Positions 1-64,000 of a DNA stretch of 64,000 nucleotides are shown piece after piece. This DNA is from Demequina sp. NBRC 110055 (GTDB lineage Bacteria > Actinomycetota > Actinomycetes > Actinomycetales > Demequinaceae): NCBI RefSeq assembly GCF_002090135.1, contig NZ_BBRL01000004.1, positions 744,001-808,000 on the forward strand. The letters are read 5' to 3'. How positions within the stretch are numbered: position 1 is the stretch's first letter; the number at the start of each line of letters is the position of its first letter. The notes under the pieces are model-generated. The model was not told where the DNA came from and searched no databases. It was given only the letters and a program-made list of their open reading frames with translations. The position numbers were made by a program, and so were the translations under genes.

Positions 1-54
1 GTGCTGATCGCAGTGGGCATTGCGGCGTACGGCAGGCGTGACCTGCGCGGCTGA
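1..54 (+). CDS. 3' end of an unidentified CDS, possibly a membrane transport protein
   Basis: An open frame enters from the left edge and stops with TGA at 52-54. The visible tail is a short hydrophobic run followed by YGRRDLRG. A hydrophobic helix followed by RRD is a common end for ABC-2-type permeases, so that is the guess, but 17 residues cannot prove it. The start and most of the gene lie outside the window. Confidence 0.4.
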   Translation: MLIAVGIAAYGRRDLRG

Positions 55-84
55 CCCCTACCGTCGCGCCCACCCCCCTCGTGG

Positions 85-104
85 CGCACATGTCCGCATG
101 TGCG
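85..104. repeat. 8-bp inverted repeat in intergenic DNA
   Basis: CGCACATG at 85-92 is repeated inverted as CATGTGCG at 97-104 around a TCCG loop. It lies between the truncated upstream gene and the PAP2 phosphatase gene. There is no T-tract, so it could be a weak transcription end or an operator. The sequence does not decide which. Confidence 0.4.
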
Positions 105-179
105 GCGCCAGAGTGCGGTAAGTGCCGGATTCCGGGCCGCCAGGAGAGCGCCAAGGGGCGCGCAACGTAGGCTGACCCG

Positions 180-878
180 ATGCGTGACCAGTGGCTTCGT
201 CTCCCTCCCCTCGTCCGGGCCCTCGTCCCGGGTCTCATCGTCGCGGTGGTCTCGGCGTTCGCGTTCCTCGAACTGATGGACGTGGTGGTCGAGCAGGACG
301 AGTTCGTGCCGTGGGACGAGCCGCTCATTCAATGGTTCGCCGACCACCGCGTCGCGTGGCTGACCGCCGTCATGACCGTGATCACGACCGTCTTCGGGCC
401 CATCGTGTTGCCCATCCTGGTCGCGGTAGGCGCGGGATTCTGGCGCTGGAGATCGGGCTCGTGGCGCGATCCCGCGCTGCTCGTCGGGGCCATGATCGTC
501 TCGACGGTCATCACGCAGGTGGCCAAGATGGCCATCGGTCGTGCCCGGCCCTCCGAGGAGGTGCAGGCGGTGCCCGGCCTCGAGACCAGCTTCTCGTTCC
601 CCTCCGGCCACACCACGGGAGCCGCGACCCTCGTGCTCGTCACCGGCTACCTGCTGTGGCGCGGCGAACGTTCCCGGCACGCGCTGTGGTGGTGGGCGCT
701 GTCATCGGTGCTGGTCATCGGCATCGTGGGCCTGACCCGCATGTACCTCGGCTATCACTTCCTCACGGACGTCGCCGCCGGCGCGTGCGTGGGGCTGTTC
801 ACCCTGGGCCTGGTGGTGACCGTGGACCGGCTGATGGATCTCAAGCGAGACCTGCCGGAGGGTGCGCAACCGGCGTAG
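180..878 (+). CDS. PAP2-family membrane phosphatase
   Basis: A 232-residue multi-pass membrane protein carrying the three acid-phosphatase signature blocks of the PAP2/PgpB family: KMAIGRARP, FPSGHTT and TRMYLGYHFLTD. The two His residues and the flanking Arg/Asp supply the phosphoryl-transfer site, which in this family faces outward. Such enzymes remove phosphate from lipid phosphates (phosphatidate, phosphatidylglycerophosphate or undecaprenyl diphosphate); the substrate cannot be read from the sequence. About six membrane segments fit the family length. TAGGCT at 168-173 lies exactly six bases before the ATG with no clear ribosome-binding site, suggesting a leaderless transcript. The gene converges on the downstream acetyltransferase gene with a 22-bp gap. 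Confidence 0.9.
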   Translation: MRDQWLRLPPLVRALVPGLIVAVVSAFAFLELMDVVVEQDEFVPWDEPLIQWFADHRVAWLTAVMTVITTVFGPIVLPILVAVGAGFWRWRSGSWRDPALLVGAMIVSTVITQVAKMAIGRARPSEEVQAVPGLETSFSFPSGHTTGAATLVLVTGYLLWRGERSRHALWWWALSSVLVIGIVGLTRMYLGYHFLTDVAAGACVGLFTLGLVVTVDRLMDLKRDLPEGAQPA

Positions 879-900
879 GCCCCTGCCGTTCCCTGCGCCG

Positions 901-1359
901 CTAACGGACCTCGCGCGTCATGAACCGGCTGAGGGGATCGGGCCCGTAGTCCGCGAACGGCGGGCAGTTCACGAACCCGTGGCGCTCGTAGAGCCGATGC
1001 GCCGGCCAGAACGGCTCGTCCCTCCCTGTCTCGAGGCTCACCCTGGCGTAACCACGCTCGCGGGAGGCGCGCAGGATTTCTCCTAGGAGTGCCGTCGCGA
1101 CTCCGCGGCCACGCGCGGCATCGGCCGTCCTCATCGACTTCACCTCGCCGTGCGCATGGTCGAGTTCTTTCAGCGCGCCGATGCCCAGCAGCGTGCCGTC
1201 CTCCCAGGCCGTCCACACCGTGATGTCCGGACCGCGCAAGGAATCGAGGGGGAGGGCGTGGACGGACTCGGCCGGTGACCCTGCATGCATGGCCTCAAGG
1301 TGTGCGGCGAGCAGTGCGTGCACCTGGGGTCGGCTGAGGTCGTCGATCTCGATCTCCAC
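901..1359 (-). CDS. GNAT-family N-acetyltransferase
   Basis: A 152-residue GNAT-fold protein. The acetyl-CoA-binding pyrophosphate loop is visible as ARGRGVATALL, preceded by the beta strand containing GEVKSMRT and followed by LYERHGF near the C-terminus. The pattern ESVHAL...TVWTAWEDG...GALKEL is typical of a widespread actinobacterial GNAT subgroup whose acceptor substrate is unknown. The GTG at 1359 is preferred over a start further upstream: the upstream extension is low-complexity and runs into the divergent gene, and CACACT sits six bases before this GTG as a leaderless -10 element. It is divergent from the small membrane protein gene at 1438. Confidence 0.85.
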   Translation of the reverse strand: MEIEIDDLSRPQVHALLAAHLEAMHAGSPAESVHALPLDSLRGPDITVWTAWEDGTLLGIGALKELDHAHGEVKSMRTADAARGRGVATALLGEILRASRERGYARVSLETGRDEPFWPAHRLYERHGFVNCPPFADYGPDPLSRFMTREVR

Positions 1360-1437
1360 GCCTGGAGTGTGCCACGCGGTACGCCTGTGAGGGGCCGCGT
1401 GCACCGCGTCGTGTCCCGGCGGCGCTACTCTCACCGC

Positions 1438-1629
1438 ATGGGAACGACTGCGTGGATCGTGATCGCCGGCATCGTGGCGATCGCGACGATCATCGCGTAC
1501 GTGGTGCGCCATCGCGACCGCTGGCCGCAGGCGATCTTCGTGGGCCTCGGAGTCTTCGTCTTGCTCTTCGCCGTGAAATGGGGCATCGACGAGATCACCT
1601 CGTTTGTGTGGATCCCCGCCGAAGGATAG
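1438..1629 (+). CDS. small two-helix membrane protein
   Basis: A 63-residue protein with two predicted membrane helices (about residues 5-24 and 33-50) separated by the charged loop RHRDRW, leaving both ends on the same side of the membrane. No family is recognised. The ATG at 1438 is chosen because TACTCT at 1426-1431 lies exactly six bases upstream, matching the leaderless promoter pattern seen elsewhere in the window. A longer in-frame start exists but would run through the promoter of the divergent acetyltransferase gene. Confidence 0.65.
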   Translation: MGTTAWIVIAGIVAIATIIAYVVRHRDRWPQAIFVGLGVFVLLFAVKWGIDEITSFVWIPAEG

Positions 1630-1690
1630 GCCCGGCGAGCCGGTTCGGTCACGTTTCGATCACGGCACGCGGGCGCTCGTCACGGGCCTG

Positions 1691-1720
1691 TTGCACGCGT
1701 GTTAACAGTGGTCGCACTCT
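1691..1720 (+). promoter_or_regulatory. possible promoter of the dpp operon
   Basis: TTGCAC (1691-1696) and CACTCT (1715-1720) are separated by 18 bp, about 95 bp upstream of dppA. TTAACA at 1702 and TAGGAA at 1745 are alternatives, so the true start is uncertain. No operator palindrome was evident in the 184-bp gap. Confidence 0.3.
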
Positions 1721-1813
1721 GTGAGAACTGAGCGTTCTCCCTGCTAGGAATGAAGGCGCGGAGCCTCCCTCAACCCGGGGGCGGCAACCGTCTCATCCAG
1801 GAGGGACCCATCC

Positions 1814-3484
1814 ATGTTCAACCCGTCTAGCCGTCGCCGTGCAGCAGCGTTTGCCACGGTGGCCGTCGCCGCGTTCTCGCTCGCGGCCTGCTCCGACAGC
1901 GACCCCGAGTCGAGCTCGACCGCCTCCGCAGGAGCGGAGTCGAGCGGCGGTGGGGAGCCGATCATCGTCGGCACCACCGACAAGATCACGACCATCGACC
2001 CCGCGGGCTCGTACGACAACGGCTCGTTCGCGGTGATGAACCAGGTGTACCCGTTCCTTCTCAACACCCCGCTGGGCAGCCCCGACGTGGAGCCCGACAT
2101 CGCCGAGTCGGCCGAGTTCACCGCCCCCACCGAGTACACCGTGACGCTGAAGAGCGGGCTGACCTTCGCGAACGGCAACGACCTGACGTCGTCGGACGTG
2201 AAGTTCACGTTCGACCGCATGCTCGCGATCTTCGAGTCCGGTGCTGATGGCGGCAACGGCCCCGGTTCGCTGCTGTACAACCTCGACTCTGTGGACGCCG
2301 TCGACGACACGACCGTCGTGTTCCACCTGAAGTCGGAGAACGACCAGGTGTTCCCGCAGATCCTGTCGAGCCCCGCCGGCCCCATCGTCGACGAGGACGT
2401 CTTCGCTGCCGATGCCCTGACCCCCGATGACGACATCGTCGCCGGGGGCGCCTTCGCCGGCCCGTACACGATCGCCGACTACGACATGAACAACCTGGTG
2501 AGCTACGAGGCGAACCCCGACTACCAGGGTCTGCTCGGCGCGCCCAAGACCGACATCGTCGACGTGAAGTACTACGCGGATGAGTCGAACCTCAAGCTCG
2601 ACGTCCAGGAGGGCAACATCGATGTGGCCTTCCGCTCGCTGTCGGCCACCGACATCGAGGACCTGCGTGGAGACGACGGCGTTCAGGTGCTCGACGGCCC
2701 CGGCGGCGAGATCCGCTACATCGTCTTCAACTTCGACACCATGCCCTACGGTGCGACGACCGCCGAAGCCGACGAGGCCATGGCTCTCGCGGTCCGCCAG
2801 GCCGCCGCGGACATCATCGACCGCCAGGCGATCGCCGACCAGGTTTACCGCGGCACCTACACGCCGCTGTACTCCTACGTCCCTGACGGCCTCACCGGTG
2901 CGACCGAGTCGCTCAAGGAGATGTACGGCGACGGCGCGGGCGCTCCCGACCTCGACAAGGCCGCCGCGACCCTCGAGGACGCCGGCGTGGAGACGCCCGT
3001 CGCACTGAGCCTGCAATACAACCCCGACCACTACGGTGCGGGCTCGGCCGACGAGTACGCGCTGATCAAGGACCAGCTCGAGTCCTCGGGCCTGTTCACC
3101 GTCGACCTCCAGTCGACCGAGTGGGTGCAGTACGCCCAGGACCGCACCTCCGACGTGTACCCGTCGTACCAGCTGGGCTGGTTCCCGGACTACTCGGATG
3201 CGGACAACTACCTCACGCCCTTCTTCCTCACGGAGAACTTCTTGGGCAACCACTACTCCAACCCGGAGGTGGACGAGATGATCCTCGCGCAGGCCACGAC
3301 GGCCGACCCGGATGAGCGCGCCGCGCTGATCGGCGAGATCCAGGACGCCGTCGCCGCTGACCTGTCGACCCTGCCGCTGCTGCAGGGCGCCCAGGTCGCG
3401 GTCACCGGCACCGATGTCTCGGGTGCCGCGGACACCCTCGACGCCTCGTTCAAGTTCCGCTACGGGGCTCTGTCCAAGGGCTGA
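1814..3484 (+). CDS. dppA: peptide ABC transporter substrate-binding lipoprotein
   Basis: A 556-residue member of the SBP_bac_5 (DppA/OppA) family. The N-terminus is a lipoprotein signal: Arg-rich start, hydrophobic stretch and lipobox LAAC at about residues 24-27, so the mature protein is tethered by its Cys to the outer membrane face. A Ser/Glu-rich linker follows, then the two-lobed binding domain with the family landmark TLKSGLTFANG...DVKFTFDR. It captures oligopeptides (or heme or other solutes in some relatives) for the downstream permease. AGGAGGG a few bases before the ATG fixes the start. A hairpin separates it from the permease genes. The order matches M. tuberculosis dppA-D (Rv3666c-Rv3663c). 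Confidence 0.92.
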   Translation: MFNPSSRRRAAAFATVAVAAFSLAACSDSDPESSSTASAGAESSGGGEPIIVGTTDKITTIDPAGSYDNGSFAVMNQVYPFLLNTPLGSPDVEPDIAESAEFTAPTEYTVTLKSGLTFANGNDLTSSDVKFTFDRMLAIFESGADGGNGPGSLLYNLDSVDAVDDTTVVFHLKSENDQVFPQILSSPAGPIVDEDVFAADALTPDDDIVAGGAFAGPYTIADYDMNNLVSYEANPDYQGLLGAPKTDIVDVKYYADESNLKLDVQEGNIDVAFRSLSATDIEDLRGDDGVQVLDGPGGEIRYIVFNFDTMPYGATTAEADEAMALAVRQAAADIIDRQAIADQVYRGTYTPLYSYVPDGLTGATESLKEMYGDGAGAPDLDKAAATLEDAGVETPVALSLQYNPDHYGAGSADEYALIKDQLESSGLFTVDLQSTEWVQYAQDRTSDVYPSYQLGWFPDYSDADNYLTPFFLTENFLGNHYSNPEVDEMILAQATTADPDERAALIGEIQDAVAADLSTLPLLQGAQVAVTGTDVSGAADTLDASFKFRYGALSKG

Positions 3485-3494
3485 TGCATGAGCT

Positions 3495-3520
3495 CGGGGG
3501 CCGGGGCAACCCGGCCCCCG
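3495..3520 (+). terminator. intra-operon hairpin (attenuator or mRNA stabiliser)
   Basis: An 11-bp G/C stem, CGGGGGCCGGG (3495-3505) against CCCGGCCCCCG (3510-3520), is closed by a GCAA tetraloop of the stable GNRA class. It sits between dppA and dppB with no T-tract. Such hairpins commonly raise binding-protein mRNA over the membrane subunits; that role is inferred. Confidence 0.6.
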
Positions 3521-3572
3521 ACGCCGTGCCCACCCCACCCCACGCCGCGTGAGCGGCGAGCAAGGACACCTC

Positions 3573-4658
3573 ATGACCACCACCGCACCCGTCGCCGCAG
3601 GGCCCAAGCCTGCCGCGACAGCGAAGAAGTCTCGCGGGGGATCCCTCGGCCGGTACATCGCCGTACGCGCCCTGCTGATCATCCCCACCGTATGGATTCT
3701 CGTCACCACCGTCTTCGTGCTGATGCGCGCGACGGGCGACCCCATCACCGCCGCGCTCGGCGGGCGTTTGCCCGCCGACCAGCTCGCCGAGCGTGTGCAC
3801 GAGGCCGGCTATGACCGACCCCTGATCGTTCAGTACCTGGAGTACCTCGGCAACATCCTCACCGGCGACTTCGGCACCGCGCTGTCCGACCACCGCCCCG
3901 TCACCGAGATCATCACGACCTTCGGTGCCGCCACCCTCGAGCTCGCGTTCTACGCGCTCATCATCGCCTTCGCCGTGGGCATCCCGCTGGGAAGGATGGC
4001 CGCCTTTCGCCGGGATCGGTGGCCCGATGCGACGGCCAGGCTGGGGGCGATCGTCGCGTATGCGACGCCCGTGTTTTTCGCGGGGCTGCTCCTCAAGCTG
4101 ATCTTCTCGGTATGGCTGGGCTGGTTCCCCGTCGCCGGGCGGGCGGATACGCGCAGCGAACTCACCCTTCAGCGCCTGGACGGCGCGACCGGCATCTATC
4201 TGATCGACGCTGTCCGCACGGGGGACTGGGACATCATCAGCGACGTGCTCCTGCACGCCGTGCTCCCGGCGCTCGCACTGGGCCTCCTCACCGCCGGCGT
4301 CTTCCTGCGCGTGGTGCGCACCAATGTCATCTCGACGCTCGGCGCCGGCTACGTGGGGGCGGCGCGTTCACGGGGCGTGTCCGAGCGGCGGCTGCTACGC
4401 AAGCACGCGTACCGTCCGGCGCTCATCCCCATCGTCACCGTGGTGGGTCTGCAGATCGCCATGTTGCTCTCCGGTGCGGTCCTCACGGAGACCACCTTCG
4501 AGTGGAAGGGGCTGGGCTTCCAGCTCGCCGAGTACCTCACCGCGCGCGACTTCGTGGCCGTCCAGGGCATCGTCGCCTTCCTCGCCGTCGTCGTGGCGCT
4601 GACGAACTTCATCGTCGATGTCATCGCGGCGCTGATCGACCCGAGGGTGAGGTACTGA
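3573..4658 (+). CDS. dppB: peptide ABC transporter permease, DppB type
   Basis: A 361-residue inner-membrane permease of the binding-protein-dependent family. The N-terminal helix with LIIPTVWILVTTVFVLMR and the fixed-length periplasmic segment are typical of DppB/OppB. The EAA loop that contacts the ATPase is recognisable at GAARSRGVSERRLLRKHAYR, followed by the last helices. It should pair with DppC to form the channel. The ATG at 3573 follows AAGGA; an in-frame ATG 24 bases upstream lacks such a signal. The stop is one base before the dppC start, so the two are probably translationally coupled. Confidence 0.9.
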   Translation: MTTTAPVAAGPKPAATAKKSRGGSLGRYIAVRALLIIPTVWILVTTVFVLMRATGDPITAALGGRLPADQLAERVHEAGYDRPLIVQYLEYLGNILTGDFGTALSDHRPVTEIITTFGAATLELAFYALIIAFAVGIPLGRMAAFRRDRWPDATARLGAIVAYATPVFFAGLLLKLIFSVWLGWFPVAGRADTRSELTLQRLDGATGIYLIDAVRTGDWDIISDVLLHAVLPALALGLLTAGVFLRVVRTNVISTLGAGYVGAARSRGVSERRLLRKHAYRPALIPIVTVVGLQIAMLLSGAVLTETTFEWKGLGFQLAEYLTARDFVAVQGIVAFLAVVVALTNFIVDVIAALIDPRVRY

Positions 4659-4659
4659 C

Positions 4660-5706
4660 ATGGCCACCACCGCATCGGCCCGCCCCTCGCTCTTCCAGCG
4701 TCTGCCGGTCATCTCCCAGGTGCGTTCCTCGGTCGGACTGCAGCGCGGCATGCTCATCGCAGGCCTCCTCCTCACCGGCATCTTCGTCCTCACCGCGATC
4801 TTCGCCCCACTGCTCGCGCCCTACGGCTTTGCGCAGCTGCGCGACGACGACGGTGCATTCGGGGCCCTCCAGGAACCCTCTGCGGCGCACCTCCTCGGCA
4901 CCACGACGGGCGGCTACGACGTCCTGTCCCGCCTCATCTGGGGAGCGCGCACCGCGCTGTACGTCATCGTGGTCGCGGTCATTGCCTCCATCGTGGTCGG
5001 CGTCGCCTTGGGTCTCATCGCGGGGTACTTCGGCGGCTGGCTCGACCGCATCCTGGTGGTGGTGGCCGATGCGCTGTACAGCTTCCCGTCGCTGCTCCTC
5101 GCGATCGTGGTCGCCATCGTCGTCTCGGGAGGCCAGTCGTCGATGTGGGGCGGCATCCTCGCCGCCGCGCTGTCGATCACGGTGATCTTCATCCCGCAGT
5201 ACCTGCGCGTGACGCGCGCCGAGGTGGTACGCATCAAGTCCGAGCCCTTCGTGGAGTCCGCGAGGGTCATCGGCGCGAGTCACGCGCGCATCATGACCCG
5301 CCACGTGCTGCGCAACTCGACCCGCACCCTGCCGCTGATCATCACCCTCAACGCCTCGGAAGCGATTCTCACGCTCGCCGCGCTGGGATTCCTGGGCTTC
5401 GGCATCGAGCCGACCGCCGCGGCCGAGTGGGGCTACGACCTCAACAGGGCGGTGTCCGACGTCACGAGCGGCATCTGGTGGACCGCACTGTTCCCCGGCC
5501 TCGCCATCGTCCTGTCGGTGATGGGCCTCACCCTCGTGGGCGAAAGCCTCAACGACCTCGCCGATCCTCGTTTGCGTCGCCGCGCCGCGGGAGGCGAGCC
5601 CGCAGAGGACCTGCTCGCTCCCGAGGGTGACCCCGGATCCGGTGACGGCGACACGGACCTCGCCGAGGCATCGGCCACCCCCATGACGAAGGAGGGCACC
5701 GTATGA
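4660..5706 (+). CDS. dppC: peptide ABC transporter permease, DppC type
   Basis: A 348-residue permease with the DppC/OppC layout: cytoplasmic N-terminus, first helix, a soluble segment containing HLLGTTTGGYDVLSRLIWG, then five more helices. The EAA loop reads ESARVIGASHARIMTRHVLRN and the family motif LGFLGFGI follows. An acidic tail of about 40 residues (GDPGSGDGDTD) extends past the last helix and is longer than usual. The TGA overlaps the ATG of dppD (ATGA), indicating tight coupling of channel and motor subunits. Confidence 0.9.
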   Translation: MATTASARPSLFQRLPVISQVRSSVGLQRGMLIAGLLLTGIFVLTAIFAPLLAPYGFAQLRDDDGAFGALQEPSAAHLLGTTTGGYDVLSRLIWGARTALYVIVVAVIASIVVGVALGLIAGYFGGWLDRILVVVADALYSFPSLLLAIVVAIVVSGGQSSMWGGILAAALSITVIFIPQYLRVTRAEVVRIKSEPFVESARVIGASHARIMTRHVLRNSTRTLPLIITLNASEAILTLAALGFLGFGIEPTAAAEWGYDLNRAVSDVTSGIWWTALFPGLAIVLSVMGLTLVGESLNDLADPRLRRRAAGGEPAEDLLAPEGDPGSGDGDTDLAEASATPMTKEGTV

Positions 5707-7382
5707 CCGACGTGGTGCAGATTCGCGACCTGTCCGTCACGTTTGCGACGGACGCCGGCGCGGTGAGAGCCGTCGACGGCGTCACCCTCGACGTCCACGC
5801 CGGCGAGGTCCTCGCCGTGGTGGGGGAGTCCGGATCGGGCAAGTCCGTGACGGCGTCATCGATCCTGGGGCTCTTGCCGGAAACCGCGAGCGTGGGCGGG
5901 GCCGTAGTCGTGACCGGCCGTGATGGTCACGAGGTCGACGTCGCGACCCTCAAGGGCGACGCCCTGCGCGAGCTTCGCGGCGAGACGGCCGCGATGGTGT
6001 TCCAGGAGCCGTCCACCTCGCTCAACCCCGTCTACACGGTGGGCTGGCAGATTGCCGAGGGCCTGCGCGCCCATCGTCGCATCTCGAAGAAGGCGGCCCG
6101 CGCGGAGGCCATCGACGTCATGAGGCGCGTGGGCATCCCCGATCCCGAGACGCGCGTGGACCACTATCCCCATCAGTTCTCGGGGGGACAGAAGCAGCGG
6201 GTGGTCATCGCCCAGGCGCTCGCCCTCAACCCCGGCGTGATCGTCGCCGACGAGCCCACCACGGCGCTCGACGTCACGGTGCAGGCGGAGATTCTCGACC
6301 TGCTACGTCGCTGCCGGGACGAGTTCGGCGCCGCGATCGTGCTGATCACCCACAATATGGGCGTGGTCGCGGATCTCGCCGACCGCGTGGCCGTGATGTA
6401 CCAGGGCAAGGTCGTGGAGCAGGCGGACGTGCGGGAGCTCTTCGCCGAGCCCCGTGAGGCCTACACGCGCCAGCTCCTGGGCTCGGTCCCCCGCATCGGC
6501 GTGGGGCTCGCGCGGGCCGCGGAGCGTGCCTCCCGGCGCTCGCCGGAGTGGGATGCGGCAGCGCCGGTGGTCGAGGCGCGCGACCTGCGGATCGTCTACC
6601 CCGGACGCCTTCGCCAGCCCGACTTTGTGGCCGTGGACGGCGTCTCGTTCGCGATCCGTCCCGGCGAGGTGCTGGGCCTGGTGGGTGAGTCCGGCTCCGG
6701 CAAGACGACGATCGGGCGCGCGATGGCGGGACTGACCCCCGTCAGCGGCGGATCGCTGTCGGTGCTGGGCGTGGAAATGCTCGCCGCGAAGGAGAGGGCC
6801 ATCCGCCCCATTCGCTCTCGCGTGGGTTTCGTGTTCCAGGATCCGGCGACCAGCTTCAATCCCTTGCTCACTATCGCGCAGTGCATCGCGGAGCCGCTGG
6901 TGGTGCATGGCCGCTTTCGCAACCCCGCCGCCGCGCGGGGTCGCGTGGACGAGCTGCTCGAGGCCGTCCAGCTGCCCCGCTCCTATGGCGATCGCTTCCC
7001 GCACGAGCTGTCCGGCGGCCAGCGTCAGCGCGCCTCGCTCGCGCGCGCCCTCGCCCTCGATCCCGAACTGTTGATCGCGGACGAGCCGACTTCAGCGCTC
7101 GACGTGTCCGTCCAGGCAAGAGTGCTGGACCTCTTCGACGAGCTGCACCGCGAGCTGGGATTCGCGGCGCTGTTCATCAGCCACGACCTCGCGGTGGTCG
7201 ACATGCTCGCTGACCGCATTGCGGTGCTTCATCGAGGGGCGTTGGTCGAGGAGGGGACGGGCGCGCGGGTGCTGGGCGACCCACAGGACCCGTACACGCA
7301 GCGCCTGCTCGCGTCCCTTCCCGTGCCCGATCCCGAGGAACAGGCACGGCGCCGAGCCGAGTGGGAGGCGATGCGGGCCTGA
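5703..7382 (+). CDS. dppD: fused dual ATPase subunit of the peptide ABC transporter (DppD-DppF)
   Basis: A 559-residue protein containing two complete ABC ATPases in tandem. The first has Walker A GESGSGKS (about residues 41-48), signature SGGQKQR and Walker B VIVADEPTTALD. The second has Walker A GESGSGKTT (from about 328), signature LSGGQRQR and Walker B LLIADEPTSALD. Each half also keeps the H-loop His (LITHN, FISHD). The fusion replaces the separate DppD and DppF of enteric bacteria and matches the single long DppD of mycobacteria. It powers solute import through DppB/DppC. It is the last gene of the operon and is followed by a strong inverted repeat. Confidence 0.93.
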   Translation: MTDVVQIRDLSVTFATDAGAVRAVDGVTLDVHAGEVLAVVGESGSGKSVTASSILGLLPETASVGGAVVVTGRDGHEVDVATLKGDALRELRGETAAMVFQEPSTSLNPVYTVGWQIAEGLRAHRRISKKAARAEAIDVMRRVGIPDPETRVDHYPHQFSGGQKQRVVIAQALALNPGVIVADEPTTALDVTVQAEILDLLRRCRDEFGAAIVLITHNMGVVADLADRVAVMYQGKVVEQADVRELFAEPREAYTRQLLGSVPRIGVGLARAAERASRRSPEWDAAAPVVEARDLRIVYPGRLRQPDFVAVDGVSFAIRPGEVLGLVGESGSGKTTIGRAMAGLTPVSGGSLSVLGVEMLAAKERAIRPIRSRVGFVFQDPATSFNPLLTIAQCIAEPLVVHGRFRNPAAARGRVDELLEAVQLPRSYGDRFPHELSGGQRQRASLARALALDPELLIADEPTSALDVSVQARVLDLFDELHRELGFAALFISHDLAVVDMLADRIAVLHRGALVEEGTGARVLGDPQDPYTQRLLASLPVPDPEEQARRRAEWEAMRA

Positions 7383-7389
7383 CGTGACA

Positions 7390-7423
7390 ACGCCGGCGTC
7401 CCAAGGAGGAAGGACGCCGGCGT
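7390..7423. terminator. bidirectional terminator between dppD and acs
   Basis: A perfect 12-bp stem, ACGCCGGCGTCC (7390-7401) against GGACGCCGGCGT (7412-7423), has a 10-base loop and lies in the 61-bp gap between convergent genes. There is no long T-run on either side, but G/C stems of this strength usually suffice in high-GC actinobacteria. Confidence 0.75.
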
Positions 7424-7443
7424 CGCGCTCAGTGCCTCAGCGC

Positions 7444-9453
7444 TTAGTCGTCGTCGGCCTTGCCGGTCTCGAGCCCGTCGCGGATCGCGTCCATGACCGA
7501 GGAGTCGGCGAGGGTCGTGACGTCGCCCACGGCGCGGTGCTCGGCGACGTCGCGCAGCAGGCGACGCATGATCTTGCCCGACCGGGTCTTGGGGACCTCG
7601 GACACGACAAGAATCGTGCGCGGCTTCGCGAGGGCGCCGATCTGGTCCTTGACCTGTTCGCGCAGGGCGACCGCGACCTCGTGGCCGCTGGCGGAGGCGC
7701 CCGCCGCATCGGACTTCACCACGACGAACGCGACCACGGCCTGGCCGGTGGTCTCGTCCGCGGCGCCCACGACGGCGGCCTCGGCGACCCACGGGTGGGA
7801 CACGAGCGCATGCTCGATCTCTGTGGTGGACAGGCGGTGGCCCGAGACGTTCATGACGTCGTCGACGCGGCCCATGAGCCAGATGTCGCCGTCCGCATCG
7901 CGCTTGGCGCCGTCGCCCGCGAAGTACAGGCCCTCGAAGCGGCTCCAATAGGTCTGCTCGTAGCGCTCGCGGTCGCCCCAGATGCCGCGCAGCATGGACG
8001 GCCACGGCTGGTCGAGCACCAGGTAGCCGCCGCGCCCGGGGCCCACCTCGTGGGCGTCGTCGTCGACGACGGCCGCGGAGACGCCGGGAAGGGGAACCTG
8101 CGCGGAGCCGGGCTTGGTCGCCGTCACCCCTGGCAGCGGCGAGATCATGATCGATCCGGTCTCGGTCTGCCACCACGTGTCGACGATGGGACAGCGGTCT
8201 CCGCCGATGACGCGGCGGTACCACATCCATGCCTCGGGATTGATGGGTTCACCCACCGACCCGAGCAGTCGCAGTGACGACAGGTCGTACTTCGCGGGGA
8301 TCGCCTCGCCCCACTTCATGAAGGTGCGGATCGCGGTGGGTGCCGTGTAGAAGATCGACACCTGGTACTTCTCGATGATCTCCCACCAGCGGCCCTCGTG
8401 CGGGGCGTTGGGCACGCCCTCGTAGAGCACCTGGGTGGCGCCGTTGATCATGGGTCCGTAGACGATGTAGCTGTGGCCGGTGATCCAGCCCACGTCCGCC
8501 GAGCACCAATACACGTCAGTCTCGGGCTTGAGGTCGAACACCACCCGGTGCGTGTACGCGGCGCCCGTGAGGTAGCCGCCGGTGGTGTGGAACAGGCCCT
8601 TGGGGCTGCCGGTGGTTCCCGACGTGTAAAGGATGAACAGCGGGTGCTCGGCCTCGACCATCACGGGCTCGTGCTGGTCGGATGCGGGCTCCACGACGTC
8701 GTGCCACCACACGTCGCGACCGTCGGTCCAGGCGGTGTCCTGCCCGGTGCGCTTGACCACGAGCACGTGCTCGACGCTTTGTGCGGGCTCCGGGTGTGCG
8801 TCGCTGGGCGCGAGGGACGCGTCCACCAGCGGCTTGAGCGCCAGGTGAGTGCCGCGCCGGTTGCCGCCGTCCGCCGTGATGACGAGCTTGGCCTGGGCAT
8901 CGTCGATGCGCTGGCGAAGCGAGTCGGCGGAGAAGCCGCCGAACACCACGGAGTGAATCGCGCCGATGCGTGCGCATGCGAGCATGGACACCACGGCCTC
9001 GGGGATCTGGGGCAGATAGATGGCGACCCTGTCGCCTTTCGTGATCCCCAGACCTGCCAGGGCGTTTGCGGCCTTCGACACCTCGCGCTGCATGTCCGCG
9101 TACGTCAGCGTGCGGGTGTCTCCCGGCTCGCCCTCGAAGTGGAAGGCGACACGCTCGCCGCGCCCCTCGCGCACGTGGCGGTCCACGGCGTTGTCGCACG
9201 CATTGAGGGTGCCGTCGGCGAACCAGCGCGCCACCGGCGCATCGGACCAGTCGAGGGTCTCGGTGAACGGCGTGGCCCAGTGCAGGCGCTCCGCCTCCTC
9301 GCGCCAGAAGCTAAGCCTGTCGGCGTCCGCGCGCGCGTACATGTCGGAGCGCGCGTTGGCCTGCGACGCGAAGTCGATCGAGGGAGGGAACGAGCGACTC
9401 TCCGTGTGGAGGTTCTCGAGGGCGGGGGACTTTGTCTGGGCATCATTGACCAT
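7444..9453 (-). CDS. acs: acetyl-CoA synthetase (AMP-forming)
   Basis: A 669-residue acyl-adenylate-forming enzyme that converts acetate, ATP and CoA to acetyl-CoA in the cytoplasm. The ATP loop reads YTSGTTGSPKG, the substrate pocket region contains DVGWITGHSYIVYGP and DTWWQTETG, and the C-terminal KTRSGKIMRR carries the catalytic lysine (about K627) that is the acetylation site of Acs regulation in other bacteria. Length and motifs are full. The promoter appears leaderless: TTGGCA, 17 bp, TACTCT, six bases, ATG. A CAAACGTTTG palindrome overlaps the -35. Adjacency to dpp is shared with M. tuberculosis. Confidence 0.96.
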   Translation of the reverse strand: MVNDAQTKSPALENLHTESRSFPPSIDFASQANARSDMYARADADRLSFWREEAERLHWATPFTETLDWSDAPVARWFADGTLNACDNAVDRHVREGRGERVAFHFEGEPGDTRTLTYADMQREVSKAANALAGLGITKGDRVAIYLPQIPEAVVSMLACARIGAIHSVVFGGFSADSLRQRIDDAQAKLVITADGGNRRGTHLALKPLVDASLAPSDAHPEPAQSVEHVLVVKRTGQDTAWTDGRDVWWHDVVEPASDQHEPVMVEAEHPLFILYTSGTTGSPKGLFHTTGGYLTGAAYTHRVVFDLKPETDVYWCSADVGWITGHSYIVYGPMINGATQVLYEGVPNAPHEGRWWEIIEKYQVSIFYTAPTAIRTFMKWGEAIPAKYDLSSLRLLGSVGEPINPEAWMWYRRVIGGDRCPIVDTWWQTETGSIMISPLPGVTATKPGSAQVPLPGVSAAVVDDDAHEVGPGRGGYLVLDQPWPSMLRGIWGDRERYEQTYWSRFEGLYFAGDGAKRDADGDIWLMGRVDDVMNVSGHRLSTTEIEHALVSHPWVAEAAVVGAADETTGQAVVAFVVVKSDAAGASASGHEVAVALREQVKDQIGALAKPRTILVVSEVPKTRSGKIMRRLLRDVAEHRAVGDVTTLADSSVMDAIRDGLETGKADDD

Positions 9454-9459
9454 GCGGTC

Positions 9460-9495
9460 AGAGTAGGCGCGGCCCCCGACATTGCCAAACGTTTG
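9460..9495 (-). promoter_or_regulatory. acs promoter with overlapping palindromic operator
   Basis: On the minus strand, TTGGCA (9488-9483) and TACTCT (9465-9460) are 17 bp apart, and the -10 ends six bases before the acs ATG. The 10-bp palindrome CAAACGTTTG (9486-9495) overlaps the -35. Its centre and length suit a dimeric repressor of the LacI/TetR kind; the factor is unknown. Confidence 0.6.
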
Positions 9496-9627
9496 TAAGG
9501 ATGCCTGCTAGATGGCCGATGCCACAGGTGGCCTGGTATTTCGGCACGGACTCTGTGTGGGGTATTCCCGCGTCAGCGGTGGGCGAAACCACTGGCACGC
9601 CGGCCGCCGCGGTGCGACGATCGCCCT

Positions 9628-9804
9628 ATGAGCCACAAGAACAACGACGCGGATGCGGACGGCCTGAAGGACAAGGTCGTGGAGCAACAGGACAAGCGCC
9701 ACGACCCCGATGAGCAGCCGGTGCAGACCAACCCACTGGGCGAAGAGGTCCCCCACGGTGATGGTGAGCCGCGCGAAACGGACGGCCAAGACGACCCCAG
9801 CTGA
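9628..9804 (+). CDS. small acidic hydrophilic protein, 58 aa
   Basis: A 58-residue reading frame with strong G/C third positions, encoding a highly charged protein rich in Asp, Glu, Lys and Gln (MSHKNNDADADG at the start, GQDDPS at the end) with no hydrophobic core. It resembles intrinsically disordered small proteins common in Micrococcales; no function is assigned. GACGAT ends six bases before the ATG, matching the leaderless pattern. A reading frame on the opposite strand over the same DNA looks like an artefact of the acidic codons. Confidence 0.6.
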   Translation: MSHKNNDADADGLKDKVVEQQDKRHDPDEQPVQTNPLGEEVPHGDGEPRETDGQDDPS

Positions 9805-9858
9805 CGCATCGGCCATCTTCCCCGCGCGCCCGAGGGCGATCGGTGTGACGATGGGCAG

Positions 9859-10128
9859 ATGAGCGCAGAAGGCTATGACTACCGCACGAGGGCGAGCGGC
9901 GAGGTGGTGATCTTCCACCACGGCAAGTTGGCGAAGACGCTAGGAGCCGACGAGGCGCAGGAGTTCATGCGAGCCATCGAGGGTGGCGACACCCAGTCCG
10001 CGATGGCGCAGTGGGTGGGCAACGACGGCCAGGTGGAACACCCCGGCAGTCACGCCGCGTCCGGCGGCGGCATGCGTAACAACGGCGCCGCACACGGCCA
10101 CCAGGACTTCCGGCGCAAGACCGGGTGA
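9859..10128 (+). CDS. hypothetical protein, 89 aa
   Basis: A short soluble protein beginning MSAEGYDYRTRASGEVVIFHHGK and ending in a Gly/Asn/His-rich tail. The first 50 residues look like a small folded alpha/beta unit (strand EVVIFHHG, helix DEAQEFMRAIEG). No family is recognised. GACGAT at 9847-9852 ends six bases before the ATG, as for the preceding small gene, so both may be leaderless. The gene converges on the next one. Confidence 0.6.
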   Translation: MSAEGYDYRTRASGEVVIFHHGKLAKTLGADEAQEFMRAIEGGDTQSAMAQWVGNDGQVEHPGSHAASGGGMRNNGAAHGHQDFRRKTG

Positions 10129-10152
10129 GTCTCGGGGCGACGCGGGAGCGCC

Positions 10153-11088
10153 CTACTCCACCGTGAAGGTGAAGGCCTCCGAGATGGCGACGGTGGGCGC
10201 GGCATCCACGACATACGACTCGGGTACGTCGCGCGTGAGCACGTCAGTGAGCACGTCCTGCGGCACGTCGCACAGCAGTTCCGTCTGCCCATCCGGCGTC
10301 TCGGATTCCTCGCAATAGGGTGCGATGCGCTCGTCGCCTGCGATGGCCGAATATCCGGCCGTGTACTGCAGGAGCGCGAGGTCGGTGAGGCCCTCTTCGG
10401 TCAGCTCGCGCGCAATCGCGGCCGCCTCACCCTGGATGACGGGGCTCCAGGCGTAGACCTTGTACTCACCGGCGGGGAGCTCGGCGTGCTCCGACTCGAA
10501 GGCCGCCACCTCCTCGTAGCGCTCGGTGATCTCCTCGTCCGTGGCGTTGTCCCAGTCGAAGTCATCCCACAGAGCGGACATCTCGTCGGCCACATCGCAC
10601 AGCGACGAGCCGGTGATGGCGTAGGAGTCGGACTGCGCGGACGGAGTCTCCCCGGCCGTCATGATGAGCTCGGGCACAAACTCCGAGCCCCACTCTGGGG
10701 TGACGACCACGTCGTCGCGCGTCACGATGAGCTGACCTTGCTGAGCGAGGAACGCGGTGATGCCCTCGGCCTCGGAGGTAAAGGCCACCCGGGCGGCCGC
10801 GGCGCCATCGGCAGACTCCACGGTGACGACCGGGATGATGCCGTGGGCCGACTGCGGCTCCGCGGTCCAGGTCTCGCCGCAGGCCGGCGGCGTGAACAGG
10901 CCGTCGGCGGCGGACTCGATGTCCTCGAGGTCATACGCCAGCTCGACGGTCGCCCCGGCGGGGGTCTCGGAGGGGGCAGCGGCCGAGGGCGCGTCGCTCG
11001 AGACGAGCCACTTCACGCCGAACCACCCCACGGCCGCGGAGGCGCCTGCCACCGTGATCGCACCGACGACCATCAGGCCCTTGTGCAT
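10153..11088 (-). CDS. membrane-anchored protein with extracytoplasmic Cys-containing domain
   Basis: A 311-residue protein with one N-terminal membrane helix (about residues 5-24) and a long acidic extracytoplasmic domain. The domain holds several Cys (ACGETW, SLCDVAD, APYCEES, LLCDVP) that could form disulfides, and the segment ELPAGEYKVYAW resembles the PAGxY motif in the sigma-factor partner proteins elsewhere in this window. No named family is recognised. The ATG at 11088 is chosen because GGGAGG lies upstream and translation then begins just before the helix. The element CCAACGTTTTG about 180 bp upstream is shared with the sigma operon starting at 21161. Confidence 0.65.
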   Translation of the reverse strand: MHKGLMVVGAITVAGASAAVGWFGVKWLVSSDAPSAAAPSETPAGATVELAYDLEDIESAADGLFTPPACGETWTAEPQSAHGIIPVVTVESADGAAAARVAFTSEAEGITAFLAQQGQLIVTRDDVVVTPEWGSEFVPELIMTAGETPSAQSDSYAITGSSLCDVADEMSALWDDFDWDNATDEEITERYEEVAAFESEHAELPAGEYKVYAWSPVIQGEAAAIARELTEEGLTDLALLQYTAGYSAIAGDERIAPYCEESETPDGQTELLCDVPQDVLTDVLTRDVPESYVVDAAPTVAISEAFTFTVE

Positions 11089-11270
11089 GGGCTCCCGTTC
11101 CTCCCGGCGCATGCGTGCGCCCGCTGCTCCATCGTGGGGTTGAGGCACAAGGATACGTGCCGCGCGTGTCCGTTTCGAGCACGCCGCGCCTCACGGCACT
11201 CGCGTCCCTGGCACGCGCCCGGAAGGCGGCACTTAGGACTCTCCTTGACTCTCATAACGCACGACGTTCA

Positions 11271-11281
11271 CAAAACGTTGG
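11271..11281 (-). promoter_or_regulatory. shared element CCAACGTTTTG, copy 1
   Basis: The minus strand reads CCAACGTTTTG here, upstream of the membrane-anchored protein gene starting at 11088. The same 11-mer in the same relative orientation occurs at 21214-21224, upstream of a SigE-family sigma gene. It could be part of a promoter read by that sigma factor. The rest of the 11089-11320 gap shows nothing else clear. Confidence 0.3.
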
Positions 11282-11320
11282 TGTGGTGTTGACCACGGTG
11301 TGCGGGAGGTGCGGGGAGGG

Positions 11321-12118
11321 CTACTCCTCGTTGTCTTTGCCCGCTCGCGCGATCAGTGCCACGCCCACCACGACCGCCGCAATGGCAAGGGCGACGGTCA
11401 GCGTCGACCGCGTCGAGGGGCGTCCGCGCAGCTCGACAGGACGCTTGAAGCGCAGGTTTCCCCACCCATGAGCGATGGCGGCCTTGCGCATGGCGCGGTC
11501 GGCGTTGACGGTGAAGCCGTGACCCACGGCGTCAAGCATCGGAGCGTCGGTGATCGAGTCGGAGTAGGCGTAGCTGCGACGCAGGTCGTAGCCCTGCTCC
11601 TCGGCCAGCGCTCGTATGGCATCGGCCTTCGCCTCGCCGTACGCGTAGTAGCTGACCTCGCCCGTGTAGTGGCCCTTCTTCACCTTGAGCTCGGAGGCGA
11701 TCACGTGGTCCGCGCCCAGGATTTGCGCGATGGGCTCGACGATGTCGCGGACCGAGGCGGACACGATCACCACGTCGCGGCCATTCGCATGGTGGCGGTC
11801 GATGAGTTCGAGCGCCTCGGCATAGACCACGGGGTCAATGTGCTCGTGCACCGTCTCGTTGACGATCTGCGTGACCTTGGCGACCTCCCAGCCCTTGACC
11901 AGGTCGCTCAGGGAGTCGCGCAGACGGTTGGTCTGGCGCTCGTCCGCCGCGCCCACCAGGAACAGGAACTGCGCATAGGCGGTGCGCAGGGCATCGGCCC
12001 GCGTGACCAGTCCTCCCTCGTAAAAGGACCGTGAGAACGCCATCGACGAGCTGGTCGCGATGATCGTCTTGTCCAGATCGAAGAAGGCCGCGGACGGGCG
12101 GCGGGTCGAGCGGGCCAT
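11321..12118 (-). CDS. HAD-superfamily IB phosphatase with C-terminal membrane helix
   Basis: A 265-residue SerB-like hydrolase. Motif I is FFDLDKT with the two catalytic Asp, motif II is VIVSAS, and motif III/IV is the Lys of KADAIRA plus YSDSITDAPML. A hydrophobic helix (about residues 240-257) ends the protein, suggesting membrane attachment. The family (HAD-IB, TIGR01490-like) dephosphorylates small molecules; the substrate is not known. AGGAGG four bases before the ATG sets the start. It is divergent from the tad operon, as the related Rv3661 is next to the mycobacterial tad genes, but the septum-site protein Ssd that is often between them is absent. Confidence 0.88.
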   Translation of the reverse strand: MARSTRRPSAAFFDLDKTIIATSSSMAFSRSFYEGGLVTRADALRTAYAQFLFLVGAADERQTNRLRDSLSDLVKGWEVAKVTQIVNETVHEHIDPVVYAEALELIDRHHANGRDVVIVSASVRDIVEPIAQILGADHVIASELKVKKGHYTGEVSYYAYGEAKADAIRALAEEQGYDLRRSYAYSDSITDAPMLDAVGHGFTVNADRAMRKAAIAHGWGNLRFKRPVELRGRPSTRSTLTVALAIAAVVVGVALIARAGKDNEE

Positions 12119-12267
12119 GAAACCTCCTGTTTCGACCCAGCCTAGCGGCGGCCGCGGACAGCCGGCCAGGGTGCAGCGTCGTCCCCGGCCCGCCGCGGGA
12201 TCGGCCTGTGTCCACCGATATGGCGAGCGGCCGATGCCGTGGCCGGCTCCCGTGTCAGCCTCGCCGT

Positions 12268-13317
12268 ATGGACGGGTCGGGAGACGCACCGCAGTGGGCC
12301 GGGCCGCTCGGTCCGGTGCTTGCGCTGCCGGGGGTGACGGACGTGTTGGTGCAGGAGCCCCGGCGTGCGTGGATCGATAGGGGAGGAGGCCTGCAGATGG
12401 TGGGTGTCGACCTGCCGGATGCCGCCGCAGTACGGGCGCTCGCGGTGAGGATGGCAGGGGCGGGGGGACGCCGGCTCGACGACGCGGCTCCCGTGGTGGA
12501 CGCGCGCCTGCCCGACGGCACTCGGCTGCATGCCGTGTTGCCACCGCTGTCGCCCGACTGTGCGGCTATCTCGCTCCGGACGGTGCGGCAGCGGGCGCTC
12601 GCCATGGATGACCTGGTCGCGTCGGGCATGGTGACGGGTTCGCTCGGGCGGGTGCTGCGCGCGATGGTGGCGCAGCACCTGTCCGTGCTCGTCACCGGCG
12701 CGACCGGGTCGGGCAAGACCACCCTGCTGGCGTCGCTGCTCAGCTTGGTCGACCCCGCCGAGCGGATCCTGGTGATCGAGGAGGCCGGCGAGCTCCGGCC
12801 GGACCATCCGCATGTGGTGCGGTTGATCGAGAGGCGCGCGAATATCGAGGGTTCGGGCGCGGTCGGCCTGTCCACACTGGTACGCGAGGCCATGCGGATG
12901 CGGCCCGATCGTGTGGTGCTGGGGGAGTGCCGTGGCGCCGAGGTGCGCGAGGTGCTCTCCGTGTTTAATACGGGCCACCGGGGCGGGTTCGCGACGCTGC
13001 ATGCCAACTCGACGGCGGATGTACCCGCGCGGCTCGTAGCGCTCGGTGCTCTCGCGGGCCTCGACCAGCGCACGGTGGAGCTGCAGGCCGCGATCGCCTT
13101 CGATGCCGTGGTGCATGTGGAGCGCGACGTCGCCGGCGTGCGGAGGGTCGCTCAGGTGGCGACGCTCGCGCGCTCGAGCACGGGTGACCTGGTCGCCGTG
13201 CCGGCCCTCACGCGGGGCTCGCATGGCGCGCGCGGCTGGGAGGCGGGGCCCGCGTGGCGTGCGCTCGCGGCGAGCCTGGGCATGGAGGAGGCCGGCCGTG
13301 CGGCCGTGGCGGCGTAA
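12268..13317 (+). CDS. tadA: Tad pilus assembly ATPase TadA/CpaF
   Basis: A 349-residue type II/IV secretion ATPase that drives pilin assembly at the inner membrane face. Visible motifs are Walker A TGATGSGKTTL, the Asp box with VIEEAGELRP, Walker B RMRPDRVVLGECRG, and the His box GGFATLHANS. It is shorter than enteric CpaF because the N-terminal domain is abbreviated. The ATG at 12268 is chosen because CAGCCT lies exactly six bases upstream; an in-frame ATG 60 bases earlier has no supporting signal. The stop overlaps the GTG start of the next gene by 20 bases, so the operon is translationally coupled. Confidence 0.88.
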   Translation: MDGSGDAPQWAGPLGPVLALPGVTDVLVQEPRRAWIDRGGGLQMVGVDLPDAAAVRALAVRMAGAGGRRLDDAAPVVDARLPDGTRLHAVLPPLSPDCAAISLRTVRQRALAMDDLVASGMVTGSLGRVLRAMVAQHLSVLVTGATGSGKTTLLASLLSLVDPAERILVIEEAGELRPDHPHVVRLIERRANIEGSGAVGLSTLVREAMRMRPDRVVLGECRGAEVREVLSVFNTGHRGGFATLHANSTADVPARLVALGALAGLDQRTVELQAAIAFDAVVHVERDVAGVRRVAQVATLARSSTGDLVAVPALTRGSHGARGWEAGPAWRALAASLGMEEAGRAAVAA

Positions 13318-14266
13318 CAGGGCCGGACCCCCACCGGCCCCCACGCGCGCACTCGCGAATGCGGTCGCCCTGCTCGAATCCGGCTTGCCCGCGGCACAAG
13401 CATGGCCGCTCGCCGGGCTGAGCGTCACCGACGAGGGGCGTCCCGTGGTGCCGGGGGCCGATGCCGTGGTCACCCGAGCCCTCGCCGCCGCCGCGACGCT
13501 CGCCGATGAGGGCGGAATGCCGCTCGCCGCGGTGCTGCGCCGGGTCCTCGCGGTGCTCCACGCGCGCGAGGAGGCGGCCGATGCGCGCGAGGCGGCCCTC
13601 GCCGGCCCCCGCATGAGCGCTCGCGTGCTGGGCTGGCTGCCGCTGGCCGGGCTCGGGCTCGCGGCGGCTCTGGACCCCGGCGCGCTGAGGCTTGTCGCGC
13701 TGACGCCCCTGGGCTGGATGCTGCTGGCGGGCGCGGGGCTGCTGACGTGGGTCGGCCGGAGGTGGACGCGGGCCCTGCTCGCCCGCGCGGAGCCGCCCGG
13801 CACGGAACTGCCCGCTCCGCTCGTGCTCGCGCTCGTGGACGCGGTCCTCGCCGCCGGCATCGACGTGCCCGGCACGCTCATGCGCATCGGGGTGGTGCTG
13901 GGTGGCGCCGACGGCGAGGCGCTCGTCGCGACGGGCGAGCAACTCGCACACGGAGCGCCGTGGGACGAGGCGTGGTCGGGGGCCGATGCCGAGGACCTGA
14001 CCGGTGCCGAGGGCCTGGCCGGTGCCGTGCGTCAGGCGCTCCAGGCCGCCCACCTGGCCGGGGCATCGGCCGGCCCCGCGCTCGCGGCCGCGATCGACCA
14101 GGCGGTGCGCGAGGACAAGCGCGCGGGCCAGAAGGCGGCGGCTGAACTGTCGGTGACCCTCGCGCTGCCACTCACACTGTGCCTGCTGCCCGCCTTCATC
14201 TTGGTTGGCGTGGTGCCACTCATCGTCGCGGTGGTCGCGTCGGTCGACCTCGGAACGGTCGTATGA
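13298..14266 (+). CDS. Tad platform protein, TadB and TadC apparently fused
   Basis: A 322-residue membrane protein with two related halves. The first has a helical cytoplasmic region (AVALLESGLPAAQAW, about residues 18-95) and a membrane pair near residues 110-150. The second has ALVDAVLAAGIDVPGTL, then AGASAGPALAAAIDQAVRED and a terminal membrane pair. The latter pattern is the type II secretion F domain of TadC; the first half fits a shortened TadB. The usual arrangement is two genes, so this is a compact fusion or one strongly reduced platform protein. GGAGGAGG six bases before the GTG at 13298 fixes the start inside tadA. ATGA at the end opens another frame, but the next convincing gene is the pilin. 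Confidence 0.75.
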   Translation: MRPWRRNRAGPPPAPTRALANAVALLESGLPAAQAWPLAGLSVTDEGRPVVPGADAVVTRALAAAATLADEGGMPLAAVLRRVLAVLHAREEAADAREAALAGPRMSARVLGWLPLAGLGLAAALDPGALRLVALTPLGWMLLAGAGLLTWVGRRWTRALLARAEPPGTELPAPLVLALVDAVLAAGIDVPGTLMRIGVVLGGADGEALVATGEQLAHGAPWDEAWSGADAEDLTGAEGLAGAVRQALQAAHLAGASAGPALAAAIDQAVREDKRAGQKAAAELSVTLALPLTLCLLPAFILVGVVPLIVAVVASVDLGTVV

Positions 14267-14395
14267 GCGCCGTCGTCCCCAGCCTCACCGCTCCTGCGGG
14301 CAGCCTCCCCAGATGTGGCGTGGGCGCCTCCCCGGCGGCGGAACGACGCGCACCGTGGAGACAGCGGAGGACGGTCCTTCGCGGAAGGGAGGATC

Positions 14396-14563
14396 ATGAG
14401 GCGCTTCGAGAGGCTGTGGCGCGAGGACGACGGCATGGCGACCACCGAGTACGCGCTCGTCACGGTCGCGGCGGCGGCATTCGCGGGCCTGCTCATCGCG
14501 ATCATTCGCTCCGACGAGGTGCGCGAGTTGCTGCTGGGCGTCATCAGGTCGGCCTTCGGATGA
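14396..14563 (+). CDS. Flp-type pilin, DUF4244 family
   Basis: A 55-residue prepilin: basic/acidic leader (MRRFERLWREDDG), then MATTEYALVTVAAAAFAGLL with the Glu five residues into the mature helix typical of type IV-like pilins, and a short tail. This is the actinobacterial DUF4244 Flp pilin (compare Rv3656c). The processing site is probably after DDG. GGGAGG directly upstream fixes the ATG. Its stop overlaps the next start (ATGA). The 129 bases before it hold no convincing gene. Confidence 0.85.
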   Translation: MRRFERLWREDDGMATTEYALVTVAAAAFAGLLIAIIRSDEVRELLLGVIRSAFG

Positions 14564-14886
14564 TCCGCGGGCGCGGCGACCGGGGGTCCGTGACGGCCGA
14601 GCTGGCCCTCGTGCTCCCGGCCGCCGTGCTCGTGCTCGCCCTCATGCTGGGAGCGCTCGCGTGGGCGATGGCGCACCTGAGCGCGGCCGATGCGGCCTCG
14701 GCGGCCGCGCGCACGGCAGCCGTCGAGGGGGAGGTCGCCGCGCGCTCCGCCTTCGGCTCCCGGATGACCGACGCCACCCTCGGCCTCGCGTCCGACGGTG
14801 CGTGGGTGACGGCGACCGTCACGGCCGACGGTCCGGCGTGGCTACCGGACGTGGTGGCCCGCGCGGTGGCGAGGGAAGAACGGTGA
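14560..14886 (+). CDS. TadE-like pseudopilin
   Basis: A 108-residue protein that starts with RGSVTAELALVLPAAVLVLALM, the TadE-type prepilin-like helix with Glu near its start, followed by a small extracytoplasmic domain. TadE-like proteins are minor pilins or assembly factors of the Tad system. It overlaps the pilin gene upstream by ATGA and the next gene by GTGA, so the three are coupled. Position and size match Rv3655c. Confidence 0.85.
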   Translation: MIRGRGDRGSVTAELALVLPAAVLVLALMLGALAWAMAHLSAADAASAAARTAAVEGEVAARSAFGSRMTDATLGLASDGAWVTATVTADGPAWLPDVVARAVAREER

Positions 14887-15281
14887 CAGTCGACCGTCAC
14901 GCGGTTGCGCGAGCGAGGGCGTCGCGCGACGAGGGTGCCGCGACGGTGCTCATGGTCGGCATCGTGGTGGCGATGGTCGTCGTCCTGGCGCTGGGGCTGG
15001 CCGCGGCGACCACCCTGATGGCTGCGTCTCGCGCGAGGACGGGAGCCGACATGGCCGCGCTCGCCGGAGCACTCGCGGCGCGGGAGGCGGCCGCGGCTGG
15101 TCGCGACGCGTCCGGGCCGGGATGCTCGGCCGCCGGCGAGGCCGCCCGTCGCAACGGGGCCGTCGTCACCGCGTGCCGCGCCGACGGTGCCGTGGTCACC
15201 GTCACGGTGACGGCGGGTGAGGGGGTGGCTCGCCGGTCGGCCTCGGCGGCGGCGGGGCCCGCGTTTGTCGGCGGAGGCTAA
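14883..15281 (+). CDS. TadE-like protein of the Rv3654c type
   Basis: A 132-residue protein: short leader, DEGAATVLMVGIVVAMVV helix, then RTGADMAALAGALAAR and a paired-Cys region (GPGCSAA, VTACRADG). This is the pattern of the helicase/secretion-neighbourhood TadE-like family (TIGR03816 type), usually encoded next to a DEAD-box helicase. No such helicase follows here; instead a convergent regulator gene ends eight bases away. The start is GTG overlapping the previous stop. Confidence 0.82.
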   Translation: MTVDRHAVARARASRDEGAATVLMVGIVVAMVVVLALGLAAATTLMAASRARTGADMAALAGALAAREAAAAGRDASGPGCSAAGEAARRNGAVVTACRADGAVVTVTVTAGEGVARRSASAAAGPAFVGGG

Positions 15282-15288
15282 TGGGACC

Positions 15289-17862
15289 TTACCCGCGGTC
15301 GACCAGGCCACGGTGGACGGCAGCGGCGACCGCTCGCGCCCGGGTCGGCTCGCCAAGCTTCTGCAGCACCGCCGACACGTGGTGCTCCACGGTCCGGCGC
15401 GACAGCACCAACTCCCTGGCGATATCGGGCGTGGACAGCCCCGCGGCCAGCAACTGCAGCACCTCCCCCTCGCGTGGCGTCAGGCCCACCCCGGCGTGGT
15501 CCGACGACGGGCCGTTCCCACCGCGTCGCGCGCGCTCGCGCCCGAGAGCAGCCGCCACTGCGCTTGCGCCGGCGGCGACCGCGGCCGCGATGGCGCGGTG
15601 CGCCATGGCTCCGTGAGGTCCGGCCGCGGCGCCATAGGCGGCCCAGATGGGGTCGCCCACGTTGCTCCATTCCCGCGCCGCGCTCTCACCGTCCCCGGCA
15701 AGCATGCAAGCGAACGGGGGCGCGAGGGAGGAGAGCTCCACCGTGGCCGCCAGGCTGGCAAGGTGACGCCACCACGCGAGCTCGCCCAGCAGCCAAGGAT
15801 CCGGTGCGCCCTGAGCGAGCTCCCAGGCGAGATCGGTGGCTGCCGCGATGTCGTGGACGCGGCCATCCAGCCACGCATACTCCGCGGCCGCGCAGGCCAC
15901 CGGGCCGATGCGCTGGATCTCGCCTGTTTCCGCCGCGAGCCGCTGCGCCAGCGCAAGGTATGACTGCGGATCGTCACCGCGCAGCATCGTCGCCCTCGCC
16001 GCGGCGCATGCCGCGGGAATGGTCGAGATGGGGGACACGCCCTGGGGTCCCAGTACCTCGTGAGCGACGCCGAGAGCCTCGTCGAGCCGTCCCACATGCA
16101 CCAGGGCGTCGGCCCGCAGCGCCTTCATGTACCGGGTCCACGAGTCCAGGTCGTGGGCTTCGGTGTAGTCGATCCCGGCCTCCAGTTGTGCCAGGGCGTC
16201 GGGTAGCTTGCGGTGCCTCAGCGCCGCCGAGCCCAGATTGGTCTGGGCCCGTGCCGCGTGTTCCTCGAAGCCCGCCAAGAGGGCCCCATCGAGGCTTTGG
16301 CGCAGCCGGGCAACACCCGCGGGCTCGTATGTCGAGACGGCCATGGCCGAGCCCACGTTGTTGAGCGCGTGGATCCGGATCTCGTCCTCGCCCAGCTCGC
16401 TCGCGAGCGCGATGGCCTGCTCGCCCCACCGCACCGCCTCCTCGGTGTCGTCCGCGAGCATCCGCAGCTGCGACAGGTTGCTCCACGCCGCCGCCAGCGG
16501 TACCGACGGCCCCAGGGGTTCGAGGGTGTGGCAGGCGTCCTGGGCGAAGCGTTCCGCATCTGCCCCGCGACCCAGAAACCAGGACAGCCGTGATAGCCAC
16601 CGCTGGTCGTCGCCGACCTCCATGGCCTCGTTTGCCGCCGCATGGAACTCGAGTGCATGATGGCGCGCGGTCAGCGCCTCCAAGAGCTGGTCGGTGAGGT
16701 AGCACTCGTGTGAGAGCTCGACGTAAAGGCCCGCGCGGTCGTTGGCCGGTGGCCCGTGCCGTAGCGCGGCACGCAATTGCGTGGCCGCCTCGCGGTGGGC
16801 TCCCAGCGCGGCCAGGTGCCGTCCCGCGATGGCCGCGTGGTGTGCGGCGACGGTGGCCTCGCCACACTGTGCAGCGTGGTGCGCGATCCGTCGGTGATCC
16901 TCGGGGGTGCGTCGCTGGACCTCCGTGAGCGCGGCGCGGTGCAGGCGACGCGCCTGAGGGGCCGTGACCGCGGCCTCGACGGCCTCTCGCGCCAGCTCGT
17001 GCCGGTACGCGACCCCAGAGTCGCGCACGACGAGCATTCCTCGCTCTACGCACTCGTCGATGGCGTCGAGGGAGCAGCCCGCCACGGCGGCCATGAGGTC
17101 CGCGGGAGCGCTGTCCCCCACGACCGCGGCCGCCTCCGCGGCGACCCGCGCGTCGGGGGAGAGCCGTGCAAGTCGGGCGCGCACGGCATCGGCCACACCG
17201 GTGGGCAGCGTGGAACCGCTGGTAGCGAGCACCTCCGTCACGTAGAACGCATTGCCCGCGGTGCGGGCGTGCAGCGTCGCGGCGTCGGTGACGGAGCGCG
17301 CGTGCGCCACAAGAGTGGCGACGCCGTCGACGGTGAGCGCCGGGACGTCGATCCGAGTGGTGTGCGGCCACCGAGCCGCCTCATCGAGGAGTTGAGTGAG
17401 CGGATGGCTAGGGCCGATGTCGTCCGGGCGGAAGGTGGCGATCACCATCAGCGGTGCCGTCTCGCTCCGTCGGCCTAAAAACTGCAGGGCATTGAGGGTC
17501 GCGTCGTCCGCCCAGTGCATGTCTTCGAGCACCATTGCGGTGGGCTCGCGGGTGAGGGTGGCCCGCAGTCGCGTGTGAAGCGTGTAGCGGCTCAGTGCCC
17601 CGGCCTGCACGGCGGCCACGTCGTCGGCGATCTCGGGCACGGCCTCCTGGAACGCGGCGAGCGCGTCCGCCGTCGTGACGTTGTCCGCGCCTCCCACACG
17701 CACCCGGCACCCCTCGTACCCGTGTGTGAGGAACTCGCGCACCAGCGTGGTCTTTCCCTGACCCGCTTCTCCCGCCACCAGGACGAACGCGCCCGCACCC
17801 CTCGTTGCCGCCTCCCGCAGGGAAGCGAGCTGTGTCAGGTGATCCTCGCGTTCGACGATCAT
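15289..17862 (-). CDS. large ATPase regulator with LuxR-type DNA-binding domain
   Basis: An 857-residue STAND/MalT-like transcription regulator. Residues 31-38 form Walker A (GEAGQGKT), VLEDMHWADD is Walker B, and a long helical region of tetratricopeptide-like repeats fills the middle. The last 60 residues are a LuxR helix-turn-helix (LTPREGEVLQLLAAGL ... LSRRTVEHHVSAVLQKL). Such proteins switch on target genes when a ligand binds the sensor and ATP drives oligomerisation; the ligand is unknown. It lies 16 bp downstream of the DUF4242 gene on the same strand, so the pair is probably one operon. No ribosome-binding site is obvious before the ATG. Confidence 0.88.
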   Translation of the reverse strand: MIVEREDHLTQLASLREAATRGAGAFVLVAGEAGQGKTTLVREFLTHGYEGCRVRVGGADNVTTADALAAFQEAVPEIADDVAAVQAGALSRYTLHTRLRATLTREPTAMVLEDMHWADDATLNALQFLGRRSETAPLMVIATFRPDDIGPSHPLTQLLDEAARWPHTTRIDVPALTVDGVATLVAHARSVTDAATLHARTAGNAFYVTEVLATSGSTLPTGVADAVRARLARLSPDARVAAEAAAVVGDSAPADLMAAVAGCSLDAIDECVERGMLVVRDSGVAYRHELAREAVEAAVTAPQARRLHRAALTEVQRRTPEDHRRIAHHAAQCGEATVAAHHAAIAGRHLAALGAHREAATQLRAALRHGPPANDRAGLYVELSHECYLTDQLLEALTARHHALEFHAAANEAMEVGDDQRWLSRLSWFLGRGADAERFAQDACHTLEPLGPSVPLAAAWSNLSQLRMLADDTEEAVRWGEQAIALASELGEDEIRIHALNNVGSAMAVSTYEPAGVARLRQSLDGALLAGFEEHAARAQTNLGSAALRHRKLPDALAQLEAGIDYTEAHDLDSWTRYMKALRADALVHVGRLDEALGVAHEVLGPQGVSPISTIPAACAAARATMLRGDDPQSYLALAQRLAAETGEIQRIGPVACAAAEYAWLDGRVHDIAAATDLAWELAQGAPDPWLLGELAWWRHLASLAATVELSSLAPPFACMLAGDGESAAREWSNVGDPIWAAYGAAAGPHGAMAHRAIAAAVAAGASAVAAALGRERARRGGNGPSSDHAGVGLTPREGEVLQLLAAGLSTPDIARELVLSRRTVEHHVSAVLQKLGEPTRARAVAAAVHRGLVDRG

Positions 17863-17878
17863 CTGACCATTAAAGCGG

Positions 17879-18130
17879 TCAGACGCCCTCCGTGACGGGG
17901 TGAATCTCGTCCGCTACCAGGCCGTGGGCCTCGCGGTGGACAGTGTTGGCGGCCTCCGCATCGGGTGCGTCGACCAGGCAGAAGATCTTGCCTGCCGGCT
18001 CGTCGACCCAGTACCGCAGGTAGTGGACGCCGTGGTCCGACTGCTTCTCAAGGTCGGCGGCGTGCGCCTGTGCCACGTCCGCCATGCTGACCGATCCGTC
18101 GAGGTGGTGCACATCCATGAAGAGAGCCAT
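17879..18130 (-). CDS. DUF4242 family small protein (SCO4226-like)
   Basis: An 83-residue protein matching the DUF4242 family: MALFMDVHHLDGS at the start, HYLRYWVDEPAGKIFCLVDAP in the middle and VHREAHGLVADEIHPV at the end. The founding member, Streptomyces SCO4226, binds nickel as a ferredoxin-like-fold oligomer; the His and Asp in MDVHH and HREAHG are in the conserved places. The ATG at 18130 is chosen because conservation begins there and GAAAGG lies upstream. It precedes the LuxR-type regulator and may supply or sense its signal (inferred). Confidence 0.82.
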   Translation of the reverse strand: MALFMDVHHLDGSVSMADVAQAHAADLEKQSDHGVHYLRYWVDEPAGKIFCLVDAPDAEAANTVHREAHGLVADEIHPVTEGV

Positions 18131-18264
18131 GACTTTGCCTTTCGTGTGGTGCCCGGCCCGGGTGACCGTGCACCACCAGTCCAGTACGCCCGCCACGCTC
18201 ACACATCGGTGAGTTCACCCATGTTTCCGGAATATGTTGGCCTGTGCACCTGGTCACGCGGCTC

Positions 18265-18293
18265 TTGACGGGGTCCAAGGGCATGGCCAGCAT
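18265..18293 (+). promoter_or_regulatory. leaderless promoter of the VOC gene
   Basis: TTGACG (18265-18270), a 17-bp spacer and CAGCAT (18288-18293) are followed by exactly six bases before the ATG at 18300. This is the cleanest example in the window of the leaderless arrangement. It lies in the divergent gap with the DUF4242 gene. Confidence 0.65.
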
Positions 18294-18299
18294 GCGGTC

Positions 18300-18686
18300 A
18301 TGGCAGATCGTGACTCCATCCATGTTCATCACGGCTTCGACTACATCGAGATTCCTGCGCTCGACATCGACGCGGCGGAACGGTTCTACCGCGACGCCTT
18401 CGGTTGGCGTTTCACCGAGTACGGGCCCGGGTACCGAGGCATTGTGACGCCAGACGGCCGTGAGGCCGGCGGGCTTACTCGGGTGGGCGAGGTCGCCGAC
18501 GGCACGCTTCTTGCTGTGCTGTTCTCGCGAGACCTCAACGCGTCACGAGACGCGATTCTTGCCGCTGGCGGCACCCTGACGAGGGATATCTTCGAGTTTC
18601 CCGGAGGCTTCCGCCTGCATTTCGAGGACGTCAGCGGCAACGAGCTGGGCGTGTGGGCGTTCCCGGAGGCCGTCACCGGACCGTAA
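18300..18686 (+). CDS. VOC-superfamily (glyoxalase/bleomycin-resistance fold) protein
   Basis: A 128-residue protein with the VOC beta-alpha-beta-beta-beta layout: FDYIEIPALDIDAAERFYRDAFGW opens the first module and RLHFEDVSGNELGVW closes the second with the metal-ligand Glu position. Members include glyoxalases, dioxygenases and antibiotic-binding proteins; the role here is unknown. The start follows from the leaderless promoter. The last 14 bases overlap the 3' end of the convergent sigma-partner gene. Confidence 0.82.
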   Translation: MADRDSIHVHHGFDYIEIPALDIDAAERFYRDAFGWRFTEYGPGYRGIVTPDGREAGGLTRVGEVADGTLLAVLFSRDLNASRDAILAAGGTLTRDIFEFPGGFRLHFEDVSGNELGVWAFPEAVTGP

Positions 18687-20625
18687 TGGTGCCCAGCGAC
18701 GTCCATCGTTGGAGGTCGATCCACGCGCTCTCGCTGACGTCGAGCGCGGGTGCGGGGAGCACCGCAGGCTCGTCACCGGCGGAACTCATGCTCGACGAGG
18801 ACCCGTTGCCCGACAGAGCATCGGACTTCGGTACCAATGGCTCGACCTGCGGCGTGAGGAGCCCGGAGTCGTCGACAGTTCCATCCTCGTAGTACATCGC
18901 GTCGTAGTCCGAGACGTTCAGGCTGGTCGAGGCGAGGAGCGTGTAGGTGCCCGCCTCCACACCGCCGGCGCCACCGTCGCAGCGCGTCACGTCCCGCCAC
19001 AGGTAGGTGCCGGAGACCGAAGCGTCGGGAGCCAACGCACCGGACTCGGGCGCGGGGGCAATGAGCATCTCGGCGCCGTCGGGAGCGACGGCATCGGCTG
19101 CCATGTCCGCCTCCTCTCGCATGATCACCATGTCGCCGCTGCGATCGATCGACTGCGGGTAGGCCTCGGCGACGATGCGCCCGTCGCGCACGAGGTATAG
19201 CTGCGGCTGCGTGGCCCAGAAGTTCGTGATCGCGTAATCCGAGGTATTGGTGACGGTCGCGGCGACTTCGGGGTTGCCGTCGACCACAAAGCCGTAGCTC
19301 ACCGACAGCGACGACGGCGCGGTCACGTCGACGTCAAGCAGCTCCATGGTGGAGGTGCTCTCGGGGAACGTCGACCCGTCGCCGCCTCCCCACGCACAGC
19401 CGTAGTAGCGGTACACGCCCGAGGTTCCGTCGTTCATGATCCAGCGGTAACTGCCGGCGGCCATGTCCCAGGAGTCGTCGGTGGCCGCGGACTCGAACAT
19501 CTGACGGGCGACGTCGGGCGTCAGCGCCTTCGAACCGAAGCGATCCGTCGGCTCGGTGGGCAGTGGGTCGGGCTTGGGCTCGGTGGGCTCGACCGGCGTG
19601 CCGGGCTCGCCAGGGTCGACAGGGTCCGGCTCGATGGTGCCGGTCGGCTCCGGCAGCGGCTCGGGCTCGGCGGTGCCCAGGTAGGCGCCGAACGGGTCGT
19701 CGACGCGCTCGCCCTCGATCGTCAGGGCGATCGGGTCTGCCGCCACGCGGAAGATTTCGGGCATGTCGGTGACGGGAGGATCGGTCACCTCCGACTCCTC
19801 CGTGGGCATATCGCTTGGCACGGCACTCGGCACGTTGCTCGGCTCAGCGGAAGGCGCGGGATCCGTCGCAGGCTCGTCTACTTCGACCACCGGATACGCG
19901 AGGGTCTGCGCGAGGTGAACCTCGTAGTCGCCTGCCGGCAGCGGGGCGCCGTCCCAGCAGTTGACCGCCGTGATGGTCTGCCACGACTGCAGCGAGGAGA
20001 ACTCAGTCGCGGGGTCGAGCCGCTCGTACACCTCGCCCGCGGGCAGCGACGGCTCGTCGGCGGGGCCGTAGATCACGGGGTCGGGCTCGATGTACGAGCC
20101 GACGATAATGCCGTCCCACGTCACCACGTAGTCGCCACCAGTGACGAGGTCGACGGGACGCGAGGCGGTGAGGGTCCGCTCGATCTCGTAGCCGCCGTCG
20201 GCCGCCTCTAGCGAGCCCACGGAGAACTCCACGCCGGACGCGTCGCCGTACTCCCACGCGGGGTCCGATGCCGAGAAGTCCGCGCCGCACATCCACGGCG
20301 AGGCCAGCATCGAGCCTCCCGCGTAGCCGTCGGCCGCTTCGCCGGATGCCGCTCCGCCCGAGGCGTCACCCCCCATCGCGGGTGCTGACTCCTCGGTCGC
20401 CATGTCGCCCGCGGCAAACCGGTCCTCGTCGCCAGCGGAGGCAAAGGAGGGCCCGATCAGGCCCACGCCCAGGATCGCAACCGCACCCACGGCGACCACG
20501 CCGTTGGAGCCCGTCCGCAAGGCGCGCCGGCGCGCCACCTTGCGTGACGCATCGGCCGTCGAGACTGTCACGCCGTCCACGGGTGCGGTGTCCGCCGCCC
20601 CGCGCAGTGCATCCGAGAGCTTCAT
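18673..20625 (-). CDS. membrane partner of SigE-family sigma factor, 650 aa (partner A)
   Basis: A single-pass membrane protein: 37-residue cytoplasmic N-terminus with KLSDALRGAAD and the basic run RKVARRRALR, helix at about 42-61, then about 590 extracytoplasmic residues. The outside part has two beta-rich regions separated by a long Pro/Glu/Thr linker (PEPLPEPTGTIEPDPVDPG). Cys occur in MCGADF, NCWDGAPLPAGDY and RCDGGAGGVEAGTY; the CxnPAGxY-type pattern recurs in the partners at 40-46 kb. ATGA overlap with the sigma gene upstream implies fixed stoichiometry and suggests an anti-sigma or signal-sensing role, although no zinc-binding anti-sigma motif is present. Confidence 0.7.
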   Translation of the reverse strand: MKLSDALRGAADTAPVDGVTVSTADASRKVARRRALRTGSNGVVAVGAVAILGVGLIGPSFASAGDEDRFAAGDMATEESAPAMGGDASGGAASGEAADGYAGGSMLASPWMCGADFSASDPAWEYGDASGVEFSVGSLEAADGGYEIERTLTASRPVDLVTGGDYVVTWDGIIVGSYIEPDPVIYGPADEPSLPAGEVYERLDPATEFSSLQSWQTITAVNCWDGAPLPAGDYEVHLAQTLAYPVVEVDEPATDPAPSAEPSNVPSAVPSDMPTEESEVTDPPVTDMPEIFRVAADPIALTIEGERVDDPFGAYLGTAEPEPLPEPTGTIEPDPVDPGEPGTPVEPTEPKPDPLPTEPTDRFGSKALTPDVARQMFESAATDDSWDMAAGSYRWIMNDGTSGVYRYYGCAWGGGDGSTFPESTSTMELLDVDVTAPSSLSVSYGFVVDGNPEVAATVTNTSDYAITNFWATQPQLYLVRDGRIVAEAYPQSIDRSGDMVIMREEADMAADAVAPDGAEMLIAPAPESGALAPDASVSGTYLWRDVTRCDGGAGGVEAGTYTLLASTSLNVSDYDAMYYEDGTVDDSGLLTPQVEPLVPKSDALSGNGSSSSMSSAGDEPAVLPAPALDVSESAWIDLQRWTSLGTITVR

Positions 20626-21161
20626 CGCGCGTTCCTTTCCTCGGCGGTCGCGCCATCCGCGACCGCCGCGTCCTCGAGTGGCCCGAGGGCCAACTCCAGC
20701 TGCCCCAGCCCATCGCTGAGGTAGCGCTTCACGGTGCCGCCGGCCAGGCCAAGCTGGCGCGCAATCTGCGGCACGGTGAGGTCGTCAAAGAACCGCAGCA
20801 CCACGCAGGCCCGGACGCGTGGCGGCAGGGTCGCCAGCGCATCGGCCACGTCGGAGCCCGCCTCGACCTGGCCAAAGCGGTCCGGAACCACCGCATCGGC
20901 CTTGAACAGGTGCTGCACCCGCTGCCAGCGCTGCTGACGGCGATAGCCGTCGACATACGTCGAGGTAATCGCTCGACGCACATACGCCTCCGCCTTCAGC
21001 GACGTGAGGCCCGGACGCTCCCGCGAGAACGTCCTGACCAGCGCGTCCTGCACCAGGTCCTGCGCCTGCACCGGGTCGCCGCACACCAGATAGGCGTACG
21101 ACAGCAGTGCGCGTTCACGGTCGCGCACCAGCTGCTCCATCGTGTCCCGCCACAGGGCCAT
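20622..21161 (-). CDS. SigE-family extracytoplasmic-function sigma factor
   Basis: A 179-residue RNA polymerase sigma factor. Region 2 is LLSYAYLVCGDPVQAQDLVQDALVRTF and region 4 contains LPPRVRACVVLRFFDDLTVPQIARQL plus GGTVKRYLSDGL, the helix-turn-helix for the -35 element. The FFDDL signature and TGT/GGTVKRYL are typical of the SigE family of actinobacteria. GGAGG five bases before the ATG fixes the start. It is the first gene of a two-gene operon with the membrane partner, and may read the CCAACGTTTTG element upstream (inferred). Confidence 0.9.
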   Translation of the reverse strand: MALWRDTMEQLVRDRERALLSYAYLVCGDPVQAQDLVQDALVRTFSRERPGLTSLKAEAYVRRAITSTYVDGYRRQQRWQRVQHLFKADAVVPDRFGQVEAGSDVADALATLPPRVRACVVLRFFDDLTVPQIARQLGLAGGTVKRYLSDGLGQLELALGPLEDAAVADGATAEERNAR

Positions 21162-21213
21162 GACGTCCTCCGCTCACAGGCTGTCGGTTCACAGTGTCGA
21201 CGGACAGGTCCGT

Positions 21214-21224
21214 CAAAACGTTGG
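21214..21224 (-). promoter_or_regulatory. shared element CCAACGTTTTG, copy 2
   Basis: On the minus strand the 11-mer lies about 53 bp upstream of the sigma factor start, in the same orientation as the copy at 11271-11281. Autoregulation by the sigma factor would explain the pair. The adjacent 21228-21236 holds an intergenic copy of the iterated 9-mer. Confidence 0.3.
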
Positions 21225-21315
21225 GGCGGCCGATGCCGTGGCTGGCTTGTCGCCCCACGTCGCCGGGTTCCCGGCCTGGGTTGCAGGCTTCCCCTAGAGT
21301 GGCAAGCAGCCCGGT

Positions 21316-21337
21316 GGGTCCACAGCGTGGTGGACCC
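21316..21337 (+). repeat. inverted repeat in the hppA leader
   Basis: GGGTCCAC (21316-21323) and GTGGACCC (21330-21337) form a perfect 8-bp hairpin with a six-base loop, 25 bp before the hppA start and just upstream of its ribosome-binding site. It may be an operator or a mild translational control element. Confidence 0.45.
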
Positions 21338-21362
21338 CGTGAGCGTTCGTCAAGGAGGACGT

Positions 21363-23666
21363 ATGCGCACTGTGACAGGCACCGAGGTCGAGGTTGGCTC
21401 CTCGAACCTGGTCATCGTCGGCGTGATCGCCGCCATCGCGGTGGTCTCCCTCATCTTCAGTTATGTGCTGCGCCAACAGGTGCTGCGCGAACGCGACGGC
21501 ACTGAACGCATGCGCGACATCGCGGGGGCGGTTCAGGAGGGGGCGTCCGCGTACCTGACGCGCCAGATGCGCACGCTCGTGCTGTTCGCCGCGATCGTGT
21601 TCTGCCTGCTGTTCCTGCTTCCCGGCGACGCCGGGGTGCGGGTGGGGCGGTCGTTGTTCTTCCTGCTGGGTGCGGGATTCTCCGCCGCGATCGGTTACAT
21701 GGGCATGTGGCTCGCGGTGCGCGCCAACGTGCGCGTGGCGGCCGCGTCGACGGGGCCCGACGGGCGCGCCGCGGGGGCGCGCATCGCGTTCCGCACCGGC
21801 GGAGCCGTGGGCATGTCCGTGGTGGGGCTCGGCTTGGTCGGTGCCGCCGCGGTGGTGCTGATCTTCCGCGGCGACGCGGCCGCGGTGCTGGAGGGCTTTG
21901 GCTTCGGAGCGGCGCTGCTGGCGATGTTCATGCGCGTGGGCGGCGGCATCTTCACCAAGGCCGCCGACGTGGGCGCCGACCTCGTGGGCAAGGTCGAGCA
22001 GCACATCCCCGAGGACGACCCGCGCAACGCCGCGACCATCGCCGACAACGTGGGCGATAACGTGGGCGACTGCGCCGGCATGGCCGCGGACCTGTTCGAG
22101 TCCTACGCGGTCACGCTCGTCGCCGCGCTGATCCTGGGTAAGGCGGCGATGGGGGAGCAGGGTCTCGTGTTCCCGCTCATCGTGACCGCTGTCGGCGCGG
22201 TCGTGGCCGCGATCGGCGTGTTCATCACGCGCGTCAAGCGCGGCGAGTCCGGCCTGGCGGCGATTAACCGCGGCTTCTACGCGGCCGCGGCGATCGGCGC
22301 GGTGCTGTCCGCGATCGCCGCGTACGTGTACCTGCCCGGTTCGTTCTCGGAGTTCACGGGCGCGTCGATCGAGTCCGAGTCCGGCGACCCGCGCCTCATC
22401 GCGACGGTCGCGGTGTTCGTCGGCATTGGGCTGGCGGGCCTCATCCTGTGGATCACCGGGTTCTTCACCGACGTGGGCGCCAAGCCCACGCGCCGCGTTG
22501 CGGCGACGTCCCGCACGGGTGCGGCGACCGTGGTGCTCTCGGGCATCGGCGTGGGGCTCGAGTCCGCGGTCTACACCGCGACCGTGATCGCCGGCGCCAT
22601 CGTGATCCTGTTCTTTGTCGCCGGCGGCTCGGTGGCGCTGGCGCTGTTCCTGGTGGCGCTCGCGGGCTGCGGTCTGCTCACCACGGTGGGCGTGATCGTG
22701 GCCATGGACACGTTCGGGCCGGTCAGCGACAACGCCCAGGGCATCGCCGAGATGTCCGGCGACGTCGACGAGGAGGCCGCGCAGATCCTCACCGACCTGG
22801 ACGCCGTGGGCAACACCACCAAGGCCGTCACCAAGGGCATCGCCATCGCGACGGCGGTGCTCGCCGCGACCGCCCTGTTCGGTTCCTACAGCGAGGCCGT
22901 CACCCACGCACTCGAGGACGCGGCGGCGACGGCCGCCGACTTCTCCTACGCGATCATCCACCCGCTGACGCTCGTGGGCGTGATCATCGGCGGGGCGACG
23001 GTGTTCCTCTTCTCGGGACTTGCGATAGATGCGGTGACGCGCGCGGCCGGAGCGATCGTGCTGGAGGTGCGCCGCCAGTTCCGCGAGATGCCCGGCATCA
23101 TGACCGGCCACACCCGTCCCGAATACGGCCGCGTCGTGGACATCTGCACGCGCGACTCGCTGCGTGAGCTCGCGACGCCGGGGCTGCTCGCGGCGATGGC
23201 GCCGATCTTCGTGGGCTTCGCCCTCGGCCCGGGTGCGCTCGCGGGGTTCCTGGGCGGCGCGATCGGCACGGGCGTGCTGATGGCGGTGTTCCTCGCCAAC
23301 TCCGGCGGTAGTTGGGACAACGCGAAGAAGATCGTCGAGGACGGCCACCACGGCGGCAAGAACTCGCCGGCCCACGAGGCCACGGTCATCGGCGACACCA
23401 TCGGTGACCCGTTCAAGGACACCGCCGGGCCTGCGATTAACCCGCTCATCAAGGTGATGAACCTCGTGGCGCTGCTGATCGCGCCCGCGGTCGTGGCGCT
23501 GATGTACGGCGACGCGGCCGGGTGGCTGCGCTGGGTCATCGCGGGCGTCGCCGCCGCCATTGCGGTGACGGCCGTGGCGCGGGCCTCGATCCGCTCGCAC
23601 GCGGGCGGGATCGAGGAGGAAGCCTCCGAGCCCGAGGTGGCGCGCGAGGGTTCGCCCACGCCGTGA
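21363..23666 (+). CDS. hppA: membrane-bound H+-translocating pyrophosphatase
   Basis: A 767-residue integral protein with about 16 helices that couples pyrophosphate hydrolysis to outward proton pumping. Catalytic motifs are DVGADLVGKVE (from about residue 202), DNVGDNVGDCAGMAADLFE and, near the end, GGSWDNAKK and TIGDPFKDTAGPA. The segment GNTTKAVTKG has Lys (about K487) where K+-dependent enzymes carry Ala, which marks the K+-independent H+ type. AAGGAGG just before the ATG fixes the start; the frame is open far upstream but that part is non-coding. A short basic/acidic tail (EEEASEPEVAREG) ends the protein. Confidence 0.95.
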   Translation: MRTVTGTEVEVGSSNLVIVGVIAAIAVVSLIFSYVLRQQVLRERDGTERMRDIAGAVQEGASAYLTRQMRTLVLFAAIVFCLLFLLPGDAGVRVGRSLFFLLGAGFSAAIGYMGMWLAVRANVRVAAASTGPDGRAAGARIAFRTGGAVGMSVVGLGLVGAAAVVLIFRGDAAAVLEGFGFGAALLAMFMRVGGGIFTKAADVGADLVGKVEQHIPEDDPRNAATIADNVGDNVGDCAGMAADLFESYAVTLVAALILGKAAMGEQGLVFPLIVTAVGAVVAAIGVFITRVKRGESGLAAINRGFYAAAAIGAVLSAIAAYVYLPGSFSEFTGASIESESGDPRLIATVAVFVGIGLAGLILWITGFFTDVGAKPTRRVAATSRTGAATVVLSGIGVGLESAVYTATVIAGAIVILFFVAGGSVALALFLVALAGCGLLTTVGVIVAMDTFGPVSDNAQGIAEMSGDVDEEAAQILTDLDAVGNTTKAVTKGIAIATAVLAATALFGSYSEAVTHALEDAAATAADFSYAIIHPLTLVGVIIGGATVFLFSGLAIDAVTRAAGAIVLEVRRQFREMPGIMTGHTRPEYGRVVDICTRDSLRELATPGLLAAMAPIFVGFALGPGALAGFLGGAIGTGVLMAVFLANSGGSWDNAKKIVEDGHHGGKNSPAHEATVIGDTIGDPFKDTAGPAINPLIKVMNLVALLIAPAVVALMYGDAAGWLRWVIAGVAAAIAVTAVARASIRSHAGGIEEEASEPEVAREGSPTP

Positions 23667-23702
23667 CACGTCGCCGACATCTGGTCCTGGCATGATCCGC
23701 GT

Positions 23703-25241
23703 ATGAGGGGAAACAGGGTTCGTCTTGCCGGCGGGATCGTCGGGGCGCTCGTGGTGGTCGAGGCCACCTCGGGTGTCATTCAGGGCTTCTACACGCCGCT
23801 GTTCAGCGACATCGCGGACAAGCTCGCCATCCACGACGCGGACATCAACTGGCTTGAGGCCACGCAGCTGCTGCTGAGCGCCATCGTGGTGCCCGTGCTC
23901 GCGCGCCTGGGCGACATGATCGGCCACCGCAAGGTGCTCATCGGATCGCTCATTGTGACGATGCTCGCGTCCTATGCCATCGCGTTCTCCGCGTCGTTTG
24001 CGGTGTTCCTGGTGGCGTGGGCCATCCAGGGCTTCTACGTGGTGTGGCTTCCCATGAACGTGTCGATCATCCACTCGCGCGCCCGAGACCTCCCCGACGG
24101 CGCGGCACTCACCCGCCGCGGCGCGGGCATCATCGTCGTCGCGCTCCAGGCGGGTGCGATCGCAGGTGCGCTGCTGGGCGGCCAGCTCGGCGTGATGCTG
24201 CCGCTGTGGGCAACGCTCTTGGTGCCCGCGGTGTTGGTGACGATCGCACTCGTGGTGGTCATCGTGAAGGTGCCCGACCCCGGCGTGCGTGCCGGCGGCA
24301 CCATCGACACGCGCGGCACCACCGTGCTGACCCTCGCGCTGCTCGCGATCACCGGCGGCCTGTCCCTGGTGCGCTTCAACGGCATCAACGCATGGGTCAT
24401 CGTCATGGTCGCGATCGGACTCGCGCTGCTGTGGGTGTTCGTCAAGGTCGAGGAGCGCTCCGACGACCCGCTCGTCGACATGACGATGCTCCGCCTGCCC
24501 ACCGTGTGGCCCGTGATCCTGACCTCGGCCCTGTTCGGCGTCTCGGTGCTGGGCGCGCAGGGCCCACTGTCGACCTTCGCGCGGACCGACCCGGGCGAGG
24601 TGGGCTACGGCCTGGGGCTCGACTCGGCGACCGCGTCGTACCTGATCGGCGCGTACGTGGTGTCGCTGCTCATCGGCGCCGCGATCTTCTCCAAGGCCTC
24701 GGCGGTGTGGTCGCCTCGGTTCGTGCTCATCGGGGCCTCGGGTCTGGTGGCCGCCGGCTACCTCGCCCTCATCCCGCTGCACGCCAACTTTGTGCAGGTG
24801 CTCGCCTGCATGATGGTGGCGGGACTGGGCTCCGGAGCCCTCGTGGCCGCGCTTCCCGCCGCCGCGGCCGCTGCGGCGCCTCCCCACCAGACCGGTATCG
24901 CCACGGGTCTGACTAACACCACCAAGACCATCGGCGGCTCGTTCGCCTCGTCCGCGTTCGCGATCGCGCTCGCCTCGGGCGCCGTCGCGACCAGCTCGGG
25001 CGAGGAATCCGGCGCAGGGTCGCTGTCGGGTTACATGACCGTGTGGGCCATCTGCGGCGGCACGGCCATCGTCGCCCTCCTCGTGCTCTTCGCGGTGCCG
25101 AAGGTGGCCTTCCAGGCCAACGATGCCACTCGCGCCGCGGGCGACGGACTGCCGGCGGCCGATGCCCTGCCCGATGGGGTGCGCACCGCCGCCGAGCGTG
25201 ACCCCAAGCCGACCCCCCACGAAGGCGAGGAGACCCGATGA
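23703..25241 (+). CDS. MFS transporter, DHA2-type drug/proton antiporter
   Basis: A 512-residue permease with about 14 helices. The A-motif between helices 2 and 3 is visible as RLGDMIGHRKVL, and the first helix pair contains GFYTPLFSDIADKL. The layout is that of the DHA2 (EmrB/QacA) class that exports hydrophobic compounds by proton antiport; the substrate is unknown. A hydrophilic tail of about 45 residues follows the last helix. CATGAT ends six bases before the ATG, so the transcript may be leaderless. The stop overlaps the peptidase start (ATGA). Confidence 0.85.
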   Translation: MRGNRVRLAGGIVGALVVVEATSGVIQGFYTPLFSDIADKLAIHDADINWLEATQLLLSAIVVPVLARLGDMIGHRKVLIGSLIVTMLASYAIAFSASFAVFLVAWAIQGFYVVWLPMNVSIIHSRARDLPDGAALTRRGAGIIVVALQAGAIAGALLGGQLGVMLPLWATLLVPAVLVTIALVVVIVKVPDPGVRAGGTIDTRGTTVLTLALLAITGGLSLVRFNGINAWVIVMVAIGLALLWVFVKVEERSDDPLVDMTMLRLPTVWPVILTSALFGVSVLGAQGPLSTFARTDPGEVGYGLGLDSATASYLIGAYVVSLLIGAAIFSKASAVWSPRFVLIGASGLVAAGYLALIPLHANFVQVLACMMVAGLGSGALVAALPAAAAAAAPPHQTGIATGLTNTTKTIGGSFASSAFAIALASGAVATSSGEESGAGSLSGYMTVWAICGGTAIVALLVLFAVPKVAFQANDATRAAGDGLPAADALPDGVRTAAERDPKPTPHEGEETR

Positions 25242-26659
25242 AGAGGAACGAGGCATCGGCCGCCCACGCGAGCGAGCGCGCGCTCAGCGCCGCCGCCCAC
25301 CTGCAGGCCCTGGTGCGGATCCCCACCGTCTGCCCGCCCGGCGACGCGCCCCTGAGCCCCGAGGTTGCGCAGGTGTTCGCCGCCCACCGCTCGGCGATGG
25401 AGGAGTGCTACCCGCGCGTGTTTGCCGCGGCCGAGGTCGACTCGGTGGGCCGCGCCGGCCTGCTGCTGCGCGTGCCCGGTGCCACCCCCGAGCGTCCCGT
25501 CATGCTCATGGCCCACCAGGACGTGGTGCCCGTCCCCGACGACTGGGAGGCCGAGGGCTGGGAGCACCCGCCGTTCGACGGCGCCATCGACGCGGGCTAT
25601 GTCCACGGCCGCGGCACGCTCGACGACAAGGGCGCGCTCGTGGTGCTGATGGACGCGCTCGAGGAGCTCCTCGAGTCCGGGTGGACGCCCGCGCGTGACG
25701 TCTACCTGCTGTTCGGCGCCGACGAGGAGCAGCACGGTCCCTCGGCGGTCGCGGCCGCCGCGCTGCTCGAGGAGCGCGGCATCGAGCCGTGGCTCGTACT
25801 CGACGAGGGCGGCGCCGTCGCGACGGGGGCCTTCCCCGGAATGAGCGGCCCCGCTGCGGTCATCGGCGCCTCGGAGAAGGGCATCGCGACCATCGACCTG
25901 GTAGTCGAGTCGCTCGGAGGCCATGCCTCGACCCCGCCGCGCGAGTCGGCGCCGGGGATTCTGGCCGCCGCACTCGTCAACGTGGAGTCCGCGCCGTTCC
26001 CGTCGTCGTTGCACGACCTCTCGGTGGAGATGTTCGAGGGGCTCGCGCCGTCGCTGAGGTTCCCGCTCGGGTCCGTCCTCGGCCGCGCGGGGAAGCTGCG
26101 CGGGCCACTCGCGACCCTCATGCCTCGCCTGGGGCCGGAGCTTGCGGCCATGGTGCGCACCACCGCCGCGATCACGATGCTCGAGGGCAGCCCCGCGCAA
26201 AACGTGCTCGCCACCCGGGCCCGCGCCACACTGAATTGCCGCATCGCCGTGGGGTCCTCGGTGGCCGCCACCGTGGCACACCTGCGCGAGGCCATCGACG
26301 ATGAGCGCGTCTCCTTGGAGATCGTCGAGGCGTCCGAGCCCTCTCCCGTCTCGCCCACGGCCGGCGACGAGCGGTGGGAGGCGCTGGGTGCGGCCGTGGC
26401 GGCGTCCTATCCCGAGGCGGTTGTGGTGCCCTACGTCATGATGGCTGCGTCCGACGCTCGCCACGTGGCCCGCATCGCGCCGGCGGTGTACCGGTTCTCG
26501 CCGCTGCTCATGGACAAGGCGCATCGCGAGGCCATCCACGGCCCCAACGAGAAGGTGTCGATCGAGTCGCTGGGCCGCGGCGTGGAGTTCTACCGGGCGC
26601 TGCTGACCGGCCCGGCGCTGGGGCCCGATGCCGCCAAGGGCGGCGCCGCCGCGGGCTAG
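25238..26659 (+). CDS. M20-family metallopeptidase (carboxypeptidase PM20D1/CPS1-like)
   Basis: A 473-residue zinc peptidase or amidohydrolase. Metal and catalytic residues are in place: H93 (LMAHQDVVPV), D129 (HGRGTLDDKG), E163/E164 (GADEEQHG), the Asp of LVLDEGG and the His of AIHGPNE. The dimerisation domain is inserted in the middle. The family cleaves dipeptides, N-acyl amino acids or C-terminal residues; the substrate is uncertain. Coupling to the MFS gene by ATGA suggests that import or export of a product accompanies hydrolysis (inferred). TAGCCT at its stop codon serves as the likely -10 of the next gene. Confidence 0.88.
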   Translation: MKRNEASAAHASERALSAAAHLQALVRIPTVCPPGDAPLSPEVAQVFAAHRSAMEECYPRVFAAAEVDSVGRAGLLLRVPGATPERPVMLMAHQDVVPVPDDWEAEGWEHPPFDGAIDAGYVHGRGTLDDKGALVVLMDALEELLESGWTPARDVYLLFGADEEQHGPSAVAAAALLEERGIEPWLVLDEGGAVATGAFPGMSGPAAVIGASEKGIATIDLVVESLGGHASTPPRESAPGILAAALVNVESAPFPSSLHDLSVEMFEGLAPSLRFPLGSVLGRAGKLRGPLATLMPRLGPELAAMVRTTAAITMLEGSPAQNVLATRARATLNCRIAVGSSVAATVAHLREAIDDERVSLEIVEASEPSPVSPTAGDERWEALGAAVAASYPEAVVVPYVMMAASDARHVARIAPAVYRFSPLLMDKAHREAIHGPNEKVSIESLGRGVEFYRALLTGPALGPDAAKGGAAAG

Positions 26660-26668
26660 CCTGGGCGC

Positions 26669-28195
26669 GTGAGTGAGAACGTGCCACAGCTGTCTGCCGA
26701 CGACGCCGCGCGCCTGCGCGACGACCTGGCGGGATGGACCGTCGATGCCGTCGAGGCCGTGGTGGGGGACCGCGCGGCAAGGGCGCTCGGTCGCGAACAG
26801 ATCACGCCCGCGCTCATGGCCGCACGCGACGCAGGGGCGGACCGGCACGCGCTCCTGACCCGGCTCTTCGTGCTCGGCGACGTCCTCAGTGATGCCGACC
26901 TGTCGACCGCGCTGCCCGCGCTCACGGCGGACGGAGCCGCCCGCACCGGTCTCGTCGCCATGACCGACGGTGCCGGCCGCGCCCTCGTGCAGCTCAGCCC
27001 GCACGCCGCCGCCGACGGCGACGTCCAGGTGGACTGGTGGGTGCCGTCCGACCCGCGCGAGGCCATCACCGGCCGGGCGGTGCAACCCGACCATGTGCTC
27101 GGGGTCGGGGGCGCGTCGACCATGCTCGCCTCGGTCACGGTGCGCCGCCCCGTGGGGCGTGTGCTCGACCTCGGCACCGGCTGCGGCATCCAGGCCCTCC
27201 ACGCCTCTCTTCACGCAGACCAGGTCGTCGCCACCGACATCTCCCGTCGCGCGCTCGCCTACGCGCGCCTGAGCGAGGCGATCAACCGGCCCGCCCTGCG
27301 CGAGGCCGCCTGGGACATGCGCGAGGGAAGCCTGCTCGAGCCCGTCGAGGGCGAGGCTTTCGACCTCATCGTGTCCAACCCGCCGTTCGTCATCACCCCT
27401 CCCGGCGCGCCCCGTTTCGAGTACCGCGACGGTGGGCTTGAGGGCGATGCCGTCGTGGAGACCCTCATTCGCGAGGCCGGCGCGCATCTGCATCCAGGCG
27501 GCATCGCACAGTTCCTGGGCAACTGGGAGATCCGCGGCGACTGGACCAGTCGACTTGAGACGTGGCTCGACGCGAGTCCCGTGCCGCTCGACGCCTGGGT
27601 CATCCAGCGCGACGCACTCGACGCCGCCGAGTACGCCGAGACGTGGCTACGCGACGCCGGCATCACGCCCGAGCGCGACGCCGAGCGGTTCAGGGACGCC
27701 TACGAGACCTACCTGCGGGCCTTCGATGCCACCGGGGTCGAGGCCATCGGCTTCGGCGCGGTGCTGCTGCGCCGGCCGATGCACGGCTCGCCCACGCTGC
27801 GCCGGCTCGAGGAGCACGAGGGTGCCCTTCCCAGCCCCCTTGGCCCCCACCTCGCCGCGAGCCTTGACGCACACGACTGGCTCGCGCAGACCAGCGACGA
27901 AGCTCTGCTCGACGCGGCCTTGACGGTGGCGCCCGACGTCACCAAGGAAACCTACGGGCGCCCGCTGCTCGTCGATCCCGAACACCTCCTGCTGCGCCAA
28001 GGCGGCGCGCTGGGCCGCTCCATCAAGGCCGACACGGCGCTCGCGGGCTTCGTGGGTGCGTGCGACGGCGAGCTGACGGCGGGCCAGATTGCGCACGCGC
28101 TCGCCGCCTTGCTCGACGTCCCGGCAGGCACCATGGTGGGTGGGCTGGTGCCCGCGATTCGCGACCTGGTGCGTGACGGCTTCCTCATCCGCTAA
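26669..28195 (+). CDS. SAM-dependent methyltransferase (DUF7059 plus HemK/RsmC-like domain)
   Basis: A 508-residue protein. About 140 N-terminal helical residues (an actinobacterial-specific DUF7059-like module) precede a class I methyltransferase: SAM loop VLDLGTGCGIQ, acidic strand end VVATDIS, and the catalytic VSNPPFV, which matches the NPPY/F motif of enzymes acting on glutamine or on nucleobase amino groups. The C-terminal 150 residues are extra. Target unknown. The GTG start follows TAGCCT by six bases, so it is probably leaderless; that -10 includes the stop codon of the upstream peptidase gene. Confidence 0.82.
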   Translation: MSENVPQLSADDAARLRDDLAGWTVDAVEAVVGDRAARALGREQITPALMAARDAGADRHALLTRLFVLGDVLSDADLSTALPALTADGAARTGLVAMTDGAGRALVQLSPHAAADGDVQVDWWVPSDPREAITGRAVQPDHVLGVGGASTMLASVTVRRPVGRVLDLGTGCGIQALHASLHADQVVATDISRRALAYARLSEAINRPALREAAWDMREGSLLEPVEGEAFDLIVSNPPFVITPPGAPRFEYRDGGLEGDAVVETLIREAGAHLHPGGIAQFLGNWEIRGDWTSRLETWLDASPVPLDAWVIQRDALDAAEYAETWLRDAGITPERDAERFRDAYETYLRAFDATGVEAIGFGAVLLRRPMHGSPTLRRLEEHEGALPSPLGPHLAASLDAHDWLAQTSDEALLDAALTVAPDVTKETYGRPLLVDPEHLLLRQGGALGRSIKADTALAGFVGACDGELTAGQIAHALAALLDVPAGTMVGGLVPAIRDLVRDGFLIR

Positions 28196-28359
28196 CGAGG
28201 GGCGCTGAGCCCGACCACGCGGTGGCTGCGCTCCATCGACCATGCCGCAGGGAGCGACGTGACGCACCTCACAGTGGTGGTGGGGTGCGCGGGGCCGATG
28301 CCGTGCGTTCTCTCCTCGCGGCAGTCGGCCGTATTACCCCTGATCGAGGAGTCGTTGCC

Positions 28360-29205
28360 ATGCCCGCGTCCGCCGCGTTCCCACCCGCGTCGCCGGTGAT
28401 CACGGCTCCTCACGGGGACACGGTGTCGTGGTGGGACGGAGTGCCATGGTTCGACCTCGCACCGTGGCCCGATGTCACACCCTGGGAGCCGCCCGCCCCG
28501 CGAGCGATGCCGGCGCCCGGCTCTCCCGCCACCCTCGCGATCTCTCGCTACCTCCCCGCGACCACGATGCTGTGGCGTGGACGCACCGTCGCCGCGCTCT
28601 TCTTGCAGGGATGCCCGTGGACGTGCGGGTACTGCCTTGACCCGTCCATGCGACGCGACGAGGGTATCGGCCGCTGGACGTGGGCGGACGTGGTTGCCGA
28701 CGTGACGGGAGTCCACCGCGACATCGATGGCATCGTCTTCACCGGCGGCGAGCCCACCCGGCAAGCCGCGCTCCTCCCCGCGATGGCCTTCATGCGTGAG
28801 GCCGGCCTCGGCATCGCCCTGCACACCGGTGGCGCGTATCCTGCGCGGCTCGAGCGCGCGCTGCCGCTGGTCGACTTCGTTTCGCTCGACATCAAGGGCC
28901 AGCCCAGCCGCTACGGCGCCGTCACCGGTTCGCTAGTGGCGGGCGACGCGGCATGGCGCTCGCTCGACATCCTCCAGGCCTCGTCGACTGCCTTCGAGGT
29001 CACCATCACCGTCGACCCCACCCTTCACACCCGCGCGGAGATACTGGACCTTGCCGACACCCTCCGGGCGCGCGGGGTGCACCGTATTGCTCTGCAGGAG
29101 GTCATCGCGGGGATCGCGAACCCCCGCTACGCGGACCGCCTCGGCGGGCGCGGCATCCGCGATGTCCTGACCCTCACGGATCTGAGCAAGTTCACCGTGC
29201 GGTAA
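28360..29205 (+). CDS. radical-SAM protein, anaerobic ribonucleotide reductase activase-like
   Basis: A 281-residue protein with the radical-SAM [4Fe-4S] motif GCPWTCGYC (CxxxCxxC) and FTGGEPTRQ, the pattern of NrdG-type activases. The typical enzyme has about 230 residues; here some 50 residues precede the conserved start and include the odd repeats DGVPW, DLAPW and DVTPW. An internal ATG at 28507 would give the normal length, but GAGGAG eight bases before 28360 favours the longer form. No nrdD reductase gene is in the window, so the partner is elsewhere or the protein activates something else. An intergenic copy of the iterated 9-mer lies 60 bp upstream. Confidence 0.78.
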   Translation: MPASAAFPPASPVITAPHGDTVSWWDGVPWFDLAPWPDVTPWEPPAPRAMPAPGSPATLAISRYLPATTMLWRGRTVAALFLQGCPWTCGYCLDPSMRRDEGIGRWTWADVVADVTGVHRDIDGIVFTGGEPTRQAALLPAMAFMREAGLGIALHTGGAYPARLERALPLVDFVSLDIKGQPSRYGAVTGSLVAGDAAWRSLDILQASSTAFEVTITVDPTLHTRAEILDLADTLRARGVHRIALQEVIAGIANPRYADRLGGRGIRDVLTLTDLSKFTVR

Positions 29206-29248
29206 TCGCCGCCTTCCGTCGACGTGCATCGGTGGGTAGAGTTCCAGC

Positions 29249-30550
29249 GTGGCCGTGGGGGAGTTGCACTTTGAGGGGTTCGTGCTCGACGCGGCCCGCT
29301 ATCAGTTGCGCGCGGGTGCAGACCCGGTGCGCATCGAGCCCCGCGCCTTCGACCTCTTGCGCGTGCTGATCGAGCAGCGTGACCGGGTCGTGACGAAGCC
29401 GGAGATCCTCGAAACGGTGTGGGGCACCACGTATGTGTCGGACGCCGCGCTCACCACCGCCCTGCGTACGGTGCGCCGTGCGATTGGAGACACGGGTGCC
29501 GCGCAGCGACTGATCCGCACCGTTCACGGTCGCGGCTATCAATTCGTCGGCGACGTGACGGTGGCCGATGCCGCGGCAGGCTCCGCACCCGTCCCGCCAC
29601 CCGCTCCGGTCGGCCCGGCGAGCTTTGCGCCCGCGGGCCGCGCTCCGGCGCCCACCACCCCCGTCGCCACGTCCCACACGGTGGTCGGTACGCAGGCGAT
29701 CCGGTATTGCGCCGCCGCAGACGGCTCCCGCATCGCCTACGCCACGGTCGGTGAGGGGCCTGTGCTCGTGAAGGCCGCGAACTGGATCACACACCTCGAC
29801 CTCGAGTGGGACAGCCCCGTGTGGGCTCACTGGAACCGCGGCATGGCGTGGGGCCGGCGCCTCATTCGCTACGACGAGCGAGGGTGCGGGATGTCCGACT
29901 GGGATCCGCCCAGCAACACGTTCGAGGACTGGGTGGCCGACCTCGAGGCCGTCGTCGAGGCTTCCGGGGTGGAGACCTTTCCGCTCTTGGGTATCTCGCA
30001 GGGTGCCGCGGTGGCGGTCGCGTACGCCGCCCGCCATCCCGACCGCGTGGAGCGCCTGGTGCTCTCGGGCGGATATGCCCGCGGACGAATCGTGCGGGCC
30101 GAGGACGATGCCCAGCGGGCAGCCGCCGCCCTCGATGTCGACCTCGCGCGGGTGGGCTGGGAGCAGCAGGACTCGAGCTTCATGCGTGTCTTCGCGTCGC
30201 AGTTCCTCCCCGAGGGCACGCTCGAGGACTGGGACGCCTTCACCGAGTTCCAGCGCAGCACCACCTCGGCCGCGAATGCCGTGAACTTCCTTGAGGAGTT
30301 CGCCCACATCGACGTGGTCGACGAGGCGCCGCGAGTGACCTGCCCCACGCTCATCCTCCATTCGCGCGGCGACGTGAGGGTGCCGGTGTCGCAGGCACGC
30401 GAGCTCGCCACCCTCATCCCCGACTCCTCGCTCGTGCTGCTCGAGAGCGCCAACCACCTGCTCGGCGAGGACGAGCCCGCGTGGAAGGACTTCCTGAGTC
30501 ACCTCGACGCTTTCTTGGGTTCCGCCGACGGAGTTTCTGAGGAGATCTGA
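29249..30550 (+). CDS. winged-helix DNA-binding domain fused to alpha/beta hydrolase
   Basis: A 433-residue two-domain protein. Residues 1-105 are an OmpR/PhoB-type winged helix (FEGFVLDAARYQL ... EPRAFDLLRVLIEQ ... RTVHGRGYQFVG). A Pro/Ala linker of about 40 residues follows. The rest is an alpha/beta hydrolase with nucleophile elbow GISQG, acid HSRGD and terminal His in SANHLL. There is no receiver domain, so it acts as a one-component regulator in which the hydrolase may bind or cleave the signal; that link is inferred. The GTG follows TAGAGT by six bases (leaderless). Confidence 0.85.
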   Translation: MAVGELHFEGFVLDAARYQLRAGADPVRIEPRAFDLLRVLIEQRDRVVTKPEILETVWGTTYVSDAALTTALRTVRRAIGDTGAAQRLIRTVHGRGYQFVGDVTVADAAAGSAPVPPPAPVGPASFAPAGRAPAPTTPVATSHTVVGTQAIRYCAAADGSRIAYATVGEGPVLVKAANWITHLDLEWDSPVWAHWNRGMAWGRRLIRYDERGCGMSDWDPPSNTFEDWVADLEAVVEASGVETFPLLGISQGAAVAVAYAARHPDRVERLVLSGGYARGRIVRAEDDAQRAAAALDVDLARVGWEQQDSSFMRVFASQFLPEGTLEDWDAFTEFQRSTTSAANAVNFLEEFAHIDVVDEAPRVTCPTLILHSRGDVRVPVSQARELATLIPDSSLVLLESANHLLGEDEPAWKDFLSHLDAFLGSADGVSEEI

Positions 30551-30671
30551 GGGCGCACATGAGGGTGTCCTGAGAACGCTGGCCGGGAGCCGCGTGCGCC
30601 TCTAGCGTGGAGGCCGAGCACGCGAGATGGCCGCGGGCCGTACCCCGTCAGCCGACCCCAGGAGCCTCTCC

Positions 30672-33600
30672 ATGTCTGCCCCCATGTCCCTTGCCCGCCG
30701 CGCGGGCGCCGCCGCTGCCGCCGTCGCGGTGCTCGCGGCCGCCGCGCTCGGCGGAAGCGCCGCGAGTGCCGCGGATGGCCTCGCCGCGGAGGCGTCACCG
30801 TCCGTGACGCCTTCCGCGTCTCCCGTCCCGACGGCCGATGCCGTCGCGAGTCCCGTACCCGAGCCGTCGGCCGCCGAGGGGCCGACGGACGCCCTCCCGG
30901 TCGAGGAGCCGGCCGCGCAGCCCAGCGAGGCCCCCGTCGCTGAGGCCGAGGTGACCGAGCCTGAGGTGACCGAGCCCGAGGTGACCGAGGCGGTCGCGAG
31001 CGACGCCGAGCCTGTCGCGACGGAGCCGGCGCCCACCGCATCGGCCCTCCCGGTCGAGCCCAGCCCCGCGCCCAAGGCTGCGCGACTGGCCGAGCCGGCC
31101 GTCGCATCGGCCCTCGTGGAGGAGGACGACGACCCGCGGTTCCTCGGCGCGGATGGCTGCTATTACACCTTCATCGCGGCGGCCACGCAAGCGGTCATCA
31201 GCGACATCGAGGGGTGCACCGACGTGGTGGTGCCGAGCGTGATCGAGGGCCTCTCGGTGGTCACGGTCGGCCTGAGTGACCCCATGAGCGATGTGTCCAC
31301 GTTCACCTCGCTGACACTGCCGGACTCGGTGACGGTCGTCAGCAGGAATGCCTTCACCGACGCGACCGCGCTGACGTCGGTCGACCTCGGCAAGGGACTC
31401 AAGCATGTGGGTGCGGATGCGTTCAGGGGCAGCGCCGTGACCTCGCTCGACATCCCCGCGACGGTGGGCGGGACGGGCGATCGTGCCTTTGCCTTCATGG
31501 ACGACCTCACCGAGGTGGTGCTGCGCGGCAGCGTGCTCGCCTTCCAGAACCACACCTTCGAGGGTGACACCGCGCTGGGCGACGTGCACATCCTCGATCG
31601 CAGCCCGGTGGCCTCGTTCGGCTCGTCCACGTTCAACGGCACCAGCTTCCGCCTGCGCCTGCTGTTCCACGACGGCGCCATGGGCCTGGACTGCAGCGGT
31701 GAGTCCGTGACGATCGGTGGCGAGACCTTCACCAGCGACTGCCTGAGCGACGTCACCTTCGACCTGGGCGCCCTCGGCACCGACGTGCGGCGCGACCTGG
31801 TCGAGGGCACGGTGATCGCGGAAGGACCCGACGTCATCACTCCGCCCGGGCAGCGCCTCGCGGGCTTCGCGCCGGCCCTGCCCTACACCGTCGGTGCCTC
31901 GGACGTGACGCTCGTCGCCCAGTTCGAGGCGGACATCCGCAACGCGGTGGGCGAGGACGGGTGCACGTACACCTACCAGCTCGAAGGCACCGGGGCGCGA
32001 GTCCTCGACATCACCGGCTGCGCCGACGTGGTGGTGCCGTCGAGCCTGGGCGGCGCTCCGGTAGAGATCCTGGGCGACGGCGACGGACGCGTGAGTGTGG
32101 CCGCGACCGCGACGTCGCTGACCGTTCCCTCGACCGTGAAGGTCATCGACGCCCGGGCCTTCCAGGACGCCGATGAGCTCGCCACGGTCAACCTCACGGA
32201 TGGCCTCACCGCCATCGAGGATCGCGCCTTCGCCGATGCTGATGCGCTCACCTCGATCACCTTTCCGGTGAATCTGCGCACCATCGCGCCGCGCGCCTTC
32301 GAGCATGCCAGCGCGCTCGCGACGGTCGACTTGGGGCTGGTCAGTTCGATCGGCACGTCCGCATTTGCGTCGACCGCACTCACCACGCTGACGCTCCCGC
32401 CGACCCTGACGTCGACGGGCGAGCAGGCCTTTGCCTTCATCCCGACGCTGACCGAGGTCACGATCAAGGGCGACATGACGGCGTTGGGGAACTTCGCGTT
32501 CCTCGATGACACCCACCTGAGCAAGGTCGTGCTGCACGACCGTGCGGACAGGCTCGGGCTGGCCGACCAGCTCTTCTCTCACGTCCCGCCGTTCGAGTTC
32601 TTCGTCCACGACGGCGCGCTCGGCCTGGACTGCGACGGCGCGCGCGCTCCGTTCTCCGGCGGCGTCATCGACCCGATGTGCCTGGTCGACGTGACGTTCG
32701 ACAAGGGCCCCGACACCTTCGACGAGCGCTGGCAGCACGTCGAGGAGGGCTTCGTCATCGAGGAGGGACCCGAGGCTGTGGCGCCGTATGGGACCGAGTT
32801 CGTGGGCTACGACCCCGAGCTGCCATTCATCGTCGGCACCGAGGACCTGGTCTTCGAGGCGCAGTTCGGGGGCCTCACCCCGGGCGACTACACGCCCAGC
32901 GAGGACGACCTCACTCCCGAGGCCCAAGGCGGGTTCACGATCCCGTCGTCGGTCCAGGCCGGCGATCTGCTCACGCTCGTGGCCGACCCCGCGCCCACCG
33001 GCACGCCCGAGCCCGAGCCGACGGGCGACCCCGAGCCCCTGGCGCTTCCGCTTGCGCTCGCGGTGGCCCAGGACGAGGAGCCGCCGGTAGGCGACGACTC
33101 TGAGGACGAGCCCGACCCCAACGACTTCATGGACGTGGTCCTCTTCTCTACGCCCGTGCAGCTGGACATCCTCGACGCGCCGACGGAGCAGTCCTTCGTG
33201 GTGCGGATTCCCGCGGACACGGAGCCCGGCGAGCACAAGATCGCGGTCTACACGGTGTTCGGCGACCTCTTCGGCTGGCAGCCGCTCACCGTGACAGCCG
33301 CGGACGAGCCCGAGGGCTCCCCTGAGGATCCCGAGACCCCCGCGCCGGGCGACGGCGACCCCGTCGGGGAGGAGAGCCCGGACACGGAGACGCCGGTGAG
33401 TGACGATGACCCGGCAGGCGACAACGACCCGGCGGGCCAGGACGATCCCGCGGGCGAAGACGGTGCCATGGGCGGCGACACCGATGGAGGCGACTCCGGT
33501 GACGTCGAGGAGGCCGCCCACCCCGTCGGCCAGGTGGGTGCGACGTCCGGGGCGGCAGATGGTGACGCCTCGGCGAACGGCCTGGACGGGCTGAGTGCGA

Positions 33601-33695
33601 GCGGCCCGTCGGACATGGCACTCCCGCTGGGGATGGCTGCAGCGCTCATCGCGGCGGGCGGCATGGTCCTCATCGGGCGACGCCACCGGGCCTAG
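30672..33695 (+). CDS. secreted BspA-like leucine-rich-repeat surface protein
   Basis: A 1007-residue exported protein. The signal peptide ends near ASAADG (about residue 35). A long Ala/Pro/Glu stretch with VTEPEVTEPEVTE leads into two homologous modules (about 161-424 and 429-733), each built as DGCxYT, GCxDVVVPS, several BspA-type leucine-rich repeats (AFxxAxALTSV), HDGAxGLDC and a bacterial-repeat VTFD...FVGYDP segment. A Pro-rich part, DDPAG repeats and a C-terminal membrane helix with RRHRA tail end it. No LPXTG is present, so anchoring is probably by the helix itself. BspA-type proteins bind host or matrix molecules in other bacteria; the role here is not known. Confidence 0.85.
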   Translation: MSAPMSLARRAGAAAAAVAVLAAAALGGSAASAADGLAAEASPSVTPSASPVPTADAVASPVPEPSAAEGPTDALPVEEPAAQPSEAPVAEAEVTEPEVTEPEVTEAVASDAEPVATEPAPTASALPVEPSPAPKAARLAEPAVASALVEEDDDPRFLGADGCYYTFIAAATQAVISDIEGCTDVVVPSVIEGLSVVTVGLSDPMSDVSTFTSLTLPDSVTVVSRNAFTDATALTSVDLGKGLKHVGADAFRGSAVTSLDIPATVGGTGDRAFAFMDDLTEVVLRGSVLAFQNHTFEGDTALGDVHILDRSPVASFGSSTFNGTSFRLRLLFHDGAMGLDCSGESVTIGGETFTSDCLSDVTFDLGALGTDVRRDLVEGTVIAEGPDVITPPGQRLAGFAPALPYTVGASDVTLVAQFEADIRNAVGEDGCTYTYQLEGTGARVLDITGCADVVVPSSLGGAPVEILGDGDGRVSVAATATSLTVPSTVKVIDARAFQDADELATVNLTDGLTAIEDRAFADADALTSITFPVNLRTIAPRAFEHASALATVDLGLVSSIGTSAFASTALTTLTLPPTLTSTGEQAFAFIPTLTEVTIKGDMTALGNFAFLDDTHLSKVVLHDRADRLGLADQLFSHVPPFEFFVHDGALGLDCDGARAPFSGGVIDPMCLVDVTFDKGPDTFDERWQHVEEGFVIEEGPEAVAPYGTEFVGYDPELPFIVGTEDLVFEAQFGGLTPGDYTPSEDDLTPEAQGGFTIPSSVQAGDLLTLVADPAPTGTPEPEPTGDPEPLALPLALAVAQDEEPPVGDDSEDEPDPNDFMDVVLFSTPVQLDILDAPTEQSFVVRIPADTEPGEHKIAVYTVFGDLFGWQPLTVTAADEPEGSPEDPETPAPGDGDPVGEESPDTETPVSDDDPAGDNDPAGQDDPAGEDGAMGGDTDGGDSGDVEEAAHPVGQVGATSGAADGDASANGLDGLSASGPSDMALPLGMAAALIAAGGMVLIGRRHRA

Positions 33696-33700
33696 CGTGT

Positions 33701-33740
33701 CCCCGTGCGGGCGGCGAGCATTCTCGCCGCCCGCACGGGG
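33701..33740. terminator. strong bidirectional terminator
   Basis: An 18-bp perfect stem (33701-33718 against 33723-33740; the arm begins CCCCGTGCGGGCGGCGAG) with a four-base loop CATT lies in the gap between the leucine-rich-repeat gene and the convergent phosphatase gene. TT follows on the plus side only. Confidence 0.85.
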
Positions 33741-33752
33741 TTCATCGGCCGT

Positions 33753-34577
33753 CTAGTTCATGCGCGCGGTGATGCGCTCGGCGACGGCGTCCCACTCGTT
33801 CGCGCGGGCCACGAGGAACGGCTGGCCGGGCAATTCCGGCCGGTAGTCGGTGCCGTCGAGGTAGCGGGCCACGTAGCCCAGTTCGCGCACAATGGCCACG
33901 CCGGGCGCGTGGTCCCACGGCTTGGCGCGCGACCACAGCAGGAAGTCGTTGGTGCCGTTCGCGAGGTCCCAATAGTCCCAGCCCGCACACATGCGCGGGG
34001 GTACCACCTCGCCCACGTCCTCGGCGAGTCCCGCGACGCCTTCGGCCAGGCCGCCGGGAAGGAACCGGGCGATCGCCACACCGCGCAGCGCCGACAGCGG
34101 TCGGGCGGGGCCGTCGAACACGGGCAGGGCCTCGGGCTTGCCGCCCTCGCCCCTCACGACCCAGGCGCCCTCGCCACGCTGGGCCCCGAACAGGTCCCCG
34201 GTCTCGGGGTGAAGGATCCAGCCGTCATGCGTCTGTCCGCCCACCACCCGCGCGACCATCACGGCGTAGTCGACCTTCCCGTGCGCGAAGTTCCACGTGC
34301 CGTCCACCGGGTCGACGGTCCACGCCGCGGGCTCGGAGCCCAGCAGGTCGAGCAGCGAAGCGTCGTGCTCGGTCGCCTCCTCGCCGACCACGGCGATGTC
34401 CTCGATCTCACGCAACAGGGGAGTGAGGGCCCGCTCGGCCTCGACGTCGGCGACCGTGACCAGGTCGTGGGGGCCGGTCTTGGTGGTGATCTCCGCGTCG
34501 GCCAGGGAGCGGAATCGGGGGCGGATCACGTCGTCCGCAATGCGGCGCATGAGGGTCTCGACGGCTTCGCTGTTCAC
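33753..34577 (-). CDS. inositol-monophosphatase-family phosphatase
   Basis: A 274-residue Mg2+-dependent phosphatase. Metal-binding motifs are VVGEEATEHD, VDPVDGTWNFAHG and the C-terminal AKPWDHAPG. The family includes inositol monophosphatase, fructose-1,6-bisphosphatase and histidinol phosphatase (HisN); the actinobacterial relatives include both inositol and histidinol types and the sequence alone does not separate them. The start is GTG at 34577, six bases after CACGAT on the minus strand (leaderless). It sits downstream of the flippase gene with a 60-bp gap on the same strand. Confidence 0.87.
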   Translation of the reverse strand: MNSEAVETLMRRIADDVIRPRFRSLADAEITTKTGPHDLVTVADVEAERALTPLLREIEDIAVVGEEATEHDASLLDLLGSEPAAWTVDPVDGTWNFAHGKVDYAVMVARVVGGQTHDGWILHPETGDLFGAQRGEGAWVVRGEGGKPEALPVFDGPARPLSALRGVAIARFLPGGLAEGVAGLAEDVGEVVPPRMCAGWDYWDLANGTNDFLLWSRAKPWDHAPGVAIVRELGYVARYLDGTDYRPELPGQPFLVARANEWDAVAERITARMN

Positions 34578-34637
34578 GCGTCCATCGTGGCACGCGCGGG
34601 TGACAGCCGGGTGACGGGGTGTGTCGCGAACGCTCGC

Positions 34638-36089
34638 TTAGCCCCTCACCATCGCGACCAGCGAGGTGACGTCCGCGCGCACCCGCGCCAGCGCCACGAA
34701 GGCGACCCCCAGGACGGCGAGCGCGGCCGCCGAACCCAGCAGGAGCATCGGCCATGCGCCCTCAACGAGGGACGATGCTGCCCAGGCGGCCACCGCCGTG
34801 GGGGCGAGAACCGTGAGCGAGACGCGCACGGCATCGGCCATCACCGGCGCAGCCGGGATGCCCACGGCCCGCGCGCCGTCGCGCACTGCGAGCGGCCAAT
34901 AGACCAGCCAGCCCACGCCATTCGCGACCGCGACGCCCATCGCGCCCCACGGAAGGCCGGTAGCGGTGATCGCGACGACGAGCGGGATGGCCCATGCGTT
35001 GAACCGCAGGCCGGCCTGCGCCGAGCCGCCGCCCATGTGCAGCCACTGGACGGTCAGCCCGAACGCGCGCACGATCCCTCCGAGGGCGAGCACCCTCAGC
35101 AGCGGCACCGCCGCCTCCCAGCCGGACCCGAACACCACAGCGACCACGGGTTCGGCGAGCGCCGCCAGCAGCGCGAACAACAGCCCGGTGCCATAGGTCG
35201 CGAGCTGCTGGGCGCGCCGGTAATACGAGGCGAGGCGCTCGCGGTCGTCGCGCACCCGTGTCAGCACCGGCAGCGCCACACGCTTCATCTGGTCGATGGT
35301 GAGGCCCAGTGGCAGCAACACCAGTTGCTGGGCGCGGTCGAACAGGCCCACCTGGGTGGGCGGGGCGACGAGGCCGAGCATGGGCGCCGTGACGTAGCGG
35401 CCTGTCTGGCCCAGCACGTTGATGCCCAGCAGGTGGCGCGCGTTGCGGATCAGGGCGCGCTCGTCGGCGCCCAGGCGGTGGGGCCGGCCGGGAAGCCAGC
35501 GCCCGACGATCGCGAGCAGGATGAGCTCGATCGCGGGCATCGACAGGGTCTGGACGACGAGCGCCTCGATGCCTCCGCCGCCTGCCGCCACCGCGATGGC
35601 GAGCGCGAAGCTCGTGACGGTGGCGACGGTGCCGACGGCCGCGACGGCGACGAACCGCAGCTGGCGTGCGAGATGGAGTTGGAAGATGCCGAGCGCGGAG
35701 CCCATGACCGGTGCGAGCGCGAGCCAGCGCAGCACGGGTTCGAGCTGCGGCTCGCCCCACAGGTTCGCGATGAGCGGCGCGGCCAGAGCGATGACGCCGC
35801 CCACGACCACGCCGAAGGCGAGCGACAGAAAGAACAGCGTGGACTGTGCGCGCCGGGAGATCTCGGCTGCCCCGGCGATCGCCATGGGGAGGCCCAGTGT
35901 GGTGACCGCGACCGCGAAGGTGGAAAAGCCGGTGGCGATAGCCATGAGTCCGTAGATCTCGGGCGTCAGCAGGCGCGCCAACACGGCGAGGCCCACCACC
36001 CGTGTCGCGACCATGACGACCTGGCCCGCGAGGGTCACCACGGCGCCGCGAGCGCCGGAGGTGGCGAGCGCGGGCTCGGGTCCTGACAC
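34638..36089 (-). CDS. polysaccharide flippase, Wzx/WzxC-like
   Basis: A 483-residue MOP-superfamily transporter with about 14 helices. The N-terminal LLTPEIYGLMAIATG and the central QTGRYVTAPMLGL / VGLFDRAQQLVLLPLG are typical of the lipopolysaccharide/teichuronic-acid flippase group (Polysacc_synt_3). It should move lipid-linked glycans across the membrane. No glycosyltransferase cluster is adjacent, so it is an isolated flippase. GAGGAG before the GTG fixes the start. It is divergent from topA with a 173-bp gap. Confidence 0.85.
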   Translation of the reverse strand: MSGPEPALATSGARGAVVTLAGQVVMVATRVVGLAVLARLLTPEIYGLMAIATGFSTFAVAVTTLGLPMAIAGAAEISRRAQSTLFFLSLAFGVVVGGVIALAAPLIANLWGEPQLEPVLRWLALAPVMGSALGIFQLHLARQLRFVAVAAVGTVATVTSFALAIAVAAGGGGIEALVVQTLSMPAIELILLAIVGRWLPGRPHRLGADERALIRNARHLLGINVLGQTGRYVTAPMLGLVAPPTQVGLFDRAQQLVLLPLGLTIDQMKRVALPVLTRVRDDRERLASYYRRAQQLATYGTGLLFALLAALAEPVVAVVFGSGWEAAVPLLRVLALGGIVRAFGLTVQWLHMGGGSAQAGLRFNAWAIPLVVAITATGLPWGAMGVAVANGVGWLVYWPLAVRDGARAVGIPAAPVMADAVRVSLTVLAPTAVAAWAASSLVEGAWPMLLLGSAAALAVLGVAFVALARVRADVTSLVAMVRG

Positions 36090-36170
36090 GGTGCTCCTCG
36101 GGGTGGGTGAGGTGGTGCTGGTGATGCTACTCGGAGCCGTGACGGCGGGGCCGCGAGGAACCCGTCCCGA

Positions 36171-36198
36171 TAGACACCCGTTGACCCGTATGTATTCT
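36171..36198 (+). promoter_or_regulatory. probable topA promoter
   Basis: TAGACA (36171-36176) and TATTCT (36193-36198) are 16 bp apart, about 65 bp before the topA ATG. TTGACC at 36181 and TTGACA at 36216 are further -35-like sequences and could serve alternative promoters. A supercoiling-responsive promoter is expected here from knowledge of topA; nothing in the sequence proves it. Confidence 0.5.
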
Positions 36199-36262
36199 GT
36201 GAGCGTCTCGCCCCCTTGACACGGCGCGAAAAACTCTCCCCAACGTCGTTAGGCAGGAACCC

Positions 36263-38926
36263 ATGGCACACAAGCTCGTCATCGTCGAGTCGCCAACCAA
36301 GGCGGGCACGATCGGCGGCTACCTCGGCTCCGACTACGACGTCGTGTCCTCCGTGGGTCACATTCGCGACATCCCCGAGCCCAAGGAGATGCCCGCCGAG
36401 GTCAAGAAGGGCCCCTACGGCAAGTACGGCGTCGACATCGACAACGACTTCGACCCCTACTACCAGGTGTCGGTGCGCTCGAAGAAGATCGTGAGCGACA
36501 TCAAGAAGAAGCTCAAGGACGCCGACGAGCTCTACCTCGCCACTGATGAGGACCGCGAGGGAGAGGCCATCGCGTGGCACTTGCTCGAGGTGCTGAAGCC
36601 GAAGGTACCTGTCAAGCGCCTGGCCTTCCACGAGATCACCCGCGAGGGCATCAACCGTGCGCTCGCCGCGCCGCGCGAGATCGACATGGAGATGGTCGAG
36701 GCGCAGGAGACCCGCCGCATCCTCGACCGCCTGTACGGCTGGGACATGTCCGACGTGATGCGCCGCAAGGTGGGCCAGGGCTCCTCCGCGGGCCGCGTCC
36801 AGTCGGTCGCGCTGCGCCTGGTGGTGGACCGCGAGCGTGAGCGCATGGCCTTCCAGTCCGCCGAGTATTGGGACCTCACGGCGCGCTTCACGGCCACTCA
36901 GGGCGCCGATGCCGGCGTCGCCTTTGTGGGCCGCCTGTCCAAGGTCGACGGCAAGCGTGTCGCGTCGGGCAAGGACTTCGACGACCGCGGCGTGCTCACC
37001 TCGGACAAGGTCCACCACGTCACCGCCGGCGAGGCCGGCGCGATCGCGGCGGGACTGGCCCACGCCGCGTTCTCCGTGGTCGACGTCACGTCCAAGCCCT
37101 ACAAGAAGCGCCCCGCCGCGCCGTTCATCACCTCGTCGCTGATCCAGGAGGCCTCGCGCAAGCTGGGCCTCGGTGCGCGCCAGGCGATGGGAGTGGCGCA
37201 GGCCCTGTACCAGCAGGGTTACATCACCTATATGCGTTCGGACTCGCCGGTGTTGTCGAGCGAGGCGATCAAGGCCGCGCGCTCGCAGGCCATCGACCTG
37301 TTCGGCCCCGACGCCGTTCCCACGTCGCCGCGCATCTACGCCTCCGCCGACTCGAACGCGCAGGAGGCGCACGAGGCGATCCGCCCCGCCGGCGACAAGT
37401 TCCGCACGCCGGACTCGCTGCGCGCCCGCCTGCGCGGCGACGAGTTCCGCATGTACGAGATGATCTGGAAGCGCACCCTGGCGTCCCAGATGGCCGATGC
37501 CGTGGGCACCACCTCGACGATCACCGTCGGGGCGCAGTCGTCCGGCGGGCATCGCGTCGAGTTCACCAAGTCCGGCACGATTCTGACGGCGCCCGGCTTC
37601 CGCGCGCTGTACGTCGAGTCCACCGAGAAGGCCCGCTACGACGACGACGAGGGCAAGCAGCCCGCCGACGGCGAGTCGCGCCTGCCGCAGGTTGCTGCTG
37701 GGGACGCCTTGGACGCGACTGACCTCGAGGCGCTGACCCACGCGACTAACCCGCCGCCGCGTTACACGCAGGGCGCGATGATCAAGGAGCTCGAGGACCG
37801 CAAGCTGGGCCGTCCCTCGACGTATGCCTCGACCGTGGACGTCATCATCAACCGCGGCTACGTGCGCATCGACAAGCGTGCGCTGGTGCCGACCTGGCTG
37901 GCGTTCTCGATCGTGGGCCTGCTCGAGGAGCACTTCCCGTCGCTCGTCGACTACGGATTCACGGCGGAGATGGAGGCGGGGCTCGACCGCATCGCCTCGG
38001 GCGAGCGCTCCATGAAGGACTGGCTGCGCGAGTTCTACTTCGGCGGCGAGGGCGCGGCCCAGGAGGGGCTGCGCGAGCTGCTCGACAACCTGGGCGAGAT
38101 TGACGCGCGTGCGGTCAACACGTTCGAGATCGGCGACGGCATCGCGGCGCGCAACGGCCGCTACGGCGCGTACATCGAGCGTGACAAGGACGGCGAGCAG
38201 CAGCGCGCGTCCATCCCCGAGGAGTTGGCTCCCGACGAGCTGACGGTCGCGAAGGCCGAGGAGCTGTTCGCGAACCAGGGCGGCGACGAGCGGTCCCTGG
38301 GTCAGCACCCGGAGTCGGGCTACGAGATCGTCGCCAAGGGCGGACGCTACGGCCCGTACGTGACGGAGGTGCTGCCGGAGGATGCGAAGGGCAAGCCCAA
38401 GACGGCGTCGCTGTTTAAGGACATGTACCTCGAGACGGTGACACTCGAGGATGCGCTGAAGCTGATGAGCCTGCCGCGCGTGGTGGGCGTCGCCGAGGAC
38501 GGCGAGGAGATCACGGCGCAAAACGGCCGCTATGGCCCGTACCTCAAGAAGGGCACGGACTCGCGCACCATCGAGTCGGAGCAGCAGCTGCTCGACATCA
38601 CGCTCGAGGAGGCGCTGGCGATCTACGCGCAGCCCAAGCGTGGCCGCGGCCGCACCGCGGCTCCACCGCTGAAGGCGTTCGGCAACGACCCCGTCTCGGG
38701 CAAGCCCGTGGTGATCAAGGACGGCCGCTTCGGTCCCTACGTCACCGACGGCGAGACCAACGCGACCATCCCGCGCGGTGAAGAGGTCGACGGCGTGGAC
38801 GAGGCCCGTGCGTTCGAGCTCATCGCGGACAAGCGCGCCAAGGGCCCGGCCAAGAAGCGCACGCCTGCCCGCAAGCCGGCGGCCAAGAAGGCTCCCGCGA
38901 AGAAGGCCGCGCCCAAGAAGAAGTAG
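36263..38926 (+). CDS. topA: DNA topoisomerase I
   Basis: An 887-residue type IA topoisomerase that relaxes negative supercoils. The TOPRIM domain has VESPTKAGTIGGYLG and ATDEDREGEAIAW; the catalytic Tyr is Y323 in YITYMRSDS. After the core come four copies of the GRYGPYV-type topoisomerase C-repeat that replaces zinc fingers in actinobacteria (about residues 625-845), and a Lys/Ala-rich tail (AKKAPAKKAAPKKK) typical of the group, which raises processivity. AGGCAGGA before the ATG is the ribosome-binding site. In relatives topA is followed closely by tmk and holB; here those genes are 24 kb away. Confidence 0.97.
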   Translation: MAHKLVIVESPTKAGTIGGYLGSDYDVVSSVGHIRDIPEPKEMPAEVKKGPYGKYGVDIDNDFDPYYQVSVRSKKIVSDIKKKLKDADELYLATDEDREGEAIAWHLLEVLKPKVPVKRLAFHEITREGINRALAAPREIDMEMVEAQETRRILDRLYGWDMSDVMRRKVGQGSSAGRVQSVALRLVVDRERERMAFQSAEYWDLTARFTATQGADAGVAFVGRLSKVDGKRVASGKDFDDRGVLTSDKVHHVTAGEAGAIAAGLAHAAFSVVDVTSKPYKKRPAAPFITSSLIQEASRKLGLGARQAMGVAQALYQQGYITYMRSDSPVLSSEAIKAARSQAIDLFGPDAVPTSPRIYASADSNAQEAHEAIRPAGDKFRTPDSLRARLRGDEFRMYEMIWKRTLASQMADAVGTTSTITVGAQSSGGHRVEFTKSGTILTAPGFRALYVESTEKARYDDDEGKQPADGESRLPQVAAGDALDATDLEALTHATNPPPRYTQGAMIKELEDRKLGRPSTYASTVDVIINRGYVRIDKRALVPTWLAFSIVGLLEEHFPSLVDYGFTAEMEAGLDRIASGERSMKDWLREFYFGGEGAAQEGLRELLDNLGEIDARAVNTFEIGDGIAARNGRYGAYIERDKDGEQQRASIPEELAPDELTVAKAEELFANQGGDERSLGQHPESGYEIVAKGGRYGPYVTEVLPEDAKGKPKTASLFKDMYLETVTLEDALKLMSLPRVVGVAEDGEEITAQNGRYGPYLKKGTDSRTIESEQQLLDITLEEALAIYAQPKRGRGRTAAPPLKAFGNDPVSGKPVVIKDGRFGPYVTDGETNATIPRGEEVDGVDEARAFELIADKRAKGPAKKRTPARKPAAKKAPAKKAAPKKK

Positions 38927-38938
38927 CGCCACCACCCG

Positions 38939-39044
38939 CGTCGGTTTGGCCCACAGGTGTGACCTGTGGGGTTGATGTGACACGTGCGACCGTCGCATGT
39001 GTCACAGGAGTCGCCATGAGTCCCATCCGTGGGCTAAACCGACG
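38939..39044. repeat. nested inverted repeats between topA and the DUF998 gene
   Basis: Three inverted repeats occupy the gap of the convergent genes. The outer arms are CGTCGGTTTGGCCCAC (38939-38954) and its near-perfect complement at 39029-39044, which runs into the stop of the downstream gene. Inside are CCCACAGGT / ACCTGTGGG (38950-38958, 38962-38970) and a 31-bp almost perfect palindrome (38976-39006, arms TGTGACACGTGCGAC). None has a T-run. Together they may act as a bidirectional terminator or be a REP-like element. Confidence 0.7.
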
Positions 39045-39696
39045 GCGAGGGTGAGGGGCGCTGTGGTGTCTTGCTCGCTGCGCGGTTCAGCGTCCAGCCC
39101 AGATGGGCCAGCCAGCAGGGCATGACCAGGACGGCGAGCGCTCGCTCCCACCATCCAAAGCCCTCGCCCACCTGCGCCCCCCACACCATGGCGGCGAGGC
39201 CGAGGGAGAGAACCGAGACGGCAAAGATCACCTGCGCGGTCGCGAGGCGGTGCCACGTAGGGGTGCGTGCGAAGGTCAGCGCGGCGGCGATCCCGAAGGC
39301 GACCAGACCCGCCCAGGCGACGACTCCGCCTGCCGTGTGCATGGTGTCGCCGACGGGGAACACTCCGGCGAAAACCAGGCCGGTGCCGACGGCCAGGAGG
39401 ATGGTGCGGAGGACGCGTGCGCCCGCCACGCCATGCAGGGCGCGTCGCAGCGCGATGCCCACACCCATCCAGCCGAACCCGACGATCGCGAAGCCCGCCT
39501 GCATGAGCCACTCCAGGTCCCCTGCGGCGTAGTCGCCCATCGCCGAGCAGCAGGGATCGAGGTCGTCGCGCACCACGTGCAGCGTGAGCACGACGGCCAC
39601 CCAGATGGTCCCGGTGTACATCCCCGCGAGGCCCAGCGCCGCAACCGAGAGCGGCACGCGGCCGGTGGTGCGTGGGGAGAGCGTCGTTGCCTCCAT
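39034..39696 (-). CDS. DUF998 family membrane protein, copy 1
   Basis: A 220-residue protein with about six helices. The conserved landmarks of DUF998 are CCSAMGDYAAGDLEWLMQAGF, FPVGDTMHTAGG and EGFGWWERALAVLVMPCW. The family has no proved function. A paralogue with the same GFGWWxRAL ending lies on the same strand at 47186, on the far side of the sigma-factor array. GAGGGGG before the ATG supports the start. Confidence 0.8.
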   Translation of the reverse strand: MEATTLSPRTTGRVPLSVAALGLAGMYTGTIWVAVVLTLHVVRDDLDPCCSAMGDYAAGDLEWLMQAGFAIVGFGWMGVGIALRRALHGVAGARVLRTILLAVGTGLVFAGVFPVGDTMHTAGGVVAWAGLVAFGIAAALTFARTPTWHRLATAQVIFAVSVLSLGLAAMVWGAQVGEGFGWWERALAVLVMPCWLAHLGWTLNRAASKTPQRPSPSPSV

Positions 39697-39846
39697 GACG
39701 GCCCCCTCTCGAGGATGCCTGTGTTTCCAGATTACGCCTGGTGACGGCGACCGGAGCGGCGCCTCGAATTGCTCTCGCTCGGGCCTCGCGAGTCGGTGCT
39801 AGCCGGGTGAGACACCGGTCGTCTAGGGTGGCCGCCAGGGGGTTTC

Positions 39847-40605
39847 ATGACGAGGGTCGAGAACGCGGTCACGACGCTGTACCGCGACCCGACGTTGGCC
39901 GGTCTGGCGTTCGCGCTGACCGGCTCGGTCGAGGGTGCGACGGCGCTCATGCGCGCCGCGGCGCCGCGAGCGGTGGCGCGTGGATGGAGGCTTTCGCGCG
40001 GTCTCCAGGCGCGCATGCGCGACGCCCTCGCCGTCGTTGCATGCGAGCGATGGCGGTCGGGAGGGCTCGCCGAACCGAACCCGGCGGCCGAGGGCGACAT
40101 CGCGAGCTCGACGTTTGCGCCTCCTTCCCCTGCCGCCGCGCAGGAGTCGGCGACCGCGCCGCACGCCGCACAACCCTCTGGCCGAGAGGGCGCTCCGGCC
40201 CCGGAGGCCTCCTCCCACAACCCTTACGCGCCTCCGACACCGGGGTCCGCCGCTCCTGGGCTGCGTGCGGAGCAAGCGGCCGCGCCGGCACCGGTACCGC
40301 AGGTCGCGCCCGTCTCGCCCGAGCCAAATGACGTGAGCGCGCCGGTCTCGTCGCCGCCCGAGCCCTCGGCCCGTGCGTCGCTGTCCGACCTCGACCTCGC
40401 CATCGCGGCCCTACCCGACGACATCCGCCTCGCGATGGCGCTGCACTATCGACTGGACCGTGATGCGCGCGCCATCGCTCGCTCCATGCGTCTTGGGCGC
40501 GACGAGGTCATCGAGCTGCTCGCGTTGGGGCGCTCGCGGTTAGCCTCGAAGCTCGGCACCAGCGAGCAGGACGTCGAGCGCCTGGTCGTCACGGGCTCCG
40601 CGTGA
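39847..40605 (+). CDS. divergent sigma-factor-like protein with long Ala/Pro linker
   Basis: A 252-residue protein whose C-terminal 60 residues fit sigma region 4 (AIAALPDDIRLAMALHYRLDRDARAIARSM ... DEVIELLALGRSRL). The first 75 residues (LAFALTGSVEGATALMRAA) align with region 2 of the neighbouring SigE-family proteins but lack their conserved DLVQDAxVKxF and RR/DR core. About 110 residues rich in Ala, Pro and Ser separate the two, against a few tens in normal family members. It may be a degenerate sigma factor, an anti-sigma-like decoy, or active with altered specificity. AGGGGG five bases before the ATG sets the start. It is coupled to two membrane partners. Confidence 0.7.
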   Translation: MTRVENAVTTLYRDPTLAGLAFALTGSVEGATALMRAAAPRAVARGWRLSRGLQARMRDALAVVACERWRSGGLAEPNPAAEGDIASSTFAPPSPAAAQESATAPHAAQPSGREGAPAPEASSHNPYAPPTPGSAAPGLRAEQAAAPAPVPQVAPVSPEPNDVSAPVSSPPEPSARASLSDLDLAIAALPDDIRLAMALHYRLDRDARAIARSMRLGRDEVIELLALGRSRLASKLGTSEQDVERLVVTGSA

Positions 40606-42194
40606 TGCGGGACGCACGCGACGCCTTCGATGCCGCCGGCCACAGCGCTGCAAGCGCTATCGCCGATGGCCTCACCGACGCCGATGGCCTCGCCGACGAC
40701 ATCGGCGCGGCCACCCGCGGACGGCGCCGCCGCACCGCCGTGCGTGCCGGCACGGCGTGCGTCGCGCTTGTGGCCGCTGCAGCATCGGCGCTGACCTTGC
40801 GCCCCGAACCGCCACTGCCCGCGGGCACAAGTGCTGACGGGGTGGTGAGGGATATGGCAGTGATGGCGTCCACCTGGGACGGCGGCGAGTGGTGCTATCC
40901 CTCGACGGAACCGGACCCCTATCTGCCCCGAGCGGAGCGCGGCGTGAGCATCGCCTCCGACGACGTCCGCGACGCCGACATCCGTGTCGAGGGCCGCATC
41001 CTGAGGACCGACGATGCCGGCTACGAATTCGAGGAGACCAAGCTCGAGCAGGGCGCGCTGATCGCCGACGAATCCACCACCTATAACTTTGGGGCAGACG
41101 TCCACATCGTCGCGCTTGAGGTGAGCTGGGCTGGGGATGCGCTGTATCAGGTCGATGCGGGCGCCCAACTCGTCGCGAGCGGACGCGCCATCAGCCCGGT
41201 CGTGGGGACGCCACGCGACATGCGCCAGACCTGGGACTACTCGTCAGCGGCGCGGCTTCCTCGCTACGACCCCACCACCGGCCGCAGCGTTGTCACATTC
41301 GTCTCCCCGCTCATCCCGTATTGCTTGGGCGACGACCCGACGGCGGCCGGCATGGAGAGCTTCCTGGCGCCTGACCTTCCCGCCGAGATCCACACGGCGG
41401 TGCAGGTGCGCTCCGAGGACGGCGAGCCGTTGGCGACGTTCATCGACGCGGCGGGGCTCGACGGCACCACGATCGAGTTTCACGGATACGCCGACCTCAA
41501 CGACACGATCGACCTCGCGCCGCCCGGCCCCGAGGAGGTGGCGGCAGCTACCGAACAACGCGACGCCCGGCCGCGCATCTCCCCCACACCGTCGTTGCCG
41601 GCACAGGTCCGGGACCTGGTCCGGGAGCAAGGAACTGCTCTCGCCAAGGCGGGCGCCGGTGCGCGGCTCGTCGCAGACTGCCAGGACGTAGCGGCGCAGC
41701 TGGCGTCGGACGGGGCCGACTTGTCGGTGATTCCCGCCACTACAGATCTCCGTCAGATCGCATGGTTGCGTGACTTCCCCGACGAACTGTCTCTCGACGG
41801 GTTGCGCGGGGGGACGGTGTGGGAGGCGCCGGACACCCCCCTTGAGGGCAGCTGGGCGTCGGACTCCCTGACGCTCTACCTCCTGGACTCTGGCGGTGCT
41901 CTCGTCGCACAGGCGCCCTTGGACCTCGAGCGGACCTTCGGTAGCGAAGGGCTCCCGGAGGACGTGTCCCGCATCTCGTCGTATGGCGGGGCTGGGGGGT
42001 GCCAGGACGTCGACGAGCTCACGCCCGGCACGTATCGTGCGCTCGTTGTCGACCAGCACAACGCGACGGCGGTGTTCGACTACCAGTCGATGCCGGTCCC
42101 GACGGAGGCTGCGGGCATCATGGTCGCCTGGTATGACCTTGGCGACATCGCGGTCGTCGAGGGTCCCTTCATCGCGGGTCCGCGTGATGCGTGA
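40605..42194 (+). CDS. membrane partner B of the sigma-like protein
   Basis: A 529-residue single-pass protein. The cytoplasmic part starts MRDARDAFDAAGHSA and ends in RGRRRRTAVR; the helix is at about 49-65; then come about 460 extracytoplasmic residues with Cys in EWCYPS, PYCLGDD, ADCQDV and GGCQDV, and the C-terminal LTPGTYRALVV. It overlaps the sigma gene stop (TGATG) and is a tandem duplicate of the next gene. The membrane topology and coupling suggest that it controls the sigma protein in response to an outside signal; there is no zinc anti-sigma motif. Confidence 0.7.
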   Translation: MRDARDAFDAAGHSAASAIADGLTDADGLADDIGAATRGRRRRTAVRAGTACVALVAAAASALTLRPEPPLPAGTSADGVVRDMAVMASTWDGGEWCYPSTEPDPYLPRAERGVSIASDDVRDADIRVEGRILRTDDAGYEFEETKLEQGALIADESTTYNFGADVHIVALEVSWAGDALYQVDAGAQLVASGRAISPVVGTPRDMRQTWDYSSAARLPRYDPTTGRSVVTFVSPLIPYCLGDDPTAAGMESFLAPDLPAEIHTAVQVRSEDGEPLATFIDAAGLDGTTIEFHGYADLNDTIDLAPPGPEEVAAATEQRDARPRISPTPSLPAQVRDLVREQGTALAKAGAGARLVADCQDVAAQLASDGADLSVIPATTDLRQIAWLRDFPDELSLDGLRGGTVWEAPDTPLEGSWASDSLTLYLLDSGGALVAQAPLDLERTFGSEGLPEDVSRISSYGGAGGCQDVDELTPGTYRALVVDQHNATAVFDYQSMPVPTEAAGIMVAWYDLGDIAVVEGPFIAGPRDA

Positions 42195-43725
42195 CGCACG
42201 CGATGCCTTCGAGGCCGCAGGACACAGCGCCGGGGAACAGGTCGCGCAGGCGCTGGCCGACCCCGATGCCCTAGCCGTCGACATGGCGACCGCTCGCCGG
42301 CGCCGTCGTCGCCGCACGACGGTCCGCACGGGTACGGCGTGCGTGGCGCTCGTGGTCGCCGCGGCATCGGCCCTCACCCTGCGCCCCGAACAGCCGCTCC
42401 CCAGCATCGACGCGTCCGACGGCACTGTGGGCGAGGCGCTCATCATGCGCCTCGACGACCGCGCGGGGGGATCCTGCGGTCCCAGCATGAACCCGGAGCC
42501 CTACGTGCCGTTCGGCGAGCCCGGCGTGGTGATCGCATCGGACGAGGTGCGCGACCTAGGGGTCGAGATCCTCGCCCGGCCCCTGGAAGTCGCGTGGGCG
42601 TCCGAGCTCACCATCACCGAGATTGGACACGACGGCGTGGTCGCGCTCGCCGAGGACCCCGAGCAGGGGTTGACCAGCGTCGTGACAGCCATCACGGTGA
42701 GCTGGGACGGTGACGCGCTGTACGACGTCGATGCGGTGGCCTATATGGTGTCGGGCGGACGCCTCATCAGCGCAACGTCCGCGTGGCCGGTCGACCTTTC
42801 GGTGTTCGAGACCGGTCATTGGAGCTTCGACTCTGCCGTGCCCATGTATGACGCCGCCGTAGACCGCAGCTCGATCACGTACATGTCTCAGATGGAGCCC
42901 TCGTGTCTAGGGACACTGGGGTCGACGAGCGGATATCCGTATCTCGCACCCGACCTGCCGACCAGCCTGCACACGTTTGTGCAGGTCAGGGACGAGGACG
43001 GCACGCCGTTGCTGACTAATACGGACGCGGCCGGGCTCGACGGGACCATGGTGGAGTTTCCCGGCTTTGAGGAGGCGGGGCTCACCGCCGCCCTCGATCC
43101 CGCAACCCCGGAAGAGATTGCGGACGCCGAAGAGGCCGCCAGCCGCGAGTTCGCACAGGTGCCGCACCGCTCGACCGCAGCCGAGGTACGGGACCTCGTG
43201 GCCGATACGGGCGTCCCACTGTCATCAGCCACCAGTGGTGTGCGTCTCCAAGCGCCCTGTACGGCGAGTGCTCTCGCGGTCGCGGGTGACGGTGTCGACA
43301 TCCCCGTGGTTCCGACCGAGGTCTCGGACCTTACGCTGCCCAGGACCCTCCCGCGCGGGGCGCTTACAGGAGATGAGTGGTGGATGACACTCGATGAGGA
43401 ACAGCAATCCAGCGGCGAGTGGCCGTATTGGACGCAGCTGGGTGACCTGTATCTGCTCGATCCCGGGACGGGAGCGCTCCTTTCTGCCGCTCCCGTTCAG
43501 GTGGACTTCCTGATCGACCTGGCCAGCGGTGACCGCACCGAGATTGTCGGCATGGCCAACCACATGGCGGCCACGTGCGGCGAATGGCCCCTTCCCGAGG
43601 CGGGAACGTACCGAGCGCTGCTCGCGATTGAGTATGACGGCGAACACGTCGAGGGACTCGTGAGCGACGGCTACGGGTACCTGACCACGTGGGTCGACTC
43701 CGGCGAGATCACCCTGGTCGACTGA
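42187..43725 (+). CDS. membrane partner C, tandem paralogue of B
   Basis: A 512-residue protein clearly related to the previous one from end to end: MRDARDAFEAAGHSA, RRRRRRTTVRTGT, helix about 49-65, EPYVPFGEPGVVIASDEVRD and CGEWPLPEAGTYRALL. The start overlaps partner B by eight bases. The coding DNA at the two B/C starts is nearly identical (GATGCGnGACGCACGCGA), which shows a recent local duplication that kept the coupling. It ends only two bases before an A6-G10 tract. The extracytoplasmic domains differ most in their middle, as expected for different ligands. Confidence 0.7.
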   Translation: MRDARDAFEAAGHSAGEQVAQALADPDALAVDMATARRRRRRRTTVRTGTACVALVVAAASALTLRPEQPLPSIDASDGTVGEALIMRLDDRAGGSCGPSMNPEPYVPFGEPGVVIASDEVRDLGVEILARPLEVAWASELTITEIGHDGVVALAEDPEQGLTSVVTAITVSWDGDALYDVDAVAYMVSGGRLISATSAWPVDLSVFETGHWSFDSAVPMYDAAVDRSSITYMSQMEPSCLGTLGSTSGYPYLAPDLPTSLHTFVQVRDEDGTPLLTNTDAAGLDGTMVEFPGFEEAGLTAALDPATPEEIADAEEAASREFAQVPHRSTAAEVRDLVADTGVPLSSATSGVRLQAPCTASALAVAGDGVDIPVVPTEVSDLTLPRTLPRGALTGDEWWMTLDEEQQSSGEWPYWTQLGDLYLLDPGTGALLSAAPVQVDFLIDLASGDRTEIVGMANHMAATCGEWPLPEAGTYRALLAIEYDGEHVEGLVSDGYGYLTTWVDSGEITLVD

Positions 43726-43727
43726 AG

Positions 43728-43743
43728 AAAAAAGGGGGGGGGG
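43728..43743. repeat. A6-G10 homopolymer tract
   Basis: Six A (43728-43733) are followed by ten G (43734-43743), directly after the stop of partner C and 55 bp upstream of the next sigma gene. G-runs of this length are prone to slipped-strand change. In a promoter region this could alter spacing and expression of the sigma operon. It could equally be a read-through artefact of assembly; raw reads would show it. Confidence 0.7.
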
Positions 43744-43798
43744 TCGGCCACAACCCCACCGCGGCATCGGCCGTTCATATGCCGACGAAAGGGGAGCG

Positions 43799-44335
43799 GT
43801 GAACGCCGACGATGCCTTGCTGACGGACCTGCTGGAGCGCGCCTCCGGCAGGCTCGCGGCGTACGGGTACCTGCTGACCGGGTCGCAGCATGCGGGCGAG
43901 GACCTGGTGCAGGACGCGATCGTGAAGGTCTTTGTACGGCGCCGTCGCCTGCCCAATGCCGCAGCCGCGGAGGGTTACGTCCGTGCCGCGATGCGGACCC
44001 TCCACCTGGACCGGCTGCGCCGCGAGGCGCGGTGGCGTCGCGTGGCGCCAGGGCTGGTCGGGGCGGGCGAGTTGCCCGATCACGCGGACGCGGTGGCTGC
44101 CTCCGATGCCGTCGCCCGCGGCCTCGCGTCGCTGAGCCCACGCCAGCGCACCGCCGTGGTGCTGCGGTACTTCGATGACCTGCCCGTGGCGGACGTCGCG
44201 CACGAGATGCGTCTCGCGACCGGCACGGTCAAGCGCTACCTGTCCGAGGCCCTGGACCGGATGGCGTCGGTGGTGGGCACGGATATCGAGATCGACGAAC
44301 GGGCCGATGTCGTGGCGAAGGGAGAGCGGCCATGA
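43799..44335 (+). CDS. SigE-family sigma factor (second in array)
   Basis: A 178-residue sigma factor. Region 2: AAYGYLLTGSQHAGEDLVQDAIVKVF and YVRAAMRTLHLDRLRREARW; region 4: LSPRQRTAVVLRYFDDLPVADVAHEM and TGTVKRYLSEALDRM. All SigE-family core residues are present, unlike the upstream divergent protein. The GTG start follows GGGGAG. Its last codons overlap the partner D start (ATGA). Transcription probably begins in the short gap containing the homopolymer tract and an iterated 9-mer copy (43764). Confidence 0.9.
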   Translation: MNADDALLTDLLERASGRLAAYGYLLTGSQHAGEDLVQDAIVKVFVRRRRLPNAAAAEGYVRAAMRTLHLDRLRREARWRRVAPGLVGAGELPDHADAVAASDAVARGLASLSPRQRTAVVLRYFDDLPVADVAHEMRLATGTVKRYLSEALDRMASVVGTDIEIDERADVVAKGERP

Positions 44336-45708
44336 ACCTTCACGAGGAGTTGGGCAGGATCGGGGCCGATGCGACGGCAGGGTCGGGTTCGCGGCTCACC
44401 TCTGTCGAGGTGGCGGACGGGCTGGGTGCGCGGGTGCGCCGTGGGCGGCGGCAGAGGGCGCTCGGCGGCGCCGGGGTGGTCGCGGGCGTGGCATTGATCG
44501 CGGTGGGGGTGTGGAGTTTTGCGCCCTTGGGCGACTCCGGTCCCGTGGGGCCGGCCGGCACGTCGGTCGACTCGACGCCCCGGTACGAGTTGCCCGACAT
44601 TAAGGGCGCGACGGAGTACACGGTGGACGGATCGGCGCGGATGAGCGATAACGTGCCTGTCGACCTACGCCTGCCGAATGAGCTCATCTGTGGCGCCGCG
44701 GTGAACCTCGCCGAGGGCGTCACGGTCCACGACCCGTCGGTGCTGTCGGCGGGGGTGCAGGTGTCGGCTGCGTCGCGGTCGTTGCTGGACGACGACACCG
44801 TGGTGGATGACCCCGACTCCATCTGGGTGGGGTATGAAGCCCACCACTTCGAGACTGCCGTGGGTTGGCAGGATGGGGCGGGCATCTCGACGACGACAGT
44901 GCCGCTACTGATGCGGTCAGGCGAGATCGTTGGCATCGGCGTGGCCGAGGGGGCCGAAGGTGGTGGTCCTGGTGGCAGCGCGGAGTCCGGGCCCCTTTGG
45001 AGCCCGCTGCCGGGTGACTGTGCGAACGGCGCCCCGTCTGGCGCTCTCGTCGACGGCACCTACCAGCCCGTGCTCGCGACGCAGGTGTGGTCGGCGAACC
45101 TGCAGACGGCGCTCGCGACCATCGTGGTCAGCGGGGGTGACCTGGAGTACACCGGGGTCCCACAGATGGCCGGCTCGGATGTGCCGGAGAACCTCGCGAC
45201 GGCTGGGTCGGTCATGTTGGCAGGCGGATTTACCTGTCCGGCAACCCTGGGCGCCGCGGAGGCCACGGCACACGATGGCGTGGAGGACACCTCAACCGCG
45301 GCGTTGGCGCCGATCCCGGGCACTCTCGAGACGGGGCGACTCTATGGCTACGGTGACGATGCCCTGGTGGGCGGCTACCCGGCACCGCTTGGGCCCGACG
45401 CGGGGCTCGCGGTCGAGGAGTTCGGGCGTGAACCGGCGCGGCTGGTGCTGTCGTCCGGCGAAGACCGGTGGGTGTTCGATGCCGCCTGGTCCGAACGGGA
45501 CGACCTCCCGCACGACGATGCTGGATGGTTCGTGGCCCTGAGCCAGGTCTGGGACTGCGGCTCGCCTGACCTGATCCCGGCGGGCGACTACCGCGCACGG
45601 CTGATCTATTCGGATTCAATCGAGGGTGAGGTCGGGACGGCCGTCATGTCGGACGTCACGGTGGTGCAGGGAGTCCCCTCCATCCCTGAACTGGATCCGG
45701 AAGGCTGA
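44332..45708 (+). CDS. membrane partner D of the sigma factor
   Basis: A 458-residue single-pass protein. Cytoplasmic 1-42 (MNLHEELGRIGAD ... RVRRGRRQR), helix about 44-63, then the extracytoplasmic domain. It shares with partner E the blocks CGAAVNLAEGVTVHD and LQTALATIVVSGG, and with A-C the C-terminal WDCGSPDLIPAGDYRARLI. Cys pairs may be disulfide-linked outside. Expressed in one unit with the sigma factor (ATGA overlap). No enzyme motif is seen. A ligand- or envelope-sensing role coupled to the sigma factor is inferred. Confidence 0.7.
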   Translation: MNLHEELGRIGADATAGSGSRLTSVEVADGLGARVRRGRRQRALGGAGVVAGVALIAVGVWSFAPLGDSGPVGPAGTSVDSTPRYELPDIKGATEYTVDGSARMSDNVPVDLRLPNELICGAAVNLAEGVTVHDPSVLSAGVQVSAASRSLLDDDTVVDDPDSIWVGYEAHHFETAVGWQDGAGISTTTVPLLMRSGEIVGIGVAEGAEGGGPGGSAESGPLWSPLPGDCANGAPSGALVDGTYQPVLATQVWSANLQTALATIVVSGGDLEYTGVPQMAGSDVPENLATAGSVMLAGGFTCPATLGAAEATAHDGVEDTSTAALAPIPGTLETGRLYGYGDDALVGGYPAPLGPDAGLAVEEFGREPARLVLSSGEDRWVFDAAWSERDDLPHDDAGWFVALSQVWDCGSPDLIPAGDYRARLIYSDSIEGEVGTAVMSDVTVVQGVPSIPELDPEG

Positions 45709-45717
45709 CCCCACCCT

Positions 45718-45744
45718 TTGCGTGTTCTCAGCCGTCTCTAGGAT
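45718..45744 (+). promoter_or_regulatory. possible promoter of the third sigma operon
   Basis: TTGCGT (45718-45723) and TAGGAT (45739-45744) are 15 bp apart, placing the start about 15 bases before the GTG of the sigma gene and leaving room for its GGGGGAG ribosome-binding site. A similar TAGGGT lies just before the first gene of the array (39824-39829). Confidence 0.4.
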
Positions 45745-45764
45745 GTGGGCGGGGGAGATGACGA

Positions 45765-46298
45765 GTGACGGACACGAGTGACCTGGTCGCGGCTGTCTTG
45801 CGCGACGGTGGGCGGCGCCTGGCCTCGTACGGGCTCGCGTTGACAGGCTCGGCGCACGAGGCCGACGACCTCGTGCAGGCCGCCATCGTGAAGACGTTCG
45901 TGAAGCGCCGTCGGCTCCGTGACGAACGTGCGGCAGAAGCCTATGTGCGTGCCACCATGCGTACGTTGCATGTCGACCGGGTGCGCCGTGAGGCAACCTG
46001 GCGCCGATTGGTCCCCTCGTTCGTCTGGGCGGAGCCCGTTGTCGACCACGCCAGCGACATTGTCGGAGAAGACGAGGTCACCCGCCTCCTCGCGACCCTT
46101 CCTCCTCGCGTCCGCACCGTTGCCGCACTGCGGTACTTCGACGACCTGACGCTCGCAGACATTGCCCACACGATGCGGCTGTCAGAGGGCACCGTGAAGA
46201 AGTACCTCCAAGAGGCCCGTGATCGGCTTGCCGCCGTTGCCGGTCTCAACGCGGAAGAGGCGGAGACCTCGCCGGTCATGGACAGGGGGGCGCGATGA
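45765..46298 (+). CDS. SigE-family sigma factor (third in array)
   Basis: A 177-residue sigma factor: LASYGLALTGSAHEADDLVQAAIVKTF and YVRATMRTLHVDRVRREATWRR in region 2, LPPRVRTVAALRYFDDLTLADIAHTM and EGTVKKYLQEARDRL in region 4. It is closely related to the sigma factor at 43799 (shared YVRAxMRTLHxDRxRREAxWRR), so the two operons arose by duplication. GGGGGAG lies eight bases before the GTG start. It overlaps partner E by ATGA. Confidence 0.9.
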   Translation: MTDTSDLVAAVLRDGGRRLASYGLALTGSAHEADDLVQAAIVKTFVKRRRLRDERAAEAYVRATMRTLHVDRVRREATWRRLVPSFVWAEPVVDHASDIVGEDEVTRLLATLPPRVRTVAALRYFDDLTLADIAHTMRLSEGTVKKYLQEARDRLAAVAGLNAEEAETSPVMDRGAR

Positions 46299-47182
46299 GC
46301 GACATGTTCCATGCTGTCCAGCGCGCCACGGACAGCACCGCACGCCGCGTGGCCCAGGCCATGGCGACCGACAAGCGGGTGGCGGCCACGGCATCGGCCA
46401 TCCGGGCCGGACGCCGGCGGCGCGCCGTCGCGCAGTCGTCCATCGCAGCGGGGCTGGCCGTCGGTGTGGCGGGCCTGTGGTCGTGGACGCCGCTGTTCGT
46501 GGACCGCGCGGAGCCCGCCCGGCCGTCGGGCCCATACGAGTACGAGGCGACAGAGACATCGCCCATGGGCGATCCCGCGCTCCTGCTCACTGGTGACAAC
46601 GAGGTGAGATGTGGTGACCAGGTCTCGCTGCACCCAGGTGTCACTGTGCACGACGCCCGGGCGCTAGGACGCGACGTCTTGCTGGAGGCCGTCTCTCAGA
46701 CCCTCCACGACGTCATGCCCGGTGACCCACCAGCCACGCCGGAGCCGATTGTTTCGGAGTGGCCCGACGGGCCCACCAACGACTGGGATCCCCGCGAGGA
46801 GGTGTGGAGTGCGCGAGTGAGCGGCGATGTCAACGCCATCCGCATCGCCACCGTCGCGCTCGACGGCGAGGAGGTGGTGGGCTACGTGCAGGACACGACA
46901 GTGACGGGTATCGCGGGGCCGATCGGCGGTGGCTCGAATGGAGTGCGAGTCGCGCGGATTGGTGAATGCGAAGGCGAGGACCAGACGTGGGAGAACGTCG
47001 AGGCTACCGAGAAAGCCGACTTTCAGGACACACGGCTCGTCGCTCAGTATTGGGGGACCTTCGCGGACGACGAGCGGGTGCTGCTCGCGACCATCGTGGT
47101 CGACCCGAGCCTGCCGCCGAACACGACGACCGCACCGACCGCAATGCCCGACGATGCGGGATCATCGGTGCATCCCGAGTGA
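46295..47182 (+). CDS. membrane partner E, short relative of partner D
   Basis: A 295-residue single-pass protein: cytoplasmic 1-44 with RAGRRRRAVAQ, helix about 46-65, then a reduced extracytoplasmic domain. CGDQVSLHPGVTVHD and RVLLATIVVD align with partner D, but the protein stops after them and lacks the C-terminal PAGxY module found in A-D. The end is followed four bases later by the convergent DUF998 gene, so it could be a natural truncation of the D type. The ATGA overlap with the sigma gene shows that the pairing is kept. Confidence 0.7.
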   Translation: MSDMFHAVQRATDSTARRVAQAMATDKRVAATASAIRAGRRRRAVAQSSIAAGLAVGVAGLWSWTPLFVDRAEPARPSGPYEYEATETSPMGDPALLLTGDNEVRCGDQVSLHPGVTVHDARALGRDVLLEAVSQTLHDVMPGDPPATPEPIVSEWPDGPTNDWDPREEVWSARVSGDVNAIRIATVALDGEEVVGYVQDTTVTGIAGPIGGGSNGVRVARIGECEGEDQTWENVEATEKADFQDTRLVAQYWGTFADDERVLLATIVVDPSLPPNTTTAPTAMPDDAGSSVHPE

Positions 47183-47185
47183 CGT

Positions 47186-47821
47186 TCAGTTTTCCGTCTG
47201 ACCGGAGCGGATGCGATCGAGCCGCGCGCCGAGCGCCGCGAGCCATGCCGGGATGACCGCGAACGCCAGCGCTCGCTGCCACCACCCAAAGCCGTCGCCG
47301 ACGGCATCGGCCCAGACAAGGTAGACGGCGAGCAGCCCGCTCGCGACCAGGCCATAGGTGAGGGAGACCCGTGTCCATCGGCCCCACATAGTGGTGTCGC
47401 GGAAGGCGAGCCAGCCCGCGAAGCCGAGCGCGATGAGGGCGATGAAGGCAAGCCCGGCGCCGCGTGAGTGGAGCCAGCCCTCCGCGCTGACGGTCGGCGA
47501 GCCGAGCGGGTCGGCGCGGAACACCCCAGCTATGACAAGTCCCAGCGCGCCGAGCCACGCGAGGACGGCGAGCGTGACGCCCGCCCGCCCCGGCACCGTG
47601 CGGCGCATGCCCTCGCCGGCGGCCACCCAGCCCGCGGCGTTGAGGAAGAACGCGAGCCTCATCAGCCAAGCCCAGTCGCCACGGGCGTAGTTACTGATGT
47701 ACGCGTCTCCAGGAGCGAGGTCCGGGCGGAGCAGATGGAGCACCGCGATGATGCCGACCCACGCCAGCGCACCCACGATCGCCGCACGTCCGAGCGTGAC
47801 AACGGGGTCGGTTCTGGGCAT
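47186..47821 (-). CDS. DUF998 family membrane protein, copy 2
   Basis: A 211-residue six-helix protein with the DUF998 landmarks DAYISNYARGDWAWLMRLAFF, EGWLHSRGAG and DGFGWWQRALAFAVIPAW. It is a diverged paralogue of the gene at 39034 and lies on the same strand, so the two bracket the sigma array. The ATG at 47821 has GAACCT five bases upstream; a GTG at 47845 would add eight residues. Its function is unknown. Confidence 0.75.
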   Translation of the reverse strand: MPRTDPVVTLGRAAIVGALAWVGIIAVLHLLRPDLAPGDAYISNYARGDWAWLMRLAFFLNAAGWVAAGEGMRRTVPGRAGVTLAVLAWLGALGLVIAGVFRADPLGSPTVSAEGWLHSRGAGLAFIALIALGFAGWLAFRDTTMWGRWTRVSLTYGLVASGLLAVYLVWADAVGDGFGWWQRALAFAVIPAWLAALGARLDRIRSGQTEN

Positions 47822-47909
47822 GTCTGAGGTTCGCACACGGGTCACTCGCGGATGGGTGGCAGGGCGGGGTTTGTTGGAGCCGTCGCGCTGGGGTGACTAG
47901 TCTCGGACC

Positions 47910-48926
47910 ATGAGCGCAACGCAGCCCTTCACCGCCCCGAACCCCATGGACGCCCCCGGATACAAGTGGGGAATCCTCGGCGCCGGCGGCATCGCCCGCA
48001 AGCTCGCCGACGCTGTCACCCAGTACACGCAGTCCGAGGTGGTCGCCGTGGCCGCCGCCTCGGGCGTGGAACGGGCCCAGGCGTTCGCCGACGAGAAGGG
48101 CATTGCGAAGGCCTACGGCTCCTATGAGGAGCTCGTCGCCGACCCCGAGGTCGACATCGTCTACGTCGCGACCACCCACAACAACCACCACGAGCCCGCG
48201 ATCCTCGCGATCAACGCGGGCAAGCACGTGCTCGTCGAGAAGGCGTTCACGCAGAACGAGGGCCAGGCCCAGCAGATCGTGGATGCCGCCCGCACCAAGG
48301 GCGTCTTCGTCATGGAGGCCATGTGGGCACGCCACCTGCCCCACATGTACGCCTTGCGCGCCGCGATTGCGCGCGGCGAGATCGGCGATGTGGTGTCGGT
48401 CCAGGCGGACCACGGTCAGCCCATCGCGCACGTCGAGCGCATGAAGCGTCCCGACCTCGCCGGCGGCGCCCTGCTTGACCTCGGCATCTACCCGATCGCC
48501 TTCGCGCACGACATTCTCGGTGGCCCGGACAGCATCACTGCGGTGGGCCGGCTGACCGACGCGGGTGTGGACGCCCAGGTCTCCATGGTCTTCGACTACC
48601 CGAACGCCCAGGCGAGCCTCACGACCACGATGGCCGGCCGCACCCCGTGCCAGGCACACATCGGCGGCACCGCTGGCGCGATCGAGATCGAGGGCACCTT
48701 CTACAACCCCACCCGGTTTACCGTGCGTCGCCTCGACGGCACCAGCTGGACCTACGACGGCCGCGCCGAGAACGGCTTCCAGTGGGAAGCCGCCGAGGTT
48801 GCCCGTGGAGTCGCCGCCGGCCTCACGGAGTCGCCGCTACACACGCTCGACGAGTCGCTGGAACTCATGCGCATCATGGACGAGGTCCGTGCGCAGATTG
48901 GCGTGGTTTACCCCAACGAGCGCTGA
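47910..48926 (+). CDS. Gfo/Idh/MocA-family NAD(P)-dependent oxidoreductase
   Basis: A 338-residue dehydrogenase. The Rossmann start is WGILGAGGIARKLADA; the signature HVLVEKAFTQN contains the conserved EK(P/A) of the family, and GGALLDLGIYPIAFA holds the catalytic-site Asp and the His-position Tyr region. The family acts on sugars, inositols and dihydrodiols; the closest type (trans-1,2-dihydrobenzene-diol/glucose-fructose-like) cannot be fixed. TAGTCT at 47898-47903 ends six bases before the ATG (leaderless). A perfect terminator follows. The neighbouring giant sugar-binding protein makes a carbohydrate role plausible. Confidence 0.88.
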   Translation: MSATQPFTAPNPMDAPGYKWGILGAGGIARKLADAVTQYTQSEVVAVAAASGVERAQAFADEKGIAKAYGSYEELVADPEVDIVYVATTHNNHHEPAILAINAGKHVLVEKAFTQNEGQAQQIVDAARTKGVFVMEAMWARHLPHMYALRAAIARGEIGDVVSVQADHGQPIAHVERMKRPDLAGGALLDLGIYPIAFAHDILGGPDSITAVGRLTDAGVDAQVSMVFDYPNAQASLTTTMAGRTPCQAHIGGTAGAIEIEGTFYNPTRFTVRRLDGTSWTYDGRAENGFQWEAAEVARGVAAGLTESPLHTLDESLELMRIMDEVRAQIGVVYPNER

Positions 48927-48947
48927 CGCAGCGACCTTCACGCGACA

Positions 48948-48987
48948 GGCGGCGCCCCACTCATCGCGAGTGGGGCGCCGCCTTTTT
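48948..48987 (+). terminator. Rho-independent terminator
   Basis: A perfect 15-bp stem (48948-48962 against 48968-48982; the arm begins GGCGGCGCCCCACTC) with loop ATCGC is followed by TTTTT at 48983-48987. It ends the oxidoreductase transcript and insulates the giant gene. Confidence 0.92.
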
Positions 48988-49093
48988 GTGCCCGTAGCGG
49001 CGCCGCGGTAATCCACGGGAGGTTTGTGGGGTTCGCGTACATACGTCCGTTTGGGCTTGTGCCACAAGTTCGCGAAAAGTTGTCTCGCTCGGG

Positions 49094-49122
49094 TTGTTGA
49101 ACCTCGACAGAGCGGTTAGTGT
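49094..49122 (+). promoter_or_regulatory. possible promoter of the giant secreted-protein gene
   Basis: TTGTTG (49094-49099), a 17-bp spacer and TAGTGT (49117-49122) precede a leader of about 105 bases. The -10 overlaps the first CRP/GlxR box by three bases. Upstream at 49056-49076 are two small palindromes, CTTGTGCCACAAG and TTCGCGAA, that could bind a further regulator. Confidence 0.45.
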
Positions 49123-49135
49123 GACGAACATCACA
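49120..49135. promoter_or_regulatory. CRP/GlxR-type binding site 1
   Basis: TGTGACGAACATCACA matches the cAMP-receptor consensus TGTGA-N6-TCACA exactly, 99 bp before the giant gene start. Overlap with the candidate -10 suggests repression unless another promoter is used. Confidence 0.7.
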
Positions 49136-49141
49136 CCGACA

Positions 49142-49157
49142 CGTGACGTATGTCACA
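49142..49157. promoter_or_regulatory. CRP/GlxR-type binding site 2
   Basis: CGTGACGTATGTCACA has one mismatch to TGTGA-N6-TCACA. Its centre is 22 bp from that of site 1, two helical turns, so two dimers could bind the same face of the DNA. A TCACGTGA palindrome follows at 49163-49170. Confidence 0.6.
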
Positions 49158-49233
49158 CCTGGTCACGTGAGTGATGTGGTAGCCGGTTCTCGCTGGTGAG
49201 TGCCGGTCGATTCACTACTGAGGGGCTAGTGGA

Positions 49234-52200
49234 ATGTCGAACAGCACGTCTATGCGCGCCGGAACTCACCACTCGATGTCGCGCCACCGCTGGTGGAACG
49301 CGGCCGCAGTTGCCGCTGTGGCCCTACTTGTGACGGGAGTCACAGCGCCCGCCGCGTCGGCGCACACGTTCACGTACGACCCGGACGTGAGCACGTGGCC
49401 ATCCCCGTACTCGCCGCTCCCTCTCGACGCGCTCGTCGCGACGAATGACGTGTCGCTCGAGTTCGATGGCACGGAAGAGGGGCTGCACGCCGGAGCCGAC
49501 GCGCTGGGCGGTGATCTTGGCTTTACGATGGTGCAGCCCTCGACGTCTGAGCAGACGACGGGCGCCGGTGGCGCCGACCCGGATGGCCTTTACCAGGGCT
49601 ATTACCTGCCTCAGTTCGTCAGCCTTGCGGGCGGCAGCCTCGTCATCGACGCGACCAAGGGCATCCAGTACGTGCTGCAGGGCACTTCGGGCTCGGACCG
49701 CTTCCGCAACACCCAGGACAACGCCTTCGGTGTCCCGCTGGCCTCCGCGGGAGCCAAGGTCCAGCTCAGCACGACGATGACGGTGCCCGGCAATGCGACG
49801 AACTCTGCGCAAGGTGGACTCTGGTTCGGCCCGGACGACGACAACTACGTCAAGCTCGTGGTGCTGACCTCGGGCACGAGCCGCCAGGTCCAGTTGGCGC
49901 GTGAGATCGGCGGCGTGATGGACACGTCCGCGCCCACCGACGACCAGGTGACGTCGGCCAATGTGCCGATTACTGACGCGACGCCAGTCACGTTGACCCT
50001 CACGCTCGACGCGGTCACGGGCACCGCGCATGCGAGCTATGCCATCGGTGCGGGCGCCACCGTCGAGCTAGGCGAGGTAGGGCTTCCCGCGAACTTCTCG
50101 GACGGCAGCCTCCTGCCCGAGCTCACCTCCGACCCGACGACAACTGCGTTCGGTGGCGTTTTCGCCACCCGCCGCAACATGGACTCGCTCACGACTCCGG
50201 TCCCCTTCGCGTTTGCCGACTTCTCCGTCTCGGAACTGGACACCGTGCCGCCGGAGGCGCCCGAGGGCCTCTCCGTGGACGCCGAGCCTGACTCGACGGG
50301 ACTGACGTGGACCCCGTCGGTCGACGACGACGTCGAGGGCTACCGCGTGTACCGCTCGGCGGGCTCTCCGGTTGATCCGGTAGCGGCGAACTTGATCAGC
50401 GGCGATGAGTTGGTGTCGGGCACGACCTTCACTGACAGTCGCGTGTTTGTCGGGCAGGAATGGGTCTACGCCATCCACGCCGTCGACGAAGCCGGCAACG
50501 AATCGGTCACCGGGATCGAGGCGACGGTGCCAACGCCCGCGCCCGACGGCGAGCTGGTCGGCAAGTACGACTTCACGACCTCCGGTGGCGCGCTCGCGAG
50601 CGGCTACATCCGCGACAGCGGAGCCCCGTACTCCGAAGGTGCAGGATTTGGCTGGATCACCGCTGACGACGGGACACCCTTCAACTTTGGTCCGAACACT
50701 CGCGTCAGGAGCAACACGAATGGCATCACCGACGGGCGCCTGACCTCGATCATCCACCTGCAGTACGGTCAGTCGACGACGGTTCCTCCGCCCACGCCCG
50801 GCACTAACGGGGTGTCAACGGAGCAGGCCGTGTGGGAACTCGACGTCCCGAACGGCGCGTACGCCGTCGTGGTCGCCGCGGGTGACACGAGCGACGGAAA
50901 CTTCGACAGCAGCCACACGGTCGTCGTCGAGGGTGAGACCGCGATCGACGGCTTCGACGGAGCCGCTCCGCTGTACTTCGAGCAGGGCGTGGTCGAGGTG
51001 GAGGTGACGGACGGCAAGCTCACCATCGCACCGACCGGAGGTGTCAACACCAAGCTCTCGTTCGTCGAGATCTACGAGGTGGAGGCGGCCCCGCTTGCTG
51101 CTCCGGGCGACTTCTCCGCCGCTTTGGGTGCCGACGAGGCATCGGTCGACCTGAGCTGGACCGCCGTCGCCGGCGCCGAGGAGTACCTCGTGTACCGCAG
51201 CGCCACCTCGCCCGTCTCCACCGAGACGCCTCTGACCGGCGAGCCCGTCACGGGCACGACCTACACCGACGACACCGTCGAGGCGGGCCAGACGTACTAC
51301 TACACGGTCGTTGCCGCCTCGTCGAGCGCGCCCCAGTCGAGCGCCGCGGCCGAGCAGTCTGTCGAGGTGCCCGCCGCGGCCGTGGCGCCGGATGCGCCCG
51401 CCAACGTGACCGCGACGGCCGATGCCGACAGCATCCTGGTGGAGTGGGATGCGGTGGCCGGTGCGGTGGGTTACCAGGTCTTCCGCGGCACCTCGAGCGA
51501 GGTGGCCACGGATGGAACGCCGCTGTCGGGTGGCTCGGCGATTGCCGAGACCGAGTTCGATGACACCACCGCGGTGCCCGGCACCGAGTACTTCTATGTG
51601 GTCGTCGCCGTGGGCGAGGACGACCTCGAGTCGGAGGCGTCGGTGGCGGCGTCCGCCACCGTGGCGGAGGTCGTTGATCCGACCCTCGACGCACCCGCGA
51701 ACGTGACCGCGACGGCCGATGCCGACAGCATCCTGGTGGAGTGGGATGCGGTGGCCGGTGCGGTGGGTTACCAGGTCTTCCGCGGCACCTCGAGCGAGGT
51801 GGCCACGGATGGAACGCCGCTGTCGGGTGGCTCGGCGATTGCCGAGACCGAGTTCGATGACACCACCGCGGTGCCCGGCACCAAGTACTTCTATGTGGTC
51901 GTCGCCGTGGGCGAGGACGACCTCGAGTCGGAGGCGTCGGCAGCGGCATCCGCCACCGTGGCGGAGGTCGTCGATCCCGTCGAGTGCGCGGCGACGGAGT
52001 GGGCGGTGGAGTACTTCGCCGGTACCGAGTTGGCCGGTCCGCGCATCGCCGAGGACTGCCTGAGCGTCATCAACCAGACGTATGCGAGCGGTGAATCGCC
52101 CGCGGACGAAGTCCCCGCCACCGACTACTCGGCACGCTTCTCGACGACCGCGGAGTTCGCCGAGGCCGGTGACTACGTGTTCGCGCTGACTCACGACGAC

Positions 52201-55200
52201 GGTGCGCGGCTGCTCATCGACGGCGACGTCGTTTACGACGCCGACAACTGGAGCCAGGGCGAGGCGCGCCTCGTGGCGGTCACACTGACCGCCGGCGACC
52301 ACGACATCGTGGTGGAGTACGTCCAGCGCGGCTATGGCGCCTCCCTGGTGCTCGACTGGGAGCTCACGGAGACCGCCCTGTGTGAGGCTGGCGAGTGGTC
52401 GGTGGCCTATTACCTCGGGGCCACGCTCACGGGCACTCCGCTGGCGTCGGAGTGCCTGACCGAGGTCAACCGCAACTTCGCAGCGGGCGAGGCCCCGATG
52501 CCGGGTGTCCCCGCGAACAACTACTCGGAGCGCGTCTCGGGAACGATCGACATCGCCGCTGAGGGCACCTACGTCTTCTCCCTCACGCACGACGACGGCG
52601 CGCGCCTCATCATCGACGGCGAGACGGTGTACGACGAGAACGAGTGGAGCGGCGGCGCCGCACGCGCCGTCCCCGTGCCGCTCACGGCGGGTACCCATGA
52701 TGTGGTCATCGAGCACGTCCAAGCTGGCCTGGCCTCGACCCTGGTCTTGGACTGGGCGATCGCTCAGGACGTGCTGTGCGACGCCTCCGAGTGGACCGCT
52801 GAGTACTTCGCCGGCACGGCGCTCGCGGGCCCCGCGATCGCATCGCAGTGCCTTGAGGAGATCAACGAGACGTTCGGTACTGGCCAGTCGCCGATGGCAG
52901 GCGTCCCCGGCGCGAACTATTCGGCTCGCTTCTCGACCACCGTCGAGATCGCGTCGGCCGACACCTATGTGTTCTCTCTCGAGCACGACGACGGCGCGCG
53001 CCTCATCATCGATGACACGGTCGTGTACGAGGCGAGCGAATGGAGCGAGGGTATGGCCCGCGTCGTACCCGTCGCCCTCGATGCTGGGCAGCACGACATC
53101 GTCGTGGAATATGTCCAGCGAGGCTACGACGCCACGGTCATCCTCAGTTGGGACACGGTCGACGATGCCGTGTGTGACGCCTCCGAATGGTCCGTCGACT
53201 ACTTCACCGGCACCGAGTTGGCCGGCTCGCCAATTGGCTCGGAGTGCCTCACGGAGCTCGACCGCTCGCTCGCGACCGGCGAGAGCCCGCTCGCCGGAGT
53301 GCCCGCTACCTATTACTCCGCGCGTTTCGACCGCACGGTCGACTTCGCCGAGACGGGCACATACGTGTTCTCCGTGACGCATGACGACGGCGTGCGCCTC
53401 CTGATCGATGGCGTCGAGGTCTACGCCCAGACGCAGTGGAGCGAAGGCATCGCACGTGCCGTGCCGGTTCCGCTCACCGCCGGAAGCCATGACATCACCG
53501 TCGAGTACGTCCAGCGTGGCTACGGGGCCGAGCTCGTTCTCGACTGGGCGCTGGCGGTGCAGGAAGAGTGCACCGAGGATGACTGGGTGCTGTCCTATTA
53601 CGTCGGTACCGACGCGGCAGGATCTCCGATCGCCGCCGAGTGCGTGGCTAACCTCGACAAGTCTCTGCCGGCGGGCACCGCGCCGACAAGCGGCGTTCCC
53701 GCGACGTACTACTCGGCGACGGCGGCCCGTACCCTGTCGGTCGCCGAGGCCGGCACCTACGAGTTCTCCGTGCGTCACGACGACGGCATCGCCATGACGA
53801 TCGACGGTGAGGTCGTCTACGAGGCGAACGGCTGGACAGCGGGAGAGACCGCCACCTTCGCGGTGCCGCTCGAGGCAGGTGAGCACGACATTCAGATCAC
53901 GTGGGTGCAGGCAGGTGGTGGAGCCGAGCTGATCGTCGACTGGGAAGCCCCAGACACCACGGCGCCCAGCGCCCCGACGAGCCCCAACGTCAGCATCGGG
54001 GACGACAGCATCACGGTGCATTGGACCGCGTCCGCCTCAAGCGACGTGGTGGGCTACAACGTGTACCGCAGCACCACGCCGGGCGTGACGCCGGAAAACG
54101 GTCAGCTCTTGACCACGCTGCTGGCGACCGGCACGGAGTTCGAGGACACGACGCTCCTGCCCAACACCGCTTACTACTACGTAATCACCGCGGTGGATGG
54201 CGCCGGTAACGAATCCGGCGCGTCGAGCATCGTCGCCGCCATCCTCGTCGTCGTGAACGACACCATTCCGCCGGACGCACCGGAGAACCTTGAGGTGCAG
54301 TCGGGAGACGCCGAGGTGGTCCTCACCTGGGACCCCGTCGACGACGTCGCGCTGGCCGGCTATCGCGTCTACCGGTCGCTCGAGACCGGTGCCTACACGG
54401 GCAGTGTGGTCGTGTCGGGTGGCGACCTCATCACGGAGCCGACCTACACCGACACCTTTGTTGATAACAACACGACGTACTTCTATCAGGTGGTGGCGGT
54501 CGACGACTGGGACAACGCGTCTGACCCGTCCAACGAGGTCTACGCGACGCCCCGCGTTCCCAACACGACCGATATCAGCGTTGACTTCCTCGCGACGGGC
54601 GGCGTGCCGCAGGCGGGATACGTGGCGGACTGGGGCCAGGCCTACGGTGAGCGCACCGGGTCCACGCAGGGCGAGGGCCTGAGCTACGGCTGGGTCGACG
54701 CGGATGGTCACGAGCTGTCCCTCGTCGGCAACGGCCGCGACCGGGCCCGCCCAGGCATCGACCCGAACCTCAACACCATCATCCACATGCAGTACGGCGA
54801 CGTGGACGGTGGCAACGGCACCAATGGGGTCAAGACTCCGGGCGCATGGGAGATCGAGGTTCCCGATGGCCTCTATGAGGTCACCGTCGCGGTAGGCGAC
54901 CAGATGGGTGCCACCGAGTATGACTCCCTCCACGTGATTAACGTCGAGGGGTCGGTCGCCATCGAAGGGTTCCAGGGCTCGGCGGCCGATGAGTTCGAGA
55001 CCGTGACCACGGAGGTAGGCGTCTATGACGGCCGCCTCACCATCGACGCCCGGGGTGGGTTCAACACGAAGATGGCCTACGTCGAGATCGTGGGGCTCGA
55101 GGTGGATCGCCCCCACATCGATGTCGTGAACCCGCTCAACCGCTCCACCGACGCAGACGTCACCGGCGGTGTCGCAGCGACCTTCGCTCGCGTTCACGCT

Positions 55201-58200
55201 GGCGGCGGCGTGGACGACACCACGATGCCGGGCAACGTCAAGGTCTTCAACGTGGCCACGGGCGCGGAGGTGCCCGGTTCCGTGAACACCTCGGGCGGCA
55301 ACGACACCATCAACTTCGATCCGGACGGCGAGTTCGCGCCGAACACGACGTACCGGTTCACCGTCAGCTCCGAGGTCAAGGACCTCTTCGGGCTCCCCTT
55401 CGTGCCGTTTACGTCGATCTTTACGACCGGTGACGGAGTGATCGTGGGCGGTGAGGAGTTCACGCCGCTGACGAACGTGGCCTTCGAGAAGGTGCAGATC
55501 ACCCTCCCGAACGTCAACAAGTATTGGGCCTCCTTCACCTTCGGCCCGGACGAGCGCCTGTACGGCACCACCATCGGACAGGGCCTGTTCCGCTTCGACG
55601 TGAACGAGGAGACCGGCGCCCTGTCAAACATGACGGACCTGGGTTACCAGGGCTTCGCGATGGTCGGCCTGTTGTTCGACGAGTCCAGTACCGCTGGCGA
55701 CCTCCGAGTGTGGGTCACGAAAACCTCTGCCAACGTGGGCAATGAGCAGAACCAGTTCATCAGCGGTATCAGCCTGCTGAGCGGGCCCAACCTCGAGAAC
55801 GAGAAGAAGGTCTTCGCGGGCCTTCCGCGTTCGCAGTCTGACCACCTCACCAACTCCATGGTGTACGGACCCGGCGGGGACATCTACGTCCTGCAGGGCT
55901 CGAACCAGGCTGCCGGCGACCTCGACAACTCATGGGGTCAGCGAGGCGAGCAACTGCTGACCGCTGCACTGCTCCACTTCGACACCGAGCACCCGCGGGT
56001 GCAGGCGGCGGTGGCTGATGCTGAGGGCGACAACCCGCTGTTGGTGCAGACGGCACCGTCGGGCAACTCGGGTGAGGACGCGCGCAATGGCTACAACGCC
56101 GCGAGCCCCTACAACCCGTGGGCGGAGGACGCCGCGCTGCAGATCTACGCGACCGGAATCCGCAATGCGTACGACCTGACCTACCACTCCAACGGGCACA
56201 TCTACGTCGCGACTAACGGCACGGCAGGAGGCGGCAACTCGCCAGGCGTGACCTACAACGCCTCCACCAACACGTGGACCCGCGTCGCGGCCGCGGGCAT
56301 CCCCGGCTTTAGCTCCGTCAACGGTCAGGATGTCACCGCCGCGTGCCTCGCACGCGAGGATCGCGACCCCACCTACGTGCCGCGTTCGGTTCCGGCGATC
56401 TCTAACCACCCGACTCAGCGCGACCACCTCTACGACGTGGTCGAGGGCGGCTACTACGGTCACCCGAACCCCACCCGTTGCGAGTTTGTGCTGCACGAGG
56501 GCAACGACCCCGCGAACCCGCCACAGTGGGCGGGCCAGGGCGGTTCGAAGTATCCGTTGGGCACCTTGCCCGAGTCGCACTACAAGGGTGTCGCCTACGA
56601 CTTCGAGTACAACAAGAGCCCCAACGGGACCATCGAATATCAGAGCAAGACGTTCGGTGGCCAACTCGAGAACCGCATCATCGTGGTGCGCTTCTCCAAC
56701 AACAACGACCTCATCTTCCTTCAGGCCGACCCTGTCACGGGCGCCATACTCGGAGCCCAGACGGAGGTGGGCATCACCGGCGTCCCGAACAGCACCATCG
56801 GCGGCGTGGGCGGCTTCAACGACCCGCTCGAGGTCGTGGAGGACACCCGCAACGGCAACCTTTACGTGAACCAGTACGACCGTGCGGGAAGCTCGCAGGG
56901 GCTGTTCCTGCTGCGAGTGCCAGCGAGCCAGCAGGCCGCGAAGGTGACCTCGAACAAGGATGAGCTGGTCTTCTCCGCAGTGAGGGCCGGCGGAACAATC
57001 GATGCGTCGACGACCGCCGCTCACCGCACCGATGCCGAGTCGATCACGGTGACGAATGAGTCGAGCGAGGCGCAGAGCCTCGCGGCGAGCATCGGCGGCA
57101 CGAACGCTGCCGAGTTCGCGATCGAAGGCACCGTGCCGGCGAGCCTGGCTCCGGGGGCCTCGGCGACGTTTACCGTGCGATTCACGCCCAACTCCACGGC
57201 GGGTGAGAAGGCCGCGCAGTTGGTCCTCGCCACCGCGTCGTCGAGCGTGACGGTGCCGCTGTTTGGCCTCGCTATGTTCGGAATTCAAGGCGGCAATGAG
57301 CCCACCCTCGACCAGGTGTTGGGCACGCTGGGCTACGAGGTCAACGTGGGCTGGACCACGCTCGCCGGAGGCATGGATCCCGCCGCCAGGGGCGACGAGG
57401 TGCTTGAGCCGCTGTTCACCAAGTCGGGCACCGGCCCCGTCACGTGGAAGGCGCTTGCACATTACGCCCCGCCGGACACCGTGAGCTTCGGCTGGTACAC
57501 CGGTGACGGCGGTGCGGCCGAGCGGGTGAGCCTCGGTGCCATGAACGGTACCGGTGGCGCCGGTTACCAGTCCCTCCTGCCGGCCACGACGCCAGGGTCG
57601 GTGATGCAGTTCGATCCTGCCGTGGACGAGTTTGGCTTCTACTACTACTCGCCGTACTTCACCCGCTACGGCTACACCGAGGATCGCCTCAACTCCCCGG
57701 CCGGAAGCGCGCACCGCGCCCGCATCTACCCGGCGGAGAACCGCAACGGAGTACGCATCGCGAACACCTACATCCTGGCGTTCGAGGATGCCGACAACGG
57801 TGACTACCAGGACTACGTCTTCCTGGTCTCGGGCATCAAGCCCGTGACGGACACCGGCTCGGGTGGCGACGCCATCAAGGTCGACTTCACCACCGCATCG
57901 GGCGATCTTGCGGCCGGTTACATCCGTGACTTCGGCCAGGCATTCGGTAGCCGCACGGGTGCAGATCAAGGCAGTGGGCTGACCTACGGATGGAAGTCGC
58001 TGACGACCGAGGACGATGTCAACCTCTCGGTGGGCGGCACCACACCCGGCAATGCCCGCGACCGGGGCACCAGCCAGCCCGACATGAGGCTTGACAGTTT
58101 CATGCACATGCAGCCGTCCGACGTGGCCGGCACCTTCAACGGCACCAACATCGACGGGTACTGGGAGATTCAGCTTCCCAACGGTGAGTACGAGGTGACC

Positions 58201-61200
58201 GTGGGAGTCGGCGACCCTGCCGTGAACAGTGACCCCGAATCTCACGTGATCAACGCCGAGAACGAGGTGCTTGTCCCCGCCTTCGTCCCCAGCGGCGTCG
58301 CGGGCTCGGCGACGCGCCACAGCATCCGCACCGCAACGGTCGAGGTTGCCGACGGCTTCTTGACGATCGACCCGCGCGGAGGTGTCAACACCAAGATCGG
58401 CTTCATCGACATCGTCCCGCTCACGGTCACCGACCCCGGCGGCGACGACCCCTCGGATGGTGCGCAGGTCAAGGTCAACTTCCAGCCCGCATCGGCCCCC
58501 GTGCCCGAGGGCTGGACCGCGGAGACGGGCGGAGCCTTCAGCTCCGAGCGAGGGTTCGGCTGGCTCAACGCCGCGAACGACCAGCCGGTGGATCGCACCA
58601 TCGCCACCCGGTACCGCACCGGCGCGCTCAGCGGCATCGCGTACCCGAGCGACGAGCGCCTGAAGACCTACGCGTTCATGGATAACGTCACGCAGCCGCC
58701 CTACACGGATGGCTACTGGGAGTACGAGGTGCCCAACGGCACCTATGAGATTGCGCTCTCCGTCGGTGACGCGAACTACCTCGACTCCACGCACAGGGTC
58801 TACGTCGAGGGCCAGCCCATCATCAACGGCTTCGTCCCCACGACGGCCACGCCCTTCCAGACGGGCGTGCGCACGGTCGAGGTCACCGATGGCCGGCTGA
58901 CCGTCTCTACCGACTACAGCGACGTGGTGGACAACGCCACCGAGGGCAACACCAAGATCAACTGGGTGTCGATCAAGGGCGATGGGCTCGAGCCCAGCGA
59001 GCCCACCACCACCGCTCAGGTCACTTTCCGTCCCTCCACGGCATCCGTGCCCGCCGGATGGACGGCAGACACGGGCGCGGCGTACAACGACACCACGGGC
59101 TACGGCTGGCTCGTCAACGACGCACCGTTCGACCGTTCGTCCATGACGCGCTTGCGCGCCACACCCGCGGGCAACCCGCTGCAGCAGGGACTCATCCTGA
59201 TGCAGAACGTCACGACGACGGGTTCCACGATTGCCGGCGGCACCGTCGGCACCTGGGAGTACGCCCTCGCCAACGGCACCTACACCGTCACCGCCTCGGT
59301 AGGTGACGGCGAGTACACCGACTCGGTGCACGGTCTGGCGGCTGAGGGAGAGCCGCTCATCGAGGGCTTCACGCCCACCACCGGGACACCGTTTGCCAGC
59401 GGCAGTGCCGAGGTGCTGGTGAGCGACGGCAAACTCACGCTGACGCCCACGGGTATCAACACCAAGGTCAACTGGGTCACCATCGCCGGAACCGCGCTGA
59501 GCGCACCGAGCCTGACGATCTCCGGCAACGGTGCGGCGATCGCGGACCACTACGACGGTGGCGTGGTCGAGGTGACCGCGCAGGCACTGGCGGCGTCCGG
59601 CGCGTCCATCGAGTCGTTCACGTACTCGATCGACGGCGCCACCCCGGTGGACTACACCGCACCCTTCACGCTCGACGAGCCGGGCGAGTACGAGGTGGTC
59701 TTCGAGGCGACCGACTCCGAGGACCGTGTGTCGACCCGCACGATCGCGTTCACGGTCCTGGACATCGGCGGAACGCTCGAGCTCACAAACACCCAGATCC
59801 CCCACCAGCCCAACGGCGACCCGATCCCCGGCCTTTACGACGACGTGCTCACCATGCACCGCATGAACAGCGGCACCATGTCGACGGGTGCGACGCCGAC
59901 CCTCCTGTATCGCTCCTACGACAGCGCCACCGTCGAGGTCGAGAACACGGGCGCCAAGGACCTGCGCATTACCGCGCTCACGTTGGGCGGCGGGCAGGCC
60001 GGCCAGTTCCAGTTGGTCAATGCGCCCACGTTGCCGCTCATCATCGAGCCCGGCGAGTCGCAGGACCTCACCGTCCGGTTCATCGGTTCGGGCGGCGCCA
60101 AGGGCATCCGGTCGGCCTCGCTGACACTCGCCTCAAGCGCCGTGGGCGCCGCCTCCACCGTGATTGAGTTGCGTGCCGGATACATGGCGCAGCCCGAGGG
60201 CGGCAATGAACTGAGCCTGGGCCAGGTCGTCGACCTCTTCAAGAGTGACACGTTTGTGGGTGCCGAGGACCTGGGCCTGGGCAACGGTTCGGAGAACCAC
60301 GGTTCCCCGCTCAACGGTGATGAGGTGCGCTCCACCCTGTGGAAGCGGCTCGACTCGTCGAAGCCCGTGCAGGCGGTGCAGCTCGCCTCGTTCCACGGCC
60401 AGGGCGGCAACGAGACCCTGCGCATCGGTAACAACTCGGTGTCGATGACGGGACTCGACGCCCAGTCGCTGTTCCCCAAGACCGGCGCCGGCAACCCCGT
60501 CACGCTCACCCTGAACAACCCCGCCGCGACCTTTGACATGGCCGTGAGTGGCCAGTCGACCAACCGCACGGACTACATGGCGGTGAAGACCTGGCCGTTC
60601 AAGGACGTCGACGGCGACGTGGTGCCCGGTTCTTGGTGGGTCGGTCACGACTACGTGAGCTCGGTCAGCCAGTGCGGTGTGGGCGCCACCAACTGTGACT
60701 TCCAGGACAACGTCTACCTTGTCACCAACGTGCTGCCCGTGACTCCGGACGCCACGGCGCCGGCGGCGCCCGCGGCGCCCACGGGCGAGGCTGACAGTAG
60801 CGGGGTGGACCTCACCTGGGCGGCCTCGGCCGATGCCGACCTCATGGGTTACCGCGTCGAGCGCTCCGCCTTCGCGGCCGGACCGTGGACCTCGGCCAGC
60901 GGTACCAGTGTGGTCACGGGGACCACCTTCCGTGACACCGGCGCCCCGAGCGCGGCAGCCACCTTCTACCGCATTGTCGCCCTCGACGCGACGGGCAACG
61001 CCACGCCGGGAGCCGCGACGGCCATCGACACGTCGGCCGTCGACGTGCCCGCCATCCGCATCAACGCGGGTGGACCCACGGTCACGACAGGCGGCAACAC
61101 CTGGGTCGCGGACTCGCCCTACGTCACTGGTGTGAACACCAAGACGTACACCAACAGCGCTGTGACGCAGATCGCGAACACCACCGACGACGTGCTGTAT

Positions 61201-62493
61201 CTGACGGAGCGGAGCACCACCGCCTCGCCTGGGACTATCAACTACGCCATTCCTGTCTCGGGTTCGGGAGGCTACAACGTCACCATGCACTTCGCCGAGA
61301 TCTATCACGGCGCCACCGGCGGCGGCGCGGGCGGCACTGGCAAGCGAGTGTTCTCGGTGAACTTCGAAGGTGGCACCACGGAGATCGTCAACCTCGACCT
61401 CAACGCCCAGGTCGCGCCGATGACCGCCTACACCACCACGAACACCGTCTCCGTCGTCGACGGCACGCTCAATATCTCGCTTGTCTCGACGGTTGACCAG
61501 CCGAAGGTGTCCGCGATCGAAATCGTGAAGGCCTCGTCCGGCGGCGGCACGCCTGCGGCCAACACCTTCACCTATAGCGCGATCGCGAACCAGCAGTACA
61601 GCGTGTCCGAGGCGCAAGGCGAGATGGTCGGGGGCGTGCTCTACCAATTTGGAGGCTTTGACTCGCAGGTGGCGGGTTCGACGCCTACCTCAAGGTCGTA
61701 CAAGTACACCCCGGGCACCAACGCCTGGGCCGCCATCGCGCCGCTGCCTTACCTGGCCGGCAACGGTGGGCCGGGGACTGGCGCCACGCACGCCGGCATC
61801 ACGACGGACGGCGAGGACATCTATCTCGCCGGCGGCTACATCTCGCAGAACGGTTCCTCGGGGCAGATGTTCGGTACCGTCGAGGTCTACAAGTACGACG
61901 TGTCGGCCAACGCGTACACCCGGCTCGCTAACCTGCCCCAGGTGCGAGCCTCCGGCGCGCTCGAGTACCTCAACGGCAAGCTGCACTTCGTGTCGGGCAC
62001 CAACCTTGCGCGCACCACGGAACCCGTCGACCACTGGACCCTCGACATCGCCAATGGCGCGACGTCGTGGGTGACCGCGGCAGCCATCCCCGAGGGGCGC
62101 AACCACCCGGGATCGGCCGTCGTCGGAGGCAAGCTCTACATCATCGGGGGACAGACGGGCCACGACGGTCCGTCCGTCGCGCATGACGACGTGTTCGTCT
62201 ATGACCCCGCGTCGAACTCGTGGTCGGCGTCCACACCCATGCCGAGCGCCGTGAACCACCACACCAGTTCGACGATCGTGTTGGACGGTCGCATCGTGGT
62301 GATCGGCGGCAAGCTCAACCACACGACCGACACGGCTACCGTGCAGGCGTTCAACCCGACAACGGCGGCGTGGACGCAGCTCACGAGCCTCCCGGCCCCG
62401 CGCTCGTCCGGCGTTGCGGGTGTGGTGGGAAGCGGCTTCCTCTACACGGGTGGTGGGCCCGCTAGCGGTTGGCGGGCGACGCCCGTCGTGTAG
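49234..62493 (+). CDS. giant secreted multidomain carbohydrate-binding protein, 4419 aa
   Basis: Signal peptide residues 1-43 (cleavage ASA/H). In order: concanavalin-like region (about 50-335); fibronectin III (345-440); malectin-like domain (445-615); three fibronectin III (620-910), the last two nearly identical; five PA14 domains of about 132 residues (917-1570), each with paired Cys and HDDG; two fibronectin III (1573-1775); malectin-like (1781-1960); Ig-like (1962-2070); a glucose/sorbosone-dehydrogenase-like beta-propeller with IRNAYDLTYHSNGHIYVATNG (2085-2567); HYDIN-type Ig domain and linker (2570-2870); three malectin-like domains (2880-3425), each ending NTK-hydrophobic-x-(F/W)-(V/I); Ig-like and a second HYDIN-type region (3428-3835); fibronectin III; true malectin (3938-4102); C-terminal kelch propeller (4110-4419). 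No anchor is present, so it is released. It probably binds and perhaps oxidises polysaccharide. GAGGGG precedes the ATG; two CRP-type boxes lie upstream. Confidence 0.9.
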   Translation: MSNSTSMRAGTHHSMSRHRWWNAAAVAAVALLVTGVTAPAASAHTFTYDPDVSTWPSPYSPLPLDALVATNDVSLEFDGTEEGLHAGADALGGDLGFTMVQPSTSEQTTGAGGADPDGLYQGYYLPQFVSLAGGSLVIDATKGIQYVLQGTSGSDRFRNTQDNAFGVPLASAGAKVQLSTTMTVPGNATNSAQGGLWFGPDDDNYVKLVVLTSGTSRQVQLAREIGGVMDTSAPTDDQVTSANVPITDATPVTLTLTLDAVTGTAHASYAIGAGATVELGEVGLPANFSDGSLLPELTSDPTTTAFGGVFATRRNMDSLTTPVPFAFADFSVSELDTVPPEAPEGLSVDAEPDSTGLTWTPSVDDDVEGYRVYRSAGSPVDPVAANLISGDELVSGTTFTDSRVFVGQEWVYAIHAVDEAGNESVTGIEATVPTPAPDGELVGKYDFTTSGGALASGYIRDSGAPYSEGAGFGWITADDGTPFNFGPNTRVRSNTNGITDGRLTSIIHLQYGQSTTVPPPTPGTNGVSTEQAVWELDVPNGAYAVVVAAGDTSDGNFDSSHTVVVEGETAIDGFDGAAPLYFEQGVVEVEVTDGKLTIAPTGGVNTKLSFVEIYEVEAAPLAAPGDFSAALGADEASVDLSWTAVAGAEEYLVYRSATSPVSTETPLTGEPVTGTTYTDDTVEAGQTYYYTVVAASSSAPQSSAAAEQSVEVPAAAVAPDAPANVTATADADSILVEWDAVAGAVGYQVFRGTSSEVATDGTPLSGGSAIAETEFDDTTAVPGTEYFYVVVAVGEDDLESEASVAASATVAEVVDPTLDAPANVTATADADSILVEWDAVAGAVGYQVFRGTSSEVATDGTPLSGGSAIAETEFDDTTAVPGTKYFYVVVAVGEDDLESEASAAASATVAEVVDPVECAATEWAVEYFAGTELAGPRIAEDCLSVINQTYASGESPADEVPATDYSARFSTTAEFAEAGDYVFALTHDDGARLLIDGDVVYDADNWSQGEARLVAVTLTAGDHDIVVEYVQRGYGASLVLDWELTETALCEAGEWSVAYYLGATLTGTPLASECLTEVNRNFAAGEAPMPGVPANNYSERVSGTIDIAAEGTYVFSLTHDDGARLIIDGETVYDENEWSGGAARAVPVPLTAGTHDVVIEHVQAGLASTLVLDWAIAQDVLCDASEWTAEYFAGTALAGPAIASQCLEEINETFGTGQSPMAGVPGANYSARFSTTVEIASADTYVFSLEHDDGARLIIDDTVVYEASEWSEGMARVVPVALDAGQHDIVVEYVQRGYDATVILSWDTVDDAVCDASEWSVDYFTGTELAGSPIGSECLTELDRSLATGESPLAGVPATYYSARFDRTVDFAETGTYVFSVTHDDGVRLLIDGVEVYAQTQWSEGIARAVPVPLTAGSHDITVEYVQRGYGAELVLDWALAVQEECTEDDWVLSYYVGTDAAGSPIAAECVANLDKSLPAGTAPTSGVPATYYSATAARTLSVAEAGTYEFSVRHDDGIAMTIDGEVVYEANGWTAGETATFAVPLEAGEHDIQITWVQAGGGAELIVDWEAPDTTAPSAPTSPNVSIGDDSITVHWTASASSDVVGYNVYRSTTPGVTPENGQLLTTLLATGTEFEDTTLLPNTAYYYVITAVDGAGNESGASSIVAAILVVVNDTIPPDAPENLEVQSGDAEVVLTWDPVDDVALAGYRVYRSLETGAYTGSVVVSGGDLITEPTYTDTFVDNNTTYFYQVVAVDDWDNASDPSNEVYATPRVPNTTDISVDFLATGGVPQAGYVADWGQAYGERTGSTQGEGLSYGWVDADGHELSLVGNGRDRARPGIDPNLNTIIHMQYGDVDGGNGTNGVKTPGAWEIEVPDGLYEVTVAVGDQMGATEYDSLHVINVEGSVAIEGFQGSAADEFETVTTEVGVYDGRLTIDARGGFNTKMAYVEIVGLEVDRPHIDVVNPLNRSTDADVTGGVAATFARVHAGGGVDDTTMPGNVKVFNVATGAEVPGSVNTSGGNDTINFDPDGEFAPNTTYRFTVSSEVKDLFGLPFVPFTSIFTTGDGVIVGGEEFTPLTNVAFEKVQITLPNVNKYWASFTFGPDERLYGTTIGQGLFRFDVNEETGALSNMTDLGYQGFAMVGLLFDESSTAGDLRVWVTKTSANVGNEQNQFISGISLLSGPNLENEKKVFAGLPRSQSDHLTNSMVYGPGGDIYVLQGSNQAAGDLDNSWGQRGEQLLTAALLHFDTEHPRVQAAVADAEGDNPLLVQTAPSGNSGEDARNGYNAASPYNPWAEDAALQIYATGIRNAYDLTYHSNGHIYVATNGTAGGGNSPGVTYNASTNTWTRVAAAGIPGFSSVNGQDVTAACLAREDRDPTYVPRSVPAISNHPTQRDHLYDVVEGGYYGHPNPTRCEFVLHEGNDPANPPQWAGQGGSKYPLGTLPESHYKGVAYDFEYNKSPNGTIEYQSKTFGGQLENRIIVVRFSNNNDLIFLQADPVTGAILGAQTEVGITGVPNSTIGGVGGFNDPLEVVEDTRNGNLYVNQYDRAGSSQGLFLLRVPASQQAAKVTSNKDELVFSAVRAGGTIDASTTAAHRTDAESITVTNESSEAQSLAASIGGTNAAEFAIEGTVPASLAPGASATFTVRFTPNSTAGEKAAQLVLATASSSVTVPLFGLAMFGIQGGNEPTLDQVLGTLGYEVNVGWTTLAGGMDPAARGDEVLEPLFTKSGTGPVTWKALAHYAPPDTVSFGWYTGDGGAAERVSLGAMNGTGGAGYQSLLPATTPGSVMQFDPAVDEFGFYYYSPYFTRYGYTEDRLNSPAGSAHRARIYPAENRNGVRIANTYILAFEDADNGDYQDYVFLVSGIKPVTDTGSGGDAIKVDFTTASGDLAAGYIRDFGQAFGSRTGADQGSGLTYGWKSLTTEDDVNLSVGGTTPGNARDRGTSQPDMRLDSFMHMQPSDVAGTFNGTNIDGYWEIQLPNGEYEVTVGVGDPAVNSDPESHVINAENEVLVPAFVPSGVAGSATRHSIRTATVEVADGFLTIDPRGGVNTKIGFIDIVPLTVTDPGGDDPSDGAQVKVNFQPASAPVPEGWTAETGGAFSSERGFGWLNAANDQPVDRTIATRYRTGALSGIAYPSDERLKTYAFMDNVTQPPYTDGYWEYEVPNGTYEIALSVGDANYLDSTHRVYVEGQPIINGFVPTTATPFQTGVRTVEVTDGRLTVSTDYSDVVDNATEGNTKINWVSIKGDGLEPSEPTTTAQVTFRPSTASVPAGWTADTGAAYNDTTGYGWLVNDAPFDRSSMTRLRATPAGNPLQQGLILMQNVTTTGSTIAGGTVGTWEYALANGTYTVTASVGDGEYTDSVHGLAAEGEPLIEGFTPTTGTPFASGSAEVLVSDGKLTLTPTGINTKVNWVTIAGTALSAPSLTISGNGAAIADHYDGGVVEVTAQALAASGASIESFTYSIDGATPVDYTAPFTLDEPGEYEVVFEATDSEDRVSTRTIAFTVLDIGGTLELTNTQIPHQPNGDPIPGLYDDVLTMHRMNSGTMSTGATPTLLYRSYDSATVEVENTGAKDLRITALTLGGGQAGQFQLVNAPTLPLIIEPGESQDLTVRFIGSGGAKGIRSASLTLASSAVGAASTVIELRAGYMAQPEGGNELSLGQVVDLFKSDTFVGAEDLGLGNGSENHGSPLNGDEVRSTLWKRLDSSKPVQAVQLASFHGQGGNETLRIGNNSVSMTGLDAQSLFPKTGAGNPVTLTLNNPAATFDMAVSGQSTNRTDYMAVKTWPFKDVDGDVVPGSWWVGHDYVSSVSQCGVGATNCDFQDNVYLVTNVLPVTPDATAPAAPAAPTGEADSSGVDLTWAASADADLMGYRVERSAFAAGPWTSASGTSVVTGTTFRDTGAPSAAATFYRIVALDATGNATPGAATAIDTSAVDVPAIRINAGGPTVTTGGNTWVADSPYVTGVNTKTYTNSAVTQIANTTDDVLYLTERSTTASPGTINYAIPVSGSGGYNVTMHFAEIYHGATGGGAGGTGKRVFSVNFEGGTTEIVNLDLNAQVAPMTAYTTTNTVSVVDGTLNISLVSTVDQPKVSAIEIVKASSGGGTPAANTFTYSAIANQQYSVSEAQGEMVGGVLYQFGGFDSQVAGSTPTSRSYKYTPGTNAWAAIAPLPYLAGNGGPGTGATHAGITTDGEDIYLAGGYISQNGSSGQMFGTVEVYKYDVSANAYTRLANLPQVRASGALEYLNGKLHFVSGTNLARTTEPVDHWTLDIANGATSWVTAAAIPEGRNHPGSAVVGGKLYIIGGQTGHDGPSVAHDDVFVYDPASNSWSASTPMPSAVNHHTSSTIVLDGRIVVIGGKLNHTTDTATVQAFNPTTAAWTQLTSLPAPRSSGVAGVVGSGFLYTGGGPASGWRATPVV
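51391..51984 (+). repeat. 297-bp tandem repeat encoding two fibronectin III domains
   Basis: Two direct repeats with a 297-bp period (99 codons) lie inside the giant gene; the stretch 51403-51673 is nearly identical to 51700-51970. The visible amino-acid changes are Glu to Lys (TEYFY to TKYFY) and Val to Ala near the end. The silent positions are also conserved, so the duplication is recent or maintained by gene conversion. Confidence 0.9.
51982..53940 (+). repeat. five-fold PA14 domain array
   Basis: Five units of 132-133 codons start at about 51982, 52381, 52777, 53173 and 53569. Each begins with Cys-x-x-x-E/D-W and contains a second Cys about 25 residues later, an (A/T)xYSARF-type strand, HDDG(A/V/I)R and a WxxG(E/x)AR turn, ending WVQ/YVQRGYGA. 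They are diverged at DNA level (unlike the fibronectin repeats), so the array is old. Confidence 0.85.
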
Positions 62494-62529
62494 TGCGCCG
62501 TCGGGACCGCGTGCGCGCCGGCCCGTCGG

Positions 62530-63126
62530 CTACTTCGCGCTGATGACATTCGACGTCAACTCCGCGACCGCCGCGTGGCCCGCCGCGGTCAACGAGCCGT
62601 CATCGGCCACCAGCGTGGGGTCGGTCAGCGGCTCGCTGACGTCGACATAGACGGCGCCCACCGAGGCCGCCGCCTCGGCGACGGCATCATCCAGGACCGT
62701 GACCGCGTCCGAAGGGCCACTGGCCAGGCCCGCCACCGCGTAGATGGTCGCCTTCGGGAACGTCTCGCGTGCCTCGACGTACGTGGCGCGCACCGCCGCG
62801 CGGATCTCGCCCGGTGTCGCGTCGAGGTCGGACAGGCCGCCAGAGACCACGACGACATCGGGCTCGTCAACCACCAGAGCGGGGAGTTGTTCGCGAAACG
62901 TTGCCATGCACACCGTGCCGCGCTGCGTGTAGCCCGAGTCGGAGCAGCCCGCGTTGATCTCGGCCCATCCCTGCGAGGCGGAAACCGAATCCACCCACGA
63001 GGGCGCATCGGTCGGTGCCACGAGCGTCGCCCCATCGCCCACAAACACGGCGGTCGGAGGCTCGGGCGCGCACGCCGCGAGCGGCGATGCGATCATCGCC
63101 GCCACAAGAATCGCCACGCGTCTCAT
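62530..63126 (-). CDS. lipoprotein with degenerate SGNH/GDSL-hydrolase fold
   Basis: A 198-residue exported protein: lipobox LAAC at about residues 16-19 predicts lipid anchoring outside the membrane. The layout follows SGNH hydrolases, but block I reads FVGDGATL with Gly where the nucleophilic Ser of GDS should be, block III reads GGLSDL with Ser for the catalytic Asn, and only the terminal GH of LTAAGHAAV fits the His block. It may bind acyl or glycan ligands without hydrolysis. Two Cys (INAGCSDS, TVCMAT) may be paired. GAGGGG four bases before the ATG at 63126 fixes the start. It converges on the giant gene with a 36-bp gap. Confidence 0.72.
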   Translation of the reverse strand: MRRVAILVAAMIASPLAACAPEPPTAVFVGDGATLVAPTDAPSWVDSVSASQGWAEINAGCSDSGYTQRGTVCMATFREQLPALVVDEPDVVVVSGGLSDLDATPGEIRAAVRATYVEARETFPKATIYAVAGLASGPSDAVTVLDDAVAEAAASVGAVYVDVSEPLTDPTLVADDGSLTAAGHAAVAELTSNVISAK

Positions 63127-63274
63127 GTCACCCCTCAGTGACCAGTGTCTCCCCAGTCCTATCGGCACCTCAAGGGGCTCGCCGCAGTTTTTTCGTCCGG
63201 CCGATGCCGTGGCTGGCCCCCGCACGTCCACAGCCCCGTGCGCCGGTGTCGGTACCCGCCGGTAGGTTGGTCGC

Positions 63275-63931
63275 ATGAGCGGCTTCTTCGTGGTGTTCGA
63301 GGGCGGCGACGGCGTGGGCAAGACCACCCAGATCGACCGACTCGCGACGCACCTGCGTGCCGCGGGCCGGGACATCACGGTCACGCGTGAGCCGGGAGGC
63401 ACGGCGCTGGGCGTGGAGCTGCGCCAGGCGATCATGCACGGAGACCACGTGGCGCCGCGGGCCGAGGCCCTGCTGTATGCCGCCGACCGCGCGCACCACA
63501 TCGCCACCAAGGTGCGCCCGGCCCTCGAGGCCGGTGGGATCGTGATCCAGGATCGCTACATCGACTCGTCCGTCGTGTACCAGGGCGGAGCCCGTGGCTT
63601 GGGGGACGAGGTGGAGCGCATCTCCCGCTGGGCGACGGAGGACCTGGTGCCGCACCTCACGATCGTGCTGGACATGGAACCGCGGGCCGAGCGCCTGGAC
63701 CGCGAGCTCGACCGCGTGGAGCGCGAGACCGCCGAGCATCAGGCCACCATGCGCCAGGCGTTCCTCGAGCGCGCCGGGCTGAACCCGGCGCGTTACGCGG
63801 TGATCGATGCGGCGCGCACCATCGACGAGGTAGCGGTCGACGTCGCCGCGGCCGTGGACGCCGCCCTCGTGAAGGTGGGCATCGTCGTCCCACCCGCGGC
63901 GGAGGGCCTCGAGCCGTGGGGCACGCCGTGA
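63275..63931 (+). CDS. tmk: thymidylate kinase
   Basis: A 218-residue dTMP kinase making dTDP. P-loop FEGGDGVGKTTQ (about residues 8-19), TREPGGTALG (substrate-binding DRX-like loop), IQDRYIDSSVVYQGGARG and the lid region (DRVERE) are all present. TAGGTT ends six bases before the ATG, so the transcript may be leaderless. The stop overlaps the holB start (GTGA). This tmk-holB pair is normally adjacent to topA in actinobacteria. Confidence 0.95.
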   Translation: MSGFFVVFEGGDGVGKTTQIDRLATHLRAAGRDITVTREPGGTALGVELRQAIMHGDHVAPRAEALLYAADRAHHIATKVRPALEAGGIVIQDRYIDSSVVYQGGARGLGDEVERISRWATEDLVPHLTIVLDMEPRAERLDRELDRVERETAEHQATMRQAFLERAGLNPARYAVIDAARTIDEVAVDVAAAVDAALVKVGIVVPPAAEGLEPWGTP

Positions 63932-64000
63932 GTGTCTGGGACCAGCTGGTGGGTCAGCAGGAGTCCATCGCGCCGCTGCGCGCGGCCGCCGAGCGGCCCG
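63928..64000 (+). CDS. holB: DNA polymerase III delta' subunit, N-terminal fragment
   Basis: The window ends 24 codons into a gene whose product starts (V)SVWDQLVGQQESIAPLRAAA, the typical start of the clamp-loader delta' subunit (WDxLVGQxxxxxxL). GTG start overlapping the tmk stop. Only the N-terminus can be seen. Confidence 0.85.
   Translation, partial: MSVWDQLVGQQESIAPLRAAAERP

Follow-up and report, generated by a model that had tools for sequence, protein, structure and literature searches.

The Neisseriaceae and the Pasteurellaceae are diderm Proteobacteria, and the Actinomycetota are regarded as lacking an outer membrane. The DNA uptake sequences (DUS) can lie as inverted pairs near gene ends or between genes. 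HIP1 of cyanobacteria is a palindrome with the core GCGATCGC, which is over-represented genome-wide, inside genes too. The available text of a 2016 review names two families with sequence-tagged DNA uptake, the Neisseriaceae and the Pasteurellaceae (PMC5031613). In the Neisseriaceae, eight dialects of the DUS were described, which are present in 943 to 5,918 copies, keep an invariant core and agree with the phylogeny; according to the accessible parts of the same paper, two dialects coexist in one genome, and five members of the family have no obvious DUS (Frye et al. 2013, PMC3630211). Micrococcus luteus is naturally competent, with ComEA, ComEC and Flp/Tad pili (reviewed in PMC6370729), and the accessible part of that review makes no mention of an uptake word in this species. 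Among the papers listed by searches of the open literature, none was found to describe an uptake sequence from Demequina or any other of the Actinomycetota (subscription papers and preprints lay mostly outside this scope).

The locus considered here is a window of 64 kb (G000:C4:744001-808000), by which the whole stretch of analysed Demequina DNA is meant, with a GC content of 67 to 72%. It carries 41 copies of the word GCATCGGCC, 21 on the plus and 20 on the minus strand, the outermost ones starting at 1118 and ending at 63207. In 100 dinucleotide shuffles of the window, 2.39 copies were expected (sd 1.75, maximum 7). The preliminary description had counted about 40 copies, 20 on each strand, against about 2 expected, which agrees well with these values. 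In an order-2 Markov ranking of the 8- to 11-mers of the window, GCATCGGCC was the top over-represented word (41 copies vs 3.45 expected), and at the other lengths in this range the top words were shorter or longer forms of the same motif. The copies found by word match are the following.

1118..1126, plus strand, GCATCGGCC copy
4672..4680, plus strand, GCATCGGCC copy
5064..5072, minus strand, GCATCGGCC copy
5668..5676, plus strand, GCATCGGCC copy
9514..9522, minus strand, GCATCGGCC copy
9806..9814, plus strand, GCATCGGCC copy
11619..11627, plus strand, GCATCGGCC copy
11991..11999, plus strand, GCATCGGCC copy
12229..12247, minus strand, GCATCGGCC copy (12229-12237) with the long 5' form GCCRGCCACG
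13456..13464, minus strand, GCATCGGCC copy
13576..13584, minus strand, GCATCGGCC copy
13981..13989, minus strand, GCATCGGCC copy
14063..14071, plus strand, GCATCGGCC copy
14685..14693, minus strand, GCATCGGCC copy
15903..15911, minus strand, GCATCGGCC copy
17186..17194, plus strand, GCATCGGCC copy
20549..20557, plus strand, GCATCGGCC copy
20839..20847, plus strand, GCATCGGCC copy, direct pair with 20893
20893..20901, plus strand, GCATCGGCC copy, direct pair with 20839
21228..21246, minus strand, GCATCGGCC copy (21228-21236) with the long 5' form
25157..25165, minus strand, GCATCGGCC copy
25253..25261, plus strand, GCATCGGCC copy
27774..27782, minus strand, GCATCGGCC copy
28293..28301, minus strand, GCATCGGCC copy
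29563..29571, minus strand, GCATCGGCC copy
30833..30841, minus strand, GCATCGGCC copy
31038..31046, plus strand, GCATCGGCC copy
31104..31112, plus strand, GCATCGGCC copy
34745..34753, plus strand, GCATCGGCC copy
34831..34839, plus strand, GCATCGGCC copy
37492..37500, minus strand, GCATCGGCC copy
42364..42372, plus strand, GCATCGGCC copy
43764..43772, plus strand, GCATCGGCC copy
44364..44372, minus strand, GCATCGGCC copy
46391..46399, plus strand, GCATCGGCC copy
47304..47312, plus strand, GCATCGGCC copy
51417..51425, minus strand, GCATCGGCC copy
51714..51722, minus strand, GCATCGGCC copy
58489..58497, plus strand, GCATCGGCC copy
60828..60836, minus strand, GCATCGGCC copy
63199..63217, minus strand, GCATCGGCC copy (63199-63207) with the long 5' form

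The long form GGCCGATGCCGTGGCYGGC occurs three times in the window, at 12229, 21228 and 63199. Seven intergenic copies had been reported before, three of them with the long form. The three long-form copies were recovered, but the intergenic count was not reproduced: with a rough gene caller, 10 of the 41 copies were not wholly in called genes, and among the long forms only that at 63199 was one of these ten. The window also contains a single open frame of 4,419 codons (49234-62493) with PA14, fibronectin III, malectin and kelch domains, the predicted product of which is a giant surface or secreted protein; four GCATCGGCC copies lie in its 13.3 kb.

The whole genome (G000; 2,821,661 bases in 14 contigs) has 1,732 copies of GCATCGGCC, 863 and 869 on the two strands, and the word read backward has 55 and 37. 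The density is 0.64/kb in the window and 0.61/kb genome-wide, and the window is typical of the genome in this respect. In a set of 464 kb, made up of the window and 20 further stretches of 20 kb each from the same genome, 283 copies were seen vs 24.6 expected under an order-3 Markov model. Thus, as in DUS and USS systems, the top over-represented word (ranked in the window and in the 464 kb) occurs on both strands and in hundreds to thousands of copies (counted in the whole genome). Like the DUS of the Neisseriaceae, it is short and non-palindromic with hundreds to thousands of copies per genome (PMC3630211, available parts), and it shares with the USS of the Pasteurellaceae a 9-nt core, many copies and species variants, as far as these are given in the accessible texts (PMC5031613, PMC12616744, PMC1626085). 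The core sequence differs from that of the USS. It also differs from that of the DUS, being GCRTCG and belonging to another phylum, the Actinomycetota. Unlike the USS of Haemophilus, the uptake specificity of which has been established by experiment according to the available text of PMC7811141, the Demequina word is a putative uptake word.

The word often encodes alanine-rich peptides in DNA of high GC content, and it could on these grounds be attributed to bias in codons, dipeptides or mutation, or else be taken for a dispersed mobile or REP repeat. This explanation is hardly credible in view of the counts in coding DNA. In 504 kb of the same genome, where the rough gene caller placed 370 genes, 223 of 305 copies were inside called genes and 82 outside, some of the latter perhaps in missed genes. 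Synonymous-codon shuffling within genes gave a mean of 32.0 copies (sd 4.9, maximum 44 in 100 shuffles) vs the 223 coding copies. The density of GCATCGGCC was 1.07/kb outside called genes and 0.52/kb inside them. The 27 single-base variants of the word were found 1 to 59 times each in the 464 kb, near the expected 1.5 to 46.4, the commonest being GCATCGGCG (59 vs 35.8 expected). The preliminary description had named two outcomes that would speak against its idea, a genome count equal to the codon-shuffled expectation and an equal abundance of single-base variants; the 1,732 copies genome-wide, the 223 coding copies vs 32 in the 504 kb and the 1 to 59 copies per variant vs 283 in the 464 kb differ from both. 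It had also stated that the word forces rare codons. This is correct insofar as the peptides most often encoded are xADA (117 of 223 coding copies) and ASA (53 of 223) and the ASA frame requires GCA, which makes up 7.5% of alanine codons; GAT, at 20% of aspartate codons, is less rare.

The surroundings of the word also speak against a repeat. A longer preference, approximately S.C.RCCRCG-GCATCGGCC-.YC...A, was seen around 78 copies outside called genes, and ACGGCATCGGCC was found in 75 copies vs 0.7 expected in the 464 kb. These preferences die out past about -10 and +15. The long conserved and mostly intergenic copies characteristic of REP or mobile repeats were not seen in the 504 kb, where the flanks fade and most copies are genic. 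The number of GCATCGGCC copies correlated with GC content over 25 segments (r 0.66). The word-poor stretch L011:1-20000 (G000:C4:400001-420000) has one copy in 20 kb vs a mean of 12 for the 20 stretches. It is of lower GC content and carries genes for xylan and uronate use (GH115, mannonate dehydratase, mannitol dehydrogenase and a sugar transporter); the locus was possibly acquired. The scarcity of the word there is as expected if newly gained DNA is free of it, with the reservation that this is a single case and that the count also tracks GC.

A short non-palindromic word that is plentiful genome-wide might alternatively be a polar signal of the chi or KOPS type, serving recombination or chromosome segregation. 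Such a role has next to no probability, as it is contradicted by the strands: 155 copies are on the plus and 150 on the minus strand in the 504 kb, the window has its 21 and 20, and other stretches showed no consistent bias, with single stretches reaching 10 vs 4 and 3 vs 8. The argument from balanced strands made in the preliminary description thus holds on the larger sample. Even spacing was sought in the 504 kb and was absent (the coefficient of variation of the gaps was 1.02, which equals random; the longest gap was 9.2 kb). Among neighbouring copies at most 60 bp apart, 12 of 16 pairs were inverted and 4 direct, part of them not intergenic; pairs 61 to 200 bp apart comprised 12 inverted vs 19 direct, with no inverted excess (504 kb). 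Intergenic gaps of 20 to 350 bp had 2.24 copies/kb when convergent, 1.33 when tandem and 0.58 when divergent (8, 12 and 3 copies, respectively).

The word is not the same throughout the genus. In 44 Demequina genomes, including the one described here, GCATCGGCC counts range from 68 to 2,018, and high counts are strand-balanced. A second word, GCATCGTCC, reaches 929 to 1,864 copies in 16 of the 44 genomes, and none of the remaining 28 has more than 275; the genome described here has 119. Because the reversed form of GCATCGTCC is rare in all 47 genomes, it makes a poor control, and species were compared instead. A third word, AGCGTCGGSC, reaches 1,201 copies in G037, with 308 in G027, 255 in G034 and 141 in G033. 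Genome G018 is mixed, having 1,294 copies of GCATCGTCC and 664 of GCATCGGCC. Five of the 44 genomes (G004, G033, G034, G036 and G043) have no strong word, each of the three words being present in at most 255 copies. In a de novo search for top words (14 to 100 kb from each of 39 congeners), a related word was found in 34, although only weakly among the top words in G012, G022, G027, G032 and G040; five genomes showed no clear related top word, namely G004, G034, G043, G013 and G033, of which the last two were represented by 18 kb only. Finer variants, CGGCATCGGCC, CGCATCGGC and AGCATCGGCC, differ in the base preceding the core. Flank preferences at -10, -8, -5, -4 and +10 are common to the two best-sampled dialects. 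Part of this may come from codon phase; copies outside genes show the same preferences.

In a tree built for 34 genomes from a concatenation of eight proteins, with much of the data missing, the dialects fall largely in clades. The two genomes G004 and G043, which have no strong word, and G027 with its weak excess of AGCGTCGGSC sit inside the GCATCGTCC clade. The congeners thus share the word or its dialects in a manner consistent with the phylogeny, as in DUS and USS systems, with the exception of the five genomes in which all three words stay at or below 255 copies. Dialects that are one or two letters apart around an invariant part and agree with the phylogeny, and a two-dialect genome, here G018, are likenesses to the DUS of the Neisseriaceae (PMC3630211, available parts). 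The copy numbers and clade dialects of the putative uptake word match the published Neisseriaceae uptake sequences.

The dialects also bear on the comparison with HIP1. A HIP1-like iterated word, kept by a process at the DNA level that is unrelated to uptake, for example methylation-linked repair, would resemble GCATCGGCC in being over-represented inside genes across the whole genome. Such an origin is quite improbable for the Demequina word, as HIP1 is palindromic and GCATCGGCC and its dialects are not; GCATCGGCC also has asymmetric flank preferences and clade dialects. It is the dialect pattern that favours an uptake sequence over a HIP1-like word.

Sites in orthologous genes were compared in 31 genomes (16 of dialect G and 15 of dialect T) using reciprocal best hits of at least 60% identity that were codon-aligned. 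The mixed genome G018 (GCATCGTCC/GCATCGGCC) was taken as T, and nine genomes with no clear dialect were excluded. The rows are genome pairs, so that sites recur and pairs are non-independent; the cross-dialect sets contain 279 and 185 distinct query sites. In same-dialect pairs, 526 of the 1,773 aligned sites of dialect G and 347 of the 767 of dialect T had the exact word, and just 2 of 1,773 and 10 of 767 had the word of the other dialect. In cross-dialect pairs, the old word was retained at 86 of 1,024 and 57 of 869 sites, and an exact switch to the word of the other dialect had occurred at 66 of 1,024 (6.4%) and 66 of 869 (7.6%). The same single change in other 9-mers, a control that was not frame-matched, had a frequency of 0.18% and 0.42%. 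In the main frames, the genetic code turns the switch into a residue change (ASA to ASS, ADA to DDA), and a residue-changing switch so far above control is a further point against a by-product of codon or peptide bias.

Where the residues were the same, the sites within a dialect were nucleotide-identical in 285 of 416, 151 of 194 and 299 of 585 cases in the three frames vs 32.6-33.0% for other 9-mers; the first of these is the frame requiring rare codons (control 32.6%). Across dialects the corresponding values were 1 of 105, 90 of 172 and 36 of 224 vs about 30%, the middle frame, in which the codons are preferred ones, going against the trend. The comparison of orthologs in sister species, put forward in the preliminary description as a check, hence showed the word to be conserved within a dialect above control 9-mers. 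The alignments demonstrate that, at some orthologous sites, one dialect has been exchanged for another in situ. The codon shuffle, the density outside genes, the variants near expectation and the conservation within dialects together with the switching between them indicate that the word itself is the target. The preliminary description had suggested that the DNA word is acted on by selection or by copying, as in the case of uptake sequences or HIP1, and the action on the word itself is supported by the shuffle, the extragenic density, the variants and the ortholog sites. At the level of sequence statistics, these data demonstrate genome-wide maintenance of the word to a degree that codon usage, peptides and base composition do not account for.

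Outside the genus, GCATCGGCC, the only word counted there, was nowhere comparably abundant in 273 genomes drawn from 19 other families in the same order. The highest density was 332 copies in 1.9 Mb (G278, family f20). Four genomes of this family (G278, G203, G083 and G248) have 222 to 332 copies vs 49 to 58 of the reversed word, strand-balanced, and this mild excess could be either a dialect or a composition effect. In Kineococcus, AACGTCCCC, the strongest candidate from another family, was considered as an uptake word and rejected: K. xinjiangensis (4.6 Mb) has 154 copies and K. indalonis 27, eight of nine locus copies in K. xinjiangensis are clustered within 1.3 kb in a repeat-like order (L206:735-2033), and the word was read as a repeat. 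Pilus loci of 20 groups, three of them Demequinaceae, contained no more than 0 to 4 copies each of GCATCGGCC and GCATCGTCC (42 of 80 PilC loci); this is a weak test because the loci are conserved operons.

The genes expected of an uptake system, a type IV filament and ComEA/ComEC, are present in the genome studied, as in DUS and USS bacteria. The pilus operon encodes PilM, PilC, two proteins with clear pilin signals and one under the family cut-off. The genome also has two T2SSE ATPases, read as putative PilT and PilB. A ComEA with SLBB and helix-hairpin-helix domains adjoins ComEC, away from the pilus operon. Demequina is thus, like M. luteus, an actinobacterium with ComEA and ComEC, and it differs in having a PilC/PilM-type operon with two T2SSE ATPases instead of Flp/Tad pili (PMC6370729, accessible part). 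The closest PilC relatives among the 80 loci kept were mostly of Demequina (named genomes); relatives also occur in other families, whose genomes are not rich in GCATCGGCC. A 547-aa protein with no Pfam match adjoins the operon pilins (L033:10186-11829); close to this position many congeners carry an open frame with a prepilin signal, roughly 600 to 760 codons long. ComEC was found in 43 of 44 Demequina genomes, the miss being G036, which is 85% complete; the ComEC match is split in G011, G023 and G037 and shortened in G035. In D. sediminis (G023:C1:423579-424363), the ComEC match falls into two pieces, one of which contains a TGA; this may be either true decay or a sequencing error. Pilin signals were found in 44 of 44 genomes. 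As ComEC and pilin signals are present in 43 and 44 of the 44 genomes, respectively, whatever the word count, the uptake machinery is general in the genus and by itself does not predict the word.

This generality has to be weighed with another explanation, in which an abundant chromosomal protein (a nucleoid or segregation protein, or a factor of non-polar recombination hotspots) binds the word and the dialects reflect coevolution of protein and site. Any coevolving DNA-binding protein would also give a strand-balanced genome-wide word, dialects and switching in place, and the word is weak in G004 and G043 despite their pilin genes and ComEC open frames of 840 and 839 aa. This explanation is nevertheless rather unlikely, since the 223 genic copies of 305 force codons, and since copy number and clade dialects fit the published uptake sequences. 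We know of no binding system of that kind with more than 1,000 forced coding sites.

A receptor was sought among the pilins. An unlinked pilin (G000:C4:572975-573385, minus strand) has matches in 44 of 44 genomes, its own included, and is nearest in the three other GCATCGGCC-richest genomes (84, 71 and 69% identity). In these four genomes (L233:1501-1911, L234, L235 and L236), the residue after the predicted site of prepilin cleavage is Met (MTLPELL), as against Phe or Tyr in the other extracted pilins. The unlinked pilin at first resembled a ComP-type candidate, but it did not stand out as one: it is acidic, and its dialect effect (0.154) is below those of HrcA (0.262), AroB, AroE, DnaJ, LeuS and LepA, in a regression from which 7 of 30 loci were left out (G012 and G043, which yielded no sequence, G001, which yielded a wrong piece of 24 aa, and four operon pilins). 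The relative effect for ComEC was 0.144 and for ComEA 0.004, and neither these two nor the unlinked pilin showed dialect-linked divergence above that of housekeeping genes. In a tree of 28 extracted pilin sequences, the grouping is largely by dialect. The extracted pilins, which are a part of the genome's pilins, are all acidic, and unlike in the Neisseriaceae no electropositive ComP-like pilin was found among them.

It is probable that GCATCGGCC forms the core, and approximately S.C.RCCRCG-GCATCGGCC-.YC the longer scaffold, of a tag for self-DNA that works like the DUS of the Neisseriaceae. The data suggest that a system of DNA uptake sequences, split into dialects, exists in a monoderm phylum. 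In such a system, the type IV pilus of monoderm Demequina would capture extracellular DNA, and a pilus- or surface-bound protein, the candidate receptor, would prefer duplexes of the local dialect. One strand would then be passed into the cell via ComEA and ComEC. Fragments bearing the word would be taken up and recombined more often, so that the word would accumulate by biased transformation; when the preference of the receptor shifts, the sites would convert to the new dialect.

A more far-reaching reading, which appears somewhat less certain although still favoured, is that this may be a third independent self-DNA recognition system, in monoderm Actinomycetota. It would comprise a pilus uptake machine with a sequence preference and at least three dialects within the genus acting as transformation barriers between species, and its drive would be strong enough to alter amino acids at orthologous sites upon a dialect switch. 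If this is true, sequence-tagged uptake evolved again without an outer membrane, and the specificity must sit on the pilus or the cell wall. The 44 sequenced species of Demequina would then allow one to ask whether a change of dialect causes or follows recombination barriers.
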